This document shows positions 1-64,000 of a DNA stretch of 64,000 nucleotides, in pieces; positions within the stretch are counted from its first letter, which is position 1, and each line of letters begins with the position of its first letter. A model generated the notes under the pieces. That model did not search any database. It saw only the letters and a program-made list of their open reading frames with translations, and was not told the DNA's origin. The stretch is from an uncultured Bacteroidota bacterium (GTDB lineage Bacteria > Bacteroidota > Bacteroidia > Bacteroidales > P3). The DNA lies in contig CACZWL010000004.1 of the NCBI GenBank assembly GCA_902784865.1, forward strand, positions 57,802 to 121,801. The letters are read 5' to 3'. The translations under genes were made by a program, and so were the position numbers.

Positions 1-2
1 AC

Positions 3-551
3 TGCCGCGAGAACGGCTACCTCAACTGCGGCATGCCCGACGGCGGAGTGGTGCACCTGCGCGACGGCAACCCGCTGGTGACCAATCCTTACTTCAACAT
101 CTTCTGCACCAAAGCCTTGCGCGAAGAGATAAAGCACCTCGACCTAGGAGAAAAGCCGCAAGAAGAGTGCTTCACGCAGCGCGACCTGCTAGTGGACGAC
201 CACAATTTCCAAAACACAGGCGAAGAGCCCTACTATCCGATGCTCATCTGGATGGGAAACCACTGCAAGACACTCTACCTCAACGCCTTCACCCATCCCG
301 ATGGGGAATCGACGGTGCTCTGCAACCACCTGGGCGAACCCTTCCTGATACACACCTGGTACTCACGCTTCTACAACAACGACCGCTTCCACACGCGACG
401 CATCAACCAAGCCTTCAAAGAGGCCTGCACAAAGCAGGGTGTCAACTACCGCAGCCCGCTCGGCGACACGATGGAAAGCCTCGTCGCGCGAAGCCGCAAC
501 GCACTGATGAAGTGCCTGGTAGCCACCAAAAAAGCACTAATAAAGAAATGA
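3..551 (+). CDS. C-terminal part of an unrecognised polysaccharide-locus protein (5' end outside window)
   Basis: The frame is open from base 3 (CRENGYLNCG before the first Met at 33), so the gene begins upstream of the window and about 182 residues are visible. I recognise no catalytic motif. The visible part is rich in aromatic residues and His (WMGNHCKTLYLNAF, IHTWYSRFYNNDRF) and ends in a basic tail (KKALIKK). It shares an ATGA overlap with the GT14-like gene downstream and heads a run of glycosyltransferases, so a transferase-type role in surface polysaccharide assembly is likely, but this rests only on context. Confidence 0.6.
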   Translation, partial: CRENGYLNCGMPDGGVVHLRDGNPLVTNPYFNIFCTKALREEIKHLDLGEKPQEECFTQRDLLVDDHNFQNTGEEPYYPMLIWMGNHCKTLYLNAFTHPDGESTVLCNHLGEPFLIHTWYSRFYNNDRFHTRRINQAFKEACTKQGVNYRSPLGDTMESLVARSRNALMKCLVATKKALIKK

Positions 552-1393
552 GGCAGGCCATACTCATCACAGCCTACCGCGACCTGGAGCAGTTGAAGCG
601 ATTGGCCGACCTCTTCGACGCCGATTTCGAGATATTCATCCACCTGGACCGCAAATGCAGGGAGGACTACGCCGCCATAGGGCGGCGGCAGAACGTGCAC
701 CTTATGAGCCGCTACAACGTGGAGTGGGGCGACTTCAACCACCTGCAGGCCATAATCATGCTGATGGCCGAGGCCTATGCCCACCGCGACCTGGAATACT
801 TCCACCTCATCACTGGGAGCGACTATCCGGCGATGCCGCTGGCGGACTTCAAGGCCTACTGCGAGCAGCACAAGGAGGACAACTACCTGGAACACTTCCC
901 TTTGCCGCACGACGAATGGGGCGCCGAGGGGGGGCTGAACCGCATCATGTACTGGTGGCTGCGACCCAACGCGCACCGCACCGCCGGCGCCTGGCTGACG
1001 CGCAAGCTGAACAGTCTGCAACGCCGTCTGAACCTCAAGCGCAATTTCGGCTACTTCGGCGGCCGACTCTATGGCGGCGGCACCTACTGGAGCATGAGCC
1101 GCAAAGCGATGGGCGTGGCTATGGAATACCTCCAGGCGCATCCCGGCTACCTACGCCGCTTCCGCCACACGAGCATCGCCGAGGAGGTGTGCCTGCCCAC
1201 CCTGTGGGCCAACAGCGGCATCGCCCTCACAAACAACTATATGCGTTACATAGACTGGGGCACCGACGGGGCCAACCCGCAGGTGCTGACCGAAAAAGAT
1301 TTCGACAACATCAAGGCCTCCGGCGCCCTTTTTGCCCGCAAGATGGAGCGAGGGGCATCAGACCGACTGATGGAAATGCTTGACAACCAATGA
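548..1393 (+). CDS. Core-2/I-branching-type glycosyltransferase (GT14-like)
   Basis: 281 residues. The N-terminus (QAILITAYRDLEQLKRLADLF, then IFIHLDRK) and the central FHLITGSDYPAMP block are typical of the bacterial branch of the core-2/I-branching beta-1,6-N-acetylglucosaminyltransferase family. A Trp/Tyr-rich middle (NRIMYWWLRP) and GGTYWSMSRKAM follow, as usual for this family. There is no signal peptide or membrane segment, so it is probably a cytosolic or membrane-associated enzyme adding a branch sugar. The ATG at 548 overlaps the previous stop as ATGA, which decides the start over the longer open frame. Donor and acceptor sugars cannot be read from the sequence. Confidence 0.85.
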   Translation: MRQAILITAYRDLEQLKRLADLFDADFEIFIHLDRKCREDYAAIGRRQNVHLMSRYNVEWGDFNHLQAIIMLMAEAYAHRDLEYFHLITGSDYPAMPLADFKAYCEQHKEDNYLEHFPLPHDEWGAEGGLNRIMYWWLRPNAHRTAGAWLTRKLNSLQRRLNLKRNFGYFGGRLYGGGTYWSMSRKAMGVAMEYLQAHPGYLRRFRHTSIAEEVCLPTLWANSGIALTNNYMRYIDWGTDGANPQVLTEKDFDNIKASGALFARKMERGASDRLMEMLDNQ

Positions 1394-2232
1394 GCAAGCG
1401 AGTAGTTATAGTGATACCCATCATCGCCCACACCGTGAAAGGCGACGAGCTGCAATCGCTGCGGCGGTGCCTCAAGGTGCTTGGCAAGAGAGATATATGC
1501 TATCTCTGCAGCCATGAACTGGACACCACTTTCTACGAACAGGCATGCACCGAAGCCGGAGTGAAGTTCCGCAAGAGGACATTCGGCAGCGAGTGGTTCA
1601 AGGGCGTGGAGGGGTACAACAGATTGTGCTTCAGCTCGATGCTCTACGAGGCCTTTGCAGAATACAGCTATATGCTCATCTACCAGCTGGACGCCTACGT
1701 GTTTGAGGACCGGCTGGACGAGTGGTGCGGGCGGGGCTACGACTATGTGGGCGGCCCTTGGCTGTGCCACTGGAGCAGCGAGGTGGAGAACATCGACCAC
1801 TGGGAGACCGGCAACGGCGGATTCAGCCTGCGCAACGTGAACACCTTCCTGCGGGTGCTGACCAGCCCCTTGCTGCTTCGCAAACCGCTCAAAGGCATAG
1901 GCCGACTGGCCAAGGAGAACCGCAAACGCCTGGAGGGCAACCCGTTGCTGTGGGTATGGCTAGCGATGCGCGCCCTGACGGGCTACCACAACACACTGCA
2001 CTACTACATACGGCAGAACGGGCAGGAGGACAAGGCCTTCGCCCAATGCCAATACAACGGCCTGATGCGCATCCCGAAGGCCAAGGAGGCCCTCGGCTTC
2101 AGTTTCGACATGCGTCCCGCCACCTGCTACAAGCTGAACGGCAACCACTTGCCGATGGGCTGCCACATGTGGTACAAATACGACAACGAAACCTTCTGGT
2201 ACCCCCAAATTTACAGAAATACAACCAGCTAA
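1390..2232 (+). CDS. DUF5672 family protein, GT-A-like
   Basis: 280 residues. It begins with a Rossmann-like strand (RVVIVIPII). It carries the family hallmarks: a GYNRLCFS segment near residue 75, LIYQLDAYVFEDRLDEWC near 97-114, GYDYVGGPW near 118, and the GNGGFSLRNV block near 140. The fold resembles a GT-A glycosyltransferase, and members usually sit in glycan loci, as here. The reaction is not known. The start overlaps the GT14-like gene stop by ATGA, so the two are probably translationally coupled. Confidence 0.85.
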   Translation: MSKRVVIVIPIIAHTVKGDELQSLRRCLKVLGKRDICYLCSHELDTTFYEQACTEAGVKFRKRTFGSEWFKGVEGYNRLCFSSMLYEAFAEYSYMLIYQLDAYVFEDRLDEWCGRGYDYVGGPWLCHWSSEVENIDHWETGNGGFSLRNVNTFLRVLTSPLLLRKPLKGIGRLAKENRKRLEGNPLLWVWLAMRALTGYHNTLHYYIRQNGQEDKAFAQCQYNGLMRIPKAKEALGFSFDMRPATCYKLNGNHLPMGCHMWYKYDNETFWYPQIYRNTTS

Positions 2233-2247
2233 TATACAACGCCCTAA

Positions 2248-2281
2248 GGATATCCTCTTCTTCCTCTCTTCGTCTTTACTT
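2248..2281 (+). repeat. Intergenic repeat module B, copy 1
   Basis: The 67-base gap before the next glycosyltransferase holds a pyrimidine-rich word (CCTCTTCTTCCTCTCTTCGT). The same word recurs at 11011 and, as a complement with small changes, at 33611-33662. Here it lacks the GGTAGGTA direct repeats that follow it in the other two copies. Confidence 0.6.
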
Positions 2282-2299
2282 AACCTCTGGTAAAATAGT

Positions 2300-3223
2300 A
2301 TGAAACGATTCTCGGTAGTAGTGCCGGTATACAACGTTGAGCAATACCTCGACGACTGCCTGCGGAGCCTTCAGGCGCAGACCTACGACGACTATGAGGT
2401 GATATGTGTGAACGACGGCTCTACCGACCGCAGCCGCGACATGCTGGCCGAGTGGGCCATACGCTACCCCCAGATGCGCATCGTGGACCGCGAGAACGGC
2501 GGCCTGAGTGCTGCGCGCAACAGCGGCACCGAGGCGGCCACGGGCGAATACATCGTATATGTTGACAGCGACGACTGGGTGAGCGACAACATGCTGCAGA
2601 AGCTCGACGCTGCCGCCGACGGCGCGGACATTATATGCTACGCCTGCCAGCGCACCGACAACGAGCGGCGCGACCGCCTGGCCGCCGAAGAGTGCGGCGG
2701 GTGGGACTACTACTGCCGCCACGCCCTCGAGGCACGGGTGGTGCCCTTCGTGTGCGTGTGGCAACGGGCCTACCGACGCGAATTCCTGAACAGCAACCAG
2801 TTGCGCTTCCGCGAAGGCATCCTGCACGAGGACAACCAGTTCACCCCCCGCGCCTGTGTGAAAGCGCAGCGCGTGAAGGTGCTGCCCGACACATTGTATT
2901 ACTATCGCGTGCGCGAAGGGAGCATCATGACCACCCGCGGCATGCGCAGCAAGGAGAGTTTTGTGCTGATAGGCAACGAACTGTCGGAACTGTTCGGCCG
3001 TATGGACGGGCTGGACCGCACCACTGTCTACCAGGCGCTTACGCATATCTACCAGATGGCCTTCTCGGACAACACGCGCGAGGAGGACCGCCACCTGCTG
3101 GAGGTGATGGACTGGGCCGCCTACCGCCGCACAAGCCGAACCAAAGCCCGCCACCGGCTCAACTACATGGCCATGCGACTTTCGCCTAGATTGTTCAGAC
3201 TCATCAACAAACACCGGATATGA
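2300..3223 (+). CDS. Family 2 glycosyltransferase
   Basis: 307 residues. The GT-A domain fills the first two thirds: FSVVVPVYN at 4-12, VNDGSTD at 37-43 (nucleotide-sugar binding), GLSAARNSG at 68-76 and the metal-binding DSDDW at 89-93. A later LHEDNQF matches the ED-type catalytic-base region of inverting GT2 enzymes. The C-terminus is basic with no clear membrane helix. It is the first gene after a short gap carrying a repeat and may start a new transcriptional unit. The next gene overlaps its stop by ATGA. Confidence 0.92.
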   Translation: MKRFSVVVPVYNVEQYLDDCLRSLQAQTYDDYEVICVNDGSTDRSRDMLAEWAIRYPQMRIVDRENGGLSAARNSGTEAATGEYIVYVDSDDWVSDNMLQKLDAAADGADIICYACQRTDNERRDRLAAEECGGWDYYCRHALEARVVPFVCVWQRAYRREFLNSNQLRFREGILHEDNQFTPRACVKAQRVKVLPDTLYYYRVREGSIMTTRGMRSKESFVLIGNELSELFGRMDGLDRTTVYQALTHIYQMAFSDNTREEDRHLLEVMDWAAYRRTSRTKARHRLNYMAMRLSPRLFRLINKHRI

Positions 3224-4260
3224 ACCAGCCGTATATAACATACGTTATACCCTACTACAACGGGCAGGCCTCCATCAAACGGCAGCTCGACTCCATCTAC
3301 TCGCTGCCTCTTCAGCCACACGAGCTTGAGGTTGTGTTGGTTGACGACCTCTCCCCCATCCCTGCCGAAACCGCACTCGAACCCCTGAAAGCAGCCTATC
3401 CCGGGCTCACCATCGTGCGCCATACGGAAAACAAACGACAGGGCGGCGCCAAAAACACCGGCATACAAACCGCTCACGGACTGTATGTTGCCTTTGCCGA
3501 CCAAGACGACACTATTGTCCCAGAACATATACCAGCCATCCTCCATGTGGCAATTGAGCAACAACCGGATGTCATTGTCTGCCAGGCAAACCGGCTGAGA
3601 ACCAGCGGCAAGGTGGATACCTATGCCCACAACCTTTCGGACAGCCAACAATTGTCGGGCATCGACTTCTGCGAACACTACTACAACCTGAACTTCACTT
3701 CCAGCCCGTGGAGCAACATCTACCGTCGGCAATTCCTACTCGACCAGAAACGCCCCATGGCGGAACACACGCTGCTAGAGGACGTGGACTGGGTGCAACA
3801 CCACTTGTTCTTTGCAAAAAGCATCATCAACTTCAACCGCCCCATCTACAACTGGCACGAGAACCAGCTGTCCATCACCCACTTGAGCTCGTCGCGGCTC
3901 ATCGCCGCCTATGTCGCACACGGCTATCGTAAAATCAAGAACAGCCAGCTCTTTCGCCAGTACTCGCCGCAGTTTGCCGATGTGGTGCAAGAGGACGGGC
4001 AATTCAACATATCGCTGCACTTGAAGATAGCCTGGAAAAGAGCCTGCCCCTGGCGTGTATTCAACCGCAACGGGTGCGGCGAGATAGAGCCCTACATGTG
4101 GGAGGCCTTCCGCCACCTGGAATGGGACAAGTACACACACTTCCTGATACACCACAGGACCCTCGCAGCCATCCTCATGACGCTACCATTCCCGCTGAGA
4201 TGGGCATCGCTGACGATGAGATACTTCCAACTGAAACGACTCTCTGCAACGAGCCGCTGA
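3220..4260 (+). CDS. Family 2 glycosyltransferase
   Basis: 346 residues. ITYVIPYYNGQASIKRQL at the N-terminus, VDDLSPIP at 41-48 and the ADQDD metal-binding motif ending near residue 97 identify a GT2 domain. LLEDVDWVQ is the likely catalytic-base region. The C-terminal 100 residues form an accessory helical segment. It overlaps the upstream GT2 by ATGA, so both are likely made together and act in the same repeat unit. Sugar specificity is not evident. Confidence 0.92.
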   Translation: MNQPYITYVIPYYNGQASIKRQLDSIYSLPLQPHELEVVLVDDLSPIPAETALEPLKAAYPGLTIVRHTENKRQGGAKNTGIQTAHGLYVAFADQDDTIVPEHIPAILHVAIEQQPDVIVCQANRLRTSGKVDTYAHNLSDSQQLSGIDFCEHYYNLNFTSSPWSNIYRRQFLLDQKRPMAEHTLLEDVDWVQHHLFFAKSIINFNRPIYNWHENQLSITHLSSSRLIAAYVAHGYRKIKNSQLFRQYSPQFADVVQEDGQFNISLHLKIAWKRACPWRVFNRNGCGEIEPYMWEAFRHLEWDKYTHFLIHHRTLAAILMTLPFPLRWASLTMRYFQLKRLSATSR

Positions 4261-4288
4261 CGATCCAACCAACCATCATACTGCCTGG

Positions 4289-5122
4289 ATGGACAAACAC
4301 GACTCTATGAAGCTGGCCACGGTAGTGGTAGCCTACCACCCCACCGCGAAGGTGCTGGAAAACATAGCCAGCTACGCCGCTGCAAGCGACGAGCTGTATG
4401 TGTGGGACAACACGCCGGGCGGCAGCCCGCTGCTGGCGGGGCTGGCCACGGGCATTGTGCTGCACCACGAGCACGCAAACATGGGACTCGGCTACGCCTA
4501 CAACCGCGCCATGGAGCATGCGCTGGAGGCAGGCTGCACCCACCTGATGACGATGGACCAAGACTCGCGCTTCGAGGACTTTGCCAACTACCGGCGGCAG
4601 GCGGCCGAATGCACAGACGAGAAGATTGCCATCTTCACCCCCCCCGTCAACCACGACATAGACTCCCCCGGTTACCGCTACCGCATCCCCTGCCAGTCGG
4701 GAAGCATATTCCCCCTGCAGATACTGAAATCCATCGGCGGCTTCCGCGAAGACCTGTTCATCGGGATGGTGGATGCCGAAATCAGCCTCAAGGCCTCCGA
4801 GCGGGGCTACAAGATATACCAGGTGGTGGGCTGCAACCTTGCACACGAGATTGGGTCGGGTCGCAAGGTGAAACGCTTCGGAAAGACTGTCGAGGTATCC
4901 GACTACAGCCCCCTGCGCCATTACTACGACAGCCGCAACCGCATACTGCTCTGGCACGAGTTCCCCTACGACGCCGACCGGCGGTTCAAGCGGCAGATGC
5001 TGGCCAACCGGATGAAGACGGTGGTCAAGATAGCCCTCTTCGAGAGCCATAAATACGCCAAAATCAAGGCTATCGTGAGGGGAATCTGCAACGGCCTGCG
5101 CAACCGGGCCATACCATACTGA
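4289..5122 (+). CDS. Rhamnosyltransferase-like family 2 glycosyltransferase
   Basis: 277 residues. TVVVAYHP, then VWDNTPGG (the VDN-type signature), NMGLGYAYNRAM and MTMDQDS at 88-93 are the classic order of RfbF-like rhamnosyltransferases. The IGGFREDLFIGMVDAEISLKA segment is the acceptor-side motif. A second in-frame Met at 4307 (MKLATVV) gives a more conventional N-terminus; neither has a strong ribosome-binding site, so the start is uncertain by six codons. The sugar need not be rhamnose, since the subfamily is broader than its name. Confidence 0.88.
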   Translation: MDKHDSMKLATVVVAYHPTAKVLENIASYAAASDELYVWDNTPGGSPLLAGLATGIVLHHEHANMGLGYAYNRAMEHALEAGCTHLMTMDQDSRFEDFANYRRQAAECTDEKIAIFTPPVNHDIDSPGYRYRIPCQSGSIFPLQILKSIGGFREDLFIGMVDAEISLKASERGYKIYQVVGCNLAHEIGSGRKVKRFGKTVEVSDYSPLRHYYDSRNRILLWHEFPYDADRRFKRQMLANRMKTVVKIALFESHKYAKIKAIVRGICNGLRNRAIPY

Positions 5123-5127
5123 AACCT

Positions 5128-6075
5128 ATGACGAAATTCACGGTAATCATGCCGCTCTACAACAAGGCGCCCTATGTGGGGAAGGCCGTGGAGAGCGTGT
5201 TGGCGCAAAGTTGCGCCGACTGGGAGCTGGTGGTGGTGGACGACGGGTCGCACGACGGAAGCGGCGACATTGTGAAGCAATATCAAGACCCCCGCATACG
5301 GCTCCACCGGCAGGAGAACGCCGGCGTGAGCGTGGCCCGCAACACCGGCGCAGCCATGGCCGGCGGCGAGTACCTCTGCTTCCTGGATGCCGACGACTGG
5401 TGGGAGCCCACCTTCCTACAGGAAATGGACGGACTCATCGCGCGCCACCCCGGCGCCGGCATATACGGCACAGCCTACTACATGGTCAAGCACGGCAAGC
5501 AGACCCCCGCACCCATCGGCTTCGACAAGGGTTTCTCCGAAGGCGAGGTGAACTACTGCCAGGTCTACGCGCGCACGCTGTGCATGCCGCTGTGGACCGG
5601 CGCGGTGTGCATGCCACGCAGCGTCTTCATGGCCGAAGGCGGCTTCAAGCCAGGCCTGAAGTTGGGCGAAGACTTTGTGCTGTGGATCCACGTGGTGCTG
5701 AAACACCGCACGGTGATGCTCAACCGTCCGCTGAGCAACTACAACCAGGATGTGGACGTCGCCTGGCGCGGCACACACCGAGTGCACCCGCCGGAGCACC
5801 ACATGCTGTGGCACATCGACGACCTGGAGCCCTACGAGCAGTCTAACCCCGACTACAAGCTGATGATAGACAGCCTGCGCACCTACAGCATGCAGTTCTA
5901 CATTGTGGACCGCCGCTATCGCAAGGCGGCGCGCGCGATGCTGGCCAAGGTAGACTGGAGCCGCCAGCCCAAGCGCCTGCGGCACCTCTACAGCATGCCG
6001 GCATGGCTGCTCACCGTGCGCTACCGGACGCTGACCCTCGGGTCGAAAATCAAACAGAAGATACTACATACCTAG
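5128..6075 (+). CDS. Family 2 glycosyltransferase
   Basis: 315 residues. FTVIMPLYNKAPYVGKAV at 4-21, VVDDGSHDGS at 37-45, NAGVSVARNTG and the DADDWW metal-binding motif at 87-92 define the GT2 catalytic domain. LKLGEDFVLWI holds the likely ED catalytic pair. It lies 5 bases behind the rhamnosyltransferase-like gene. The C-terminus is strongly basic (GSKIKQKI), consistent with peripheral membrane attachment. Confidence 0.92.
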   Translation: MTKFTVIMPLYNKAPYVGKAVESVLAQSCADWELVVVDDGSHDGSGDIVKQYQDPRIRLHRQENAGVSVARNTGAAMAGGEYLCFLDADDWWEPTFLQEMDGLIARHPGAGIYGTAYYMVKHGKQTPAPIGFDKGFSEGEVNYCQVYARTLCMPLWTGAVCMPRSVFMAEGGFKPGLKLGEDFVLWIHVVLKHRTVMLNRPLSNYNQDVDVAWRGTHRVHPPEHHMLWHIDDLEPYEQSNPDYKLMIDSLRTYSMQFYIVDRRYRKAARAMLAKVDWSRQPKRLRHLYSMPAWLLTVRYRTLTLGSKIKQKILHT

Positions 6076-6142
6076 TAGGTAACTACTAGGTGACAACTAG
6101 GACAATACTTCGACTCTTTCCCCTATTTTCCCTCATTTTCCC
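6076..6142 (-). repeat. Degenerate copy of intergenic repeat family A
   Basis: The gap between two glycosyltransferase genes contains CAATACTTCGACTCTTTCCC followed by CTATTTTCCCTCATTTTCCC. This matches the right flank of the copy at 49605 almost base for base. Upstream there are decayed versions of the 11-bp unit (ACTAGGT, TAGTAGGTAAC). The placement suggests insertion between operon segments rather than a promoter for the next gene, for which no TAnnTTTG box is seen. Confidence 0.6.
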
Positions 6143-6157
6143 AAGAACAACAAAGAA

Positions 6158-7177
6158 ATGCAGGATTTGTTCAGCTATTCGATTGTCATACGGACACTTG
6201 GCAACACCGGCGAGAAATACCGCCGCATGCTGGAGGCCATCAGCCGCCAGACGGTGGCGCCGGAGGAAATCCTCGTGGTCATCCCCCACGGCTACGAACT
6301 GGACCACCAGCTAGGCACCGAGCGCATCGTCCGCTCCGAGAAGGGCATGGTGACCCAGCGCGTGGTGGGTATCCGCGAGGCCAAGGGCGACTACCTGCTG
6401 GTGGTGGACGACGACCTCGACTTTCCGGCCGACTTCGCCGAAAAGCTGCACAACACACTGCAGGCCAAGCAGCTGGACTGCGTGCTCTCCTTCTGCCGCG
6501 GCTGGAGCGAAGGCCACGCCGAGGCCTCGGCACCCTCGAGCGCTCCTGCCGCCCCCCAAAAAACACCGCTGAAACAACAACTTAAATACAAGATACGCAA
6601 TCTGCGCAGCGCCTTCACCGGGCAGGCTTTCTACACCAACCGCCGGTCGAAATACTTTGACGTGACCACCACCACCGCCGGCCACCGCACCTACCTGCGC
6701 GACGAGCAAGGCCTGTGCTCCACGGGCTCGTTCCAATGCTTCTTCATCAAGAACGAGGCCGCCAAGCGGGTGAGGATGGAAGACGAGCTGTGGCTCGAGC
6801 AAGGCACTATCACACGCTATGCCTCGTTCGACGACGGGGTATTCTATTACAAACTCTTCCTGCAGGGCGGCCGCATCGCCTATGCGCAGGACACGGGCTA
6901 CCTGCACCTCGACGCCGCCGCTGGACGACAGGCCACCAACCCCGTGGATGCCAAGCGCATACGCATCTACGCCATGGCCCGCAACCGCATCATTTTCTGG
7001 CACCGCCATATCTGGGGTAGCCACAAGGGCCTCAAGACGCTGGCTGGCGGCATCTACTTCATGACCAACTACTTCGTCTACAACCTGCTGAACAACATCA
7101 CCCCCCGCTACTGGCCCGTGATAGGCGCCATGGCGCAAGGCTACCGCGAGGCATTCCAATTCATCAGAAAGAAATGA
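6158..7177 (+). CDS. Family 2 glycosyltransferase with a divergent DXD motif
   Basis: 339 residues. SIVIRTLGNTGEKYRRMLEA at the N-terminus and VDDDLDF at 83-89 show a GT2-type domain. The usual VDDGS segment is replaced by VVIPHGYE, so this is a divergent member. Residues about 123-140 form a low-complexity Ala/Ser/Pro linker followed by a basic stretch (KQQLKYKIRNLR). The C-terminal part (RNRIIFWHRHIWG, then a hydrophobic YFMTNYFVYNLL) may contact the membrane. The next gene starts inside its stop (ATGA). Confidence 0.82.
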   Translation: MQDLFSYSIVIRTLGNTGEKYRRMLEAISRQTVAPEEILVVIPHGYELDHQLGTERIVRSEKGMVTQRVVGIREAKGDYLLVVDDDLDFPADFAEKLHNTLQAKQLDCVLSFCRGWSEGHAEASAPSSAPAAPQKTPLKQQLKYKIRNLRSAFTGQAFYTNRRSKYFDVTTTTAGHRTYLRDEQGLCSTGSFQCFFIKNEAAKRVRMEDELWLEQGTITRYASFDDGVFYYKLFLQGGRIAYAQDTGYLHLDAAAGRQATNPVDAKRIRIYAMARNRIIFWHRHIWGSHKGLKTLAGGIYFMTNYFVYNLLNNITPRYWPVIGAMAQGYREAFQFIRKK

Positions 7178-7890
7178 TACCCAAAAAGATACACTACTGC
7201 TGGTTTGGCCGCGGCGAGATGCCGCAAGCCGCCAAAGACTGCATGGCCACATGGCGCAAGTACATGCCCGACTGGGAGTACAAGCTGTGGAACGAAGACA
7301 ACTTCGACGTGCATTGCAACGCCTACTGCTCGGAAGCCTACAAGGCTGGTAAATATGCCTTTGTGAGCGATGTGGCGCGACTGAAAGCGCTGCACGACGA
7401 AGGCGGCCTCTACCTCGATACCGACGTGGAGGTGTTCCGTTCCTTCGAGCCCCTGCTGGGCTACCACGCCTTCGCCGGTTTCGAGGGCTGCAAACGGGTG
7501 CTGGTGGCCACCTGCGTCATGGCATCGGAACCCGGCACCGAGTGGGTCCGCGAACAACTCGCCCACTACAACGACCGCCACTTCATACTGCCCGACGGCA
7601 GCCAGGACCACACCACCAACGTGCTCTACATGACCACCCGCATGCGCGAGAACGGCTTCGTGCAGAACGGTCAGGAACAGGACTATAAAGACCTGCATGT
7701 CTTCCCCGTAGACTACTTCAGTCCGCGCCACACCACAGGCGAATACATCCGCACCGAGAACACCTACAGCGACCATCTGGGCATGGGTTCTTGGACCGAC
7801 CGCAACGGACTGATACACAAGTTCGCCCGACTCGTTGGCAGCAAGAACATGACCCGCATCATCAAACTGAAACGAAAACTTCTGGGATGA
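7174..7890 (+). CDS. Family 32 (OCH1/capsular) glycosyltransferase
   Basis: 238 residues. IPKKIHYCWFG at 2-12, YKLWNEDNFDV near 36-46, AFVSDVARLKAL near 62-73 and GGLYLDTDVE near 77-86 are the full signature set of the Gly_transf_sug family, with the DTD motif at 82-84 as metal ligand. Such enzymes add mannose or galactose/GalNAc-type sugars in capsule loci. ATGA overlaps at both ends couple it to the GT2 before and the deacetylase after. Confidence 0.93.
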   Translation: MIPKKIHYCWFGRGEMPQAAKDCMATWRKYMPDWEYKLWNEDNFDVHCNAYCSEAYKAGKYAFVSDVARLKALHDEGGLYLDTDVEVFRSFEPLLGYHAFAGFEGCKRVLVATCVMASEPGTEWVREQLAHYNDRHFILPDGSQDHTTNVLYMTTRMRENGFVQNGQEQDYKDLHVFPVDYFSPRHTTGEYIRTENTYSDHLGMGSWTDRNGLIHKFARLVGSKNMTRIIKLKRKLLG

Positions 7891-8765
7891 GTAACATTAT
7901 ATATAAAGCGCTGCGCTACAGCGGTGCCGCATGGCTATGGCGCGAGACAGTGCAGCGCGGCAAGGCGACCTTCCTGCTCTTCCACGACATGGAGGCCGCC
8001 GACGCCGAGCGCAACTTCGCCTACCTCAAACGGCACTACAACATCATTGGCCTGCAAGACTACCTTCAGGCGGTACACAAAGGCACGAAACTGCCACGCA
8101 AGGCGCTGGTAATCACCTTCGACGATGGACATGCCAGCAACCGCGCTCTGCTGCCCGCACTGCAACGGATGCAGGTGCCGGTAACCATATTCCTATGCTC
8201 GGAAATTGTTGGTACACAACGACACTTCTGGTTCCGCCACAGCGAGGCCAAACCCCAGGTAGAGGCGCTGAAACGCATCCCTAACACAGAGCGCCTACAG
8301 CGGTTGGCCCCCCTGGGATTCAGCCAAGAGAAGGAGTTCGGCGACCGACAGGCACTGACGGCCGACGAAATCGGCGAGATGAAGCACGCGGTCGACTTCC
8401 AGTCGCACACCTGCTTCCACCCCATCCTGCCGCAATGCGACAACGCTACGGCACGGCACGAAATCATAGATTCGAAGCGCCAGCTCGAGGAGCGCTACGG
8501 ATTGGCAATCAATACCCTCTCCTACCCCAACGGCGACTACTCGGAGCGCGACATACGCCTGGCCCGCGAGGCTGGCTACACCTGTGGCGTTACCGTCGAC
8601 GCGGGCTACAACACGCTCCATACCGACCTCTTCCGCCTCAAGCGCTTCTCAGTCAACGACGCCCACACCACCGAGGAACTGATGGTGAAGGCCTGCGGCC
8701 TCTATGCCCTGATTAAACACAAGTTGCACAAGCCGTCCTACGGCTTCAAACCCACACTGCAATGA
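7887..8765 (+). CDS. Polysaccharide deacetylase family protein (NodB/CE4)
   Basis: 292 residues from the ATG overlapping the upstream stop. Motif 1 (VITFDDGHAS) places the catalytic and metal-binding Asp pair at 79-80. Motif 2 (SHTCFHP) supplies the two metal His at 174 and 178. No signal peptide is visible, so it acts in the cytosol or on a membrane-bound intermediate. The likely role is removing N- or O-acetyl groups from a sugar of the repeat unit, giving a free amine. The next gene is formyltransferase-like, which fits a deacetylate-then-acylate sequence, though this is inference. Confidence 0.88.
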   Translation: MSNIIYKALRYSGAAWLWRETVQRGKATFLLFHDMEAADAERNFAYLKRHYNIIGLQDYLQAVHKGTKLPRKALVITFDDGHASNRALLPALQRMQVPVTIFLCSEIVGTQRHFWFRHSEAKPQVEALKRIPNTERLQRLAPLGFSQEKEFGDRQALTADEIGEMKHAVDFQSHTCFHPILPQCDNATARHEIIDSKRQLEERYGLAINTLSYPNGDYSERDIRLAREAGYTCGVTVDAGYNTLHTDLFRLKRFSVNDAHTTEELMVKACGLYALIKHKLHKPSYGFKPTLQ

Positions 8766-9514
8766 AGATAGCCCTCATGTGCAGCCCCTCGCTGGACGAA
8801 TTCCAGCAACAGGCACTGGCCCCGATACTGGAAGACCGAACGATAGAGGTTGTGGAGGCCCTGATTGACTGCCGACCCAAACCGTCGGCCAAGAAGCGAT
8901 TCGTGAAGAACCTCAAGCGCGGCCGCGGCGGCTACATGCTGGTGATGCTCTTCAAGAGCCGCTTCGCCAAGCACCGCCCCTCGGCCGATGCCAAAGGATT
9001 CCTCACCGTCCACGGCGTGAGCGCCGACCGATGCACAGAGACCACAAAACCATACGCCGAGGAAACCATACAGCGGCTAAAGGCTTTGCAGCCCGAAGCG
9101 ATGGTGATGCTGGGCGGTTTCGGCATTGTGAAAGAGCCCCTGCTCTCGCTGGCCCCCGGGGGCATCCTGTCCTACCACCACGGCAACATGCGCAAATACC
9201 GCGGCCAACCGGTGGGATTCTGGGAGCTGTACAACGGCGAGCACGAGATGGGGGTCACTGTTCAGCGTCTGGCCGCTGGCATAGACAAGGGGGTGCCCAT
9301 TGTGGAGAAGACCATCGCCATAGAGAAGGGCGACCGAGTGGAAGCCCTCTGCGCCAGAGCCTTGGACCAGAGTACCGAGATGATGCACGAGGCCCTGCGG
9401 CGAGTGGCTCAGCCCGACTACCGGCCCGAATCCATCGACAACTACGGCCCCGTGTATACCCTGCCCAACCTGCGGCAATACATTATTTTGAAAATCAAAC
9501 TGCTTTTTAGATAA
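8762..9514 (+). CDS. Formyltransferase-like protein (sugar or amino-group N-formylation candidate)
   Basis: 250 residues. The block around 137-175 (SYHHGNMRKYRG, then GVTVQRLAAGIDKG) aligns with the formyltransferase active site, normally N-x-H-(x)n-PxYRG and DxG. The catalytic His (139) and Asp (175) are present, but the usual Asn two residues before the His is Ser137. Either the enzyme tolerates this, as some divergent sugar formyltransferases may, or it has changed function. It is coupled by ATGA to the deacetylase, so a free amino sugar is a natural substrate. There is no second domain as in ArnA or Fmt. Confidence 0.75.
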   Translation: MKIALMCSPSLDEFQQQALAPILEDRTIEVVEALIDCRPKPSAKKRFVKNLKRGRGGYMLVMLFKSRFAKHRPSADAKGFLTVHGVSADRCTETTKPYAEETIQRLKALQPEAMVMLGGFGIVKEPLLSLAPGGILSYHHGNMRKYRGQPVGFWELYNGEHEMGVTVQRLAAGIDKGVPIVEKTIAIEKGDRVEALCARALDQSTEMMHEALRRVAQPDYRPESIDNYGPVYTLPNLRQYIILKIKLLFR

Positions 9515-10918
9515 ATGCTTACATTCCTACCTAAACAGATTGCCGACAAAGGCATCTATCTTTACCTCGGCTCGCTGGCCGCGGTGACGCTCATCTACTT
9601 CAAGCATGCAATGTCGATTGAGTTCATGCTCATCGGTGTGATGTGGGTAGCGGGGTTCTTCACCTTGGCCAACAGGTTCACCAAAGAGTGGCAGGCCATA
9701 CCTGAAAAGAAGTTCATCACGCAACTCTTTATCTACGCCTTGGTGCTGCGCGTGGCATGGGTCTTCTTCAGCTACTACTTCTACAAGGCCAAGACGGGCA
9801 TGCCCTTCGAATTCTTGGCGCGCGATGCCATGATGTACTACTACGTCAGTGTCGACCGCCGAGGTATGTCGTTCATTGACCTATGGAACATATATTTCGT
9901 GAACACACCTTCCGTCTCCGACTCTGGTTACCTCTTTTATCTGACCCTTTTAGCCAAGATCACTGGCGAGAGCATTATCATTCCCCGACTGATCCACAGC
10001 GTATTGAGCGCTTTCTCCGTTGTGCAGGTCTACACCCTTGCCAAGCGCAATATTGGCGATGAAGGCGCCCGCATTGCAGGTATATTTGCCTGTCTCTTCC
10101 CCAACCTGATCTACCACTGCGGCCTGCACATGAAGGAGACCGTGATGGTATTCATTATCACCCTCTTCCTGGAACGCACAGACTATGTGCTTCGCAGCAA
10201 AAAACACATGCTTCCGAACATCGCCTTAATCACAGGACTCATCATATCGATGTTCACCTTCCGCACGGTGCTGGGCGGAGCTGCCATCTTCGCAGTCGCA
10301 TCTGCCCTTCTGTTCTCCAACAGCAAGGTCGTGGGAAAAGCACGACGCTGGATGATGATAGGCTACGCGGCCTTGGCCATCTCCACCCTGGCAGGCGGCA
10401 TCATCATGGCCGAGGTGGAAGATACATGGGGTAACCGAACCGAGAACCTGGAACACAAGCGTATGGTGCAGACCATGCGCGGCAACCAGTGGGCCCAATA
10501 CGCCACCGCCTCGGTAATGGCCCCTATGATTTTCGTGCTGCCGTTCCCGACCATGGTGCACATCTTCGAGCAGGAGAACCAGCTGATGTTCAGCGGCGGC
10601 AACTACGTCCGCAACTTCCTGGGTTGCTTTGTTCTGATAGGCCTGTTCTCGGCCATCTTCATCACAAAGAGGTGGCGAGAATTTGCCCTGATAGGCTCCT
10701 TCGCCGTAGCCTATCTGGGCATCATAGCGACGAGCGGATTCAACAACTCGGAGCGATTTCTGCTGCCAGGCCTGCCGTGCCTACTCATCATAGCGGCCTA
10801 CGGCATCACCCAACTCAACGCAAAAAACATGCGGTTTGTCCGGATATGGTACTATGTGGTGCCGGCCATGGCAGTCGGTTGGGCATTCTTCAAACTGGGT
10901 ACACGAGGAATGATCTGA
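9515..10918 (+). CDS. Polytopic membrane protein, GT-C/PMT-like or polymerase-like
   Basis: 467 residues with roughly 10-12 hydrophobic segments. The early loop contains RDAMMYYY, a possible catalytic Asp. The run PRLIHSVLSAFSVVQVYTLA followed by GDEGARIAGIFACLFPNLIY resembles the central helices of GT-C (PMT/ArnT-type) transferases that use lipid-linked donors. It starts on the base after the previous stop. In this locus it could transfer a sugar on the periplasmic side or act as the polymerase (Wzy role); no other polymerase candidate is visible. The exact family is not certain. Confidence 0.8.
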   Translation: MLTFLPKQIADKGIYLYLGSLAAVTLIYFKHAMSIEFMLIGVMWVAGFFTLANRFTKEWQAIPEKKFITQLFIYALVLRVAWVFFSYYFYKAKTGMPFEFLARDAMMYYYVSVDRRGMSFIDLWNIYFVNTPSVSDSGYLFYLTLLAKITGESIIIPRLIHSVLSAFSVVQVYTLAKRNIGDEGARIAGIFACLFPNLIYHCGLHMKETVMVFIITLFLERTDYVLRSKKHMLPNIALITGLIISMFTFRTVLGGAAIFAVASALLFSNSKVVGKARRWMMIGYAALAISTLAGGIIMAEVEDTWGNRTENLEHKRMVQTMRGNQWAQYATASVMAPMIFVLPFPTMVHIFEQENQLMFSGGNYVRNFLGCFVLIGLFSAIFITKRWREFALIGSFAVAYLGIIATSGFNNSERFLLPGLPCLLIIAAYGITQLNAKNMRFVRIWYYVVPAMAVGWAFFKLGTRGMI

Positions 10919-11010
10919 AAACCAGCAAAGTACAAAAATTATAATTTTTTCGGGCATCGACAATTTTTAGCACTTTCACAAACTACTGGTTACCACAAAC
11001 TTACACCCAC

Positions 11011-11058
11011 CCTCTTCTTCCTCTCTTCGTCATTGGTAGGTAATGGGTAGGAGAAGGG
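11011..11058 (+). repeat. Intergenic repeat module B with two 11-bp units
   Basis: CCTCTTCTTCCTCTCTTCGT is followed by GGTAGGTAATG and GGTAGGAG, two copies of the unit found in family A (complement of ACCTACC) spaced 11 bases apart. It lies in a 165-base gap before a GT4 gene. No convincing promoter box is visible in the rest of the gap. Confidence 0.65.
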
Positions 11059-11083
11059 CAACTGGAACGTTTACAAACAGATT

Positions 11084-12094
11084 ATGAGCAAGATACTGCT
11101 GATATGCAACTACCGCCCCGGTGTGGGCGGCATCTCAGGGCAAGTGGAGATCCTGCAGCGCAAGCTGCGCGAAGAGGGTCACACGGCCGATATATTCAAC
11201 ACAAAAGCATCTGTACTTAAGCGACTTAGCCTCATTGGGAGGTTAAAAGAAATGGGGCGCGGATACGACGTGCTGCACATCCACTGCTGCTCCGACTGGG
11301 GTTTCCTGCCGGCAGTGGTGGGCATCACCGCGGGTCGGCGACTGAGCAAACGCATCGTGCTGACCTACCACGGCGGCGGCGGCGAGCAGTTCTTCGAGAA
11401 GCATACCCGCCTGGTGCGCCACTACCTGACGCGCACCGACCAGAACATCGTGCTCTCCGGATTCCTAGCCAAGGTATTCGAACGCTTCCAACTGCCTTAC
11501 ACCGTCATACCCAACATCATAGAACTTGACCCGGCACTCTTCCGCCAACGCGAGACGCTGAAACCCAACTTTATATGTACCCGCGCCCATGAGCCGCTCT
11601 ACAACATCCCGTGCATCCTACACGCTTTCAAGGAAGTACAGGCAAAACTCCCTGAGGCATCACTGACTCTGGTGGGTGAAGGCTCGGATCACCAACGGCT
11701 GGTGGCGCTAGTCAACGAGATGGGGCTGCGCAACGTGGCCTTCACCGGAAAGGTAGACAACAGCGAAATATACAAGCAGTTGGACAATGCCGACATCTAC
11801 GTCTCCTCCCCCACGGTTGACAATATGCCCGTCTCACTGCTCGAGGCCATGAACGCAGGCCTGCTGGTCATCTCCTCGAGCGTCGGCGGGGTACCCTATA
11901 TTATCCGCAACGGCTCCAATGGCCTGCTTTTCAGAAGCGACGACAGCAGCGAGCTGGCCATGAAGATGCTGTGGACCATTGAAAACCAAGCCATAAGCCA
12001 AACCCTCATCGCGCAGGCGCACCGCGCTGTCAACGCCTACCGATGGGAGAACATAAAAGACAATATTTACGCTGCCTATGGGACTCATTCATGA
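11084..12094 (+). CDS. Family 4 glycosyltransferase
   Basis: 336 residues, GT-B fold. It begins ILLICNYRPGVGGISGQVEIL, a standard GT4 N-terminus with the glycine-rich acceptor-side loop. The C-terminal nucleotide-sugar domain has TLVGEGSDHQRL near 200 and the donor-binding MPVSLLEAMNAGLLVISSSV block near 245-264, the E-x7-E type motif in shortened form. It is cytosolic, with no signal peptide. The next gene overlaps its end by 17 bases, showing a compact operon after the repeat-containing gap. Confidence 0.92.
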   Translation: MSKILLICNYRPGVGGISGQVEILQRKLREEGHTADIFNTKASVLKRLSLIGRLKEMGRGYDVLHIHCCSDWGFLPAVVGITAGRRLSKRIVLTYHGGGGEQFFEKHTRLVRHYLTRTDQNIVLSGFLAKVFERFQLPYTVIPNIIELDPALFRQRETLKPNFICTRAHEPLYNIPCILHAFKEVQAKLPEASLTLVGEGSDHQRLVALVNEMGLRNVAFTGKVDNSEIYKQLDNADIYVSSPTVDNMPVSLLEAMNAGLLVISSSVGGVPYIIRNGSNGLLFRSDDSSELAMKMLWTIENQAISQTLIAQAHRAVNAYRWENIKDNIYAAYGTHS

Positions 12095-13379
12095 ACATAT
12101 CATCCTACCGCTGAGCGACTTGGCAAAAGGCGAAAGCACCCACCGCCACCTGCGCATGCTGAGGCGACTAGAGGCTGCCACTCCCGCAGAAATCGATGCT
12201 TTCCAACGCCAGCGACTGCGCTTGCTGATGGACCACATTGCATCGCAGGTGCCGTTCTACCACGAATGGTTTGCCAAAAACAACCTGAAGCCCAGCGACA
12301 TACAGAACATCAAAGACCTACGCCGCCTGCCTGTCGTGGACAAGGCCACCATGCGGAACATCGGCATCGACCGGTTCAATGCCGAACGCTACGACCCGAA
12401 GAAACGCATGAACGCCCGCTCCAGCGGCTCCACGGGCGAGCCTTTCTCCTTCTATATCAGCAAGGAAGCCTACTCGGTGAACATGGCCGCCAAGCTGCGC
12501 ACGTGGTACCAGGCGGGCTACCGCCTCGGCGACCGCTACATGAAGATTGCCAACGGTGCCCGCCACGGCAAACTGAAGACCCTGCAGGACCGCGTAAACC
12601 GCTGTGTCTATGTTCCTTTCTACTCCATGGGCGACGAGACGCTGGCCACCATCCTGGACCAGATTGAGCGCACTCGACCCTCGTTCATCCGCTCCTACCC
12701 CATGCCGCTGTACCTGCTGGCGCAATACCGCAACAACCACCCGGGCTACAGCTTCACGCCCCGGCATGTGATGACCACCGGCTCGCTCCTGCCCGATGCC
12801 TATCGCGCTGAAATCGAGCGTGCTTTCGGGTGCGATGTCATCGACTCGTACAGCTGCGAGGGCACCCCCAACACCTACGAGACCACGGCACATGACGGCT
12901 ACCACGTCACCGACGCCTACGGCATCATCGAGGTGCTCGACGACGACGGCAAACCCGTCAGCGACGGCGTCGGCCGCGTGGTGAGCACCGACCTCTGGAA
13001 CCTGGCCACACCCTTCGTGCGCTACGACACGCAAGACCTGGTCGAGGTGCGCGGCGGCCGCATACAGCGCATCATGGGCCGCGAGTGCGAGACCCTCATA
13101 GTGGCTGGTGGTCAGCGATATATGGTGCACAACTTCGTGGGTTTCTTCCAGGAGGACGACCGCCCCACCAAGCGCTCGGTCACGGCCTACCAGGTGGTGA
13201 AGCGCAAAAGCGGAGCCATCACCTTCCGCCTGGTGGTCAACGAGCAGTACAACGCTGAAATCGAGCGCTATATCGTCGACTTCTGGCACGAGCGGCTGCA
13301 GGTGCCGATTGACGTGGAGCTCGTGGACGAGATACCCTTGATGAAAAACAACAAACGCCTCACCATCATTGACGAATAG
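12078..13379 (+). CDS. CapK/PaaK-like adenylate-forming enzyme
   Basis: 433 residues. It shows the adenylate-forming signatures SSGSTGEPF near 115-123, an ESYS-like acceptor region (DSYSCEG), and YDTQDLVEV with the ATP-ribose Asp. It matches the phenylacetate-CoA ligase/CapK group found in capsule loci. These proteins are thought to activate a small carboxylic acid for attachment to a sugar or amine. No carrier protein is encoded nearby, so the activated acid and its acceptor are unknown. The hexapeptide acyltransferase two bases downstream is an attractive partner. Confidence 0.88.
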   Translation: MGLIHEHIILPLSDLAKGESTHRHLRMLRRLEAATPAEIDAFQRQRLRLLMDHIASQVPFYHEWFAKNNLKPSDIQNIKDLRRLPVVDKATMRNIGIDRFNAERYDPKKRMNARSSGSTGEPFSFYISKEAYSVNMAAKLRTWYQAGYRLGDRYMKIANGARHGKLKTLQDRVNRCVYVPFYSMGDETLATILDQIERTRPSFIRSYPMPLYLLAQYRNNHPGYSFTPRHVMTTGSLLPDAYRAEIERAFGCDVIDSYSCEGTPNTYETTAHDGYHVTDAYGIIEVLDDDGKPVSDGVGRVVSTDLWNLATPFVRYDTQDLVEVRGGRIQRIMGRECETLIVAGGQRYMVHNFVGFFQEDDRPTKRSVTAYQVVKRKSGAITFRLVVNEQYNAEIERYIVDFWHERLQVPIDVELVDEIPLMKNNKRLTIIDE

Positions 13380-13381
13380 CT

Positions 13382-13879
13382 ATGCCTAGCAAAGAAATCC
13401 TTCAGTATCACGGACTTGACACAAGTGCAGGTCGTTTGAAATACACTTTTATACAATTGTGGCGCTTCAGCCTGTCGCGTCTGGCCTTCTTTGTTCCCTT
13501 CAAGGGGTGGCGAGCCAAGATGTACCGCTGGAGCGGCATCAACATCGGCAAGCGTGTCTACATCGGCCACGACATGCTCTTCGACCGCGCCTTCCCCGAG
13601 CAAATCACCATCGGCGACGACACCGCCATCGGCGACCGCTGCACCATCACCGCCCATGGCTGCATACCGACACAGACACCTCTGAAAGAGATATATCCGC
13701 TCACTGTGAAGCCAGTCAACATCGGCAGCCGGGTGTGGATTATGCCCAACGTGACCATCATCTACGGCGTCAACATCGGCGACGAGGCAGTGGTGGCCAC
13801 CGGAGCCGTCGTCACCAAGGACGTGCCCCCACGGACACTGGTGGCCGGAATCCCAGCCAAGGTGGTGAAACAGCTATAA
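13382..13879 (+). CDS. Hexapeptide-repeat acyltransferase
   Basis: 165 residues. Isoleucine/valine hexapeptide turns run from about 55 (INIGKRVYIG, ITIGDDTAIGDRCTI) to 155 (VNIGDEAVVATGAVVTKDVPP), forming a left-handed beta helix of the maltose/galactoside O-acetyltransferase type. It ends LVAGIPAKVVKQL, typical of the family. A short helical N-terminus precedes the helix. It sits between the CapK-like gene and the DUF354 gene and probably acylates a sugar hydroxyl or amine using acetyl-CoA or a product of the CapK-like enzyme. Confidence 0.9.
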   Translation: MPSKEILQYHGLDTSAGRLKYTFIQLWRFSLSRLAFFVPFKGWRAKMYRWSGINIGKRVYIGHDMLFDRAFPEQITIGDDTAIGDRCTITAHGCIPTQTPLKEIYPLTVKPVNIGSRVWIMPNVTIIYGVNIGDEAVVATGAVVTKDVPPRTLVAGIPAKVVKQL

Positions 13880-13898
13880 ACCAGAACTATATACTACA

Positions 13899-14933
13899 AT
13901 GAAAGTACTATTCCAATTGGGACATCCCGCCCACTTCCACCTCTTCCGCAACACCATCGAGGGCCTCAACCGCGACGGCCACCAGACCTATATCCTCATC
14001 CGCAAGAAGGACATCCTCGAGGACCTGCTCAAGGCTGCCGGGCTGCCCTACGTAAACATTCTGCCCAGCGGCAAAAAATCCTCTTTCACCCTGATGCTCA
14101 GGCTGTGGCGTGTATTCAGGTTCACGCTGCGCCATGGCGTGGACGTGCTGGCAGGCTCGACGCCCGAGGTGGCACAGGTGGCCTGGCTGTTGCGCCGCCG
14201 CTCGGCCATCTTCGCCGAAGACGATGCAGCTATCGTGCCGCAATTCATCAATGCCGTGAAGCCTTTCGCCGACCAGTACCTTTCGCCCGTCAGCTGCAAC
14301 AACGGACCGCTTGAGGCAAAGACCACTCACTACGCTGGTTTCCACAAGCTTGCCTACCTGCACCCCAACCGCTTCACCCCCAACCCCACTGTGGTGGACC
14401 GCTACTTCCCCCACAGCGAGCCATACTTCCTCCTGCGATTCGCGCAACTGACTGCCTATCACGACGTCAGCGCCCATGCCGGCGGCATCACCAACGACAT
14501 CGCCAAGAAACTCATCGCCTTGCTGAAACCCCACGGCAAGGTGTACATCACCTCGGAACGCGCACTAGGCGCCGACCTTGAACCCTACAGACTAAAGATC
14601 AATCCGTTGGACATCCACCATGTGATGTACTACGCCTCGCTCTACATCGGCGACAGCCAGAGCATGGCCGTCGAAGCAGCCATGCTGGGCACCCCCTCCA
14701 TACGCTTCAACGATTTCGCTGGCCGCATAGGCGTGCTCGAGGAGCTGGAACACACCTACCGCCTTACAACCGGCATCCCGACATCCGAACCCGACAGGCT
14801 TTACGACACTATAAACCAGCTGCTTGCCACAGACAACCTACGCGACGAATACCAACGTCGCAGGCAACGGATGCTGGACGACAAAATCGACGTCACCGAA
14901 TTTTTCATCTCATTCATCGAAAACCTCAAGTGA
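13899..14933 (+). CDS. DUF354 family protein (GT-B/epimerase-like)
   Basis: 344 residues. VLFQLGHPAHFHLFRNTIEGL at the N-terminus and GDSQSMAVEAAMLGTPSIRFND near 252-273 are characteristic of DUF354, which resembles UDP-GlcNAc 2-epimerase and GT-B glycosyltransferases. The second block is the probable UDP-sugar site. The reaction is not established. The deacetylase-like gene starts within its stop (TGATG), so they are probably made together. Confidence 0.85.
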   Translation: MKVLFQLGHPAHFHLFRNTIEGLNRDGHQTYILIRKKDILEDLLKAAGLPYVNILPSGKKSSFTLMLRLWRVFRFTLRHGVDVLAGSTPEVAQVAWLLRRRSAIFAEDDAAIVPQFINAVKPFADQYLSPVSCNNGPLEAKTTHYAGFHKLAYLHPNRFTPNPTVVDRYFPHSEPYFLLRFAQLTAYHDVSAHAGGITNDIAKKLIALLKPHGKVYITSERALGADLEPYRLKINPLDIHHVMYYASLYIGDSQSMAVEAAMLGTPSIRFNDFAGRIGVLEELEHTYRLTTGIPTSEPDRLYDTINQLLATDNLRDEYQRRRQRMLDDKIDVTEFFISFIENLK

Positions 14934-15670
14934 TGGACTTCACCACAGAAAAATACCGCCAGCTGCTCGTCGCCCTGAAACGCCACGGCCGCTTCACCCT
15001 GCGCCACGACGTCGACCTAAGACCTGACTTCTCGCTCCGCATAGCCGAAATCGAAGCCGCCGAAGGCCTGCATTCCACCTACTATTTCCGCACTGTGCCA
15101 GAGAGTTACGACGAGGAGTACATCCGTCGCATCGTCGCCCTGGGCCATGAGGCCGGCTACCACTACGAATGCCTGACCACCTGCAACGGCAACCTCCAAG
15201 CCGCCTACGACGACTTCTGCCGCAACCTGGAGCGCCTCCGCAAAGTCGCCCCCATTGCCAAAGCCTGCGCCCACGGCAGCCCTCGCTCGCCGCACAACAG
15301 CATGGACCTATGGAAACAATACGATTACAAGGCTCTTGGGATAGAACACGAGTCGATGCTCGACACCGATTTTGCCACTACCCTCTACCTCACCGACACG
15401 GGTCGCCGCTGGGACGGCTTCCGCGTCAGCGTTCGCGACAAAGTACCTCTATATCAGGACGAATGGACGAGAGAGGGTCTGACGTTCCACTCCACCGGCG
15501 ACATCATCGACGCCCTCCACTCACCCGACCACCCCATCTTCCGCCACGACATCCTCATCAACACCCATCCGCAACGCTGGATGCCGTTCGGAATAGGCTG
15601 GCTGTCAGAGCTTTTGAAACAAAACGCCAAGAACGTGGTGAAAAAAGCGCTCATCGCAACGCGGCAATAA
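14933..15670 (+). CDS. Divergent polysaccharide deacetylase-like protein
   Basis: 245 residues from the ATG in TGATG; an in-frame GTG one codon earlier is less likely. FTLRHDVDLRPDFSLRIAEIE at 21-41 carries an HDVD motif in the place of the NodB TFDDG motif. HEAGYHYE at 72-79 gives further His ligands, and NTHPQRW near the end resembles the final active-site motif of the superfamily. This layout matches the HDVD subgroup of NodB-like enzymes often found beside DUF354 genes. The substrate is not known. Confidence 0.8.
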   Translation: MDFTTEKYRQLLVALKRHGRFTLRHDVDLRPDFSLRIAEIEAAEGLHSTYYFRTVPESYDEEYIRRIVALGHEAGYHYECLTTCNGNLQAAYDDFCRNLERLRKVAPIAKACAHGSPRSPHNSMDLWKQYDYKALGIEHESMLDTDFATTLYLTDTGRRWDGFRVSVRDKVPLYQDEWTREGLTFHSTGDIIDALHSPDHPIFRHDILINTHPQRWMPFGIGWLSELLKQNAKNVVKKALIATRQ

Positions 15671-15704
15671 TTCGCACCGAACTGGCTATCAAACATCTAC
15701 CAAC

Positions 15705-15783
15705 CAACCTGCTCAGACCGCTCCAAATCGCACTTGAGTCGAACCATTCACCTACCAGATACCTACCAAACACCTACCAGATG
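15705..15783 (+). repeat. Intergenic repeat family A, full copy
   Basis: Left part AACCTGCTCAGACCG, then CCAAATCGCACTTGAGTCGA, then three direct units ACCTACCAGAT, ACCTACCAAAC and ACCTACCAGAT at an exact 11-base period. The left part is nearly identical to that at 21986 and 63599. It lies in the 145-base gap before the epimerase gene. Confidence 0.85.
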
Positions 15784-15815
15784 CCCATCATCCACCAACC
15801 AATTTCCAACCGCCA

Positions 15816-16880
15816 ATGAAACACATACTGACCATAGTCGGCGCACGCCCCCAGTTCATCAAGGCCGCCGCCATCTCGCACGCAATCAGGGACCTGCACA
15901 GTCACGAACTGGCCGAGGACATCCTGCATACCGGCCAACACTACGACGATGCCATGTCGGGGCGCTTCTTTACCGAGCTTGACATCCCGATGCCGCGCTA
16001 CAACCTCGGCGTCGGCTCCGGCCCCCATGGCCGACAGACCGCACTGATGCTCAGCGGCATCGAGGAGATTCTGCTGAACAACCGCTACGACGGCGTGCTG
16101 GTCTACGGCGACACCAACTCAACCCTTGCCGGAGCCCTGGCAGCGGCCAAGCAGCACATACCCGTCTACCACATCGAGGCCGGCCTGCGCTCCTTCAACC
16201 GCGACATGCCCGAGGAAATCAACCGCATCGTCACCGACCACACCTCCACCCTCCTCTTCGCCCCCACCCAGACCGCCATGCAAAACCTTCGAAACGAGGG
16301 TTTTGACAACAAGCATGCAATCTTCAGCGGCGACGTCATGCTCGACAACGTCCGCTACTACATCTCGCGGCTGCAACCTGCTGTAAACAAGCCCCCTTTC
16401 ATCCTTGCCACCATCCACCGCGACTTCAACACCGACTCGCCCCAACGCCTCGAAGCCATCCTGAACGCCCTCGGCGACCTCGTTGAACGCTTCGATACCG
16501 ACATACTCTTCCCCGTGCACCCACGAACCCGCCAAAAGATTGATTCCATGGGCTATGCACCCCGTACCACACGCATCCGCACGGTAGCCCCTCTCTCCTA
16601 TCTGGAAACCCTCGACGCCATGCGGCAGTCGTGGCTCGTACTCACCGACAGCGGCGGACTCCAAAAAGAAGCCTACTTCTGCGGACGCGGATGCGTCATC
16701 CTACGCCCTGAGACAGAATGGGTTGAAATCGTCAATGCCGGCGCCGCAATCCTTGCCGATGCCGACGGCGACCGCATTCTCGAAGCCGCCGCCCGGCTCA
16801 AGCACACCTCCCCCTCCTCCCCCACCCAATTCGGCGACGGCAAGGCTGCCGACACAATTCTCCGGCACATATTGCAATAA
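15816..16880 (+). CDS. wecB: UDP-N-acetylglucosamine 2-epimerase, non-hydrolysing
   Basis: 354 residues. It interconverts UDP-GlcNAc and UDP-ManNAc. Family signatures are TIVGARPQFIKAAAI at 6-20, VYGDTNSTLAGALAA near 95, HIEAGLRSFNRDMPEEINR near 118-136 and a late TDSGGLQKEA block contacting the UDP. The gene closes the sugar-assembly section. No UDP-ManNAc dehydrogenase is visible, so ManNAc itself, or a product of genes outside the window, is used. The frame ends 237 bases before the export genes. Confidence 0.95.
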   Translation: MKHILTIVGARPQFIKAAAISHAIRDLHSHELAEDILHTGQHYDDAMSGRFFTELDIPMPRYNLGVGSGPHGRQTALMLSGIEEILLNNRYDGVLVYGDTNSTLAGALAAAKQHIPVYHIEAGLRSFNRDMPEEINRIVTDHTSTLLFAPTQTAMQNLRNEGFDNKHAIFSGDVMLDNVRYYISRLQPAVNKPPFILATIHRDFNTDSPQRLEAILNALGDLVERFDTDILFPVHPRTRQKIDSMGYAPRTTRIRTVAPLSYLETLDAMRQSWLVLTDSGGLQKEAYFCGRGCVILRPETEWVEIVNAGAAILADADGDRILEAAARLKHTSPSSPTQFGDGKAADTILRHILQ

Positions 16881-17033
16881 TCGCCTCCTAAAGAGCACCC
16901 AAATTCCGCTTTTTTGACACCTAAACCAAACCAATTTGTACCCCCCGAATCAGCATGGTTTCTGTTAAAAAACAAAATGCAAAGCATTAAAAATCAACAA
17001 AGTGAACTAAATCGGTAAAATATTTTCCCGATT

Positions 17034-17057
17034 ATTGCTTTTTTTTTCGTACTTTTG
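17034..17057 (+). promoter_or_regulatory. Probable promoter of the export genes
   Basis: In the 237-base A/T-rich gap before the Wza-like gene there is TACTTTTG at 17050-17057, a good Bacteroidetes -7 box, preceded by a T-run. The -33 element is poorly defined. This would give a leader of about 55 bases and separate transcription of export genes from the biosynthetic genes. Confidence 0.55.
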
Positions 17058-17117
17058 CATTTCGTTTAAGCCCAATTTACGGCCGCGCAAAATATAAATA
17101 AAAGACCAGTAAACGAC

Positions 17118-17879
17118 ATGAAGAGCCTACGCCATATCAAGGCACTCATCCTCTCCCTTGCAGTCGCCATATCCATGACGGCCTGCGTCACTCCTGCCCG
17201 CATCAACTACCTGCAGGACATGACCCACGGCTCTCAAGTGGAAATCGAGAACCGTTTCGAGGCCAAAATCGCACCCTACGACAAACTCTCTATCCTGGTC
17301 AGCACCTCAGGCCTGCGCCAAGAGCTTTCCACCCCGTTCCAGCAAATGGCCGGCGACAACCAGGTCGACATCAACGGCGACATTCTGCTTCCTGTCCTTG
17401 GCAAAGTCCACGTTGCCGGTCTCACCCGCCTACGCCTGCAAGACACCCTGACCGCCATGCTTCGCGATGGTGGCTACATCGATGACCCCATCGTCATCGT
17501 CCACTTCAAGAACTTCAAAATTTTCTTCCTCGGTGGCGACGGCCGCGGCCGCGTCATCAATATCGGCGACGAGAAGGCCCCATTCCTCGAGGTGCTGGCT
17601 CAGATGGGTGGTCTCGACAACTACACCCGCCGCGACCGCATCGGCGTCATGCGCGAAGTCAACGGCAAGATGGTAATGCGCTACCTTGACCCCCGCTCTA
17701 CCAAAGTCTTCAAAGACCCCTTCTACATGCTCCAGCAGAACGACTTCATCATCGTGGACGCCTACAATTCCACTACCGCACTCCAGCAGTTCAACTTCTG
17801 GATGGGATTCATCGGCACATTCACCTCCATCGCTTCCCTGATAACCTCCTTCGCAGTCTTCCGTTCCATCAACAAATAA
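17118..17879 (+). CDS. Wza-like polysaccharide export lipoprotein
   Basis: 253 residues. A lipoprotein signal peptide ends in SMTAC with Cys23 as the lipidated residue. The Poly_export domain covers about 45-125 (IAPYDKLSILVS, VDINGDILLPVLGKVHVAGL). An SLBB-like domain follows (FLGGDGRGRVINIGD, LEVLAQMGGL, RDRIGVMRE). A C-terminal hydrophobic segment (about 228-250) may act as the outer-membrane span. It is a smaller form typical of Bacteroidetes, lacking the long helical barrel end of E. coli Wza. It is 12 bases from the kinase gene. Confidence 0.92.
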   Translation: MKSLRHIKALILSLAVAISMTACVTPARINYLQDMTHGSQVEIENRFEAKIAPYDKLSILVSTSGLRQELSTPFQQMAGDNQVDINGDILLPVLGKVHVAGLTRLRLQDTLTAMLRDGGYIDDPIVIVHFKNFKIFFLGGDGRGRVINIGDEKAPFLEVLAQMGGLDNYTRRDRIGVMREVNGKMVMRYLDPRSTKVFKDPFYMLQQNDFIIVDAYNSTTALQQFNFWMGFIGTFTSIASLITSFAVFRSINK

Positions 17880-17891
17880 ACACTCACTCCC

Positions 17892-20360
17892 ATGGCTGAA
17901 AACACCGACACCTCGTTCTTGGAAGAAAAGAAGACACAGAAAATCCATATCAAGGACATTCTCTTCACCATCCTACGCAACCTGCACTGGCTGGTGATTT
18001 GTGGTGCCATCGGCGCTGCCATCGCCGGCTTCCAGGTCCGCCAGCAGAACCGCGTGTACAGCAGTAGCGCCCGCATCCTCATCGTCAAGACCTCCACCAG
18101 CAGCAACAGCGACGAGCAGACCCTGCGCGAGGCTTCGGTCAAGAACATGTTCTACCGCAACCCCCTGTACAACAGCAATGTCAACAACGAAATCCAGATT
18201 TTCACCTCCAAGTCGGCACTGCTCCAGGTGGCTCGCGACCTGAAACTTAATACCTACTACACCACCAAGACCCGCTATGTCAGCCGTGTCAAAGACCTCT
18301 ACGGCGAGTCGCCCTTCACCATTGACTTTATCGACAACGACGAAGAGGGCAACGTCACCTTCACTGCCACAGCCAAGGACGAAAACGGCATCGTGATAGA
18401 CATGGATGGCATCCCCGCCATCAACGTCCCGTTCGAAGACACTGTCGCCTTGCCCTTCGGCCGTATCGTAGCCCATAAGACATGGTTCTTCACCCCCGAC
18501 TACGTCAACACCCCCGTCACCGTCCGGCATATCAGCGTCAACGCCGCCGCCGACTTCTACCGCGCCCGGCTGGCTGTCTTCCGCGCCGACGAGAGCAACA
18601 CCATCCTCAACATCGCTATCAACGACGCCTCGCCTATCCGCGCCGCCGAGATTATTAATAAAGCTATTGAAGTATATAATAACGATGCCGTAAACGACAA
18701 AAAACGCATCATTGCATACACCTACGACTACATCAACGAACGCCTCAACCTGCTGCAAAACGACCTGGGCATACAGAACAACGCCCTCGCCAGCTTCAAG
18801 CGCGAAAACAAACTACTCAACATCTCCAATCTCGGACAGACCTACCTTCAGTCGAGCATCGAGTCGTCTGAAGAGATTGAGCGCCTCAAGAAGCAGCTCT
18901 CCCAGGCTCGCTACCTAGCCCACCTCAACGAGACCGGCGACGGTGCCACCCTCATCCAGGGTGTCGGCGTCGAGGATCCGAGCATCACCAGCATGATTGC
19001 CCGCCACAACCAGATTGTGCTCGAGCTGCAGAAATATCAGTCGCCCAACAGCCCTGTAGTGAAGTCCAAGCTGGATGATATCAAAAACCTGCGGGCCAAC
19101 ATGAACATGCTGCTCGACGGATATATCGGCATGCTGCAGGAGCGCATTGCAGAGACGCAGGTTGTTGCCTCCGCCGCATCGGCCAAGATGAGCCAGGTGC
19201 CGCAACAGCAAATCTACATTGAGAATATCGAACGCCTCCAGAAAATCAAGGAGAGCCTCTACCTCCACCTTCTCAGCCGCCGCGAGGAGCTTATGATCAG
19301 CCAGCCCTCCATCGAGCCTAACGGAAAGATTCTCGACCCGGCTCGCGTCAACCGTGCTCCCATCGCTCCCAATGAGTCCAGGTCCACCATGACAGGCCTG
19401 CTCATCGGCTTGGCCATCCCGGTGGGATTCTTCTTCCTCCGCAAACTCCTCGACACCAAGGTGAAGTTCCACAGCGATGTCGCCAGAGCAACCTCAGCCC
19501 CCTTCCTCTGCGAGATTCCCGCCCGCGAGAAAGACGACACCCGCGACTTGGTGGTTACCGAAAACGACCACGACACCATGTCGGAATCCTTCCGCCTGCT
19601 GCGTGCCAAGCTCGACTTCCTTAACAGCCACGACTCCGAGGGCAAAGGCCGTGTCATCATGGTCACCTCGCTGCTGCCTGGCATGGGCAAGACGTTTATC
19701 TCGTCCAATGTGGCTGCCAGCCTTAGCATCACCGGCAAGAAAGTTATTATAGTCGACCTTGACCTGCGTCGCGGCTCCATGACCCGCAACTTCTACTCGC
19801 GTAAACACTCCGGCCTCTCCAACTACCTGGTCGGCCGCAACGACAACTGGGAGTCCCTTGTCAAGGAAGACATCATTTCCAAAGGTCTCCAATCTCTGTT
19901 CACTGGCCCCATTCCGCCCAACCCCTCCGAACTCCTCAGCAACGGCCGTATCAACAAGATGCTCGCCGAGATGCGCGAAAAATACGATTACATCATCCTC
20001 GACACGGCTCCTATCGGACTCGTTGTGGATACCGATATCATCAAGAGCCTGGTCGACGACACCCTCTTCGTCATCCGCGCCGGCCAGTTCGACAAGCGCC
20101 TGCTCAACACCGTCGATGAGTTGTACAAAGACCACTCGTTCCCCAACCTCGCCATCGTGCTTAACGACGTCAAATACAAGAAACTGACCCCCTACGAGAA
20201 GAAGTATGGTTACGGATACGGTTATGGCTACGGTTATGGCTATGGTTACGGATACGGATACGGCTACGGTTATGGCTATGGTTACGGCTATGGCGACGAC
20301 GAGCGCGAGGACAAAGACATTGATAACGAAAAGGATGACAACACCAACCCAATTGCATAA
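17892..20360 (+). CDS. Wzc-like chain-length regulator and BY-type tyrosine kinase
   Basis: 822 residues. A Wzz-type N-terminus carries TM1 near 31-48. A large periplasmic coiled region follows, with a GNVR-like segment before TM2 near 498-514. The cytoplasmic kinase has Walker A LLPGMGKT at 594-601, Walker A' (IIVDLDLRRG near 618-627) and Walker B (IILDTAP with Asp704). The C-terminus is an uninterrupted (Tyr-Gly)15 run at 772-801 followed by a 21-residue acidic tail. Tyrosine clusters at this position are the autophosphorylation sites that cycle Wzc oligomerisation during export. Fifteen perfectly alternating Tyr-Gly pairs is an unusual form. Confidence 0.95.
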   Translation: MAENTDTSFLEEKKTQKIHIKDILFTILRNLHWLVICGAIGAAIAGFQVRQQNRVYSSSARILIVKTSTSSNSDEQTLREASVKNMFYRNPLYNSNVNNEIQIFTSKSALLQVARDLKLNTYYTTKTRYVSRVKDLYGESPFTIDFIDNDEEGNVTFTATAKDENGIVIDMDGIPAINVPFEDTVALPFGRIVAHKTWFFTPDYVNTPVTVRHISVNAAADFYRARLAVFRADESNTILNIAINDASPIRAAEIINKAIEVYNNDAVNDKKRIIAYTYDYINERLNLLQNDLGIQNNALASFKRENKLLNISNLGQTYLQSSIESSEEIERLKKQLSQARYLAHLNETGDGATLIQGVGVEDPSITSMIARHNQIVLELQKYQSPNSPVVKSKLDDIKNLRANMNMLLDGYIGMLQERIAETQVVASAASAKMSQVPQQQIYIENIERLQKIKESLYLHLLSRREELMISQPSIEPNGKILDPARVNRAPIAPNESRSTMTGLLIGLAIPVGFFFLRKLLDTKVKFHSDVARATSAPFLCEIPAREKDDTRDLVVTENDHDTMSESFRLLRAKLDFLNSHDSEGKGRVIMVTSLLPGMGKTFISSNVAASLSITGKKVIIVDLDLRRGSMTRNFYSRKHSGLSNYLVGRNDNWESLVKEDIISKGLQSLFTGPIPPNPSELLSNGRINKMLAEMREKYDYIILDTAPIGLVVDTDIIKSLVDDTLFVIRAGQFDKRLLNTVDELYKDHSFPNLAIVLNDVKYKKLTPYEKKYGYGYGYGYGYGYGYGYGYGYGYGYGYGYGDDEREDKDIDNEKDDNTNPIA
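20205..20294 (+). repeat. Hexanucleotide array encoding (Tyr-Gly)15
   Basis: Fifteen TAY-GGN units in frame. Both the Tyr codons (TAT/TAC) and the Gly codons (GGT/GGA/GGC) vary between units, so the DNA is not a clean microsatellite although the peptide is perfectly regular. This pattern points to selection on the peptide and some protection from slippage. Confidence 0.95.
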
Positions 20361-20428
20361 GAACACACATATATAACGATACAAACCAAATCAATTGAAT
20401 TAATAATACTTAAAAATATAAAAATCCT

Positions 20429-21919
20429 ATGAAAAAAGCGTTTGCGATTTTGCTGCTACTAATTACAACCGCAACCCTGTCAGCCCAGACGGAACAGCCC
20501 AAAAAGAAATGGATACGCCTTGGCGTAGACCGCGACACGCTGGCCTACATCATTGCCTCTCCGTTCGACAACTGGTGGGTAAACTTCAGTGTCGGTTTCC
20601 AGACCTTTATCGGCAACGAACAGGATGCTGACGCCCGTTGGAACTACAAGTACCACGGCAAACTGAAACTGGACAACGGTGCCCGCATCGAGATTGGTAA
20701 ATGGATCATCCCCGACCTTGCCATCTCCCTGCGCGTCAACTCCTTCTCGCTCCACAGCCAGGGCCTCTACAACCAGAACCCCTGGTTGGACAAGACCGAC
20801 CCGTCCGATGCGGAGTCCTTCATCGGCCCCATCACACCGTACTACTGGCAGTTCGCCCACGGAATCTCGATTTCGGCCCATGCCTACCTCGACTGGACCA
20901 ACCTGCTCCACGGCTACGAGCGTGGCAAACGCCGCCACCTCCACTTCTACACCCCCGTGGGTATGGGTGGCGCTTGGCTCTATGCCAAGCAGATCAACGA
21001 CGGCAACAAACACCCCGACTTCGAGATGGGCGACATGCGCAAAAACAAGGAGCTTACCTTCAACGCCGGTATCATGGCCGAGTACTACGCCACGCGCTAC
21101 TTCTCCTTCAACCTTGGTGTTGACGTCACTGGCACACGCGGAACCATCGACTGGACCTATGCCCAGGATATGGCCGGCGCTCCTCATAAGTACCGTGTCG
21201 TCGACTGGATTCCCGCCGCCTACCTCGGCGTCAAACTGAACTTCCTCCGCGACATGTTCCAGTTCAACTCCGAGACCAACGACGTCGACCTCGTCCACGA
21301 CAAAGGCTTCTCCTCCTACGGCTCCCACAACTACCTCTCCACTATCCCCGCCCGCATCGACGACCTCTATCGCCAGAAAGACTCCCTCGAGAACCTCGCC
21401 GACGACCTTGGCCGCAACAACGCTGCCGAAATCGACCGCATCAACAAGGAACTCGACGACCTCAAGAAACAGCTGAGCGAGCGCCCCGTCGTCCACGACT
21501 CCCCCACCAACCTGCTGAGCGAGCTCATCCTCATGAACGAGACCCTCAACCTCCCCGCCACCATCATCTACTTCCAGCTCGACAAGTACGACATCGACTA
21601 CAATGCACGTAAGCGCCTGAGCGACTTCGCCCGCGAGATGAACAAACTGGACGATACCGTCGAGTTCTACCTCATCGGCGCCGCCGACTCCCTCACCGGC
21701 TCCATCCCCCACAACAAGTGGCTCTCCGGCAAACGTTGCGGTGTCACCTACAACATGCTCACCAAAGACTTCGGTGTCGACGGCAACCAGCTCATCCAGG
21801 TGCCCCTCGGCGGTATCACCGAGTACGAGCCTCAGGAGAACAACCGTATGGCCATGCTCATCATGCGCACGCCCGTCACCGAGGAAATCGTCGAGCGCTG
21901 GACCAAGAAACGCAACTGA
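20429..21919 (+). CDS. OmpA-family outer-membrane protein
   Basis: 496 residues. A signal peptide ends in TLSAQ near residue 20. An N-terminal beta-barrel-like region (about 45-290, alternating aromatic strands) comes next, then a coiled-coil linker (DSLENLADDLGRNNAAEIDR to LKKQLSE). A C-terminal OmpA-like peptidoglycan-binding domain starts near IIYFQLDKYDIDYNARKRL. The OmpA domain is divergent, with NRMAMLIM in place of the usual NRRVE. It follows the kinase gene by 68 bases and may anchor or stabilise the export complex, though separate function is equally possible. Confidence 0.87.
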   Translation: MKKAFAILLLLITTATLSAQTEQPKKKWIRLGVDRDTLAYIIASPFDNWWVNFSVGFQTFIGNEQDADARWNYKYHGKLKLDNGARIEIGKWIIPDLAISLRVNSFSLHSQGLYNQNPWLDKTDPSDAESFIGPITPYYWQFAHGISISAHAYLDWTNLLHGYERGKRRHLHFYTPVGMGGAWLYAKQINDGNKHPDFEMGDMRKNKELTFNAGIMAEYYATRYFSFNLGVDVTGTRGTIDWTYAQDMAGAPHKYRVVDWIPAAYLGVKLNFLRDMFQFNSETNDVDLVHDKGFSSYGSHNYLSTIPARIDDLYRQKDSLENLADDLGRNNAAEIDRINKELDDLKKQLSERPVVHDSPTNLLSELILMNETLNLPATIIYFQLDKYDIDYNARKRLSDFAREMNKLDDTVEFYLIGAADSLTGSIPHNKWLSGKRCGVTYNMLTKDFGVDGNQLIQVPLGGITEYEPQENNRMAMLIMRTPVTEEIVERWTKKRN

Positions 21920-21949
21920 CGCAAACAACGCATAACGCAATTATAATCA

Positions 21950-21984
21950 AACAGATGCGACACAAGTGCCGCATCTGTTTTTTT
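21950..21984 (+). terminator. Rho-independent terminator after the OmpA gene
   Basis: AACAGATGCG pairs with CGCATCTGTT (10 bp, 10-base loop) followed by a T-run. It begins 31 bases after the stop codon and closes the export operon. Confidence 0.8.
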
Positions 21985-21985
21985 C

Positions 21986-22055
21986 AACCTGTTCAAACCG
22001 CGCCAAATCGCACTTGAGTCGAACTATTCACCTACCAGATACCTACCACATACCT
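21986..22055 (+). repeat. Intergenic repeat family A copy
   Basis: AACCTGTTCAAACCGCGCC, CAAATCGCACTTGAGTCGAA and then ACCTACCAGAT, ACCTACCACAT and a decayed third unit (ACCTGTCCC). It sits directly against the terminator T-run, with the same left part as the copy at 15705. Confidence 0.85.
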
Positions 22056-22136
22056 GTCCCCACCCATCCAAAATTTGACACCCCGCACAATAAACCCGGA
22101 CACACTCCGTTATTAACCTAAAAAACAACAACCATC

Positions 22137-22448
22137 ATGGCAAACCAGAAAGAACAGAACCTCAAGCTGAACATCAGCCCCGAAGTGGCCCAAGGAACCT
22201 ACAGCAACCTCGTAGTCATCAGCCACAACCCCACCGAAATCATCCTCGACTTCGCCCAGATGCTCCCCGGCGTTGACGGCGCCGCCGTACGCCAACGCAT
22301 CATCATGAACCCCATCCATGCCAAGCGCACCATAGCCGCCCTCAACGACAACCTGCGCAAATACGAGCAGCAGTTCGGCACCATCGAGGAACCCCGCATC
22401 GCCCCGCAGGGCGACACCGTCCCCTACGACATCCTCGGCAAAGCATAG
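22137..22448 (+). CDS. DUF3467 family protein
   Basis: 103 residues. KLNISPEVAQGTYSNLVVISHNPTEIILDFAQMLPG is the conserved DUF3467 core, followed by RIIMNPIHAKRTIAALNDNLRKYEQQFG. It is a small cytosolic protein with no known biochemical role, widespread in Bacteroidetes and other phyla. It lies 9 bases before the phosphopantetheinyl transferase gene, but I know of no functional link. Confidence 0.9.
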   Translation: MANQKEQNLKLNISPEVAQGTYSNLVVISHNPTEIILDFAQMLPGVDGAAVRQRIIMNPIHAKRTIAALNDNLRKYEQQFGTIEEPRIAPQGDTVPYDILGKA

Positions 22449-22457
22449 CCAGACACT

Positions 22458-22985
22458 GTGGATCCAACCACACACATAAGACACCTCGTGGCGCCCCTGC
22501 CCCACGACGACAGAAGCCAGCGCGAGCGTGAGCGAGCGCTGGCCTACTCTTTACTGTGCCGGGTACTCGACGGCATCGACCCCGCACCGCAACTCGCCCA
22601 CGACGCCCTCGGCGCCCCCTACCTCCCCGGCCATCCGGGCCTCGCCGTCAGCATCAGCCACTGCCGTCAGGCCGTAGCCGTGGCCCTGAACCCAGCAGGC
22701 AGCATAGGCATCGACATCGAATGCCGGCGCAAAATCAACCCCGAACTCATCCGGCGCGTCTGCACCCGGCAAGAACAAGCCGCCATCCTGGCCAGCGACG
22801 ACCCCGAAATGGAATTCCTTCGCTACTGGACCCGCAAAGAAGCCGTCCTCAAATGCCGTGGCACTGGCATCCGCGGCTTCGGCAGCATGCAGCAGGCGCT
22901 GGCCGACAGCGGCTGCCATGTCTACGACATCCCCTGCGGCATCCCCGACACCACGGCCGCCATAGCCATCACTATGGCCGTATAA
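22458..22985 (+). CDS. 4'-phosphopantetheinyl transferase superfamily protein
   Basis: 175 residues from a GTG start. It carries the two hallmark motifs: GIDIE with metal ligands Asp86 and Glu88, and YWTRKEAVLK with Trp124, Lys127, Glu128 and Lys132. It is shorter than Sfp (about 220) and longer than AcpS, which is common in Bacteroidetes. It transfers phosphopantetheine from CoA to a carrier-protein serine; AcpP at 34.0 kb is a possible substrate. Its last 14 bases overlap the convergent tsaC gene. Confidence 0.9.
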   Translation: MDPTTHIRHLVAPLPHDDRSQRERERALAYSLLCRVLDGIDPAPQLAHDALGAPYLPGHPGLAVSISHCRQAVAVALNPAGSIGIDIECRRKINPELIRRVCTRQEQAAILASDDPEMEFLRYWTRKEAVLKCRGTGIRGFGSMQQALADSGCHVYDIPCGIPDTTAAIAITMAV

Positions 22986-23538
22986 CCGTCTCGCTCCCGT
23001 CGGCGCCGAGCCGCACAATACGGCTTCCGCACCGCTCGGCAGACAGAAAGTCCACCAACGGGGGCACACAGAAATCCACCCTGCGCATCAGTTCCTCCTC
23101 AATGTCGCCATACACCGAGGGCGAGGGACGCCCCGAGAGGTTGGCCGACGTGCTCACCAGCGGAGCCCCGAGCCGACCAATAACCTCCTGGCAGAACGCA
23201 TGGCGCGGCACACGCACACCCAGCGAACCGTCGGTGGCACACAGATTGTCGGCCACCGTCACCTTGAGCGCCCTGCGCCATACCTGCTCCGGCAGGATAT
23301 AGGTCGTCGGCCTCTCCTCGTGCCGCGGACTCCACACGCCACAATCGAGCAACTCCGGCGTGCAGAGGACAAGCATACTCTTCGCGTGGTCGCGCTCCTT
23401 GAGGGCGTAGAGCTTCTCCACGGCGTCGGCCCGTCGCGCGTCGCATCCCACGCCCCAGATGGTGTCGGTAGGGTAAAGCATCGTACCTCCATTCCGCAGA
23501 ATGTCAACGGCTTGTCCGATTAGAGAATGGATATTCAT
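22972..23538 (-). CDS. Sua5/YciO/YrdC family L-threonylcarbamoyladenylate synthase
   Basis: 188 residues. It makes threonylcarbamoyl-AMP for tRNA t6A37 synthesis. LYPTDTIWGVGCDA at 21-34 is the conserved nucleotide-binding loop, LKERDHAKSMLVL follows, and LVSTSANLSGRPSP near 124-137 is the second signature. It is a single-domain form without the Sua5 C-terminal domain, i.e. TsaC-like. The start is the ATG of MNIHSLIG; the longer open frame upstream reads into the A/T-rich promoter region. It is convergent with, and overlaps, the PPTase gene by 14 bases. Confidence 0.92.
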   Translation of the reverse strand: MNIHSLIGQAVDILRNGGTMLYPTDTIWGVGCDARRADAVEKLYALKERDHAKSMLVLCTPELLDCGVWSPRHEERPTTYILPEQVWRRALKVTVADNLCATDGSLGVRVPRHAFCQEVIGRLGAPLVSTSANLSGRPSPSVYGDIEEELMRRVDFCVPPLVDFLSAERCGSRIVRLGADGSETVIRP

Positions 23539-23571
23539 GCTGCAAAAATACAAAAAAAAACGCCACCACCC

Positions 23572-23601
23572 TTGCCATATCCAATTTTTTTCGTATCTTT
23601 G
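23572..23601 (+). promoter_or_regulatory. Promoter of the peptide transporter gene
   Basis: TTG at 23572-23574 and TATCTTTG at 23594-23601 are separated by 19 bases, an excellent Bacteroidetes primary sigma factor promoter. Transcription would start about 55 bases before the ATG at 23661. Confidence 0.8.
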
Positions 23602-23660
23602 CATATTATATATAGCATATTAATTAATCCAATAAATTATAAACCAAAAACTTACAAATT

Positions 23661-25226
23661 ATGTTCAAAGGACACCCCAAAGGACTAATCTGGGCAGCAC
23701 TGAGCAACATGGGCGAGCGATTCGGCTATTACATCATGAATGCCGTCCTCGTGCTCTTCCTCTGCTCGAAGTTTGGCCTCGACGATTCGACTGCAGGCCT
23801 GATCTTCTCGGTATTCTACTTCATGATTTACATCATGGCACTTCCCGGAGGCATCATTGCCGACAAACTGCAGAACTTCAAGGGCACCATCGCCGCCGGC
23901 CTGGTTGTGATGGCCGTGGGCTATGTCATGCTCTCCATCCCCACCACCGTCAGCCCCGAAAGCAAGACAGCCATGCTGGTGCTCATCTGCGCCGCGCTGT
24001 TCCTCATCACCATCGGCAACGGTCTCTTCAAGGGCAACCTGCAGGCCATCGTGGGTCAGATGTATGACAACCTCGAGGCCGAAGCCGCCATGAAAGGCCC
24101 CGAAGCCCTGGCCGACGCCCAGAGCAAACGCGACCCCGGCTTCCAGATTTTCTACGTCTTCATCAACATCGGCGGCGTCTTCGCCCCCTTCGTGGCTCCC
24201 GCCATCCGCAGCTGGTGGCTCGGCAAGTTCGGCATGACCTACAACTCCGACCTCCCCGCCGTCTGCCACCAGTACCTCAACGGTACCGCCGACGCCACAC
24301 AGATGGCCAACCTCTCCACCTGGATGGAGGCCTCCAACACCAACTTCGACCCTGCCAACATGCAGGCCGCCTGCGAAAGCTACCTCCAGGTCTTCAACAC
24401 CGGTATCCACTACAGCTTCATCGCCTCCGTGGCCGCCATGCTCCTCTCCCTCATCATCTTCCTCATCACCAAGAAGATGTACCCCAACCCCGCCAAAAAA
24501 GAGAAGAAAGAAGTCGTCAACTACACTTCCGAAGAGCGCGTCGCCATGGCCAAGGACATCAAGCAGCGCATGGCCGGCCTCTACGCCGTTCTTGGCATCG
24601 TCATCTTCTTCTGGTTCTCGTTCCACCAGAACACCCAGTCGCTTACCATCTTCACCCGCAACTTCGTCAACTCTGACCAGGTGGCTCCTGAGGTCTGGCA
24701 GTTCCTCAACCCCTTCCTCGTCATCTTCCTGACGCCCGTCATCATGTGGCTCTTCAACACCCCTTGGGGACGCAAGTTCTCCACTCCCAAGAAGATTGCC
24801 GTCGGTATGGGCTTCGCCGCCTGCGCCTACATCTTCCTCACCATCTTCAGCATGGTAGTCGGCTACCCCTCCGGCACTGCCTTCATGGCCCAAGACGCCG
24901 CTGCCATCGCCAGCCAGAAGTGCGGCGCATGGGTGCTGATTGTGACCTACTTCTTCCTCACCGTCGCCGAGCTCTTCATCAGCCCGCTGGGCCTGAGCTT
25001 CGTCTCGAAGATTGCTCCCAAGCACCTACAGGGTATCTGCCAGGGCCTTTGGCTCACCGCCACCGCTCTGGGCAACCTCATCATCTTCCTCGGTGTGACC
25101 ATGCTCAACAACTTCTCGCACCTCTGGTACACCTGGATTACCTTCGCCGCCATCTGCATCATCGCCATGGCCGTGATGTTCGGCATGCTGAAGTGGCTCG
25201 AGCGCATCACCTCCAGCCAGCAGTAA
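23661..25226 (+). CDS. POT/PTR2-family proton-coupled peptide transporter
   Basis: 521 residues, 12 or more membrane helices. The POT signature NMGERFGYY (ERF at 19-21) lies in helix 1, and the PTR2 motif region (FYFMIYIMALPGGIIADK) follows in helices 2-3. A large loop between residues about 185 and 240, with Trp/Asn-rich text, separates helix clusters, as in Bacteroidetes members. It imports di- and tripeptides with protons at the inner membrane. It stands alone with its own promoter and a terminator 49 bases after the stop. Confidence 0.93.
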   Translation: MFKGHPKGLIWAALSNMGERFGYYIMNAVLVLFLCSKFGLDDSTAGLIFSVFYFMIYIMALPGGIIADKLQNFKGTIAAGLVVMAVGYVMLSIPTTVSPESKTAMLVLICAALFLITIGNGLFKGNLQAIVGQMYDNLEAEAAMKGPEALADAQSKRDPGFQIFYVFINIGGVFAPFVAPAIRSWWLGKFGMTYNSDLPAVCHQYLNGTADATQMANLSTWMEASNTNFDPANMQAACESYLQVFNTGIHYSFIASVAAMLLSLIIFLITKKMYPNPAKKEKKEVVNYTSEERVAMAKDIKQRMAGLYAVLGIVIFFWFSFHQNTQSLTIFTRNFVNSDQVAPEVWQFLNPFLVIFLTPVIMWLFNTPWGRKFSTPKKIAVGMGFAACAYIFLTIFSMVVGYPSGTAFMAQDAAAIASQKCGAWVLIVTYFFLTVAELFISPLGLSFVSKIAPKHLQGICQGLWLTATALGNLIIFLGVTMLNNFSHLWYTWITFAAICIIAMAVMFGMLKWLERITSSQQ

Positions 25227-25274
25227 CACAACACAGGGGCGCCTTCCAGGTGCCCCTTCTTTTATGCTAAAAAG

Positions 25275-25304
25275 AAAGCCCCGAGCGATGCTCGGGGCTT
25301 TTCC
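25275..25304. terminator. Bidirectional terminator between transporter and rpsU
   Basis: AAAGCCCCGAG (25275-25285) pairs with CTCGGGGCTTT (25291-25301) around a short loop, with T residues on one side and A residues on the other. It serves both convergent units. Confidence 0.88.
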
Positions 25305-25335
25305 TTTCAATGGCGTTGCTCCATTGACTTGGGCA

Positions 25336-25533
25336 CTACTTGTCCAGTTCCTGCTGGCGCAGGTGCTGAACGTAGATGGCCTTCAGTCTCTTCTCGCGAT
25401 TGATGACGGAGGGCTTGGTGAATTGCTGACGACGGCGCATCTCTTTCACCACGCCGGTCTTCTCGAATTTGCGTTTCAGTTTCTTCAGCGCTCTTTCGAG
25501 GTTCTCGCCTTCTTTAATTGGAACTACGATCAT
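25336..25533 (-). CDS. rpsU: 30S ribosomal protein S21
   Basis: 65 residues. MIVVPIKEGENLERALKKLK, then FEKTGVVKEMRRRQQF and a basic C-terminus, matches Bacteroidetes S21. The ATG at 25531-25533 is chosen because upstream codons in the frame lie in the A/T-rich gap and are not S21-like. It follows the L28 gene by 71 bases and is probably cotranscribed from the promoter near 25915. Confidence 0.95.
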   Translation of the reverse strand: MIVVPIKEGENLERALKKLKRKFEKTGVVKEMRRRQQFTKPSVINREKRLKAIYVQHLRQQELDK

Positions 25534-25604
25534 TGTTAATACCTCTTTCTTGTTTAAGGTTAATAAATTGATTGAATTATTAAGACTTGTGATGTCTTCG
25601 GTGG

Positions 25605-25844
25605 TTAGAACTGCAGGTGGCCGGCAGCGGCGGCATCGTTCAGGGCGGCGATGATGCCCTTCTTGTTGATGATGCGCATGCCCTTGGCAGAGACCTTCAG
25701 CGTGATCCACATGTCCTCCTCAGGAATGTAGAACTTCTTGGTCTGCAGGTTAGGGGAGAAGGTGCGCTTGGTGTGGATGCGCGAGTGCGATACGTTGTTG
25801 CCGACAATCACTTTCTTTCCGGTAATTTCACATTTCTTTGACAT
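25605..25844 (-). CDS. rpmB: 50S ribosomal protein L28
   Basis: 79 residues. MSKKCEITGKKVIVGNNVSHS and TKRTFSPNLQTKKFYIPEED are the L28 signatures; normal length. In many Bacteroidetes L28 is followed by L33 and DUF4295; here the next gene is S21 instead. No Cys pair for zinc is present (only Cys5). Confidence 0.96.
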   Translation of the reverse strand: MSKKCEITGKKVIVGNNVSHSRIHTKRTFSPNLQTKKFYIPEEDMWITLKVSAKGMRIINKKGIIAALNDAAAAGHLQF

Positions 25845-25907
25845 TGTAGTATAATTTTTATTGTTTATTTACGTTATTGTTATGCTTTTTTGAAGCGAAA
25901 ACGGGTG

Positions 25908-25938
25908 CAAAAGTACTACCTTTTTCCGACATGGCAAA
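25908..25938 (-). promoter_or_regulatory. Promoter of rpmB-rpsU
   Basis: On the minus strand TACTTTTG occupies 25915-25908, with a TTTTGC element about 19 bases upstream (near 25938). The rest of the 243-base gap to mutY is A/T-rich with no further signal that I can support. Confidence 0.65.
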
Positions 25939-26087
25939 ACCTTTCACCCCAGAAAAACCGAATTTTAAACTTTTTTAACATTTTGACAATCGCACACTGC
26001 TAAACATCAGCATCTTACACAAAAACCAAAATTGAATTTTAACATACATTTTTCAGGCACTTAGACTCTTTCTTTCACCCTTTCGGC

Positions 26088-27146
26088 ATGGCACTTTCCC
26101 AAAAATTAGACTCCTGGTATACCGACTTCGGACGCACGCTCCCCTGGCGCGGCATCGACAACCCGTACCGCATCTGGCTGTCCGAGATTATCCTTCAGCA
26201 AACGCGCATCGAGCAAGGACGCGACTACTACCACCGCTTCGTCGAGGCCTTCCCCGATGTGCAAGCCTTGGCCGCGGCCTCAGAAGAACAGGTGCTTCGC
26301 CTGTGGCAGGGCCTCGGCTACTATTCGCGCGCGCGTAACATGCACGCAGCCGCGCAATATATTGTACGCGAGCTTGGCGGCACGTTCCCCTCCACCTACG
26401 AAGGCATCGCCCGCCTCAAGGGCGTCGGCCGCTACACCGCTGCCGCCGTCGCCTCCTTCGCTTTCCGCCTGCCCCACCCCGTCATCGACGGCAACGTCTA
26501 CCGCTTCATCAGCCGACTCTACGGCATTGCCACACCCATCGCTACCGACGCCGCCTACCGCGAATTCGAGGCTTTGCTGCTCAAGCACATCGACCGTCGG
26601 CGCCCCGACCGCTTCAACGCCGCACTCATGGACTTCGGCTCCCTGCAGTGCAAGCCCAAGCCAGACTGCACGGCATGCCCCTTCGCCGACGAATGCGTGG
26701 CGCTCGGCACGGGCAAGGTCGACCTGCTGCCGGTACGTATGCCAAAAGCCCAGGTCAAGCACCGCTTCTTCTACTATTTCCACATCTGTTGGAAGGAGGG
26801 CGACACCACCTGCACATTCATGCAGCGGAGGCAAGGCCACGACATCTGGCGCGGGCTCTTCGAGTTCCCGCTCCTCGAGACCGAGGGGGCCATACCCGAC
26901 GACGGCCTGCATGCCCGCGCCCTAGACTTCCTGAAGCAGTCGTTCGGCATCACCCATGCCGGACTTACCATCTCCGACGAGCACCGCCACCAACTGACCC
27001 ACCGCACCATTCACGCCCGGTTCATAGCCGCAGAACTGCCCGAAGAGCCCCCCTTCCACCCCTCGAATTCGCTCCGTATGACCTGCCAAGAAATAAAAAA
27101 TACCCCCTTGCCGAGATTGATTGACAGGTATTTGCATAGTTTGTGA
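26088..27146 (+). CDS. mutY: A/G-specific adenine DNA glycosylase
   Basis: 352 residues. It removes adenine mispaired with 8-oxoguanine. The catalytic Glu33 lies in SEIILQQT, the HhH in LKGVGRYTAAAV, and the catalytic Asp134 in VIDGNVYR. The [4Fe-4S] ligands are Cys188, Cys194, Cys197 and Cys203, a C-x5-C-x2-C-x5-C spacing rather than the usual C-x6-C-x2-C-x5-C. A C-terminal NUDIX-like 8-oxoG recognition domain covers about 230-345. It stands alone upstream of ssb. Confidence 0.95.
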   Translation: MALSQKLDSWYTDFGRTLPWRGIDNPYRIWLSEIILQQTRIEQGRDYYHRFVEAFPDVQALAAASEEQVLRLWQGLGYYSRARNMHAAAQYIVRELGGTFPSTYEGIARLKGVGRYTAAAVASFAFRLPHPVIDGNVYRFISRLYGIATPIATDAAYREFEALLLKHIDRRRPDRFNAALMDFGSLQCKPKPDCTACPFADECVALGTGKVDLLPVRMPKAQVKHRFFYYFHICWKEGDTTCTFMQRRQGHDIWRGLFEFPLLETEGAIPDDGLHARALDFLKQSFGITHAGLTISDEHRHQLTHRTIHARFIAAELPEEPPFHPSNSLRMTCQEIKNTPLPRLIDRYLHSL

Positions 27147-27229
27147 ATATCTTTATTCCGCAATGTCAAAAAAAAGTAGTACTTTCGCGCCCTAATTCAA
27201 CTCGAAACAATATAACGATTTAAGACAGT

Positions 27230-27661
27230 ATGATTGGAGTAAACAAAGTTATCCTTGTAGGAAACGTAGGAAAAAATCCAGATGTAGTAACCTTCCCTTC
27301 CGAGGGAGCCATGCCCGTCAAGAAAGCATCATTCCCCCTGGCGACCACCGAGAGCCGCCGGAACCGCGACAACGAACGCGTGGAAATCACCGAGTGGCAC
27401 AACGTCGTCTGCTGGCGCGGACTGGCCGATGTCGCCGAGCGCATCCTCCACAAAGGGGTGCAAGTCTATATTGAAGGCCGCCTCCAGAGCCGCTCGTGGG
27501 AGGACCGCGACGGCAACAAACGCCACATCACCGAAGTGGTGGCCGACAGCCTTCTCCTCCTCTCCAACCGCCAACGCAACGAGGACAACGCCTCTTCCAA
27601 CAACCCTCTGGTCGACATCCTCAACGCCGACACCGAGCCGCTGGGAGACCTGCCCTTCTAA
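27230..27661 (+). CDS. ssb: Single-stranded DNA-binding protein
   Basis: 143 residues. An OB fold at 1-105 (VNKVILVGNVGKNPDV, ITEWHNVVCWRGLAD, VYIEGRLQSRSWEDRDG) is followed by a short disordered linker and the acidic tip ending DLPF, the protein-interaction tail for replication and repair partners. The linker is much shorter than in E. coli SSB. A TACTTTCG box near 27179 may be its promoter. Confidence 0.96.
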   Translation: MIGVNKVILVGNVGKNPDVVTFPSEGAMPVKKASFPLATTESRRNRDNERVEITEWHNVVCWRGLADVAERILHKGVQVYIEGRLQSRSWEDRDGNKRHITEVVADSLLLLSNRQRNEDNASSNNPLVDILNADTEPLGDLPF

Positions 27662-27665
27662 ACAT

Positions 27666-27705
27666 TTTTCCGCGATTTTCCCATTGGTGGGAAAATCGCG
27701 GAAAA
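27666..27705. terminator. Bidirectional hairpin between ssb and pgi
   Basis: TTTTCCGCGATTTTCCCA (27666-27683) pairs perfectly with 27688-27705 around TTGG, an 18-bp stem starting five bases after the ssb stop. Its T/A ends suit termination in both directions. Confidence 0.8.
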
Positions 27706-27713
27706 TGTCCTAT

Positions 27714-27755
27714 CATTCACCTACCAGATACCTACCAGACACCTACCAGGTGCCC
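27714..27755 (+). repeat. Intergenic repeat family A, array only
   Basis: ATTC followed by ACCTACCAGAT, ACCTACCAGAC and ACCTACCAGGT in perfect 11-base register, then GCCC. The long left part seen at 15705 is missing; the ssb/pgi hairpin with its TTTTCCCA stem stands in its place. Confidence 0.85.
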
Positions 27756-27778
27756 AGGTATGCGGGTCTGTTCGGGCA

Positions 27779-29086
27779 TCAGAAACCAGGCTTGCCCAGC
27801 AGGCGGAACATGTTCTTCTTGTAGGCCTCCACCCCGGGCTGGTCGAAAGGATTCACCCCCAGCATGTAGCCGCTGACGCCGCAGGCAAACTCGAAGAAGT
27901 AGATCAGCTGGCCGAGAGTGTACTCGTCAATGCGATCCACCTCGATTTCCACAACAGGCACCCCGCCCGACACATGAGCCTCGATGGTGCCTTCCGCCGC
28001 ACAGTCATTGATCTCCGTAAGACTCTTGTTCACAAGGTAATTCATCCCATCCAGATTATCCTTGTCCTCCGGAACCGGCACCCGGCTCGATGGCTTGCAG
28101 ACGCGCACAAACGTCTCCATCATCAGGCGCTCGCCGTCCTGAACATACTGGCCCATCGAGTGCAGGTCGGTCGTGATGCTCAGGCTGTGAGGCAGCAGGC
28201 CCTTGTGCTCCTTGCCCTCGCTCTCGCCGTAGAGCTGCTTCCACCACTCTGCCATGTAGCGCAGGCTGGGCTGGCCGCTGACAAGAACCTCCACCTTCAC
28301 CCCCTTGCGATACAGCGCGTTGCGCACGGCGGCATACATCAGAGCCGGATTGTCCTCAAGACTGTCGCCCTCGATGCACACTTTACGCATGGCGCGGGCG
28401 CCCTCCAGCAAGCGGTCGACGTCGTAACCCGCCATGGCTATCGGCAGCAGGCCCACAGGCGTCAGCACCGAAAAACGGCCTCCCACATCGTCCGGAATCA
28501 CATAGGAAGGATAGCCCTCCTGCTCCGCAATACCGTGCAGCGCCCCGCGACGGGCATCCGTGATGGCCACGATACGCTGGCGCGCCTCCTCTTTGCCGTA
28601 CTTCTGCTCGAGGTGAGCCTTCACAATGCGGAACGCCACGGCAGGCTCCGTCGTCGTGCCCGACTTCGAGATGACCGCCACGCTGTAGTCCTCCTTGTCC
28701 AGAAGATCCAAAAGCTGACTGTAATAGTCTTCGCCCAGCGTATGGCCGGCATACACCACATACGGCGCCCCGTCGCGGCGCGCCCAGGCAAACTCCGACT
28801 GCAGGGCCTCGATGACCATACGGGCACCCAGATACGAGCCCCCGATACCGATCACCACAAACAGCCTGCTTTTCGCGCCGAGCCGCGCCACATCGGCCTT
28901 CAGCCTCGACAGCATCTGCCCGTCAATCTCCTCCGGCAGGTTCACCCAGCCCAGGAAATCGCTCCCCGCAGCGTCACCCTTCAACAGGTGATTCTTGGCC
29001 GCCTGAGCCTCTATTAGCAGCTGATTCACAGCGCTTTGCTCTACCTTATTGGCCACTTGGCCAATTTTCACTTTGATTTGCTCCAT
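27779..29086 (-). CDS. pgi: Glucose-6-phosphate isomerase
   Basis: 435 residues, the compact bacterial form. It interconverts glucose-6-phosphate and fructose-6-phosphate, feeding both glycolysis and nucleotide-sugar synthesis. VIGIGGSYLGARMVIEAL near 79-96 and VISKSGTTTEPAVAFR near 137-152 are the sugar-phosphate binding motifs, and DNLDGMNYLVNKSL near the C-terminus contains conserved active-site region residues. It ends 23 bases from a repeat copy and is convergent with ssb. Confidence 0.96.
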   Translation of the reverse strand: MEQIKVKIGQVANKVEQSAVNQLLIEAQAAKNHLLKGDAAGSDFLGWVNLPEEIDGQMLSRLKADVARLGAKSRLFVVIGIGGSYLGARMVIEALQSEFAWARRDGAPYVVYAGHTLGEDYYSQLLDLLDKEDYSVAVISKSGTTTEPAVAFRIVKAHLEQKYGKEEARQRIVAITDARRGALHGIAEQEGYPSYVIPDDVGGRFSVLTPVGLLPIAMAGYDVDRLLEGARAMRKVCIEGDSLEDNPALMYAAVRNALYRKGVKVEVLVSGQPSLRYMAEWWKQLYGESEGKEHKGLLPHSLSITTDLHSMGQYVQDGERLMMETFVRVCKPSSRVPVPEDKDNLDGMNYLVNKSLTEINDCAAEGTIEAHVSGGVPVVEIEVDRIDEYTLGQLIYFFEFACGVSGYMLGVNPFDQPGVEAYKKNMFRLLGKPGF

Positions 29087-29232
29087 TTTTTTGGCTTTTT
29101 ATTATGTAATTCACTCATGTTTACACCTCTATAGAAGAGGCAAAATATTTTTTTTGGTTTTGTAACTGCATTATTTTCTTCACATTAACGAATACATAAA
29201 AAAAATATTTTCCACATATGAAAAAATATATG

Positions 29233-29240
29233 TATCTTTG
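29233..29240 (+). promoter_or_regulatory. Promoter of the OmpA-family gene at 29310
   Basis: TATCTTTG at 29233-29240 in an A/T-rich setting with TTTTCCAC about 22 bases upstream. It gives a leader of roughly 65 bases. It also shows that the longer open frame, whose first codon lies in this box, is not the translated start. Confidence 0.75.
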
Positions 29241-29309
29241 CACATTATTAGCGCCTTACAAAAATACAAGGACATAAAAAGAAATAATAACCTATTAAAA
29301 ACATCAAAT

Positions 29310-30596
29310 ATGCTGAAAAAATTAATCAAGATGGGCGTTGTGATGTCTCTTATGCTGACATCCATGAACGCCTTTGCACAGACCGGCAAGACCGATTATC
29401 CTCGCTACGGCTTCTGGAGCAATTGGTCAATTGGTGGCGCCTTCGACCTCAACTGGGAAATCCGTCAAGGTCCCATGGGCTTCACCGAGAACACATGGCG
29501 CACCACCACCAACATGGGTATGGACCTCTTCCTCCAGCAGCGCCTGAACCACGCCTTCGACTGGCGCCTCCGCTTCGGTGGCCCCACTTGGGGACGTCCC
29601 CGCACCGAGAACGCCGGTGTGACAGGTAAAGACATGGATCGTCACTGGACTATCACTGCCGACCTGCTCTTCTCCCTCAACAACGCCATTCTGGGCTACA
29701 ACCCCGACCGTCGCTTCAGCGTCTACCTGCTTGGCGGCGCCGGTGTCAAGTTCAGCGGCAACCCCTTCACCAGAGATGATGAGGAGCGCTACAACACCAA
29801 CTACACCGAAGGCCGCGCCAGCGTCATGATCGACGCCGGTCTGGGTGCCAGCTACCGCTTCGGCGAGGCTCACCACCTCTTCCTGGAGTACACCATGGAC
29901 TTCACCGATGTGCCCGACCTGCTTAAAGGCGACATCAACACCTACGAGCGTTGGCACAACGTCAACAACATCATCCGCCTCGGTTACTTCTACTGCTTTG
30001 GCCCCACCGCTACCGACAGAGCCATCGCTGCCCAGAAGGCCATGCTGACCCAGGAGAACTTCAGCGCCCTCAACTCGCAGGTCAACAACCTCGAGCGTCA
30101 GGTCGCCGGTTCCCGCAACAACGAGAAACGCCTTGAGAACCGCATCGCCGAACTCGAGGACCAGCTCGCCCAGGCCCTCGCCAATGGCGGCCAGGGTGGC
30201 AACAGCGCCGCTGCCGACAGCCTCCAGGCCGTTATCGACCAGATCAAGGCTGACCAGCTCACCTTCTACGCCATGCCCTTCTCCGTCCTCTATGGTGTCG
30301 ACGAGTGGAATGTCTCCGAAGACGAAGAGGCTAAGGTCAAGGCCGTCGCCCGCGTCCTCAAGGACAACCCCGATGTCAAGGTCCTCGTGGTTGGCTTCGC
30401 CGACTACACTGGCAGCGACAACTACAACATGAAGCTCTCCGAGAGACGTGCCAACGAGGTCAAGCGCCTCCTCACCAAGCGCTACGGCATTGCCGAGGAT
30501 CGCATCCAGACCGAGTACAAGGGCAAGAGCGTCGCTTTCGGCGACATCCAGTACGCCCTCAACCGCCGCGTCAGTTTCTACCGCGTCATCGAATAG
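29310..30596 (+). CDS. OmpA-family outer-membrane protein
   Basis: 428 residues starting MLKKLIKMG, with a signal peptide ending in NAFAQ. An N-terminal barrel (about 30-235) precedes a coiled-coil (LNSQVNNLERQVAGS to LEDQLAQAL). The OmpA domain starts near FYAMPFSVLYGVDEW and continues through VLVVGFADYTGSDNYNMKLSERRANEV, with the peptidoglycan-contacting Asp and Arg positions present. Very even codon use suggests high expression. It probably tethers the outer membrane to peptidoglycan and is monocistronic, between its own promoter and terminator. Confidence 0.93.
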   Translation: MLKKLIKMGVVMSLMLTSMNAFAQTGKTDYPRYGFWSNWSIGGAFDLNWEIRQGPMGFTENTWRTTTNMGMDLFLQQRLNHAFDWRLRFGGPTWGRPRTENAGVTGKDMDRHWTITADLLFSLNNAILGYNPDRRFSVYLLGGAGVKFSGNPFTRDDEERYNTNYTEGRASVMIDAGLGASYRFGEAHHLFLEYTMDFTDVPDLLKGDINTYERWHNVNNIIRLGYFYCFGPTATDRAIAAQKAMLTQENFSALNSQVNNLERQVAGSRNNEKRLENRIAELEDQLAQALANGGQGGNSAAADSLQAVIDQIKADQLTFYAMPFSVLYGVDEWNVSEDEEAKVKAVARVLKDNPDVKVLVVGFADYTGSDNYNMKLSERRANEVKRLLTKRYGIAEDRIQTEYKGKSVAFGDIQYALNRRVSFYRVIE

Positions 30597-30619
30597 TCAT
30601 CCAGACTTTCAGATACGAA

Positions 30620-30654
30620 GAACGGAGTCCCCTTTCGGAGACTCCGTTCTCTTT
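30620..30654. terminator. Bidirectional terminator between two OmpA-family genes
   Basis: GAACGGAGTC (30620-30629) pairs with GACTCCGTTC (30640-30649), with a T-rich tract after it and A/G residues before. It serves the convergent OmpA genes. Confidence 0.8.
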
Positions 30655-30678
30655 TCCTCTGTGCCGTGTCGCATCCCT

Positions 30679-31818
30679 TTATCGGGTAAGTATTCTGTAC
30701 TCCACGCGACGGTTGCGGCGGCGCCCCTCGGCAGTCTCATTGCTGTCGACAGGCTGGCTCTCGCCAAAGCCCGTCCACTCGATTCGGCGACGCTCAACAC
30801 CTCGCTTCACCAAGTAGTCGGCCACCGCCTTGGCCCTGGCCTCCGACAGCTTCTGGTTGTACTCTTGGGTCCCCTGGCTGTCAGTGTGTCCGCGGAGTTC
30901 TATCGTCATCGCGGGATTTGCCTCCAGCAGCGCCTTGAGGCGCATCAACTCTTTGTACGACTGCTGCAGCACCTCGCTCTCGCCTGTGGCAAAGAAGAGG
31001 TTCTCCATCAGCACAACCTCGCCTTCCTGCGGCATCGGCCCTGCCTGTCGGACTGGCCTCTCCACCGTATCCATACAATAGAGGCGCACGTCATCTATAT
31101 AATAGTAGGCCCCTGACAGCGGGGTGCCGCTGTCGTCCAGCGCCACGACTCCCGACTTGTTGAATGGCAGAAAGTTGCCTATCGTCAAGAACCGCTCGCC
31201 GCCTTTGGCCACAAACTCGCCGCTCACCTCCACCCACTCTTTCTTGTTGTCCAACAGCGTGTTGCGCGGGTTCTGCACTTGTGGGTCATAGTATGCAGCT
31301 ATATACTGGGCCGTACCGGTTCCATAGTCCGTGCCCTCCTTCTCCATCAAGATACCCCATGTGGAGTCCTCCACGCGCGACGCGGTTAGCAGCGCACCGA
31401 TAGAGGCAATCGCTTGAGGCGATTTGTCGGCCAGGCTCACCCAGAAACTCACACTGTAGCGCTTGCCAGGTTGCAGTGGCTCTTTAAGTTCTGTCTGTAG
31501 ATATTCTCTGTAACTCTCTTGCGAACAATAGATTCCGCAGTATGCAACGCCATTGTGCGCTGCCTGCAACCCCATTTTGTTGCGGGGCACCTGGCAGTCA
31601 CGGCCGCCGCAGGCATTGAAATAGTCGCTGCTGCCACGGGTGGGTTGCCACCACGCATCGACCTCCCTCATCACACCCAACGCATCTACCTTGACCGGGC
31701 AATCCCTATATTCTTCAAACGATGGGTTATACACCATGTTATCAGCCATTTGGCACCTGACAACGCCCCATTGGAACATTATCAGCAGGCTTGCCACAGA
31801 TATCCATCGCTTCTTCAT
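30679..31818 (-). CDS. OmpA-domain outer-membrane protein with N-terminal carbohydrate-binding-like region
   Basis: 379 residues from MKKRWISVA. The signal peptide ends near VVRCQ. Residues about 25-240 read like a jelly-roll module seen in Bacteroidetes secreted proteins (NMVYNPSFEEYRDCP, ALDDSG, YYIDDVRLYC), with several Cys. The C-terminal OmpA domain is canonical: FFATGESEVLQQS, IELRGHTDSQGTQEYNQKLSEARAKAV, GFGESQPV, NRRVEYRI. Its start overlaps the stop of the GT4 gene by ATGA, so it is the last gene of a purN-GT4-OmpA operon. Confidence 0.9.
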   Translation of the reverse strand: MKKRWISVASLLIMFQWGVVRCQMADNMVYNPSFEEYRDCPVKVDALGVMREVDAWWQPTRGSSDYFNACGGRDCQVPRNKMGLQAAHNGVAYCGIYCSQESYREYLQTELKEPLQPGKRYSVSFWVSLADKSPQAIASIGALLTASRVEDSTWGILMEKEGTDYGTGTAQYIAAYYDPQVQNPRNTLLDNKKEWVEVSGEFVAKGGERFLTIGNFLPFNKSGVVALDDSGTPLSGAYYYIDDVRLYCMDTVERPVRQAGPMPQEGEVVLMENLFFATGESEVLQQSYKELMRLKALLEANPAMTIELRGHTDSQGTQEYNQKLSEARAKAVADYLVKRGVERRRIEWTGFGESQPVDSNETAEGRRRNRRVEYRILTR

Positions 31819-32942
31819 ACGCCCTGTACGGTTTTCATAACACTGTCCCACAGCAGGTTGGCAGTCCTGTCCCAGCTGAATTTCTCGCGCTGCTTCCGAC
31901 CTCTCTCTATCATCTCTTCCCGCAACGAACCGTCGCGCAACCTACTGATAGCATGACAAATATCGTCCGGACTGGATGGGTCGACATATAGGGCGGCATC
32001 CCCACCCACCTCTGGCATCGAGGTGGTGTTGGACGCCACAACAGCGGTTTCGGCATACATCGCTTCCAGAATCGGTATGCCAAACCCCTCGAAATAAGAC
32101 GGATACACCAGCATCTCTGATGCCGACAGCAACGCCGACAGCTCTGCAGTAGCCGTGTGGCCGCAGAACACCACGTCCTGCTTGTAGGTCATCCCGTCGT
32201 ACGCCTCGGCCAGCTCGTCCTGCCACCACACGCGCGAACCCACCACGACCAACTTCCAGTCAACTGATTCCTTGATCTTTAACATATCGAAAGCCAGCAG
32301 CAGGTTGGCCAGATTCTTTCTTTTGAGTATGGTGCTGATGAATATGACATACGGCTTCCCGTCCGTAAAGCGCTGGCGCACCGCCGCCTTTTCCGCCTCG
32401 CTGTGAGGGCGATAGTGGTTGTGCGCACCATCGTACACCACATCAATCCGGTCAGGGGCGACCTTGTACGTCTGCGCAATGTCCGTCTTGGAATATTCCG
32501 ACACGGTGGCGATGCGCGTCGCGGCACGCGCAAAACGCGGGAAATAGTACTTCATATACCGCTGATGCGACCGCTTGAGATTGCCGTCGGCATGCTCGAA
32601 ATTCAGGTCGTGAATGACCGTCAGCGTCGGCACCTTGGGCTGCACCGGCATCATGCCATCGGTCGAGAGATATACATCTATCTTATTCCGTTTCAATGCA
32701 TAAGGTGTTGCCCACTCGAAAAAGAGGTACCACAGCACCGGGTGGCGCGCCTGTGGGCACAGCACCACGGGCTTGACATTCTCGACAAACAGGAACTCCT
32801 CCGAGGGTTTGCGGTCGAAGAAGAAATAGAATTCGTGCTCGGGATGGGCCAGCACCATGCGGCGGAGCGTCTCGCAGGTGAACCACCCGATACCATCCAT
32901 CTTGTTGGATATCAACAGTCTGGTATTAACCGCTATGCGCAT
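31815..32942 (-). CDS. Family 4 glycosyltransferase
   Basis: 375 residues. IAVNTRLLISNKMDGIGWFTCETLRRM at the N-terminus has the glycine-containing loop of GT4 mannosyltransferase-like enzymes. TVIHDLNFEH and IATVSEYSKTDI follow in the N-domain. The C-domain has FISTILKRKNLANLLLAF and the donor site SYFEGFGIPILEAMYAETAVVASNTTSMPEV near 295-325, with an intact E-x7-E. It directly abuts purN (stop of purN, then ATG) and overlaps the OmpA gene. Confidence 0.93.
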   Translation of the reverse strand: MRIAVNTRLLISNKMDGIGWFTCETLRRMVLAHPEHEFYFFFDRKPSEEFLFVENVKPVVLCPQARHPVLWYLFFEWATPYALKRNKIDVYLSTDGMMPVQPKVPTLTVIHDLNFEHADGNLKRSHQRYMKYYFPRFARAATRIATVSEYSKTDIAQTYKVAPDRIDVVYDGAHNHYRPHSEAEKAAVRQRFTDGKPYVIFISTILKRKNLANLLLAFDMLKIKESVDWKLVVVGSRVWWQDELAEAYDGMTYKQDVVFCGHTATAELSALLSASEMLVYPSYFEGFGIPILEAMYAETAVVASNTTSMPEVGGDAALYVDPSSPDDICHAISRLRDGSLREEMIERGRKQREKFSWDRTANLLWDSVMKTVQGV

Positions 32943-33515
32943 CTACTTGCTGGCCTTGATTGTTTCGTCAATCACGCGGGGGAAGTGCTCCTTCTCCAGC
33001 AGGTGTATCTTTGCGGCAAGCGAGTCGGGCGTCTCGTCGGGAGAGACCGCGCAACGTGCCTGAAACAGGGTCGTGCCGCGGTCGTACTGACTGTCAATCA
33101 GATGTATAGTGATACCACTCTCCTTCTCATGGTTGGCCACGACGGCCTCATGCACATGGTGCCCGTACATGCCCTTGCCGCCATAGGCCGGCAGCAACGC
33201 CGGATGGATATTAATGATACGCGCGGGATAGGCACGGAGCATCTCTTCGGGCACGAGCCAGAGGAACCCGGCCAGGATCACCCAGTCGACATTCCGCTCC
33301 TTCATGTAGTCGAGCACCACCCCGGTCTCGTAAAAATCCTTCCGGCCGAAATAACGCGCCTCCACCCCCAGGCGACGGGCCCGCTCGGCGATGAATGCGT
33401 CGCGTACATTATATATTATGCAGGCGACCTCGACGTCGTTCCTTCCGGCGAAATACTCGGTGATTTGCTGGGCGTTAGTGCCGTTGCCCGAGCCAAGTAT
33501 GGCTAGTCTTGTCAT
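32943..33515 (-). CDS. purN: Phosphoribosylglycinamide formyltransferase
   Basis: 190 residues from MTRLAILGSGNGTNAQ, which matches the usual PurN N-terminus. In-frame TTG (33536) and ATG (33527) lie earlier but too close to the -7 box. It transfers formyl from 10-formyl-THF to GAR in purine synthesis. The active site NIHPALLPAYGGKGMYG provides Asn and His, and IHLIDSQYDRGTTLFQ the catalytic Asp. It is first in an operon with a GT4 and an OmpA protein, which are not obviously related in function. Confidence 0.95.
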   Translation of the reverse strand: MTRLAILGSGNGTNAQQITEYFAGRNDVEVACIIYNVRDAFIAERARRLGVEARYFGRKDFYETGVVLDYMKERNVDWVILAGFLWLVPEEMLRAYPARIINIHPALLPAYGGKGMYGHHVHEAVVANHEKESGITIHLIDSQYDRGTTLFQARCAVSPDETPDSLAAKIHLLEKEHFPRVIDETIKASK

Positions 33516-33540
33516 ATCTGATTGCATATATTTCAAAGTG

Positions 33541-33548
33541 CAAAGATA
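33541..33548 (-). promoter_or_regulatory. Promoter of the purN operon
   Basis: TATCTTTG on the minus strand at 33548-33541, with TTTGCC about 22 bases upstream. Transcription would start near 33535, about 20 bases before the chosen purN ATG, which is why the two earlier start codons are disfavoured. A second TATCTTTG on the same strand at 33767-33760 could be an alternative distal promoter. Confidence 0.7.
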
Positions 33549-33610
33549 AGAATAATTCCTGAAACAGCGGCAAATTATTCATATAAAAAATATTACCTCT
33601 CATTTTACCC

Positions 33611-33662
33611 CTCCCCTACCACCTACCTACCATAGACGAAGAAGGGAAGAAGAGGATACCTC
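33611..33662 (-). repeat. Intergenic repeat module B with two 11-bp units, reverse copy
   Basis: Read on the minus strand it is ATCCTCTTCTTCCCTTCTTC, GTC, TAT, then GGTAGGTAGGT and GGTAGGGG, two units 11 bases apart. The same order as at 11011 shows that the pyrimidine word and the direct repeats travel as one element. Confidence 0.7.
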
Positions 33663-33944
33663 TAACACGCATCAAATCAACACGTTGCAAACACCCCAAA
33701 ATGCCCCCAAACCAGAAAAGTTTCATATTTTATGCATAGTAGTGATTATCAGTATATTACAAAGATATACACTCTTTGACGGAGAAAAAATAGCCAAGAA
33801 ACCCTCATTTAGCAGCCCGACACCTCCGAAATTACGCTTTTCAAAGCCTTCAAAAACTTGAAAAAATAATTTTTTTTATTTCACTACAGCGCTTTATCTC
33901 AACATTTTAGATATTTTAACATAAAATTGAAATGTTAAAAAATG

Positions 33945-33974
33945 TTTACATGTCGGAAATATTTCGTTTCTTTG
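33945..33974 (+). promoter_or_regulatory. Promoter of acpP-fabF
   Basis: TTTCTTTG at 33967-33974 with GTTTACA near 33944-33950 upstream, about 17-19 bases apart. It gives a leader of about 28 bases before the acpP ATG. Confidence 0.6.
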
Positions 33975-34006
33975 CAGCCAGTTTTAACATTTAAAATCTT
34001 AAGAAA

Positions 34007-34243
34007 ATGTCAGAAATTGCAACTAGAGTAACCAGCATCATCACCGACAAACTCGGTGTGGAAGAAAGCCAGGTGGTCCCCGAAGCCAGCTTCACCAACG
34101 ACCTCGGCGCCGACTCCCTCGACACCGTTGAGCTGATTATGGAGCTTGAGAAAGAATTCGATCTCTCCATTCCCGACGAGGAAGCCGAAAAGATTGTCAC
34201 CGTTGGCGACGCCATCGCTTTCATCGAGAACGCAAAGAAGTAA
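34007..34243 (+). CDS. acpP: Acyl carrier protein
   Basis: 78 residues, acidic. The phosphopantetheine attachment site is Ser37 in [12 protein letters not shown]. It carries growing acyl chains for fatty-acid synthesis. It is 30 bases upstream of fabF, the standard pairing. Confidence 0.97.
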
Positions 34244-34273
34244 CTTCTAAACAGTAATCGCTCTTTCCGCTTT

Positions 34274-35521
34274 ATGGAGTTGAAAAGAGTTGTTGTTACC
34301 GGCCTCGGCGCGCTCACCCCTATTGGCAACAACGTTCCCGCCCTTTGGGACGCATTGGTCAAGGGAGTGAGCGGTGCCGGGCCAATAACACGTTTTGATG
34401 CATCCAAGTTCAAGTGCCAAATTGCATCCGAACTGAAAGGCTTCGACCCGCTCGACTTCTTCGACAGGAAAGAGTTGCGTCTGCTCGACGACTACAGCGT
34501 CTATGGTATCGTCTCCGTCGACGAGGCCCTGCGTGACTCCGGTATTGACGACAACAATGTCGACAAGAACCGCTTCGGCGTCATCTGGGGTTCCGGCATG
34601 GGCGGTGTACGCAGCCTTCAGGACGAGCTGATGGCTTTTGCCCGCTCAGAAGACGGGCAACCCCGATTCAGCCCCTACTGGATTCCCAAAGTCATCGTCG
34701 ACATCTGCGCAGGCCAAATCGCTATCCGCCACGGCCTTCGCGGACCCAACTACTGCACCACCGCAGCCTGCGCCACCTCGGCCGTCGCCATCAGCGATGC
34801 CTTCGACCTTATCCGGCTCGGCAAGGCCGACATCATGATTGCCGGCGGTTCGGAATGTGCAGTCCTCGAATCAGGCATCGGTGGCTTTGGCAACATGCGC
34901 GCCCTCTCCACCCGCAACGACGACCCGCAGACCGCCTCGCGCCCCTTCGACAAAGACCGCGACGGTTTCGTCCTTGGCGAAGGTTCCGGCGCCCTCATCC
35001 TTGAAGAATTAGAGCACGCCAAGGCCCGCGGAGCCCACATCTACGCCGAGATTACCGGCACGGGCCTCTCCGCCGACGCCTTCCACATCACCGCGTCGCA
35101 CCCCGACGGCCTCGGCGTCATCAACGCCATGCGTCAGGCTGTCGAAGAGTCGGGCATGGCCGTGACCGATGTCGACCACATCAACACCCACGGCACCTCG
35201 ACTCCCATCGGCGACATCTCCGAGCCCAAAGCCATCATGGGGCTCTTTGGCGACTATGCCTACAAGATGGCTATCAACTCCACCAAGTCCATGACGGGCC
35301 ACCTGTTGGGAGCCGCCGGCGCAGTGGAGGCCATCGCAACCATCCTCACCATCAAGAACGGCATCGTACCCCCAACAATCAACCACTTCACCGACGACCC
35401 CGAAATACCGGCCCTCGACTTCACTTTCAACAAAGCCCAGCGCCGTGAGGTCAACTTCGCCATCAGCAACGCTTTCGGCTTCGGTGGACACAACGTCTGC
35501 TTGGCTTTCAGAAAGTATTGA
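34274..35521 (+). CDS. fabF: 3-oxoacyl-[acyl-carrier-protein] synthase II
   Basis: 415 residues. The condensing-enzyme triad is Cys166 (TTAACATSAV), His306 (INTHGTSTPIGD) and His343 (GHLLGAAGA). The N-terminus RVVVTGLGALTPIGN is typical. It elongates acyl-ACP with malonyl-ACP and sets membrane fluidity through chain length. The rnc gene starts 2 bases after its stop, or at a TTG overlapping it. Confidence 0.96.
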   Translation: MELKRVVVTGLGALTPIGNNVPALWDALVKGVSGAGPITRFDASKFKCQIASELKGFDPLDFFDRKELRLLDDYSVYGIVSVDEALRDSGIDDNNVDKNRFGVIWGSGMGGVRSLQDELMAFARSEDGQPRFSPYWIPKVIVDICAGQIAIRHGLRGPNYCTTAACATSAVAISDAFDLIRLGKADIMIAGGSECAVLESGIGGFGNMRALSTRNDDPQTASRPFDKDRDGFVLGEGSGALILEELEHAKARGAHIYAEITGTGLSADAFHITASHPDGLGVINAMRQAVEESGMAVTDVDHINTHGTSTPIGDISEPKAIMGLFGDYAYKMAINSTKSMTGHLLGAAGAVEAIATILTIKNGIVPPTINHFTDDPEIPALDFTFNKAQRREVNFAISNAFGFGGHNVCLAFRKY

Positions 35522-35523
35522 AG

Positions 35524-36261
35524 ATGGGTCTCTTCCGCAGAAAAAAAGAAAGCAAGGAGTTTTACGATTTTTTCAAGAACGTGCTCGGCTTCTCGCCGCG
35601 GCACACTGAGTTGTACCACGTGGCTCTCACCCACCGGTCCCTCTCGGGCAACCACAACGGCCACCGCATCAACAACGAGCGGCTTGAATACTTGGGCGAC
35701 GCTATCCTGGGTGCTGTCGTGGCCGACTACCTGTACAAGAAGTACCCCTTCCAAGGGGAGGGCTTCCTCACCGAGCTGCGCTCCAAGATTGTCAGCCGCG
35801 CCAACCTCAACCGCCTGGCCAAACATATCGGCCTCCTCGAGCTGATAGACTACCAACGCAACACCCCCAGCACCTTCAAGTCTATCGGGGGCGATGCCTT
35901 CGAGGCCTTGGTGGGTGCCATATACCTCGAGAAAGGCTACCGCCGCACGCGAAAGATACTGGTCGACCGCGTGCTGCGCACCTACGTGGATGTCGAGAAC
36001 CTGGCTTCTGCCGACTGGAATTTCAAGAGCAAACTCATCGACTGGGGCCAGAAAAGCCATCGGAAGGTATCCTTCGAGATAGTCCGGACGCTCAACCAAG
36101 GCCGCGGCGGTCGCCGCCAGTACGAGAGCCGCGTCCTCATCGACGGCACCCCCCAGCAGTCGGCCATCGAGTTCTCCATAAAGGCATCCGAACAGCTGGC
36201 AGCCGAAAAAACATACAAAGACCTGCAAAACAAGGGCATAATAGCCACTTCAAAGGCATAG
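35524..36261 (+). CDS. rnc: Ribonuclease III
   Basis: 245 residues from the ATG at 35524; an in-frame TTG at 35518 overlaps the fabF stop and is less likely. The catalytic signature NERLEYLGDAIL at 51-62 supplies Glu55 and Asp59, and GDAFEALVGAIYLEKG near 122-137 supplies the second Glu. The double-stranded RNA-binding domain occupies about 170-240 (STP-like start, then EFSIKASEQLAAEKTYKDL). It processes rRNA precursors and structured mRNAs. The acpP-fabF-rnc order is common. Confidence 0.96.
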   Translation: MGLFRRKKESKEFYDFFKNVLGFSPRHTELYHVALTHRSLSGNHNGHRINNERLEYLGDAILGAVVADYLYKKYPFQGEGFLTELRSKIVSRANLNRLAKHIGLLELIDYQRNTPSTFKSIGGDAFEALVGAIYLEKGYRRTRKILVDRVLRTYVDVENLASADWNFKSKLIDWGQKSHRKVSFEIVRTLNQGRGGRRQYESRVLIDGTPQQSAIEFSIKASEQLAAEKTYKDLQNKGIIATSKA

Positions 36262-36271
36262 GGCGACCCGT

Positions 36272-37018
36272 ATGAAGAATGGCTTGACCATAGCACTGCT
36301 TCTGCTCATCGCCTCGCCTACCGCAGCGCAATTCTCCCCCACCCCCTTCAGTGCCCGCAGCCAATCGCTTGGCGGTGCCCACGTGCCCGTACAGGCTCAA
36401 CGATACCTCATGCTCGACTACCGGCAGGGCTATGCCATGGCCGGCATGGCCACCCGCAGCATCGCCGCCGGGTGGACCTTGGGGCGGCACGGGCAACTGG
36501 CCGGTGAGTATCGCCACTTCGGCGACCCCGCCTACCATGAGCAGCAGGCTGCGGCGGGGTATGGGCTGGCCGTGAGCCGATGGCTCACACTGGGCGTCGG
36601 GGGGCGCTACTGCCGACTGGCCACCAACGATGCCCACTACGAGCCGCAGCGATGGCTGGCCCTTGAGGGCAGGATGCAAGCCGCGCCGAGCGACCGCCTG
36701 ACACTCTATGCCTCCGGCGGCACCCGCCCATGGGACGCGGACAAAAGGTGGGCGGCCCGCATCGGGACGGCATGGCGGCCGGTGGAAGGGCTGCTGACCG
36801 TGGTAGAGGCAGACAGCGACGAGCGGCTGCGCATACGCGGAGGCGTGGAATACTGCTACCGCAGCCACTACTTCATCCGCGCCGGTATGGCAACAGCCCC
36901 CACGACCCTCACCTTTGGCCTTGGCCTGCGGCGAAGCTTCTATGCCATCGACCTTGCCATCGAGAGCCACGAACACCTGGGCATCACCCCTCAAATCACC
37001 CTTGCCCTATGCCCATGA
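36272..37018 (+). CDS. PorV/FadL-like outer-membrane beta-barrel protein
   Basis: 248 residues. The signal peptide ends in PTAAQ. PFSARSQSLGGAHV after the cleavage site is the start seen in PorV/FadL-like barrels, and the rest alternates short amphipathic strands (SIAAGWTLGRHGQLAGEYRHF, LTFGLGLRRSFYAIDLAI). No catalytic motif is visible. It overlaps the following HHH-barrel gene by ATGA, so they probably form an outer-membrane pair. It could be an accessory of type IX secretion, but this is only suggested by resemblance. Confidence 0.75.
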   Translation: MKNGLTIALLLLIASPTAAQFSPTPFSARSQSLGGAHVPVQAQRYLMLDYRQGYAMAGMATRSIAAGWTLGRHGQLAGEYRHFGDPAYHEQQAAAGYGLAVSRWLTLGVGGRYCRLATNDAHYEPQRWLALEGRMQAAPSDRLTLYASGGTRPWDADKRWAARIGTAWRPVEGLLTVVEADSDERLRIRGGVEYCYRSHYFIRAGMATAPTTLTFGLGLRRSFYAIDLAIESHEHLGITPQITLALCP

Positions 37019-39123
37019 AACGCCCACTGCTGCTACTGCTGACCCTGCTTGTCGCCTTGGCGCTGAGGGGACAGACCGAGGACGCCCTTGAGCAATGGCT
37101 CGCTGAGGAGGGCAACGAGGAATGGGCTGCCGAGATGAGCGACCTTATGCTGCAGCTGCGCGACGAACCCGTCAACATCAACGACACCGCCGCCCTCGCC
37201 ACCCTGCCCTTCTTCTCGCCTTTCCAGCTGAAAGCCTTGCGCAACTACATGACCCTCTACGGCCAGCTGCTCACCGTCGAGGAGCTGCGCATGGTGCCGG
37301 GCTTCGACAGCGCCTCGCTGGCGCAACTGCGGCCGCTGCTGACGGCACGCCCCTATGTGGAGTACGAGCGCATGCAGTGGTGGCGCGGACGCCACACGCT
37401 GGTCAGCGGCATGGGCGGCACCCTGGAGGAACCCGAGGGCTACCGCAACGGCCGCTACGAAGGCGACCGCAACAGGGCACTACTCTGCTATACCTATAAG
37501 TATCGCAACAACATCAACTTCCGCCTCAGCGCCGACAAAGACCCCGGCGAAGCCTGGGGCAAGGGTAACCACTACGCTTTCCACCTGATGCTGAAGGACA
37601 TGGGGCGGCTGAAATCCCTCGTCGTGGGACGCTACAACCTGCGGTTCGGACAGGGGGTGACGCTCTGGACCGGCATGGCGCCCTTCACCGTGACGGGCAG
37701 CATGCCCCTGCGCTACGCCAACGGGGTGTGCGCCGCCGGCCCCTTCAACGAGGAGGACTGGCAGCAGGGCGCCGCCGCCACCGTCGCCGTGGGGCGCGGG
37801 CTGAGCCTCTCGGCCTTCGGCTCGCGCAAAGAGGGCGAGTGGCTGGGCGGCAGCCACGTCGAGTACCGCCACGGCAACCTCATCGCAGGCATCACCGCCG
37901 TGGCCACCTGGCTCGACGACAGCCTGCTTCTGCGCGACTATGCCTACAACCGGACCCACTTCCGCGGCGACCGCCTGTCCAACATCGGCGCCGACTTCAT
38001 GTGGCAACACGGGCGCCTGCTGCTCTTCGGCGAGGGGGCCGTGGACAGCGACGGATCGCCCGCCGGCATCGGCGGCCTGAGGGTCAGCGTGGGCGGCGGC
38101 AACAGCTTCGGCCTCACGGCACGCTACTACTCGCCGCACTACCACAACCTGCACGCCCAGGCCTACGCCGTCGGCGCCACAGCAGGCGAACGCGGCGCCA
38201 CCCTCGACGCACGGCTGCAGCTGCCGCTGCAGGCCACGGCACTGCTGAGCGCCGACCTTCACCGCTTCGACGCCCTCCGCTACGGCAGCTACAAACCCTC
38301 CGCCGGCGCCTGGCTGCGCGCACAGCTGAGCCGCCCGCTGGGAAGGCACGCATCCGTCGAGGCTCGCTACGCCTGGCGACGCAAAGAGCGCAATGTGCCC
38401 AACCTGGACAGCACCCTCTACCTCAGCGAGCAGACCCTGCGACAACAGCTGCAACTGCAGCTGCGGTACCAGCGGGGAGCCTGGCGGCTGACCACGCGGG
38501 CCATAGCCGTATGGTTCGACCCCGAGCGGGTGGAACGGCAGCACGGATGGCTCGTCGCACAGGAGGTGCGCCGCACCTCCGACCGCTGGCAACTGGCGGC
38601 ACAGGCGGCCGTGTTCGACATCGGAGGCTACTACGCCCGCATCTACCTCAGCGAGGGCAACCTGCAATACCACTTCGCCATACCCAGCCTCAACGGCCGC
38701 GGGGCCAGGCTGTCGGCAGTGCTGCGGTGCGACGTCACCCCCACGCTGAACATCGGCGCCAAATACACCCTCAGCGCCTACCCCGACCAGGAGGCCGTCG
38801 GCACCGGCGACGCCCAGACCGAAGGCCCCCTCCGCCAGACCTGGAACCTACAGGTCCGGTGGAAGCTGCACGGTGGGGGGGTGGTGGTAATTGACTGTGT
38901 ATTAGATAATTACGCAGTTGCGATAATTCATACAGAACATAGCGGCCCTGCGCCCCCATACATACCGCCGGAAAATATTTTTTGCCAGTTCCAAAAAAGT
39001 TCGTATCTTTGCACCCAGTATGGACAGCAAGATGCAGCAGCAGATATGCGACTATTTCGCCACCCAGCCCGTGCTCAAGGCCTGGGTCTTTGGGTCGTTT
39101 GCCCGGGGCGAGGAACGCCCTGA
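37015..39123 (+). CDS. Helix-hairpin-helix outer-membrane barrel protein, probably frameshifted at its 3' end
   Basis: Signal peptide (LLLLLTLLVALALRGQ), then a tandem ComEA-like helix-hairpin-helix region near 50-112 (VNINDTAALATLPFFSPFQ, LLTVEELRMVPGFD), then a long beta-barrel (about 120-618) rich in GxY strands, as in Bacteroidetes HHH-barrel proteins. As printed, the frame runs 702 residues to 39123. The last 80 codons cross a G7 tract (38875-38881), the next gene's promoter and about 100 bases of that gene. One base more or less in the tract would stop the protein within five to seven codons. In-frame starts lie at 37009 and 37015; the latter overlaps the previous stop. Confidence 0.82.
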   Translation: MKRPLLLLLTLLVALALRGQTEDALEQWLAEEGNEEWAAEMSDLMLQLRDEPVNINDTAALATLPFFSPFQLKALRNYMTLYGQLLTVEELRMVPGFDSASLAQLRPLLTARPYVEYERMQWWRGRHTLVSGMGGTLEEPEGYRNGRYEGDRNRALLCYTYKYRNNINFRLSADKDPGEAWGKGNHYAFHLMLKDMGRLKSLVVGRYNLRFGQGVTLWTGMAPFTVTGSMPLRYANGVCAAGPFNEEDWQQGAAATVAVGRGLSLSAFGSRKEGEWLGGSHVEYRHGNLIAGITAVATWLDDSLLLRDYAYNRTHFRGDRLSNIGADFMWQHGRLLLFGEGAVDSDGSPAGIGGLRVSVGGGNSFGLTARYYSPHYHNLHAQAYAVGATAGERGATLDARLQLPLQATALLSADLHRFDALRYGSYKPSAGAWLRAQLSRPLGRHASVEARYAWRRKERNVPNLDSTLYLSEQTLRQQLQLQLRYQRGAWRLTTRAIAVWFDPERVERQHGWLVAQEVRRTSDRWQLAAQAAVFDIGGYYARIYLSEGNLQYHFAIPSLNGRGARLSAVLRCDVTPTLNIGAKYTLSAYPDQEAVGTGDAQTEGPLRQTWNLQVRWKLHGGGVVVIDCVLDNYAVAIIHTEHSGPAPPYIPPENIFCQFQKSSYLCTQYGQQDAAADMRLFRHPARAQGLGLWVVCPGRGTP
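38972..39013 (+). promoter_or_regulatory. Promoter of the MNT/HEPN genes, copy 1 of a duplicated 42-bp block
   Basis: TTTG at 38981-38984 and TATCTTTG at 39004-39011, 19 bases apart: a near-ideal Bacteroidetes promoter. The whole 42-bp block is repeated exactly at 39709-39750. The predicted transcription start falls within a few bases of the antitoxin ATG at 39020, so the message may be leaderless. Confidence 0.85.
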
Positions 39124-39322
39124 CAGCGACATCGACCTCTTGGTAGCATTCGACCGGAAAAACGCGAAAGTTGGTCTGTTCAAGTATGCCGCCATGACCA
39201 TTGACCTAGAGAACCTGCTCCAGCGCGAAGTGGACCTGGTCGAAGACGGCGCCCTGCTGCCCTTCGCCGAAAGAACTGCCAACCGCGACAAAAAACTTAT
39301 CTATGAGAGACCCCGAGCGTGA
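39020..39322 (+). CDS. MNT-domain nucleotidyltransferase, MntA-type antitoxin
   Basis: 100 residues. VFGSFARGEERPDSDIDLLV near 23-42 is the minimal nucleotidyltransferase signature (GSFARG, D-x-D). In MNT/HEPN pairs this enzyme adenylylates the HEPN toxin near its active site and neutralises it. All catalytic positions appear intact. It overlaps the HEPN reading frame by 20 bases, the standard arrangement. An internal Met at 39032 is an alternative start if leaderless initiation does not occur. Confidence 0.9.
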   Translation: MDSKMQQQICDYFATQPVLKAWVFGSFARGEERPDSDIDLLVAFDRKNAKVGLFKYAAMTIDLENLLQREVDLVEDGALLPFAERTANRDKKLIYERPRA

Positions 39323-39656
39323 CCCCGGCAGGCTGGAGCATATCCTGATGGCCATCGACAAAATAGAAGAGTATACCGACGGCATCTCATACGACTAACT
39401 CACATCAGACAGCATGAGGATGCACGCTGTGATATACAATATCCAGATTGTCGGCGAGGCAACCTATAAACTGACCCGCGAATACAAAGCCACCCACACT
39501 ACTGTGCCATGGATTCTGATGGAGAAGATGCGCCACGTGCTAGTTCACGATTACTATAAGATCGTCCCCGAGGCGGTGTGGGATGTGGTCAAAAGCGACC
39601 TCCCTGCCGTCAAGCCGGAGATACGGCGATTGCTATCCAAGTCCGACACAGAGTAG
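39303..39656 (+). pseudogene. HEPN-domain (HepT/DUF86) toxin interrupted by a nonsense codon
   Basis: The frame from the ATG at 39303 reads MRDPERDPGRLEHILMAIDK then IEEYTDGISYD and stops at TAA 39396-39398 (codon 32). The same frame continues with LTSDSMRMHAVIYNIQIVGE, then the catalytic R-x4-H motif RHVLVH with DYY, to the normal C-terminus at 39656. A full DUF86 protein of about 117 residues is therefore split by one base change. An 80-residue product from the ATG at 39414 would keep the R-x4-H motif but lose the first helix. The antitoxin upstream is intact. Confidence 0.88.
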
Positions 39657-39676
39657 CGGCAGCTGCCGTCCTTGCC

Positions 39677-39720
39677 TTTTCTCTGGCAGCCCGGCGGGCT
39701 GCCAGAGAAAAATATTTTTT
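39677..39720 (+). terminator. Terminator after the HEPN gene
   Basis: TTTTCTCTGGCAGCCC (39677-39692) pairs perfectly with 39696-39711, a 16-bp stem with a 3-base centre, followed after a few bases by T6. The right arm runs into the second copy of the duplicated promoter block. Confidence 0.8.
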
Positions 39721-39750
39721 GCCAGTTCCAAAAAAGTTCGTATCTTTGCA
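39709..39750 (+). promoter_or_regulatory. Promoter of the Sel1-barrel leader, copy 2 of the 42-bp block
   Basis: Identical over 42 bases to 38972-39013, with TTTG at 39718-39721 and TATCTTTG at 39741-39748. Sequences outside the block differ completely. Transcription would start near 39755, giving a leader of about 260 bases before the Sel1 gene. Confidence 0.85.
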
Positions 39751-40016
39751 TCCGGTTTCGGCCGCATTGGCGGCCGCGGCCGAAAGTGAATTAAACAACG
39801 AAGCGTTATGCTCGGCTGCTAACGGAACGTGAGAAATTCTAAAAAATAACAGCTAGCGAGTATTAATGGTTCGCGCTTATGCGTGGACTATGTACTACAT
39901 CTGCTGTTATAGGTTATTCTCACGACCTCCGTTAGAGACGTTGTATATCAGCCCACGCTTCTTTATTCATTTGTGTATGCGCGCGAGGGGCGGCGGGCAA
40001 AACAAAAAGAAAGACG
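39751..40016 (+). ncRNA. Candidate structured leader or independent structured RNA (nested palindrome 39800-39961)
   Basis: Five segments pair in nested order: 39800-39805 with 39956-39961 (GAAGCG), 39814-39818 with 39949-39953 (GGCTG), 39819-39826 with 39928-39935 (CTAACGGA), 39828-39835 with 39917-39924 (CGTGAGAA) and 39846-39853 with 39903-39910 (ATAACAGC). A hairpin at 39872-39885 sits at the tip. A further GC hairpin with two exclusive foldings lies at 39756-39785. The block follows a strong promoter and ends 55 bases before the ATG. I do not recognise a known riboswitch; a palindromic mobile remnant is the main alternative. Confidence 0.55.
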
Positions 40017-41669
40017 ATGAGGAAGACACTTATCTTTTTCCTCCTGGCCCTGCTGGCCGCTCCGCTGTGGGGGCAACGCACCTACGGCGAAGCCACCACC
40101 GACGAGCTGCGGCAAAGGGCCAACAACGGCGATGCCACGGCACAGAGCGTATTGGGAACGAGATATTACGACGGCGACCGCGCCCCGCAGGACTACAAGC
40201 AGGCCGTCTACTGGTACACCAAGGCCGCCAACCAAGGGAATGCCGAGGCGCAGTTCTACCTCGGCAACTGCTACGACTACGGCAAGGGCGTGGCGCAGGA
40301 CTACAGGCAGGCCGTACAATGGTACACCAAGGCCGCCAACCAGGGGGATGCCGTGGCGCAGTTCTGCCTCGGCGACTGCTACTTTGCAGGCAACGGCGTG
40401 GCGCAGGACTACAAGCAGGCCATACAATGGTTCTCCAAAGCCGCCAACCAGGGGTATGCCCGGGCACAATACTACCTCGGCAAATGTTACTTTCTGAAGG
40501 AAGACTACAAGCAGGCACTATATTGGTCCAAAGAAGCCAAAAAGAATGGGTATGTTGATAGTAGGGACGTGCACCTCCTAGACGATCTTATCCGCGTATG
40601 CGAGTCTATGATTAAAGAATCCTCGTCCCAAACCACTCAAACAAAGACCACGCCGCAATCGACCACTACCACAACCGCCTCTGCCACCAAACCCCAAGCC
40701 TCGGCGGCGGAGCTGTTCGCACAGGCCGACAACTACCGCTACGGGCGCAACGGGGTGGCCAAGAATGCGCAGAAGGCCGTCGAGCTCTACACCCAGGCGG
40801 CCAACATGGGCGACGCCGAGGCGCAGCTGAGCCTGGGCTACTGCTACTACATGGGCGAAGGCGTGAGCGAGAACTGCCAGAAGGCGCACGAGTGGCTGAA
40901 GAAGGCCGAGGCGAAGAAGCACACCCTGAGCGCCGCGCGCCAGCAGCTGCTGGAGACCACCCTGGCCAACACCGCAGCCTGCGCGCAGCCTCAGAAGACC
41001 ACGCAATCCTACACCCCCACCTACAGCCAACCCAGCAGCAGGAAGACACGGAACAAGTACGGCAGCTGGCCGTGGTACTACGACGGCATCAGCCACGGCA
41101 TCCACTTCGCCTATATCCAGCGCGCCATACTGGGCCGCGAGGCCGGCAGCGGCGCGTCGGGCCACTACGACATCTTCGGCAACGAGGGGTGGAGCAAGGG
41201 CTTCCAGTTCGGATTCCACTTCAACCCTATGGGCAAAAAAGAAATCATCGGCATGAACACGGGCTTCTACATGGAGTTCCTCTTCGACCGCTGGAAGGGC
41301 GCGCCGAGCGACTACTACGACGCCTACGCCGAGATGAACCTGCACGTGCCGCTGGAGATGGTGCTCTACCTGCCGCTGAAGCCGTGGAAGAGCGCCCTAC
41401 ACCTGCGCGCCGGCCTGGGGGCCGACTTCAGCTGCTTCGGGCAGCTGATTGCCTGGGACGATTCCTATTCCCCCAATCTGGACGTGACCTACGGCAGCGA
41501 CTTCATCAACCGCTTCAACCTCTCGCTCAACCTGGGCATCAGCCTGCACTACGACAAGTGTATGTTCCACGCCACGTGGCAGAAGGGGCTGCTGCGCCAC
41601 CCCTACGCCCCGGGCTACCGCTGCACGCTGGACAAGCTGTCGCTGGGCATGTCGTACCTGCTCGACTGA
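40017..41669 (+). CDS. Sel1-repeat protein fused to a C-terminal beta-barrel-like domain
   Basis: 550 residues. The signal peptide ends in PLWGQ. Four Sel1-like repeats occupy about 40-180 (pattern A-x-LG-x2-Y-x2-G-x2-V-x-QDY-x-QA-x2-W), then a Thr/Ser/Gln/Pro linker (about 205-235), a fifth and sixth Sel1-like unit (about 236-300), a second linker, and a region from about 345 with outer-membrane strands (GFQFGFHFNPM, FNLSLNLGISLHY, SLGMSYLLD). The most likely picture is a periplasmic helical solenoid anchored by an outer-membrane barrel. The partner it scaffolds is unknown. It lies alone between a long leader and a strong terminator. Confidence 0.85.
   Translation: MRKTLIFFLLALLAAPLWGQRTYGEATTDELRQRANNGDATAQSVLGTRYYDGDRAPQDYKQAVYWYTKAANQGNAEAQFYLGNCYDYGKGVAQDYRQAVQWYTKAANQGDAVAQFCLGDCYFAGNGVAQDYKQAIQWFSKAANQGYARAQYYLGKCYFLKEDYKQALYWSKEAKKNGYVDSRDVHLLDDLIRVCESMIKESSSQTTQTKTTPQSTTTTTASATKPQASAAELFAQADNYRYGRNGVAKNAQKAVELYTQAANMGDAEAQLSLGYCYYMGEGVSENCQKAHEWLKKAEAKKHTLSAARQQLLETTLANTAACAQPQKTTQSYTPTYSQPSSRKTRNKYGSWPWYYDGISHGIHFAYIQRAILGREAGSGASGHYDIFGNEGWSKGFQFGFHFNPMGKKEIIGMNTGFYMEFLFDRWKGAPSDYYDAYAEMNLHVPLEMVLYLPLKPWKSALHLRAGLGADFSCFGQLIAWDDSYSPNLDVTYGSDFINRFNLSLNLGISLHYDKCMFHATWQKGLLRHPYAPGYRCTLDKLSLGMSYLLD
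40191..40499 (+). repeat. 108-bp tandem repeat inside the Sel1 gene
   Basis: Units begin at 40191, 40299 and 40407 with GACTACAAGCAGGCC or a one-base variant, an exact 108-base (36-codon) period, with long stretches of identity such as CCAAGGCCGCCAACCA. The third unit is shorter and more diverged at its end. The DNA identity exceeds what the protein consensus requires, implying recent duplication or gene conversion. Confidence 0.85.
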
Positions 41670-41705
41670 CGGAATTGTTTCGACCCATAAGCCCCCCCTG
41701 TCGGG

Positions 41706-41766
41706 GGAATGTTAATAGATGTTAAACAAGGGTGCGTTTAACATCTATTAACATTCCGTTTTTTTG
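41706..41766. terminator. Strong terminator with a 22-bp perfect stem
   Basis: The arm 41706-41727 (GGAATGTTAATAGATGTT...) is perfectly complementary to 41736-41757 around an 8-base loop, followed by G and T7. It begins 37 bases after the Sel1 gene. The A/T-rich long stem is unlike the shorter GC stems of other terminators in the window. Confidence 0.85.
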
Positions 41767-41767
41767 T

Positions 41768-41816
41768 CACCTACCAGAGTCGAACCATATACCTACCATT
41801 CACCTACCAGATGGCT
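41768..41816 (+). repeat. Rearranged copy of intergenic repeat family A
   Basis: ACCTACCAGAGTCGAACCAT is followed by ACCTACCATTC and ACCTACCAGAT. The GAGTCGAAC word normally to the left of the array lies inside it, as if one unit had been moved or lost. The copy directly follows a terminator, as do the copies at 21986 and 27714. Confidence 0.75.
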
Positions 41817-42063
41817 TAAATGACTGAATATTAACCATATAAACATATCAAACTGTTATACAGCCGCTTACAGCGTCCGAAACCCCTCCGCGACCCCTGA
41901 TGACCCCTCCGACGAAACTCTCGAAAACAGGCCGCCAACTTTCCTAATAAATGTTAAAAAGGGCGTTTTTGGAGTTTTTACGCCCTGTTTTCGGAATTTC
42001 GGCCGGCAGGATATGGCGAGGGGGCACACAATAAAAGAGAAGGTCGCGCGTTATGTGTGTTGT
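41817..42063 (+). other. Intergenic sequence before the SDR gene
   Basis: A/T-rich first half, then a GC-rich stretch with repeated CGACCCCT/GACCCCTCCGA words (near 41890-41920) and an AGGGCG/CGCCCT inverted repeat (41958-41984). No clear TAnnTTTG promoter and no protein-like small frame is visible. Confidence 0.4.
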
Positions 42064-43041
42064 ATGAAGGTACTGTTGCTTGGAGCTACGGGGCTGCTGG
42101 GGCACAATGTGCTGCGGCAGCTTGCCGACGGAGGCCACGAGGTTGTGGCCCTGGTGCGCCGTGCCGACGGCCTCCGCACTGCGGGCCCGTGGGAGGTGCG
42201 CGAGGGGTCGATGCTCGACTATGCTACGCTTGCGCGTGCCGCCGCCGGGTGCGACGCCGTGGTCAACTGCGCCGGCACGACAGACATGGCGCTGCTGCGC
42301 CGCGAGGACTACCTGCCCATGAACCGCGACCTCTGCCGCCTGCTGGTGCGCCTGCTGGAGGAGGAGGGAATAGGCACGCTGGTCCACACCTCGACGGTGA
42401 ACACCATCGGCTACGGCACCGCCGCGCACCCCACCGACGAGTCGGCGCCGATGCAGGCTCCCTGCCTGGGCAGCCTCTACGCCGAGAGCAAGCGCGAGGG
42501 CGAGGCCATCGTGCTCGAGGCGGCGCAACGGCTGGAGGGGCGGCACATCGTGGTGGTGAACCCCGGCTTCATGCTCGGGGCGTGGGACGCCAAGCCGTCG
42601 AGCGGCCGTATGCTGCTGGCGGCCTACCGCAAGCCCCTGATGCCGGCCCCCAAGGGCGGCAAGGCGTTCGTGCACGTGGAGGACGTGGCGCAGGCCATCG
42701 TCAACGCGCTGACGCAGGGCGAGAGCGGGCGTCGCTACATAGCCGTCAACAGCCGTGCCTGCCTGTCGGTCAAGGAACTCTACCGGCTCCAGGCCGAGGC
42801 GTGCCGGTACAGGCAGCTTGTCTTCAGCCTCCCCGACTGGCTGCTGCTGGCGGCCGGGCATGTGGGCGACGCGCTGCGCGCCGTGGGGGTGAAGACGGCG
42901 CTGAGCACGCGCAACGTGAGGATGCTGACGATCCACGAGCACTACGACAACACCGCGGCCAGGCACGAGCTAGGGATGCACGAGACACCCATCTCGCAGG
43001 CCGTCAGAGAGTTCCACCAATGGAGAAAAGAAAACACATGA
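42064..43041 (+). CDS. NAD-dependent epimerase/dehydratase family protein (extended SDR)
   Basis: 325 residues from MKVLLLGATGLLGHNVLRQL, whose GATGLLG is the Rossmann GxxGxxG. The active-site Tyr and Lys are in YAESKREGE near 143-151, with STVNTIGYG supplying the Ser/Thr position. The fold and motifs match NAD(P)-dependent sugar-nucleotide or dihydroflavonol-type reductases; the substrate cannot be told. It is the first gene of a run of envelope genes and overlaps the DUF4837 gene by ATGA. Confidence 0.88.
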   Translation: MKVLLLGATGLLGHNVLRQLADGGHEVVALVRRADGLRTAGPWEVREGSMLDYATLARAAAGCDAVVNCAGTTDMALLRREDYLPMNRDLCRLLVRLLEEEGIGTLVHTSTVNTIGYGTAAHPTDESAPMQAPCLGSLYAESKREGEAIVLEAAQRLEGRHIVVVNPGFMLGAWDAKPSSGRMLLAAYRKPLMPAPKGGKAFVHVEDVAQAIVNALTQGESGRRYIAVNSRACLSVKELYRLQAEACRYRQLVFSLPDWLLLAAGHVGDALRAVGVKTALSTRNVRMLTIHEHYDNTAARHELGMHETPISQAVREFHQWRKENT

Positions 43042-44039
43042 ATATGAAACGAATGACACTGATGCTGGCCGGAGCGCTGCTGCTGGCCGCGTGCGGCGGC
43101 CGCCAGAACGAGGCGCTGACGCAGAAAAGCTCGTCGGGCAAGACCCTCGAGGTGCTGCTGGCCGCCAACCAGGGGCACTACAGCGGTGCCGCCAAGGCGC
43201 TGATCGACTCCATCTTCAAGCAGCCCCAAGGGTGCCTGCCCCAGCCGGAGCCCCGCTTCGACCTGGTGTGCATACCCGTCTCGTCGCTGATGAACACCGG
43301 CATGTTCCAGATGCACAGGAACATCGTGCTGTGCGAGGTGGGCGCGGACCAGCCGGACAAGGTCTACATCAGCCGCGACCGCTGGGCCGCGCCGCAGGTG
43401 GTCATAGAGGTGCTGGCCAAGAGCGACACCTCGCTGCAACGGCTGCTGCGCCGCTACGAACCCCACATCGTACGCGCCATCTACGATGCCGAGCACCTGC
43501 GCATCCAGAAAGCCTTCCGCAACGTGCGCAACGTGGACCTGATGACACGGGTGAAGGAAAAGTTCGGCTTCCAGATGACCTTCAGCGAGGACTTCTCGTG
43601 GGCCACCGAGGACGACGGCTTCGCCTGGATACGCAAGGAGACCAAGGACATAAGCCTCGGCGTGCTGATCAACGTGACGCCCTACAGGAACCAGGACCAG
43701 CTCTCGCCCGAGAAGATACACAACCGGCTCGACACCATCATGCGCCGCCATGTGCCCAGCCCCTCGGAAGACGGCTACATGGGCACCGAGCGGAGGGTCG
43801 ACTTCGAGACGCGTACGCACGACTACCCAGGCAGCTCGTACTGCATCGAGACACACGGCCTGTGGCGCCTGGTGGCCACCACCGACCGCATGGGCGGGCC
43901 CTTCGTCAGCTACTCGCTCCTCTCGCCCGACGGCAAGGACATCATCGACGTCATCGGCTATGTCTACGCCCCGCGGTTCAACAAGCGCGACTACCTGATG
44001 CAGGTGGAAGGCATCTGTAACTCAATCAAATGGGAGTAG
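43038..44039 (+). CDS. DUF4837 family lipoprotein
   Basis: 333 residues. The lipoprotein signal MNMKRMTLMLAGALLLAACG places the lipidated Cys at residue 20. The body matches DUF4837 features: LEVLLAANQGHY near the start of the mature domain, MHRNIVLCEV, VKEKFGFQMTFSEDFSWAT, and the end GLWRLVATTDRMGGPFVSYS. Function unknown; members are restricted to Bacteroidetes and often lie near envelope genes. The next gene overlaps its end by 10 bases. Confidence 0.87.
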   Translation: MNMKRMTLMLAGALLLAACGGRQNEALTQKSSSGKTLEVLLAANQGHYSGAAKALIDSIFKQPQGCLPQPEPRFDLVCIPVSSLMNTGMFQMHRNIVLCEVGADQPDKVYISRDRWAAPQVVIEVLAKSDTSLQRLLRRYEPHIVRAIYDAEHLRIQKAFRNVRNVDLMTRVKEKFGFQMTFSEDFSWATEDDGFAWIRKETKDISLGVLINVTPYRNQDQLSPEKIHNRLDTIMRRHVPSPSEDGYMGTERRVDFETRTHDYPGSSYCIETHGLWRLVATTDRMGGPFVSYSLLSPDGKDIIDVIGYVYAPRFNKRDYLMQVEGICNSIKWE

Positions 44040-44899
44040 GCGTGAAGCGGAATGTCCTCATACTGGCGGCAGCGCTGCTGGCCCTCCCCGCATGGGCGCA
44101 ACGGCAGGACCTGCTGAGCCGCAGCGAGCTGCTGCTGACGGGCGGCGGCATGTTCTACATCGGCGACCTGAACGACCAGAGCGCGCTGACCCTGCCCCAG
44201 GCGGCAGCAAGCGCAGGCTGGCGGGTGAGGCTCGACAACCGCTGGGCCCTGCGCCTGCAGGGCAGCTACGGCAAGGTGGGCAGCGACGACCGCAACGAAC
44301 TGCGCAACCTGAACTTCGAGTCGAAAATAATCGAAGCCTCGCTGGTCGGCGAGTTCAACTTCGCCCCCTATGGCCCAGGCCAGACGGAGCGCAACTGGAC
44401 TCCCTACATCTTCGGCGGCCTGGCACTGTTCCACTACAACCCCATGACAAACTACACCCAGGCCGACGGCACGGTGAGGTGGGTAGAGCTGCAACCCCTG
44501 CGCACCGAAGGCCAAGGCACCGCCGGCTACCCCGGCAGGAAGGTCTACCGGCTGACGCAGCTGAGCCTCCCCTTCGGCGTGGGCGTGAAATGGCGCCTGG
44601 GAAAAACCATCAGCCTGTCGGCCGAATACGGGTTCCGCAAGACCTGGACAGACTACCTTGACGACGTGAGCACCACCTACGTGGGCAGCTCCTACCTGGT
44701 GCAGAACGTCGACGACGGCGGCACCGCAGCCATTGTTGCCGACCGCAGCGGCGAAGTTGTTCCCGGCTACGAGAACGCCCCCGGCATCAAACGCGGCGAC
44801 GACTCGCTCGACGACTGGTACGCCTACCTGAACGTCACGGTGGGCATCAGCCTGGAAACCCTGCTGGGGTGGATGCGCTCCAAACGATGCAGAAACTAA
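44030..44899 (+). CDS. DUF6089 family outer-membrane barrel protein
   Basis: 289 residues. Signal peptide ending PAWAQ. Mature strands typical of a small beta-barrel include ELLLTGGGMFYIGDLN, GWRVRLDNRWALRLQGSYG and YIFGGLALFHYNP. FGVGVKWRLGKTISLSAEYGFRKTWTDYLDDVS is the family hallmark. It commonly precedes uppS and bamA in Bacteroidetes, as here (16 bases to uppS), suggesting a role in outer-membrane biogenesis, but none is proven. Confidence 0.85.
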   Translation: MGVGVKRNVLILAAALLALPAWAQRQDLLSRSELLLTGGGMFYIGDLNDQSALTLPQAAASAGWRVRLDNRWALRLQGSYGKVGSDDRNELRNLNFESKIIEASLVGEFNFAPYGPGQTERNWTPYIFGGLALFHYNPMTNYTQADGTVRWVELQPLRTEGQGTAGYPGRKVYRLTQLSLPFGVGVKWRLGKTISLSAEYGFRKTWTDYLDDVSTTYVGSSYLVQNVDDGGTAAIVADRSGEVVPGYENAPGIKRGDDSLDDWYAYLNVTVGISLETLLGWMRSKRCRN

Positions 44900-44915
44900 A
44901 TCACCATCAACAATT

Positions 44916-45653
44916 ATGACAACGATAGACCAAATCGACAAGACCCGCGTACCGCAGCACGTGGCCATCATCATGGACGGCAACGGCCGTTGGGCCATGA
45001 AACAGCAACACGAGCGCATCTTCGGCCACCAGAACGCCTTCACAGCGGTGAGGCAGGCCGTGGAAGCCGGGGTTCACCTGGGGGTCAAATACCTGACCCT
45101 CTATACCTTCAGCACCGAGAACTGGAACCGCCCCCAGGCGGAAGTGGACGGACTGATGGAACTGCTCATCAAGGCCGTCAGAGAAGAAACCAAGACGCTG
45201 ATGGACAACAACGTACGCCTGACCATGATAGGCGACCTGGAACGCATACCCGAGCGGTCGCGGACAGAGCTTGAACGCTGCATGGAAGAGACCTCAGGCA
45301 ACACCGCCATGACCCTCATCCTGGCCCTGAGCTACAGCTCGCGGTGGGAGATTGCCGAAGCACTCAAGCGCATCTGCCGCGAAGGACTCAAGGCCGAGGA
45401 CATTGACGAAGACACCCTGCGCAGATACCTGACCACTAGCGAATACCCCGACCCCGACCTGCTCATACGCACGGGCGGAGAGTTGCGGGTGTCTAACTTC
45501 CTGCTTTGGCAGATGGCCTACACGGAGTTCTACTTCAGCGAGCAGCTGTGGCCCGAGTTCCGCCACGAAGACTTCTACGCCGCAGTGGCAGAGTATCAGA
45601 ACCGCCAACGGAGGTTCGGCAAGACAGGCGCCCAGGTGGAATCGGCCCAATAG
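44916..45653 (+). CDS. uppS: Isoprenyl (undecaprenyl) diphosphate synthase
   Basis: 245 residues. HVAIIMDGNGRWAMKQ at 15-30 provides catalytic Asp21 and the Asn/Arg pair. FSTENWNRP near 66-74 and ELRVSNFLLWQMAYTEFYF near 189-207 are the later family motifs. It makes the C55 lipid carrier used for peptidoglycan and the polysaccharide built by the locus at 1-17 kb. It is 79 bases from the bamA start. Confidence 0.96.
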   Translation: MTTIDQIDKTRVPQHVAIIMDGNGRWAMKQQHERIFGHQNAFTAVRQAVEAGVHLGVKYLTLYTFSTENWNRPQAEVDGLMELLIKAVREETKTLMDNNVRLTMIGDLERIPERSRTELERCMEETSGNTAMTLILALSYSSRWEIAEALKRICREGLKAEDIDEDTLRRYLTTSEYPDPDLLIRTGGELRVSNFLLWQMAYTEFYFSEQLWPEFRHEDFYAAVAEYQNRQRRFGKTGAQVESAQ

Positions 45654-45732
45654 CGACAGCTGATATAGAATTTTGCAAAAAATTTACACCCCCTATATAA
45701 TAAATCGCACGAGAATTAGTTATATATGGGTT

Positions 45733-48273
45733 ATGATGAAGACTGCAATGCAACAGACAATACGCCTCATACTGCTGGCCACAGTGCTGCTCATGGCGCC
45801 GCTGACTGCTGGCGCACAGACGGTTGTGGGAGGTGATGGCGGCTACGACTTCGACTATCTTACCCCAAAAACATACGAAATCGGCGGCATCTCGTTCGAA
45901 GGTGCCGACAATTTCGACACAAGGGTTGTGCAACTGGTGGCAGGCCTCCAGGTAGGCGACCGCATCAAGCTGCCTGGCGACAAGATATCAGGCGCGATAG
46001 AGAATCTGTGGAAGCAGGGCATGTTCGAGGATGTGCAAATCCGCGTGACACGCCTGCAGGGCAACATAGCCTTCCTGAAGATAGTGCTCAAGGAGCGCCC
46101 GAGGCTGGACAAGTTCGGCTTCACGGGGGTGAAGAAAGGCGAAGACAAGAAGCTGCGCGAGCAAATCAAGATGGTCACCGGCGATGTGGTGACCGAGAAC
46201 CTGCTGCGCACCTCGACCAACAAGATTAAAGGATACTACATCGACAAGGGCTTCACGCGGGTGTCGGTGACCCCCACGAGCACTGCAGACAGCAATGGCC
46301 GCCTGACGGTGGTATTCAATGTGAAGCGCGGCAAGAAGGTCAAGATTGACTCGCTTATCTTCGACGGCAACAGCGAGGTGAGCGACCTGACGCTGGCCGG
46401 CAAGATGCAGAAGACGCGCGACGTGAATTTCCCCAAGAAGCTGCGCTTCTGGAAGAAGGTGTTCTGGAAGAAATCGCGCTATGTGGAGAGCGACTTCAAG
46501 GAAGACCTCGACGGCGTGGTGGCCTACTACAACGAGCAGGGCTACCGCGACGCGCGCATTGTGAACGACACCGTGTGGGACGCACCGAGCAAGAAGGCCG
46601 ACCAAGAGCGCCTGAAGGTGAAGGTGAAGGTTCACGAAGGCAACAAGTTCTATTTCCGCAACATTACATTCTCCGGCAACACGGTGTACAGCGACGAGAC
46701 GCTGCGCCGCGCCCTACGCATCAGCAAGGGCGACCCCTACAACAAACTGCTGCTGGAGACCAACATGCAATACAACCCCTCGGGTACCGACATCTCGTCG
46801 CTGTATATGGACAACGGTTACCTTTTCTTCAAAGCCGTGCCCGTGGAGATTGCCGTAGAGAACGACAGTATCGACATCGAGGTGCGCATCGTGGAGGGCA
46901 AGCAGGCCCGCATACGCAATGTGTCGGTAGAGGGCAATACCATCACCAACGACAAGATTATCATGCGCGAGCTGTACACACGCCCGGGCGACCTCTTCAG
47001 CCGCGATGCATTGCTGCGCAGCCGCCGCGAGTTGCTGCAGCTCAAATTCTTCAAGGAAGAGAGCGTCATCCCCGAGCCCCGACCCGACCCCACATCAGGC
47101 ACGGTGGACATCGTCTACAAGGTTGAGGAAGGCAATGCCAGCACCATCAACCTGCAGGGCGGCTATGGCGCAGGCATGTTTGTCGGAACCATCGGCCTGC
47201 AGCTGAACAACTTCAGCGTACGCAATATTTTCAAAAAAGACGCATGGGTGCCGCTGCCCGCAGGCGACGGACAGAAACTGTCGCTGAATGCGACGACAAA
47301 CGGCAGCTCGTACTACTCGATAAGCGCCTCGTTCACCGAGCCGTGGCTTGGCGGCCGCCGCGCACAATCGCTGACGGGCCAGGTGTACCACAACTTCATG
47401 AGCAACGGCTTGTGGTACAAGAAGGAGAGCGCAAGCTACTACAGCCTGCAGATTACAGGTGCCGGCGTAAGTTTCTCGAAGCGCCTGAAGTGGCCCGACG
47501 ACTATTTCTTCGTCTCGCACGGCATCTCCTACAAGCATTACATGCTTGAGAACTACAACAACCTGTCGTCGCTGTTTACCGACGGTTCGGCCAATGACCT
47601 AAGCTATTCGTTCACGCTGGCGCGCAACTCGTTCGACTCGCCGATATATGCCCGCAGCGGTTCGGAGCTGTCGGTGAGCGCTTTCGTCACGCCTCCCTAC
47701 TCGCTGCTGAGCGGCAAAGACTACGGCGACCCGTCGATGAGCGCGCAGGAGCGTTTCCGCTGGGTGGAGTACTACAAGGTGAACCTGCGTGGCGCCTGGA
47801 TGCTGAACCTGGTGGGCGACATGGTGCTGAGCACACGCTTCCGCTTCGGCTGGATGGGCTACTACAACAGCGACATCGGCCTGGCGCCTTTCGGACGCTA
47901 TTTCCTGGGCGGCGACGGCCTGTCGTCGTGGGTGCTCGACGGTCGCGAGGTGATACCGCTGCGCGGCTATGAGAACAACTCGTTGAGCCCCATGACCGGC
48001 GGCTCGGTGTTCGACCGCTTCACCATAGAACTGCGCCAGCCCATCGTGGAGAGCGCCAACGCCACCATCTGGGTGCTAGGCTTCCTCGAGGGCGGCAACT
48101 GCTGGGAGGACCTCTCGCAGTTCCAGCCGTTCAAGATGTACAACTCGGCCGGTCTCGGCGTGCGCCTCTACCTGCCCATGCTGGGCCTGATAGGCATCGA
48201 CTGGGGCTACGGCTTCGACGGCACCACGGGCGGCAGCCAGTTCCACTTCTCTATCGGACAAAGCCTTGATTAA
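45733..48273 (+). CDS. bamA: Outer-membrane protein assembly factor BamA
   Basis: 846 residues from MMKTAMQQTIRLILL, with a signal peptide ending TAGAQ. Five POTRA-type domains span about 40-430 (ISFEGADNFDTRVVQLVAGL, FGFTGVKKGEDKKL, IFDGNSEVSDLTL, ITFSGNTVYSDETLRRAL, VSVEGNTITNDKIIMREL). The Omp85 barrel fills the rest and ends FHFSIGQSLD. It inserts barrel proteins into the outer membrane. The frame stays open upstream to 45673, but that part is not signal-peptide-like. Two chaperone genes follow. Confidence 0.95.
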   Translation: MMKTAMQQTIRLILLATVLLMAPLTAGAQTVVGGDGGYDFDYLTPKTYEIGGISFEGADNFDTRVVQLVAGLQVGDRIKLPGDKISGAIENLWKQGMFEDVQIRVTRLQGNIAFLKIVLKERPRLDKFGFTGVKKGEDKKLREQIKMVTGDVVTENLLRTSTNKIKGYYIDKGFTRVSVTPTSTADSNGRLTVVFNVKRGKKVKIDSLIFDGNSEVSDLTLAGKMQKTRDVNFPKKLRFWKKVFWKKSRYVESDFKEDLDGVVAYYNEQGYRDARIVNDTVWDAPSKKADQERLKVKVKVHEGNKFYFRNITFSGNTVYSDETLRRALRISKGDPYNKLLLETNMQYNPSGTDISSLYMDNGYLFFKAVPVEIAVENDSIDIEVRIVEGKQARIRNVSVEGNTITNDKIIMRELYTRPGDLFSRDALLRSRRELLQLKFFKEESVIPEPRPDPTSGTVDIVYKVEEGNASTINLQGGYGAGMFVGTIGLQLNNFSVRNIFKKDAWVPLPAGDGQKLSLNATTNGSSYYSISASFTEPWLGGRRAQSLTGQVYHNFMSNGLWYKKESASYYSLQITGAGVSFSKRLKWPDDYFFVSHGISYKHYMLENYNNLSSLFTDGSANDLSYSFTLARNSFDSPIYARSGSELSVSAFVTPPYSLLSGKDYGDPSMSAQERFRWVEYYKVNLRGAWMLNLVGDMVLSTRFRFGWMGYYNSDIGLAPFGRYFLGGDGLSSWVLDGREVIPLRGYENNSLSPMTGGSVFDRFTIELRQPIVESANATIWVLGFLEGGNCWEDLSQFQPFKMYNSAGLGVRLYLPMLGLIGIDWGYGFDGTTGGSQFHFSIGQSLD

Positions 48274-48276
48274 GCC

Positions 48277-48942
48277 ATGAAGATACGCCACCTGATACCC
48301 GCACTCCTGCTGGCGCTGGCTCCGCTGACCGCAGCGGCCCAGAAGTATGCCTGCGTCAACACAGACTACATCCTGAGGAGCATGCCCGACTACACCGCCG
48401 CGCAGCAACGGCTGGACAAGTATGTGGAGGGCTGGCAGGGCGAGTTGGCAGAGAAGGCGGGCGAGCTGGAGTCCCTGCGCGCCAGTTATGAGCAAGAGAG
48501 CTACCTGCTGCCCGAGAACCTCAAGAAACGGCGCCAGGAAGAGCTGAAGGCCAAGGAGCAGGAAATCCTGGAGCTGCAGCAACAGCGCTTCGGCGCAGGC
48601 GGCGACCTGGACAAGAAGCGCGCCGAGCTGCTGCGCCCCGTGCAGGACCGCGTGTACACTATGATAGAGCGCGTGGCCAACGAGAAAAACTACGCTTTCG
48701 TGTTCGACAAGGCGGGCAGCCCCACCCTGCTGTTTGCCAACAAGAAGTACGACATAAGCAACGACGTGCTCGAGCTGTTGGGCATCAAGCCCAACGCCGC
48801 GGCGGCGACGCAGCCGGAGCGCACCGAGGGCGAGAAAAAGCGCCCCACGAACCCCGAAATGCGCATGCCCGGCCGCGATGCGTCGCAACGCAGCATGCCT
48901 GGCCGCGAGCGCGACATACAACCGAGAAACTTTAAAAAATAA
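48277..48942 (+). CDS. OmpH/Skp family periplasmic chaperone with extended C-terminus
   Basis: 221 residues. Signal peptide ending TAAAQ, then KYACVNTDYILRSMPDYTAAQ, a coiled-coil (about 45-110) and a C-terminal domain typical of Skp. Residues after about 180 form an extra basic tail with a duplicated MPGRDASQ/MPGRERD element, absent from the second paralogue. It should hold unfolded outer-membrane proteins for BamA. It starts 3 bases after bamA. Confidence 0.9.
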   Translation: MKIRHLIPALLLALAPLTAAAQKYACVNTDYILRSMPDYTAAQQRLDKYVEGWQGELAEKAGELESLRASYEQESYLLPENLKKRRQEELKAKEQEILELQQQRFGAGGDLDKKRAELLRPVQDRVYTMIERVANEKNYAFVFDKAGSPTLLFANKKYDISNDVLELLGIKPNAAAATQPERTEGEKKRPTNPEMRMPGRDASQRSMPGRERDIQPRNFKK

Positions 48943-48957
48943 ACAAACATAGACAAA

Positions 48958-49470
48958 ATGAAAAAGATTCTAATTGCAGTTTTTGCCTGCCTTTTCCTGT
49001 GCGGAGGCAGCGCCATGGCTCAAAAGAGCCCCAAGTTCGGACACATCAACTCGAACGACCTGATGCAGATAATGCCCGGTCGCGACTCGGCACAGACGGT
49101 GCTGCAGGCTGAGGTGCAGGAACTTGAGACCACCCTGAAGTCGATGCAGGGCGAGATGGAGAAGCGCTACAACGACTACATGGAGAACCAGTCGGGCTGG
49201 ACCGAGCTGATCCGCAACACGAAACAGCGCGAAATTCAGGACATGGGCGCCCGCATACAGGAATTCCAAGAGAACGCCCAGAAGCAGCTGCAGCAGCGCG
49301 AAAGCGAGCTGCTGAAGCCCATCATCGACCGCGCCAAGAAGGCCATCGAGGACGTGGCCCGCGAAGGCGGCTACACCTATATCCTCGATTCGGGCACCGC
49401 CGCCATCCTCTACTCGCAGGACAGCGACGACATCATGCCCCTGGTAAAGAAGAAACTCGGCCTGAAATAA
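48958..49470 (+). CDS. OmpH/Skp family periplasmic chaperone
   Basis: 170 residues. Signal peptide ending SAMAQ, then KFGHINSNDLMQIMPGRDSA, the tentacle coiled-coil (about 45-115) and the closing strand region YTYILDSGTAAILYSQDSDD. It is the normal-length paralogue of the gene 15 bases upstream. The pair after bamA is common in Bacteroidetes. Confidence 0.93.
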   Translation: MKKILIAVFACLFLCGGSAMAQKSPKFGHINSNDLMQIMPGRDSAQTVLQAEVQELETTLKSMQGEMEKRYNDYMENQSGWTELIRNTKQREIQDMGARIQEFQENAQKQLQQRESELLKPIIDRAKKAIEDVAREGGYTYILDSGTAAILYSQDSDDIMPLVKKKLGLK

Positions 49471-49494
49471 AAGGCCGCCGCAAGAGCGACAGAA

Positions 49495-49528
49495 GTGCGG
49501 GCGCCGGCATTGCTGCCGGCGCCCGCAC
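49495..49528 (+). terminator. Hairpin ending the bamA-skp operon
   Basis: GTGCGGGCGCCGGCA (49495-49509) pairs perfectly with 49514-49528 around TTGC: a very stable 15-bp GC stem 24 bases after the last stop. The T-tract is weak. Confidence 0.75.
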
Positions 49529-49604
49529 CGTTTCCAGGCTGCCACTGCGGCCAGGTATCCCAGAATGCCCTATGGGGTCCAGCCCCCCCTAGGGTATCCC
49601 GCAG

Positions 49605-49653
49605 GCATCTGGTAGGTATCTGGTAGGTATCTGGTAGGTGAATACTTCGACTC
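49605..49653 (-). repeat. Intergenic repeat family A, reverse copy with three units
   Basis: Printed strand: GGTAGGTATCT twice and GGTAGGTG in exact 11-base register, then AATACTTCGACTC and a CCCATCATTTCCCA flank shared with the copy at 6103. This is the best-preserved array and shows the 11-base period most clearly. It lies in the 309-base gap between convergent operons, with hairpins at both ends. Confidence 0.88.
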
Positions 49654-49724
49654 TTTCCCATCATTTCCCATCGGTGGGAAAATAGGGGGACCTTTTTGCC
49701 ACGCGTCTCGAGGGGGGTAAAGAA

Positions 49725-49757
49725 AACGGGCTGCATCGCTTCGCGATGCAGCCCGTT
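49725..49757 (-). terminator. Terminator of rpoC
   Basis: AACGGGCTGCATCG (49725-49738) pairs with 49744-49757, a 14-bp stem 23 bases after the rpoC stop; on the minus strand it is followed by TTTTCT. Confidence 0.85.
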
Positions 49758-49779
49758 GAAGATGTTGTCAATCAGGCAA

Positions 49780-52700
49780 TCAGTCCTCCTTGGCGGCACT
49801 CATGGCGGGGGCACTGCCGACGACGAGGTCTTGATACTCGCGCAGGCCGGTACCGGCGGGGATGAGGTGGCCGACGATGACGTTCTCCTTCATGCCGACA
49901 AGGGTGTCGCGCTTGGCGTTGATAGCGGCCTCGGTGAGCACCTTGGTGGTCTCCTGGAAGGAGGCGGCAGAGATGAAGGACTTGGTCTGCAGCGAAGCGC
50001 GGGTGATGCCCTGAAGGACCTGCTTGCAGGTGGCGGGGCGCGCATCGCGGACGGAGACGAGATTCTTGTCCTGACGGCGGAGCGAGGAGTTCTCGTCGCG
50101 CAGCTCGCGGGCGGTGACAATCTGGCCCACGGAGAGGACTTCGCTGTCGCCGGCGTCTTCGACCACCTTCATGCCGAAGATGTTATCGTTGACATCGTTG
50201 AAGTCGAGCTTGTTGACGAGGTCGCCCTCGAGGAAGCGGGTGTCGCCCGGGTCTTCGATTTCGACCTTGCGCATCATCTGGCGCACGATGACCTCGAAGT
50301 GCTTGTCGTTGATTTTCACACCCTGCAGGCGATAGACCTCCTGAACCTCGTTGACAATGTACTCCTGCACCTTCATGGGGCCCTTGATGGCGAGGATGTC
50401 GCTGGGGGTGATGGCACCGTCGGAAAGCGGGGTGCCGGCCTTGACGTAGTCGCTGTCCTGAGCCAGAATCTGCTTGGAGGTGGGGATGAGGTAGGAGCGC
50501 TGCTCGCCGGTCTTGGAGGTGATGGTCACCTCGCGGTTGCCGCGCTTGAGCTTCTTGGCGATGGAGACGATACCGTCGACCTCGGCCACGATGGCGGGGT
50601 CGGAGGGGTTGCGGGCCTCGAAGAGCTCGGTGACGCGGGGCAGACCGCCCGTGATGTCGCCGGCCTTGCCGAAGGAACGCGGAATCTTGACCATGATGTC
50701 GCCGGCCTTGAGCTCCTGACCCTGCTCGACGCCAATGTGGGCACCGACGGGGAGGTCGTAGACCTTGAGGATGTTGCCCTCGGAGTCGACGACGTTGAGG
50801 GTGGGGTTCTTGGTGCGCTGGCGGCTTTCGATGACGACCTTGTCCTGAAGGCCTGTCTGGGCATCGCTCTCGACGCGATAGGTGATGTTCTCGATGACGT
50901 TCTCGAAGGAGACCTTACCGGCAACGTCGGAGATAATGACGGCGTTGTAGGGATCCCACTCGGCAATGAGCTCGCCCTTGGCAAGGGTGTCGCCAGAGGC
51001 CTTGTAGAGCTTGGCGCCATAGGGCAGCAGCGAGGAGAAGAGCGTAATCTCGGTCTTGGGATCGATGATACGCATCTCGGCGGAGCGACCCATGACGATA
51101 TGGTAGGAGTTGCCCTCGCTGTCGGAATAGGGGATGGAGCGGAGCTCGTCGATGACGAGACGGCCCTCGTATTTAGCCTGGAGGCTGGAGGTGGTACCGA
51201 TATTGCCACCGGCCACACCGCCGACGTGGAAGGTACGGAGCGTGAGCTGCGTACCAGGCTCGCCGATAGCCTGTGCAGCGATGACGCCGACGGCCTCGCC
51301 CTTCTGGACCATCTTGCCGGTAGCCAAGTTGCGGCCGTAGCACTTGGCGCAGACGCCATGCTTGGACTCGCAGGTCAGTACTGAACGGATTTCGACCTCC
51401 TCGATGGGGGAGTTCTCAATCTTGCGGCAGATGTCCTCGGTGAGTTCTTCGCCTGCACGGGCGATGAGCTCGCCAGTCTGGGGGTGATAGATGTCGTGGA
51501 CAGAGGTGCGGCCGAGAATTTTCTCTGCGAGGCTCTGGACGATATCCTCGCCCTTCTTGAGGGCGGTGGTGGGGAGACCGCGGAGGGTGCCGCAGTCTTC
51601 CTCGTTGATGATGACATCGTGGGCCACGTCGACAAGACGGCGGGTGAGGTAACCGGCGTCAGCCGTCTTCAGAGCGGTATCGGCCAGACCCTTACGTGCA
51701 CCGTGGGTCGAGATGAAGTACTCGAGCACCGACAGACCCTCCTTGAAGTTGGAGATGATGGGGTTCTCGATAATCTCATTGCCAGCGGCACCGGCCTTCT
51801 GAGGCTTGGCCATGAGGCCGCGCATGCCGGAGAGCTGACGAATCTGCTCTTTGCTACCACGGGCGCCCGAATCGTACATCATATAGATGGGGTTGAATCC
51901 CTGGTTGTCGGCCTTGAGCTGCTTCATGAGCGTCTCGGTGAGCTGATTGTTGGTATTGGTCCAGATATCAATGACGTGGTTGTAGCGCTCGTTGTTGGTG
52001 ATGAGACCCATGGCATACTGAGCCATGACCTCTTCAACCTCCTCGTTGGCTTTCTCGATGAGGCCCTCTTTCTCAGCGGGGATGATGACATCGCCCAAAT
52101 TGAAGGAGAGACCGCCACGGAAGGCCTGTCGGTAGCCCATGTTCTTGATATCGTCGAGGAAGGCGGCGGTGACGGCATTGCCGCACTCGGTGAAGATGTC
52201 GCCGATGATGTCGCGCAGAGACTTCTTGCCCATGACCTGGTTGATGAAGCCGTACTGCGAGGGGACGACCTGGTTGAAGATGACGCGGCCGACGGTAGTG
52301 CGGAGACGGTTGGTCTTAATGTAGTGGCCATTCTCGTCGACGACGGGGTTGCCCTTGCCGTCGCGCTTGATTTCGAACTCGGTGCGGCTGTGGAGGGCGA
52401 CCTCGGCGGGGGTGGCGCAGTCGACATCGGTCAGCACATTGCCGTCCTTGTCCTTGACGACCTCCATGAAGGTTTTGTCGCTCTTGATATAGGTGTATTC
52501 CTCCTGGCAGTGCAACTCGTCGAGCTGGACGGTGATGCAGGCGTTGAGGTCGACACGCTTTTCGTTGTAGGCGATAATGACTTCCTCGGCAGAATAGAAA
52601 CGCTGGCCTTCGCCCTTGACAACATCGTTGCCTGCCGTGCGACGGGGCTTGGTCATGTAGTAGAGACCGAGCACCATGTCCTGCGACGGAACGGTGATAG

Positions 52701-54255
52701 GAGCACCATTGGCGGGGTTGAGGATGTTGTGGGTAGAGAGCATCAGCAGCTGAGCCTCAAGGATGGCGGCGTTGCCCATGGGCACGTGGACAGCCATCTG
52801 GTCGCCGTCGAAGTCAGCATTGAAGCCCGTACAGACGAGGGGGTGGAGGCGGATGGCCTTACCCTCGACCAGGCGGGGCTGGAAGGCCTGGATACCCAGA
52901 CGGTGCAGCGTAGGAGCACGGTTGAGGAGGATGGGGTGTCCCTTGAGGATATTCTCAAGAATCTCCCAAACGACGGGCTCTTTACGGTCGACGATACGCT
53001 TGGCGCTCTTGACGGTCTTGACAAGGCCACGCTCGAGGAGTTTTCTGATGACATAGGGTTTGAAGAGCTCGGCAGCCATATCTTTAGGCAGACCGCACTC
53101 GTGCATGTTCAACTCAGGGCCGACGACGATGACCGAACGGCCAGAGTAGTCGACACGCTTACCGAGAAGGTTCTGACGGAAGCGACCCTGCTTGCCCTTG
53201 AGGGCGTCGGAGAGCGACTTGAGGGCACGGTTGGACTCGGACTTGACGCTGGAAACCTTGCGGCTGTTGTCGAAGAGCGAGTCGACCGACTCCTGAAGCA
53301 TGCGCTTCTCGTTACGCATAATAACCTCGGGGGCTTTGATTTCCACAAGGCGTTTGAGGCGGTTGTTGCGGATAATGACGCGGCGATAGAGCTCGTTGAT
53401 GTCCGACGTGGCAAAACGGCCGCCATCGAGGGGCACCAAGGGGCGCAGGTCGGGCGGAATGACGGGGACGATGTCCATAATCATCCACTCAGGACGGTTG
53501 TCCATGCCGCGTGCCTGCATAGACTTCTGCGACTCGCGGAACGACTCGATGACGTTCAGGCGCTTGAGAGCCTCCTGCTTGCGGGCGACAGCCGTCTCGC
53601 GCGAGGCCTTGGCGCGGAGCTCGTAGGAGAGCTTGTCGAGGTCGAGCTCGGTGAGGAGCTTGTAGAGAGCCTCGGCACCCATGCCGGCAATGAACTTGTC
53701 GGGATCGCTGTCGGGCAACTGCTCGTTGCCTTCGGGCAGCGAATCCTGGATGTAGTAGTATTCTTCTTCTGTCAGCAGGTCGAGTTTCTGGACAGGTTTC
53801 TCGTTGAGGATGGCCTTGCCAGGCTGCAGGACCACATATTTCTCATAGTAGATGACCTGCTCGAGTTTCTTCGACGGAATATTGAGGAGGGTGCCGATTT
53901 TGTTAGGCAGCGAGCGGAAGAACCAGATGTGGGCAATAGGAACCACCAACTCGATGTGGCCCATACGCTCACGGCGGACCTTCTTCTCGGTCACTTCGAC
54001 ACCACAGCGGTCGCAGACAATACCTTTATAACGAATACGCTTGTACTTGCCGCAGTGGCACTCCCAGTCGCGGGTAGGGCCGAAAATGCGCTCGCAGAAC
54101 AAGCCGTCACGCTCAGGCTTATATGTACGGTAGTTAATGGTTTCAGGCTTCGTCACCTCACCAAAGGAGCGACGCTTGATTGACTCGGGCGACGCCAGGC
54201 TGATGGTAATCGAATTGAAATCGGTCTTTAACTGTGATTCTTGTTTAAAAGCCAT
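49780..54255 (-). CDS. rpoC: DNA-directed RNA polymerase subunit beta'
   Basis: 1491 residues. The zinc-binding site is Cys66, Cys68, Cys81 and Cys84 (ECHCG, CDRCG). The catalytic NADFDGDQM places the Mg-binding Asp at 481, 483 and 485. The rest follows the canonical beta' layout through the bridge/trigger region ([14 protein letters not shown]) to the C-terminus. It is 23 bases from rpoB and ends the operon. Long open frames on the opposite strand over this gene are codon-bias artefacts. Confidence 0.98.
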
Positions 54256-54278
54256 GTTCCTTTTCTACTTGAAAATGA

Positions 54279-57200
54279 TTAATCAAACGTTACCTCCAGA
54301 CCCAAGCCACGGAGTTCGTGGACAAGGACGTTGAACGACTCCGGAATACCGGGAATCGGCATGTTGTCGCCCTTGACAATAGACTCGTAGGCCTTGGCGC
54401 GGCCAATAACATCATCGGACTTGACGGTAAGCACCTCCTGCAGCACATGCGATGCGCCGTAGGCTTCCAGTGCCCACACCTCCATCTCACCGAAACGCTG
54501 GCCGCCGAAGTTGGCTTTACCGCCAAGGGGCTGCTGGGTGATGAGCGAGTAGGGACCGATGGAACGAGCGTGCATCTTGTCGTCAATCATGTGGTGGAGC
54601 TTGAGCATGTAGATATAGCCAACCGTGGCAGGCTGGTCGAATCTGTCGCCCGTCTCGCCGTCATACAGGTAGGTACGGCCATTCTCGGGCAAGCCGGCCT
54701 CCTTCATGTAGCCGTTGATTTGCTCGAGTGTCGCGCCATCGAAAATGGGGGTCTTGAAACGCTTGTTGAGTTTCTTGCCAGCCCATCCGAGCACTGTCTC
54801 GTAAATCTGACCGAGGTTCATACGCGAAGGCACGCCCAGAGGGTTGAGGACAATGTCGACAGGCGTACCGTCTGCGAGGAACGGCATATCTTCGGCACGG
54901 ACTATCTTCGACACGATACCCTTGTTACCATGGCGGCCAGCCATCTTATCGCCGATGCGCAGTTTGCGCTTCATGGCAATATACACCTTGGCCATCTGGA
55001 CAATGCCGCTGGGGAGGTCGTCGCCCACCGTGAGAGCAAACTTGTTGCGGGTGAAGCGACCGGAAATCTCGCGGTACTTGATATTGTAGTTGTTCAACAA
55101 CTCCTTGATGAGGGCGTTGGTCTCTTTGTCGGTAGTCCACTTGCTGGGGCTGACCTCAGTGTAATCAATCGTCTTGAGGGTCTTGGCAGAGAACTTGACT
55201 TTCTTGGGGATAAGCTCCTCACGGTGGTTGGTATAGACACCATTGGAGACCTTGCCGTTGAGGAGAATCAACAGGCGAGAGATGAGCTTGTCTTTCAGCT
55301 CCTCGCACTCAAACTTGTACTCTTCCTCCGGCTTGGCCAGCAGTTCCTTCTCTTTGGTACGGGCTTTGCGGTCGCGGATGACACGGGCAAAGAGCTTCTT
55401 GTCGATGACCACACCGTGCATTGAGGGAGGCACCTTCAAGGAAGCATCTTTCACATCGCCGGCCTTGTCGCCGAAGATGGCGCGGAGCAGTTTCTCCTCG
55501 GGGGTGGGATCCGACTCGCCCTTGGGCGTAATCTTACCAATCAGGATATCGCCTTCCTTGACCTCGGCTCCGATACGGATGATACCGTTCTCGTCAAGGT
55601 CTTTCGTGGCGTCGTTACCGACGTTGGGGATGTCTCGGGTAAGCTCCTCGTTGCCACGCTTCGTCTCGCGGACCTCGAGGGTGAACTCCTCGACGTGGAC
55701 CGAGGTAAAGATGTCCTCGCGGACAACGCGCTCGGAAATAACGACAGCATCCTCGAAGTTGTAACCCTTCCACGGCATGAACGCGACCATCATGTTGCGA
55801 CCCAGGGCGAGTTCGCCAGCCTGGGTGGCATAGCCTTCGCAAAGGACCTGACCCTTCTTGACCTTGTCGCCTTTCTTGACGATGGGACGGAGATTGATGG
55901 CCGTCGAGTGGTTGGTACGCTGATATTTTGTGAGGTGGTATTCTTTAACATCGTCGTCGAAAGAAACAAGGCGTTCTTTCTCCGTGCGGTTGTGGCGGAT
56001 GACAATCTTAGTAGAATCGACAAATTCCACCACACCGTCGGCCTCGGCATTGAGCAACACACGGCTGTCGTGGGCAACGGCTTCTTCGATACCAGTTCCA
56101 ACGATGGGAATCTCGGGGTTGAGCAGAGGAACAGCCTGACGCATCATGTTCGAGCCCATCAGGGCGCGGTTGGCGTCGTCGTGCTCCAAGAACGGAATCA
56201 GCGAGGCGGCAATAGATGCAATCTGGTTGGACGCAATATCAATCAAGTCAATCTCTTCAGGCGATACGATGGGGAAGTCGGCCTGCCTACGGGCCTTGAC
56301 CTTAGCCTCGGTGATCTTGCCATTTTCGTCCTGCGGCGTGGTAGCCTGGGCAACCGTCTTGTTCTCTTCAGCCTCGGCCGAAAGATAGATGGGGGCCTCA
56401 TTCAACTGGACCTGGCCATTCTCCACACGCTGGTACGGCGTCTCGATGAAACCAAGCTCGTTGATTTTGGCATAGACGCAGAGCGACGAAATAAGTCCGA
56501 TATTGGGACCTTCAGGGGTCTCGATAGTACAGAGACGGCCATAGTGGGTATAGTGAACGTCGCGAACTTCGAAGCCTGCACGCTCACGCGACAGACCGCC
56601 AGGACCCAGGGCAGAGATGCGGCGTTTGTGCGTCAACTCAGCCAGCGGGTTGGTCTGGTCCATGAACTGGCTCAGCTGGTTAGTACCGAAGAACGAGTTG
56701 ATGACCGACGAAAGAGTCTTGGCGTTGATAAGCTCTGTTGGGGTGAACACCTCATTGTCGCGGACATTCATGCGCTCGCGGATGGTGCGCGACATTCTGG
56801 CGAGACCGACACCAAACTGGTTGGAAATCTGCTCGCCGACGGTGCGGATACGACGATTCGACAAGTGGTCGATATCGTCAACCTCAGCCTTCTGGTTGAT
56901 GAGTTCAACCAGATATTTGATAATGGAGGTTATGTCTTCCTTGGTGAGGACCCTGACATTGTCGGGCACATCAAGGTTAAGTTTCGTATTGATTCTGTAA
57001 CGGCCCACATCACCCAGGTCGTAGCGCTTCTCCGAGAAGAACAACTTCTCGATGATGCTGCGGGCAGTCTCCTCGTCTGGCGGTTCAGCATTGCGCAACT
57101 GGCGATAGATATACTCGCACGCCTCTTTGGCATTGTTGACCGTATCTTTTCTTAATGTGTTGTAAATCACAGAGTAGTCAATGCCATCTTTATCCTCGGT

Positions 57201-58082
57201 CTTGACCAGGATAGACTTGACATCGAGCTCGAGGATTTTCTCGATGTGCTCTTCGGTGAGCTCAACATCGCGCTCTATGATGACTTCCGTTCTTTCCATG
57301 GAGATAACCTCGCCGGTATCCTCATCGACGAAGTCCTCGGTCCATGTCTCGACTACGCGGGCAGCGAGTTGCTTGCCCATGGCTTTCTTGAGGCTGGTCT
57401 TGTTGACCTTGACCTCCTCAGCCAGCTGGAAGATGTCGAGGATGTCTTTATCAGACTCGTAGCCTATAGCACGCAACAGCGTGGTAATCGGCAGCTTCTT
57501 TTTACGATCGATGTACGCATACATGACATTGTTGATGTCGGTCGTAAACTCCATCCACGAGCCTTTGAAAGGAATGATACGGGCAGAGTAAAGCTGCGTA
57601 CCGTTGGAATGGAACTGCGTACCAAAGAACACGCCGGGAGACCTGTGCAACTGCGAAACCACCACACGTTCAGCGCCATTAATGACGAACGTCCCTTTCG
57701 GGGTCATGTACGGAATCATGCCTAGGTAGACATGCTGCTCCAGTGTCTGGAAATCCTCGTTTTCAGGGTCTTTGCAGCTCAGCTTCATTTTGGCTTTGAG
57801 CGGCACACTGTAGGTCAACCCACGCTCGATGCACTCCTCTATAGAGTAGCGCGGCGGGTCGATATAATAATCCAAGAATTCGAGTTCGAAATTGTTTCGC
57901 GCGTCCGTGATGGGGAAATTCTCTTTGAAGACCTTGTACAAACCTTCGTCAAGACGGTTGTCGGGGTTGGTCTCAATCTGGAAAAAGTCCTTGAAAGATT
58001 TGACCTGGATGTCAAGAAAATCCGGGTAATCAAATTTTCGCACCGACGCGAAATTTACTACTGTGGGTTCTTTTTTTGCCAA
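54279..58082 (-). CDS. rpoB: DNA-directed RNA polymerase subunit beta
   Basis: 1267 residues. The start is a TTG ([13 protein letters not shown]); no nearer ATG gives a full N-terminus. The rifampicin pocket ([23 protein letters not shown]) is wild type at the usual resistance positions. The segment usually reading [10 protein letters not shown] has Thr519 in place of the near-invariant Pro (Pro564 in E. coli). The C-terminus ends in the standard [10 protein letters not shown]. An unusual 171-base leader with two inverted repeats separates it from rplL. Confidence 0.98.
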
Positions 58083-58166
58083 GGGACTATAAATTATTCG
58101 TGTTCTATATGTTGATCGCGATTATTGGGAGGGTGTAATCCCACGTGGGGGAGGCAGGTGTCTGTT

Positions 58167-58228
58167 GTGGAATATATTCCACGGCAACAAGGAATAGGCA
58201 CTCCAGTCCTTGCTGGAGGCCCTATTCC
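58167..58228 (-). promoter_or_regulatory. Tandem inverted repeats in the rplL-rpoB spacer
   Basis: Right after rplL, GGAATAGG and CTCCAG (58191-58206) pair with CTGGAG and CTATTCC (58213-58228), a partly imperfect hairpin. Next comes a perfect 16-base palindrome, GTGGAATATATTCCAC (58167-58182), extended by TGTTG/CAACA. Position matches the attenuator/processing region known between these genes in other bacteria. RNase III or partial termination could set the rpoBC to ribosomal-protein ratio here. Confidence 0.65.
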
Positions 58229-58253
58229 TCGTGGATGTTAGAAAGGGGCAACC

Positions 58254-58637
58254 TTACTTCACCTCGACTTCGGCACCAGCCTCTTCGAGGGCTTTCTTCA
58301 GGCTGTCAGCCTCGTCCTTGGAGACGCCTTCCTTGACGGTCTTGGGAGCGCCGTCAACGAGTTCTTTGGACTCCTTGAGGCCCAGGCTGGCCATGTCCTT
58401 AACGGCCTTCACAACGGCCAACTTCTTGGTCTGATCGGGCACACCCTTCAGGATCACGTCGAAGGAGGTCTTCTCCTCGGCGGCAGCAGCGGCACCACCA
58501 GCGGCGGGAGCAGCAACGGCCACAGCGGCGGCGGCGGGTTCAATGCCGTACTCCTCTTTCAGGACGTCAGCAAGTTCTTTAACTTCTTTAACGGTAAGGT
58601 TAACCAGTTCTTCAGCAATAGCTTTGATATCTGCCAT
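58254..58637 (-). CDS. rplL: 50S ribosomal protein L7/L12
   Basis: 127 residues. An N-terminal dimerisation helix ([20 protein letters not shown]), an Ala-rich hinge (about 36-55) and the C-terminal factor-binding domain ([25 protein letters not shown]). It forms the ribosomal stalk with L10, encoded 99 bases upstream. Confidence 0.98.
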
Positions 58638-58736
58638 GACTTTATTGTTTTTTAATGTTTTACAATGTTTTTTAATAATTTTTACTTTTTGGCCTTGTCA
58701 AGGGGGGCCGGCCCTTTGTTTTAACGCTGTTCTTGT

Positions 58737-59261
58737 TTAGCGTTCCTCCAAAGTTTTCAGTACACCGGTAATGGTATTGCCTGCCGACTGGAGCTGAGAA
58801 ACCACGTTCTTGACGGGCGACTGCAGCAGGGCGACCACGTCGGCGATGAGCTCGTTCTTCGACTTGATGTTGACAAGTTCGTCGAGGTGCTCGTGGCCGA
58901 TGTAGAAACACTCTTCGACATAGGCACCTTTGAGAATGGGCTTGGCAGCGTTCTTCTCGGCGGCGCGGAAGTCTTTGATCAGTTTCGCAGGGGCATTGTT
59001 GGTGTTCGAAAGCATTATGGCGGTTTCACCCTTGATCACCTGGAACAACTCGGAATAGTCGAAACCCGACTTCTCGAGAGCCTTGATGAGAAGAGTGTTC
59101 TTTACAACTTCCAGCTTCACCTCTTTGCGGAAGGCGGCACGACGCAGCTTGCTGGTCTGCACCGAATTGAGGCCTCCGATATCTGCAATGTACAGATTCG
59201 GGTAGGACTTAACCTCTTCACACAAGGAATCGATCAGCTGGTCTTTCTGGTCTTTTCTCAT
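58737..59261 (-). CDS. rplJ: 50S ribosomal protein L10
   Basis: 174 residues. RKDQKDQLIDSLCEEVKSY and SGFDYSELFQVIKGETAIM are typical; the C-terminal helix (NVVSQLQSAGNTITGVLKTL) binds L7/L12. In other bacteria L10-L12 represses its own mRNA leader; the 24-base spacer from rplA is short, so any such site would overlap rplA. Confidence 0.97.
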   Translation of the reverse strand: MRKDQKDQLIDSLCEEVKSYPNLYIADIGGLNSVQTSKLRRAAFRKEVKLEVVKNTLLIKALEKSGFDYSELFQVIKGETAIMLSNTNNAPAKLIKDFRAAEKNAAKPILKGAYVEECFYIGHEHLDELVNIKSKNELIADVVALLQSPVKNVVSQLQSAGNTITGVLKTLEER

Positions 59262-59285
59262 AATGTTTCTCTAAATTAAATTGGG

Positions 59286-59981
59286 TTACAAGGTGGCGGC
59301 TTTGGTGTCCACTTTGACGCCGGGGCTCATGGTGCTGCTGATAGCGATGCTCTTCACGTAGGTGCCTTTGGCGGCGCTGGGTTTGAGCTTCACAATCATC
59401 TGGAGCACCTCGCGGGCGTTCTCGACAATCTTCTGGTCGTCGAACGAGCACTTGGCAACGGCGGTATGGATGATACCGAATTTGTCGACCTTGAAGTCGA
59501 TCTTACCAGCCTTGGCTTCCTGAACGGCCTTGCCTACCTCCATGGTGACAGTACCCGTCTTGGGGTTCGGCATGAGTCCGCGGGGACCGAGGATGCGGCC
59601 GAGAGCTCCAATCTTGGGCATGCAACTGGGCATGGTGATAATAACGTCAACGTCGGTCCAACCGCCTTTGATCTTCTCGACATACTCGTCAAGACCATAG
59701 TAGTCGGCGCCGGCATTCTTGGCTTCTTCCTCTTTGTCGGGGGTGCAAAGGACGAGCACGCGGACGGTCTTACCCGTGCCGTGGGGCAGGGTGACGCTAC
59801 CGCGCACCATCTGGTTGGCCTTGCGGGGGTCAACACCCAGACGCACGTCGATGTCGACAGAAGCATCGAACTTCGTGAAGGTAATCTTCTTGACGATGCT
59901 CACAGCCTCTTCGAGCGAGTAGAGTTTGCTGCCGTCAAATTTGGCGATAGCCTCTTTCTGTTTTTTGGTTAATTTTCCCAT
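59286..59981 (-). CDS. rplA: 50S ribosomal protein L1
   Basis: 231 residues from [16 protein letters not shown]; the frame is open further upstream but that part is not L1-like. [19 protein letters not shown] near 124-142 is the L1 signature. It probably also acts as a translational repressor of rplK-rplA, as in other bacteria. Confidence 0.97.
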
Positions 59982-60044
59982 GTTGTCTGTTTTTGTGGTC
60001 AACGCATGCATCGTGTACATGCTACCACTTGTTCATACTTTTTT

Positions 60045-60488
60045 TTACTTGTTCAGGGGGTTCTCACCCGTAACAGTGATACCCATGCTGCGTGCCGTGC
60101 CGGCCACCATGCTCATGGCGCTCTCCACTGTGAAGCAGTTGAGGTCGGGCATTTTGGATTCGGCAATCTGGCGCACTTGCTCCCAGGTGACCGAGGCGAC
60201 CTTGACGCGGTTGGGTTCGCCGGAACCCTTGGCGGCTTTGGACATCTCTTTCAGCTGGACAGCGACAGGAGGGGTTTTCAGTACAAAGTCAAAGGACTTG
60301 TCCGTGTACACAGTGATGATGACGGGCACAACCTTGCCGGCCAAGTCCTGTGTACGGGCGTTGAACTGCTTGCAGAACTCCATGATGTTCACACCCTTCG
60401 CACCGAGAGCCGGTCCGACAGGGGGTGCGGGGTTCGCAGCACCGCCTTTGATTTGCAATTTAATCAATCCTGCAACTTCTTTTGCCAT
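60045..60488 (-). CDS. rplK: 50S ribosomal protein L11
   Basis: 147 residues. [35 protein letters not shown] at the N-terminus is the conserved thiostrepton-binding proline-rich region, and the C-terminal domain binds 23S rRNA. It is 34 bases after nusG in the minus-strand operon. Confidence 0.98.
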
Positions 60489-60522
60489 TGAATTAAATTT
60501 TAAATTAGGTTAGTTGAATCGG

Positions 60523-61068
60523 TTACTGCTCTTTCTCCACCTGCGAGAAGCTCAACTCGAGAGGCGTCTTGCGACCGAAGATTTTGACGGTTACCTTCAA
60601 TTTCTTCTTCTCTTCGTTGACCTCCTCGACCACACCGGTGAAACTGTTGAAGGCACCATCGATGACCTTCACATTCTCGCCGATGATGAAATGGTCCAGT
60701 GCATCGGCACCTTCCAACTGCTCATCCATCTTGCCGAGGATGCGGTTGATTTCGGCCTGACGCATAGGTATGGGCTTGCCTTCGCGCTCGCGCAGGAAGT
60801 CAAGCACATTGGGCAGGTTCTGGATCACCGGGATGATCTCATCGCGCAAGTCGGCCTCGATGATCACATAGCCCGGGAAGTAGTTCCGGTCTTTGACAAC
60901 CTTCTTGCCATTGCGGATGGCAACCACCTGCTCGGTGGGAATCAGCACAGTGGGCACATCTTCGCTCCAGCCACGCTTGGCCATTTCGCTCTCGATGTAC
61001 TCCTTGGCTTTCTTCTCCTTGCCGCTGATTGCTCTGACGACATACCACTTTTTTTCCTGTTGTTCCAT
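60523..61068 (-). CDS. nusG: Transcription termination/antitermination protein NusG
   Basis: 181 residues. The NGN domain begins KWYVVRAISGKEKKAKEYIE, with the RNA polymerase-contacting region NYFPGYVIIEADL. The C-terminal KOW domain is VIDGAFNSFTGVVEEVNEEKK. Standard length. Confidence 0.97.
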   Translation of the reverse strand: MEQQEKKWYVVRAISGKEKKAKEYIESEMAKRGWSEDVPTVLIPTEQVVAIRNGKKVVKDRNYFPGYVIIEADLRDEIIPVIQNLPNVLDFLREREGKPIPMRQAEINRILGKMDEQLEGADALDHFIIGENVKVIDGAFNSFTGVVEEVNEEKKKLKVTVKIFGRKTPLELSFSQVEKEQ

Positions 61069-61191
61069 TTCTTAAAGGCAGTGTAAGGACAGTGAAAATA
61101 AACTTAATTACCCGACCGGACTGTCTTCTGGTTGCCAAGAGTCTCAAAATGTGTTTTGGGAAGCAAGACCCTCGCGCTTTCGCAGCAACCG

Positions 61192-61407
61192 TCAGCCAAT
61201 CAGGTGATAGAAGTTTCCTAACAAACCCTTCCATCCTCCAGACTGGACACCGAAGACGATATCCATCAGGAAGACTATGAGGGCAATCACGATAGAAGCG
61301 ATAGCAACGACCACTGCGCTGCTCTGCAACTCTTTGAACGTGGGCCACGACACTTTGTGCACAAGTTCGTCGTAGCTCGACTTCACATATTCACCAAACT
61401 TTGACAT
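61192..61407 (-). CDS. secE: Preprotein translocase subunit SecE
   Basis: 71 residues, the short single-helix form: an amphipathic N-terminus (YVKSSYDELVHKVSWPTFKELQ) and one membrane helix (about 31-52). It stabilises SecY in the inner membrane. It lies between tRNA-Trp and nusG, the conserved position. Confidence 0.95.
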   Translation of the reverse strand: MSKFGEYVKSSYDELVHKVSWPTFKELQSSAVVVAIASIVIALIVFLMDIVFGVQSGGWKGLLGNFYHLIG

Positions 61408-61430
61408 GTTCTATAAACTAGTTTTATTGG

Positions 61431-61501
61431 CAGGGGCAGAGAGAATCGAACTCCCAACAGCGGTTTTGGAGACCGTCATTATACCATTTAACTATGCCCC
61501 T
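61431..61501 (-). tRNA. tRNA-Trp (CCA anticodon)
   Basis: A 71-base cloverleaf: acceptor arms AGGGGCA and TGCCCCT, anticodon loop CTCCAAA, and a T-arm with GTTCGATTC. CCA is not encoded. It sits between tuf and secE, as in many bacteria. Confidence 0.95.
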
Positions 61502-61505
61502 GTAA

Positions 61506-61533
61506 GTAGGAGCGTACTTGTGTACGCCCCTAC
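61506..61533 (-). other. Hairpin between tuf and tRNA-Trp
   Basis: GTAGGAGCGTAC (61506-61517) pairs with GTACGCCCCTAC (61522-61533) with one mismatch and a 4-base loop. There is no T-tract on the minus strand, so it is more likely a processing or mRNA-stabilising element than a terminator. Confidence 0.6.
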
Positions 61534-61548
61534 GGGTTTTTCTCGGGA

Positions 61549-62736
61549 TTATTCGAGGATCTTGGTCACCTGACCGGAACCGACGGTGCGGCCACCCTCG
61601 CGGATAGCGAAGCGCAGGTTCTCGTTCAGAGCGATGTCGGCGATCAGCTCCACAGTGATCGTCAGGTTGTCGCCAGGCATGACCATCTCGCGGCCTTCGG
61701 GCAGGATGATGGTACCGGTGACGTCAGTGGTACGGAAGTAGAACTGAGGACGATAGTTGTTGTGGAACGGGGTGTGACGACCGCCTTCTTCCTTCTTCAG
61801 GATATAGACAGCAGCCTCGAATTTGTGGTGGGGTTTCACCGAGCCGGGCTTGGCGATAACCATACCGCGACGGATCTCGTTCTTGTCGATACCGCGGAGG
61901 AGCAGACCGACGTTGTCGCCAGCCTCACCCTCGTCGAGGATCTTGCGGAACATCTCGACGCCGGTGACGGTGCTCTTCAGTTTCTCGGCACCCATACCGA
62001 TGATGTCGACGGGGTCGCCAGTGTGGATGATACCGGTCTCGATACGACCAGTGGCAACGGTGCCGCGGCCAGTGATCGAGAAGACGTCCTCGACGGGCAT
62101 CAGGAAGTCCTTATCCACAGCGCGGGTGGGCAGGGGAATCCAGCTGTCGACGGCAGCCATGAGGTCCTCGACGTTCTTGACGCCGCTGGCCTCGCCATTC
62201 AGAGCGGCAAGGGCGGAACCACGGATGACGGGGATATTGTCGCCATCGAAGTCATAGGAGCTGAGGAGCTCGCGGACTTCCATCTCGACGAGGTCGAGCA
62301 GCTCGGGGTCGTCAACAAGGTCGCACTTGTTGAGGAAAACGACGAGCTGGGGAACACCAACCTGACGGGCGAGCAGGATGTGCTCACGGGTCTGGGGCAT
62401 GGGACCGTCGGTGGCGGCCACAACGAGGATAGCACCGTCCATCTGGGCAGCACCGGTAACCATGTTCTTCACATAGTCAGCGTGACCGGGGCAGTCCACG
62501 TGGGCATAGTGGCGGTTCTCAGTCTGATACTCGACGTGAGCGGTGTTGATGGTGATACCACGCTCTTTCTCTTCGGGAGCAGAGTCGATGGAATCGAACG
62601 ATTTAACTTCGGACAGACCCTTCTCGGCGAGCACCTTGGTGATGGCGGCGGTGAGGGTGGTCTTACCATGGTCAACGTGGCCGATAGTACCAATGTTGAC
62701 GTGCGGTTTAGAGCGGTCGAATTTTTCTTTTGCCAT
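61549..62736 (-). CDS. tuf: Elongation factor Tu
   Basis: 395 residues. [18 protein letters not shown] at 16-33 contains the P-loop, DCPGHADY and NKCD are G3 and G4, and the C-terminal barrel ends [13 protein letters not shown]. It delivers aminoacyl-tRNA to the ribosome. It is flanked by tRNA genes on both sides in one transcript. Confidence 0.98.
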
Positions 62737-62854
62737 TGTTTAATACGTATTAAATGTTAACAATAATATTAATTCACGTTCAAAGAGGGCGAGCCTACTG
62801 GCTTGCGTCCTCATACTTTTTGTTTTCCCTGCTGCACTTCGGTGCAAAAAGGAG

Positions 62855-62926
<72 letters not shown>

Positions 62927-63006
62927 TTGTTTTCGTCACTCTCTTTCTTTTCGAGTGCCTTTTGTTCGCGGGGCGGTTCTGGTGGGGTCTGTCCCCGCTG
63001 GCTTGG

Positions 63007-63079
63007 AGCGGAAGACGGGGCTCGAACCCGCCACCTATAGCTTGGAAGGCTATCGCTCTACCAAATGAGCTACTTCCGC
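63007..63079 (-). tRNA. tRNA-Gly (TCC anticodon)
   Basis: A 73-base cloverleaf: GCGGAAG/CTTCCGC acceptor, AGCTCATTTGGTAGAGC D-arm, anticodon loop CTTCCAA, and a T-arm with GTTCGAGCC. Confidence 0.95.
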
Positions 63080-63100
63080 CTGTTGAAGTTGGGCATTTCG

Positions 63101-63182
63101 TGGGGGAGGGTGGACTCGAACCACCGAACTCTTCCGAGGACAGATTTACAGTCTGTTGCAATTGCCACTATGCGACTCCCCC
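63101..63182 (-). tRNA. tRNA-Tyr (GTA anticodon)
   Basis: An 82-base class II tRNA with acceptor GGGGGAG/CTCCCCC, anticodon loop CTGTAAA, a long variable arm (CCTCGGAAGAGTTCGG region) and discriminator A. Confidence 0.95.
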
Positions 63183-63235
63183 ATCTTCTTCTGCTTCCGA
63201 TGCCACTCTATCGTGGCCGCCAGGATTCTCTTTCG

Positions 63236-63308
63236 AGCCGATGAAGGGACTCGAACCCCCGACAGGCTGATTACAAATCAGCTACTCTACCAACTGAGTT
63301 ACATCGGC
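63236..63308 (-). tRNA. tRNA-Thr (TGT anticodon)
   Basis: A 73-base cloverleaf with acceptor GCCGATG/CATCGGC, anticodon loop TTTGTAA and T-arm GTTCGAGTC. It is the first gene of the tRNA-tuf-rpo transcript. Confidence 0.95.
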
Positions 63309-63355
63309 TTCTTTCAACCTTTCAAACAACTCTTCTTTTTCTCGGTTTGAGGTTG

Positions 63356-63363
63356 CAAAGATA
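63356..63363 (-). promoter_or_regulatory. Promoter of the tRNA-tuf-sec-nus-rpl-rpo operon
   Basis: TATCTTTG on the minus strand (63363-63356), about 48 bases before the tRNA-Thr 5' end, in a T-rich context. It is the only strong box upstream of the 13.5-kb run of minus-strand genes; internal promoters cannot be excluded. Confidence 0.75.
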
Positions 63364-63598
63364 CTACTTTTTTCCAAAACAGAAAAAAGTTTTTTTGATT
63401 TTTTGCATTATTTTTTCTTAATCGGCTGATTATCCGATATATAAAATTAACACTTTTTTCAACACCACTACCCTTCCGCCCGCAAAAACACCTCCTTCGG
63501 CATCTTTCTCCACCCCAAATTGCCCCCTCTCTGTCCCTTTTTTGCCGTTTTTAATGCGAAAAACTTGTAACATGCTGATTATCATCAATCTGGGCACT
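63364..63598. other. A/T-rich intergenic sequence upstream of the tRNA operon
   Basis: Contains T-rich and A-rich runs likely to act as an UP-type element for the tRNA promoter (63364-63425), then mixed sequence with no promoter, hairpin or protein-like frame that I can support. Confidence 0.4.
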
Positions 63599-63660
63599 AA
63601 CCTGTTCAAATCGCGCCAAATCGCAGCGGAGTCGAAGGATTCTCCTGCCAGATACCTAGG
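63599..63660 (+). repeat. Decayed copy of intergenic repeat family A
   Basis: The left part AACCTGTTCAAATCGCGCCA and AAATCGCAGCGGAGTCGAAG is well kept; the array is reduced to TCCTGCCAGAT and ACCTAGGAGGT. It shows that the left part and the 11-base array decay independently. Confidence 0.75.
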
Positions 63661-63675
63661 AGGTGGCCAGGGGCG

Positions 63676-63750
63676 GCTTCTAGAATTTCTAGTTTTTCTA
63701 GAATCTCTAGTTTTTCTAGATTTTCTAGAATCTCTAGAATCTCTAGAAAA
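63676..63750 (+). repeat. TCTAGA-rich low-complexity array
   Basis: About ten TCTAG words alternate with short T-runs or ATC (TTCTAGAATTTCTAG, TTTTTCTAGAATCTCTAG and so on) over 75 bases. Because TCTAGA is its own complement, the block is rich in small palindromes. It directly precedes a strong hairpin. Confidence 0.8.
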
Positions 63751-63753
63751 ATA

Positions 63754-63782
63754 AGCTGCGGGCCCCGACGGGGCCCGCAGCT
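63754..63782. terminator. Strong GC hairpin downstream of the T9SS cargo gene
   Basis: AGCTGCGGGCCCC (63754-63766) pairs perfectly with 63770-63782 around GAC. On the minus strand it is followed by TTATTTTT, so it would terminate the gene entering from 64000. Confidence 0.8.
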
Positions 63783-63796
63783 CGGTTGTAGTGTTT

Positions 63797-63843
63797 GCGG
63801 CCTTTTGGCCGCCCCTCCCCCCTCTCTTGAAAGGAGAGGGGGG
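63797..63843. repeat. GC-rich palindromic element (REP-like)
   Basis: A GCGGCC-TTTT-GGCCGC hairpin (63797-63812) is followed by CCCCCCTCTC (63817-63826) pairing with GAGAGGGGGG (63834-63843). On the minus strand one frame would read PHPPAPLSFQERGEG, a peptide of the kind produced by scattered GC-rich palindromes in many genomes. It lies between the cargo gene stop and its hairpin. Confidence 0.6.
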
Positions 63844-63858
63844 CCGGGGGGTGAGGCT

Positions 63859-64000
63859 TTATCTGACGATGAGCTTGCGTATCGCGTTCACCTGCTCGCC
63901 AGTCACGCGCACGAAGTACGCGCCCTTGGCCAGGCCCGTGACGTCGATCGTCAGCTCGCCGCTCTCCGTCCTCCACTCGCCGCTAACACGGCCGCTGATG
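63859..64000 (-). CDS. 3' end of a secreted protein with a type IX secretion C-terminal domain
   Basis: On the minus strand the frame from the window edge reads ISGRVSGEWRTESGELTIDV then TGLAKGAYFVRVTGEQVNAI and RKLIVR, then stops (TAA at 63861-63859). The LTIDVTGLAKGAYFVRV core and KLIV end match the Por (T9SS) type A sorting signal, which is cleaved and replaced by a lipopolysaccharide anchor at the cell surface. The cargo domain lies outside the window. No start codon is present in the visible part. Confidence 0.85.
   Translation of the reverse strand, partial: ISGRVSGEWRTESGELTIDVTGLAKGAYFVRVTGEQVNAIRKLIVR

What the first reader, a model, noticed from the sequence alone, without database searches (positions are those of the whole stretch)
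6076..63660. Undescribed-looking family of intergenic elements built from 11-bp direct repeats (ACCTACCAGAT)
Copies at 15705-15783, 21986-22055, 27714-27755, 41768-41816, 49605-49653 (reverse), 63599-63660 (decayed) and 6076-6142 (decayed, reverse) share a left part (CAAATCGCACTTGAGTCGAA) and/or an array of up to three ACCTACCAGAT units. The period is exactly 11 bases, close to one helical turn, so repeated sites would face the same side of the DNA. That is how iterons and multi-site operators are built, not how REP palindromes or CRISPRs are. All copies are intergenic, several sit directly against terminators, and both orientations occur. No transposase is linked. A chromosomal protein-binding array (nucleoid, segregation, transcription-end or phage-derived function) would explain the pattern.
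Basis: seen in the sequence. Interest (0 to 1): 0.72.

Follow-up and report, generated by a model that had tools for sequence, protein, structure and literature searches.

The report
Species-specific phased DNA ladder between genes
A gut bacterium carries on the order of a hundred short DNA elements between its genes, each built of repeats spaced about one helical turn apart; related species have elements at several of the same places and in the same orientation but spelled differently, which hints at a chromosome-binding system whose recognition sequence keeps changing, though a selfish repeat is not ruled out.

Summary
The window lies in a 2.40 Mb genome whose namable relatives are gut Bacteroidales MAGs. 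The double unit has 219 matches (<=3 mismatches) against 2 for the reversed control; the core GTCGAANNATTCACCTACC has 87 exact copies against 0. In a 580 kb sample 44 of 45 hits are intergenic. Types A/B have a left part with 10-bp periodicity and a right part of 11-bp units, most often three. Relatives G106, G023 and G001 have families of the same anatomy but other spelling. Across orthologous gene pairs the element is in both species 11 times (9 distinct sites), in one 6 times, in neither 88 times, orientation the same 11 of 11. Copies at shared sites are no closer to each other (0.61-0.65) than to other copies of the other species, and mostly closer to their own genome's copies: concerted evolution. 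Orientation agrees with T/A skew, a replication proxy, in 67 of 90 copies. Best reading: a polar multi-site protein-binding element with species dialects. Close rival: a selfish REP/MITE-like repeat. Function is inferred; no binder identified.

The parts
15708..15782 (+). Type A element: left 10-bp ladder, joint AGTCGAACCATTC, three 11-bp units (15750-15782)
   Evidence: no ladder in the 11 relatives whose spacer was printed (G120 has other sequence there); gap 1 in G023
21990..22055 (+). Type A element after a hairpin/T-run; two clear units (22030-22051)
27663..27751 (+). B-like element: near-perfect hairpin 27663-27707, then three 11-bp units 27719-27751, between convergent SSB- and PGI-family genes
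   Evidence: same site occupied in G001, G106, G023, same orientation
41710..41970 (+). Class C element: hairpin, ladder ACCTACCAGAG-TCGAACCATAT-ACCTACCATTC-ACCTACCAGAT (41769-41812), AACTTTCCTAATAAATGTTAA end facing the downstream gene
   Evidence: 14 of 14 class C copies with both neighbours known (15 found) are codirectional with the downstream gene
49607..49690 (-). Type B element: palindromic left part and three identical ACCTACCAGAT units (49607-49639), after a hairpin/T-run
63604..63660 (+). Decayed type A element (TTCAAATCGCGCCAAATCGC..AGTCGAAGGATTC..)
6076..6142 (-). Decayed type B element between two glycosyltransferase-family genes
   Evidence: same site and orientation occupied in G023 by its own dialect

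Best explanation
The element is a polar, multi-subunit protein-binding site of the chromosome. Two ladders, of about 10 bp and 11 bp period, put repeated contacts on one face of the DNA over about seven helical turns; a joint (AGTCGAAG-like in many copies) fixes polarity. About a hundred copies per genome sit between genes, oriented mainly with the T-rich (probably leading) strand, and many are held at the same sites and in the same orientation in related species while one binder per species keeps the copies in one dialect. Shown: anatomy, copy number, intergenic placement, shared sites and orientation, dialects, concerted evolution, skew bias. Inferred: the binder, binding itself, and a role tied to replication direction or segregation.
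For: Left-part autocorrelation peaks at lag 10 in three species (z 4.4, 4.8, 5.7), the right part at 11 (z 8.3, 9.6, 8.4). CCTA spacings up to 16 bases are 11 in 165 of 168; three units in 16 of 25, 21 of 29, 19 of 27 (G023 copies were chosen by joint and first unit only and give 50 of 50). Shared sites: 11 both / 6 one / 88 neither, pooled p=2e-10, species pairs not independent; 9 distinct sites; orientation same in 11 of 11 comparisons. Identity at shared sites 0.61-0.65, to other copies of the other species 0.60-0.71, to own copies 0.61-0.92 (0.77 or more in 9 of 10, 5 of 6 pairs computed). Orientation agrees with TA3 skew in 67 of 90, p=2.9e-5, while genes do not (542/493 vs 200/184). Orientation coherent along contigs (p 0.002, 0.031, 0.0008).
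Against: No binding protein was identified, nor was there a systematic search for one. Cross-species identity (0.61-0.67) is little above the shuffled control (0.58), so kinship of the families rests on shared sites, CCTA units and the joint, not on overall identity. Some sites are empty in relatives. Orientation bias and 3'-side preference are also expected of ssDNA mobile repeats. The skew test was chosen after GC skew failed; neighbouring copies are not independent; single genomes give p=0.06 (G000, G023) or cannot be tested (G106, all TA3>0). rpoC and an elongation-factor motif agree with a T-rich leading strand, atpD does not. Where gene direction and TA3 conflict copies follow TA3 15 to 9; flanking genes are coherent in G106 too (18/6). 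Left modules switch type at a fixed site, which implies DNA copying.
Confidence: 0.46

Rival explanations
1. A selfish, non-autonomous repeat (REP/MITE-like) spread by a transposase acting on single-stranded lagging-strand template; ladders are transposase binding sites; old copies are homogenised by conversion or by re-insertion into existing copies.
For: Dispersed similar copies, empty sites in other relatives, strand bias, preference of types A/B for the 3' side of genes (upstream gene sense in 20 of 28), left-module switching at a fixed site. RAYT genes over the cut-off in G000, G023 and G106 lie a median 3.1 kb from the nearest exact core; random places on the same contigs do as well in 804 of 20000 trials (11 genes, some neighbours).
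Against: The RAYTs whose flanks I read (2 of 2 in G000, 3 of 6 in G023) are directly flanked by other repeats. No transposase family among ten window genes beside copies; other transposases were not searched for. Nine shared sites with orientation the same in 11 of 11 comparisons and constant 3 x 11 bp anatomy under sequence change are not what decaying selfish DNA would show.
Confidence: 0.39
2. Rho utilisation (rut) or other RNA-level terminator element: evenly spaced C-rich units in the 3' region of transcripts.
For: C-rich, G-poor strand in G106 (C 0.39, G 0.12) and less so G000 (0.29, 0.18); 20 of 28 A/B copies follow a sense gene; 11-nt spacing suits Rho (recalled).
Against: G023 elements are not C-rich (C 0.24, G 0.22); 8 of 28 copies are antisense to or divergent from the gene upstream; antisense orientation is shared between species at two sites; the 10-bp left ladder has no obvious RNA meaning; one copy separates two genes that abut in relatives.
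Confidence: 0.08
3. Operators of a DNA-binding regulator (OmpR/PhoB-type 7+4 bp direct repeats), with class C the true operators and A/B decoys.
For: Unit ACCTACC+4 looks like PhoB-type 11-bp repeats (recalled); class C is upstream and codirectional in 14 of 14.
Against: A/B copies lie mostly behind genes; the ten window genes tested beside copies show no common function.
Confidence: 0.07

Closest known systems
REP/BIME elements with RAYT (TnpA-REP)
   Same: short, dispersed, intergenic, often behind genes, family differs between species; ssDNA mobility suggested (PMC6006769 passages; PMC3733652 abstract)
   Different: type A and the G023 copies show direct repeats, not a hairpin with a GTAG-type foot; RAYTs read here are flanked by other repeats; phased ladders; shared sites with dialects
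DNA uptake sequence dialects of Neisseriaceae (PMC3630211, listing with start of abstract only)
   Same: genome-wide short motif that differs by lineage as a dialect
   Different: DUS is a single short motif (recalled); here a ~75-bp polar multi-site element, about one exact core per 20-28 kb
KOPS / AIMS polar sequences (PMC5993296, PMC2533119, listing with start of abstract only)
   Same: orientation follows replication
   Different: those are single octamers, also in genes (recalled); here long intergenic arrays, and strand assignment rests on a proxy
Plasmid iterons and parC-type 11-bp repeats (recalled)
   Same: tandem helically phased binding sites
   Different: dispersed over the chromosome
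BOX elements of pneumococcus (recalled)
   Same: modular intergenic repeat with variable inner copies
   Different: no 10/11-bp phasing known to me

Membership tests
REP/RAYT | Copies directly flank the cognate RAYT gene | tested here: not met
   2 of 2 G000 RAYTs and 3 of 6 in G023 read; directly flanked by other repeats. Nearest cores lie 1.1-10 kb away in these two genomes; nearness to cores, G106 included, matched by random places in 804 of 20000 trials
REP/RAYT | Imperfect palindrome with GTAG/GTGG-type tetranucleotide at its foot | tested here: inconclusive
   Read by eye only: type A and G023 copies show direct repeats; type B hairpin is partial; no tetranucleotide or fold search was run
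REP/RAYT | Intergenic, high copy | tested here: met
   44 of 45 hits intergenic; 87 exact cores
MITE | Terminal inverted repeats and target-site duplication | tested here: inconclusive
   Class C has AAATGTTAA-type ends (by eye); none seen in A/B; no alignable empty site for a duplication
CRISPR | Repeats separated by unique spacers | tested here: not met
   Units abut at 11 bp
Retron/DGR product | Reverse transcriptase in the genome | tested here: not met
   PF00078 not found at E<=0.001 in G000, G001, G106, G015; 2 hits in G023
KOPS-like polar element | Orientation bias along replichores | tested here: inconclusive
   67 of 90 with TA3 skew; replichores not mapped
Rho rut site | C-rich, G-poor sense RNA | tested here: not met
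   C over G in G106 and G000, not in G023
Iteron/multi-site operator | Specific protein binding | not testable with these tools
   needs pull-down or footprint
DNA uptake sequence | Raises DNA uptake in competent cells | not testable with these tools
   needs cultures

The most novel reading that the evidence does not exclude
A chromosome-organising element with dialects: about a hundred largely fixed, replication-oriented multi-turn protein docking sites per genome, whose sequence is rewritten throughout the genome in each species together with its binder, by copying into existing sites, without moving them.
Probability: 0.34. Interest if true: 0.86.

Novelty: new variant of a known kind. Interest (0 to 1): 0.7.

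Why it matters
Dispersed bacterial repeats are usually treated as mobile debris. Here about a hundred short elements per genome appear, at the sites that could be compared, to keep place, orientation and anatomy while their sequence is replaced in each species. That gives a tractable case of concerted evolution in a bacterial chromosome and a clear target for finding a fast-evolving DNA-binding partner. If the skew bias is truly replication, it could reveal how chromosomes of an uncultured gut group are oriented or segregated.

Tried and rejected
RAYT as mover: Y1 genes exist (2 in G000, 6 in G023) but those read carry other REPs directly beside them; a weak nearness to cores remains, so this is weakened, not closed. 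Reverse transcriptase: PF00078 not found in three of the four clade members. Phage link: two exact patterns, 0 viral contigs. Rfam at gathering scores: five tRNAs only in the window. Local GC skew as replication marker: follows gene direction, gave nothing; I then turned to third-position T/A skew averaged over both gene strands, seen and tested, so that test was chosen after a look at the data. Exact double-unit pattern in genome contigs: 0; a looser one hit two gut MAGs. Motif in print: 153 papers hold one of the two strings, the 20 listed look unrelated by title; searches showed no description of this family among the papers listed, by title; one search was too broad to be useful.

Rows dropped before counts: class C and edge copies from A/B tables; in-gene hits (one G023 copy at C27:82420 counted as in-gene because a gene call ends inside it); 4 of 29 G000 A/B copies without a ladder anchor; some G106 anchors are off, which lowers its own-copy identity; the G023 list is the first 100 of 112. 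One search ended with an error after printing the counts quoted. In one search, 16 of 30 loci at site 1 and 10 of 30 at site 2 did not show both flanks. The A/B classifier also labels class C copies of G000 as A, so I use for G000. In one search, gene pairs with too little room in both species were left out. G015 copies (5) are in the 90; G015 and G135 are not in the shared-site counts.
Full report
Observation. The seven listed copies are present. In the window ACCTACCAGAT (<=2 mismatches) occurs 32 times against 10.9 in shuffles. In the whole genome (G000, 2.40 Mb, 43 contigs) the double unit has 219 matches and its reversed control 2. The core GTCGAANNATTCACCTACC has 87 exact copies, control 0. 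In 24 genomes of other families of the order the double unit was not found.

Anatomy. In a 580 kb sample (24% of the genome) I found 45 core hits; 44 are intergenic and the one in a gene has no ladder (intergenic means not more than 15 bases inside a gene of my own hexamer caller, coding fractions 0.82-0.92). Three left parts occur: A (direct repeats CAAATCGC), B (palindrome around CCCATCGATGGG) and C; 12 A, 17 B, 15 C. In A and B an AGTCGAA(G/C)-like stretch joins them to 11-bp units. The left part peaks at lag 10 in G000, G023 and G106, the right part at lag 11. CCTA spacings of up to 16 bases are 11 in 55 of 57, 50 of 50 and 60 of 61, and three units is the mode in each species. G000 and G106 copies were partly chosen by their ladder; G023 copies only by joint and first unit, so its figure is the least biased.

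Class C is about 270 bp; long alignments between copies are about 70-91% identical. It holds a hairpin, the ladder, and the palindrome AACTTTCCTAATAAATGTTAA. All 14 copies with both neighbours known point at the downstream gene. The AACTTT motif also occurs without the ladder, for example before a gene I read as rpsO in G068 (by eye, from recall), so class C may be a ladder fused to a separate promoter motif. G001, G106 and G023 hold class C-like elements with their own ladder spelling (by eye).

Family and dialects. ACCTACN5 x3 (one mismatch) occurs in 29 of 120 genus genomes, several with a single match; the reversed control occurs in 6 (one of them, G135, with 46 hits). That search required ACCTAC, so it cannot show how conserved ACCTAC is. 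K-mer counts without a preset motif show dispersed families of their own in G106 (TTCCCCTACCG)n behind TACCATAAGCTTCCATATCC, G023 (ACCTACCGGAT)n behind GTCCATAAGCGTTCATATCGG, G015 (an 11-bp ladder of other sequence) and G135 (different repeats); in 100 kb of G001 they showed only simple repeats, and its copies were found through synteny and by pattern. Cores: G106 84 exact copies, G023 112, controls 0.

Same sites, different spelling. Reciprocal-best gene pairs in the sampled parts of four genomes: element in both 11, in first only 5, in second only 1, in neither 88 (pooled p=2e-10; species pairs are not independent); 9 distinct sites; orientation the same in 11 of 11. Two of the five G000-only sites are class C. 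Antisense orientation is shared too (two sites). At G000 C4:15408-15552 all four clade members carry an element, while 16 further genus members with both flanks found have gaps of 3-73 bases and no ladder, two of them with other short repeats. At the window's SSB/PGI site the four carry elements; of ten further members with both flanks, G117, G035, G084, G120, G074 and G090 show hairpin-like or other short sequence, G014 almost no gap, G091 a long spacer without a clear ladder, and G008 and G107 a long hairpin of related-looking units. Elements at shared sites are 0.61-0.65 identical, no closer than to other copies of the other species (0.60-0.71); medians to copies in their own genome are 0.61-0.92, 0.77 or more in nine of ten, the lone 0.61 being a G106 copy where anchoring was poor. 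Shuffled sequence gives 0.58, so overall identity alone does not prove kinship between species; shared sites, the CCTA units and the joint (in G023 and some G106 copies) do that work. Left modules also switch at a fixed site: B in G000 and G001, A in G106 and G023; G023 has 26 A and 0 B, G106 27 A and 4 B by a simple classifier. Point mutation alone hardly turns A into B, so copying into existing sites is likely.

Orientation. Neighbouring copies share orientation more than shuffles (40/17, 37/22, 46/19; p 0.002, 0.031, 0.0008). Orientation agrees with the sign of third-position T/A skew in 67 of 90 copies (p=2.9e-5) and 53 of 66 where skew exceeds 0.1; genes show no such link. I chose this proxy after GC skew failed. 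Neighbouring copies are not independent. By genome, G000 and G023 are each at p=0.06, G106 (24 plus, 3 minus, all TA3>0) and G015 cannot be tested. rpoC and an elongation-factor motif agree with a T-rich leading strand, atpD does not (motifs recalled). Flanking genes are coherent in G106 (18/6) but not in G023 (8/11) or G000 (14/11); in the regression the left gene has about half the weight of skew.

Movers. Y1 transposases (RAYT) occur in 73 of 120 genus genomes. Both in G000 and three of six in G023 are directly flanked by other repeats. Yet the 11 RAYTs over the cut-off in G000, G023 and G106 lie a median 3.1 kb from the nearest exact core, matched by random places in 804 of 20000 trials. 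That is weak, some are neighbours, but it speaks for the rival, and I moved two points from the best reading to it. Other transposases were not searched for.

What it most likely is. Phasing over about seven turns at two periods, kept while sequence changes, points to protein lined up on one DNA face rather than to RNA. Shared sites and orientation argue for use. The dialect pattern argues for one binder per species. The rival, a selfish repeat whose ladders are transposase sites and which spreads on lagging-strand template, explains strand bias, gene-end preference and empty sites, but needs an unseen mover and a way to rewrite old copies. Both need copying between copies. I put them at 0.46 and 0.39.

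Known systems. The pattern works like DUS dialects in being lineage-wide (PMC3630211, listing with start of abstract), like KOPS in polarity (PMC2533119, PMC5993296, listing), and like REPs in dispersal (PMC6006769 passages; PMC3733652 abstract). It is not shown to be a member of any of them. Searches showed no description of it among the listed titles of the open-access library; subscription papers are not covered.

Noticed in passing
L093 12560-13600 and L050 7720-8350 (G000:C5): Two RAYT (Y1_Tnp) genes, each directly flanked by its own REP-like repeats (GCCCCGTAGGGGC with CGTGGGCGATGCCCACGG; CAGGGGTTNNAACCCCTG), unrelated in sequence to the ladder family.
   Followed up: partly
L116, L119, L121-L124, L127-L131, L136, L138, L142, near the match in each: Palindromic motif AACTTTCCTAATAAAAGTTAA or close variants in many genus members, in several loci shortly upstream of a Bacteroidetes-type promoter (rpsO-like gene in G068 and G023, by eye); looks like a separate regulatory site.
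   Followed up: partly
L107 12198-12506, L153 566-941, L154, L155 (G135): A different dispersed family: AATTAGATCGTGCACGATCTAATT with CGAATTACTCGAA repeats; G135 also has 46 hits of the reversed control pattern.
   Followed up: no
L221, L226 (G008, G107), spacer at the SSB/PGI site: Long hairpins built from units like CCCTATCAACTCCTACC next to GGTAGGGG; possibly the family's form in another clade.
   Followed up: no
G000:C1 40250-40998 and 96634-97381: A 755-bp duplication, 88% identical, in stretches without called genes; it contains a class C element and extends beyond it.
   Followed up: no
window 63678-63720: Short array of TTCTAGA-like repeats just behind the decayed element at 63604.
   Followed up: no
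L156-L159 (G015): Own dispersed family with 11-bp ladder GTTCGACCTC-AATACGACCTT-AACCCCTCTTT; may be a distant relative or convergent.
   Followed up: partly
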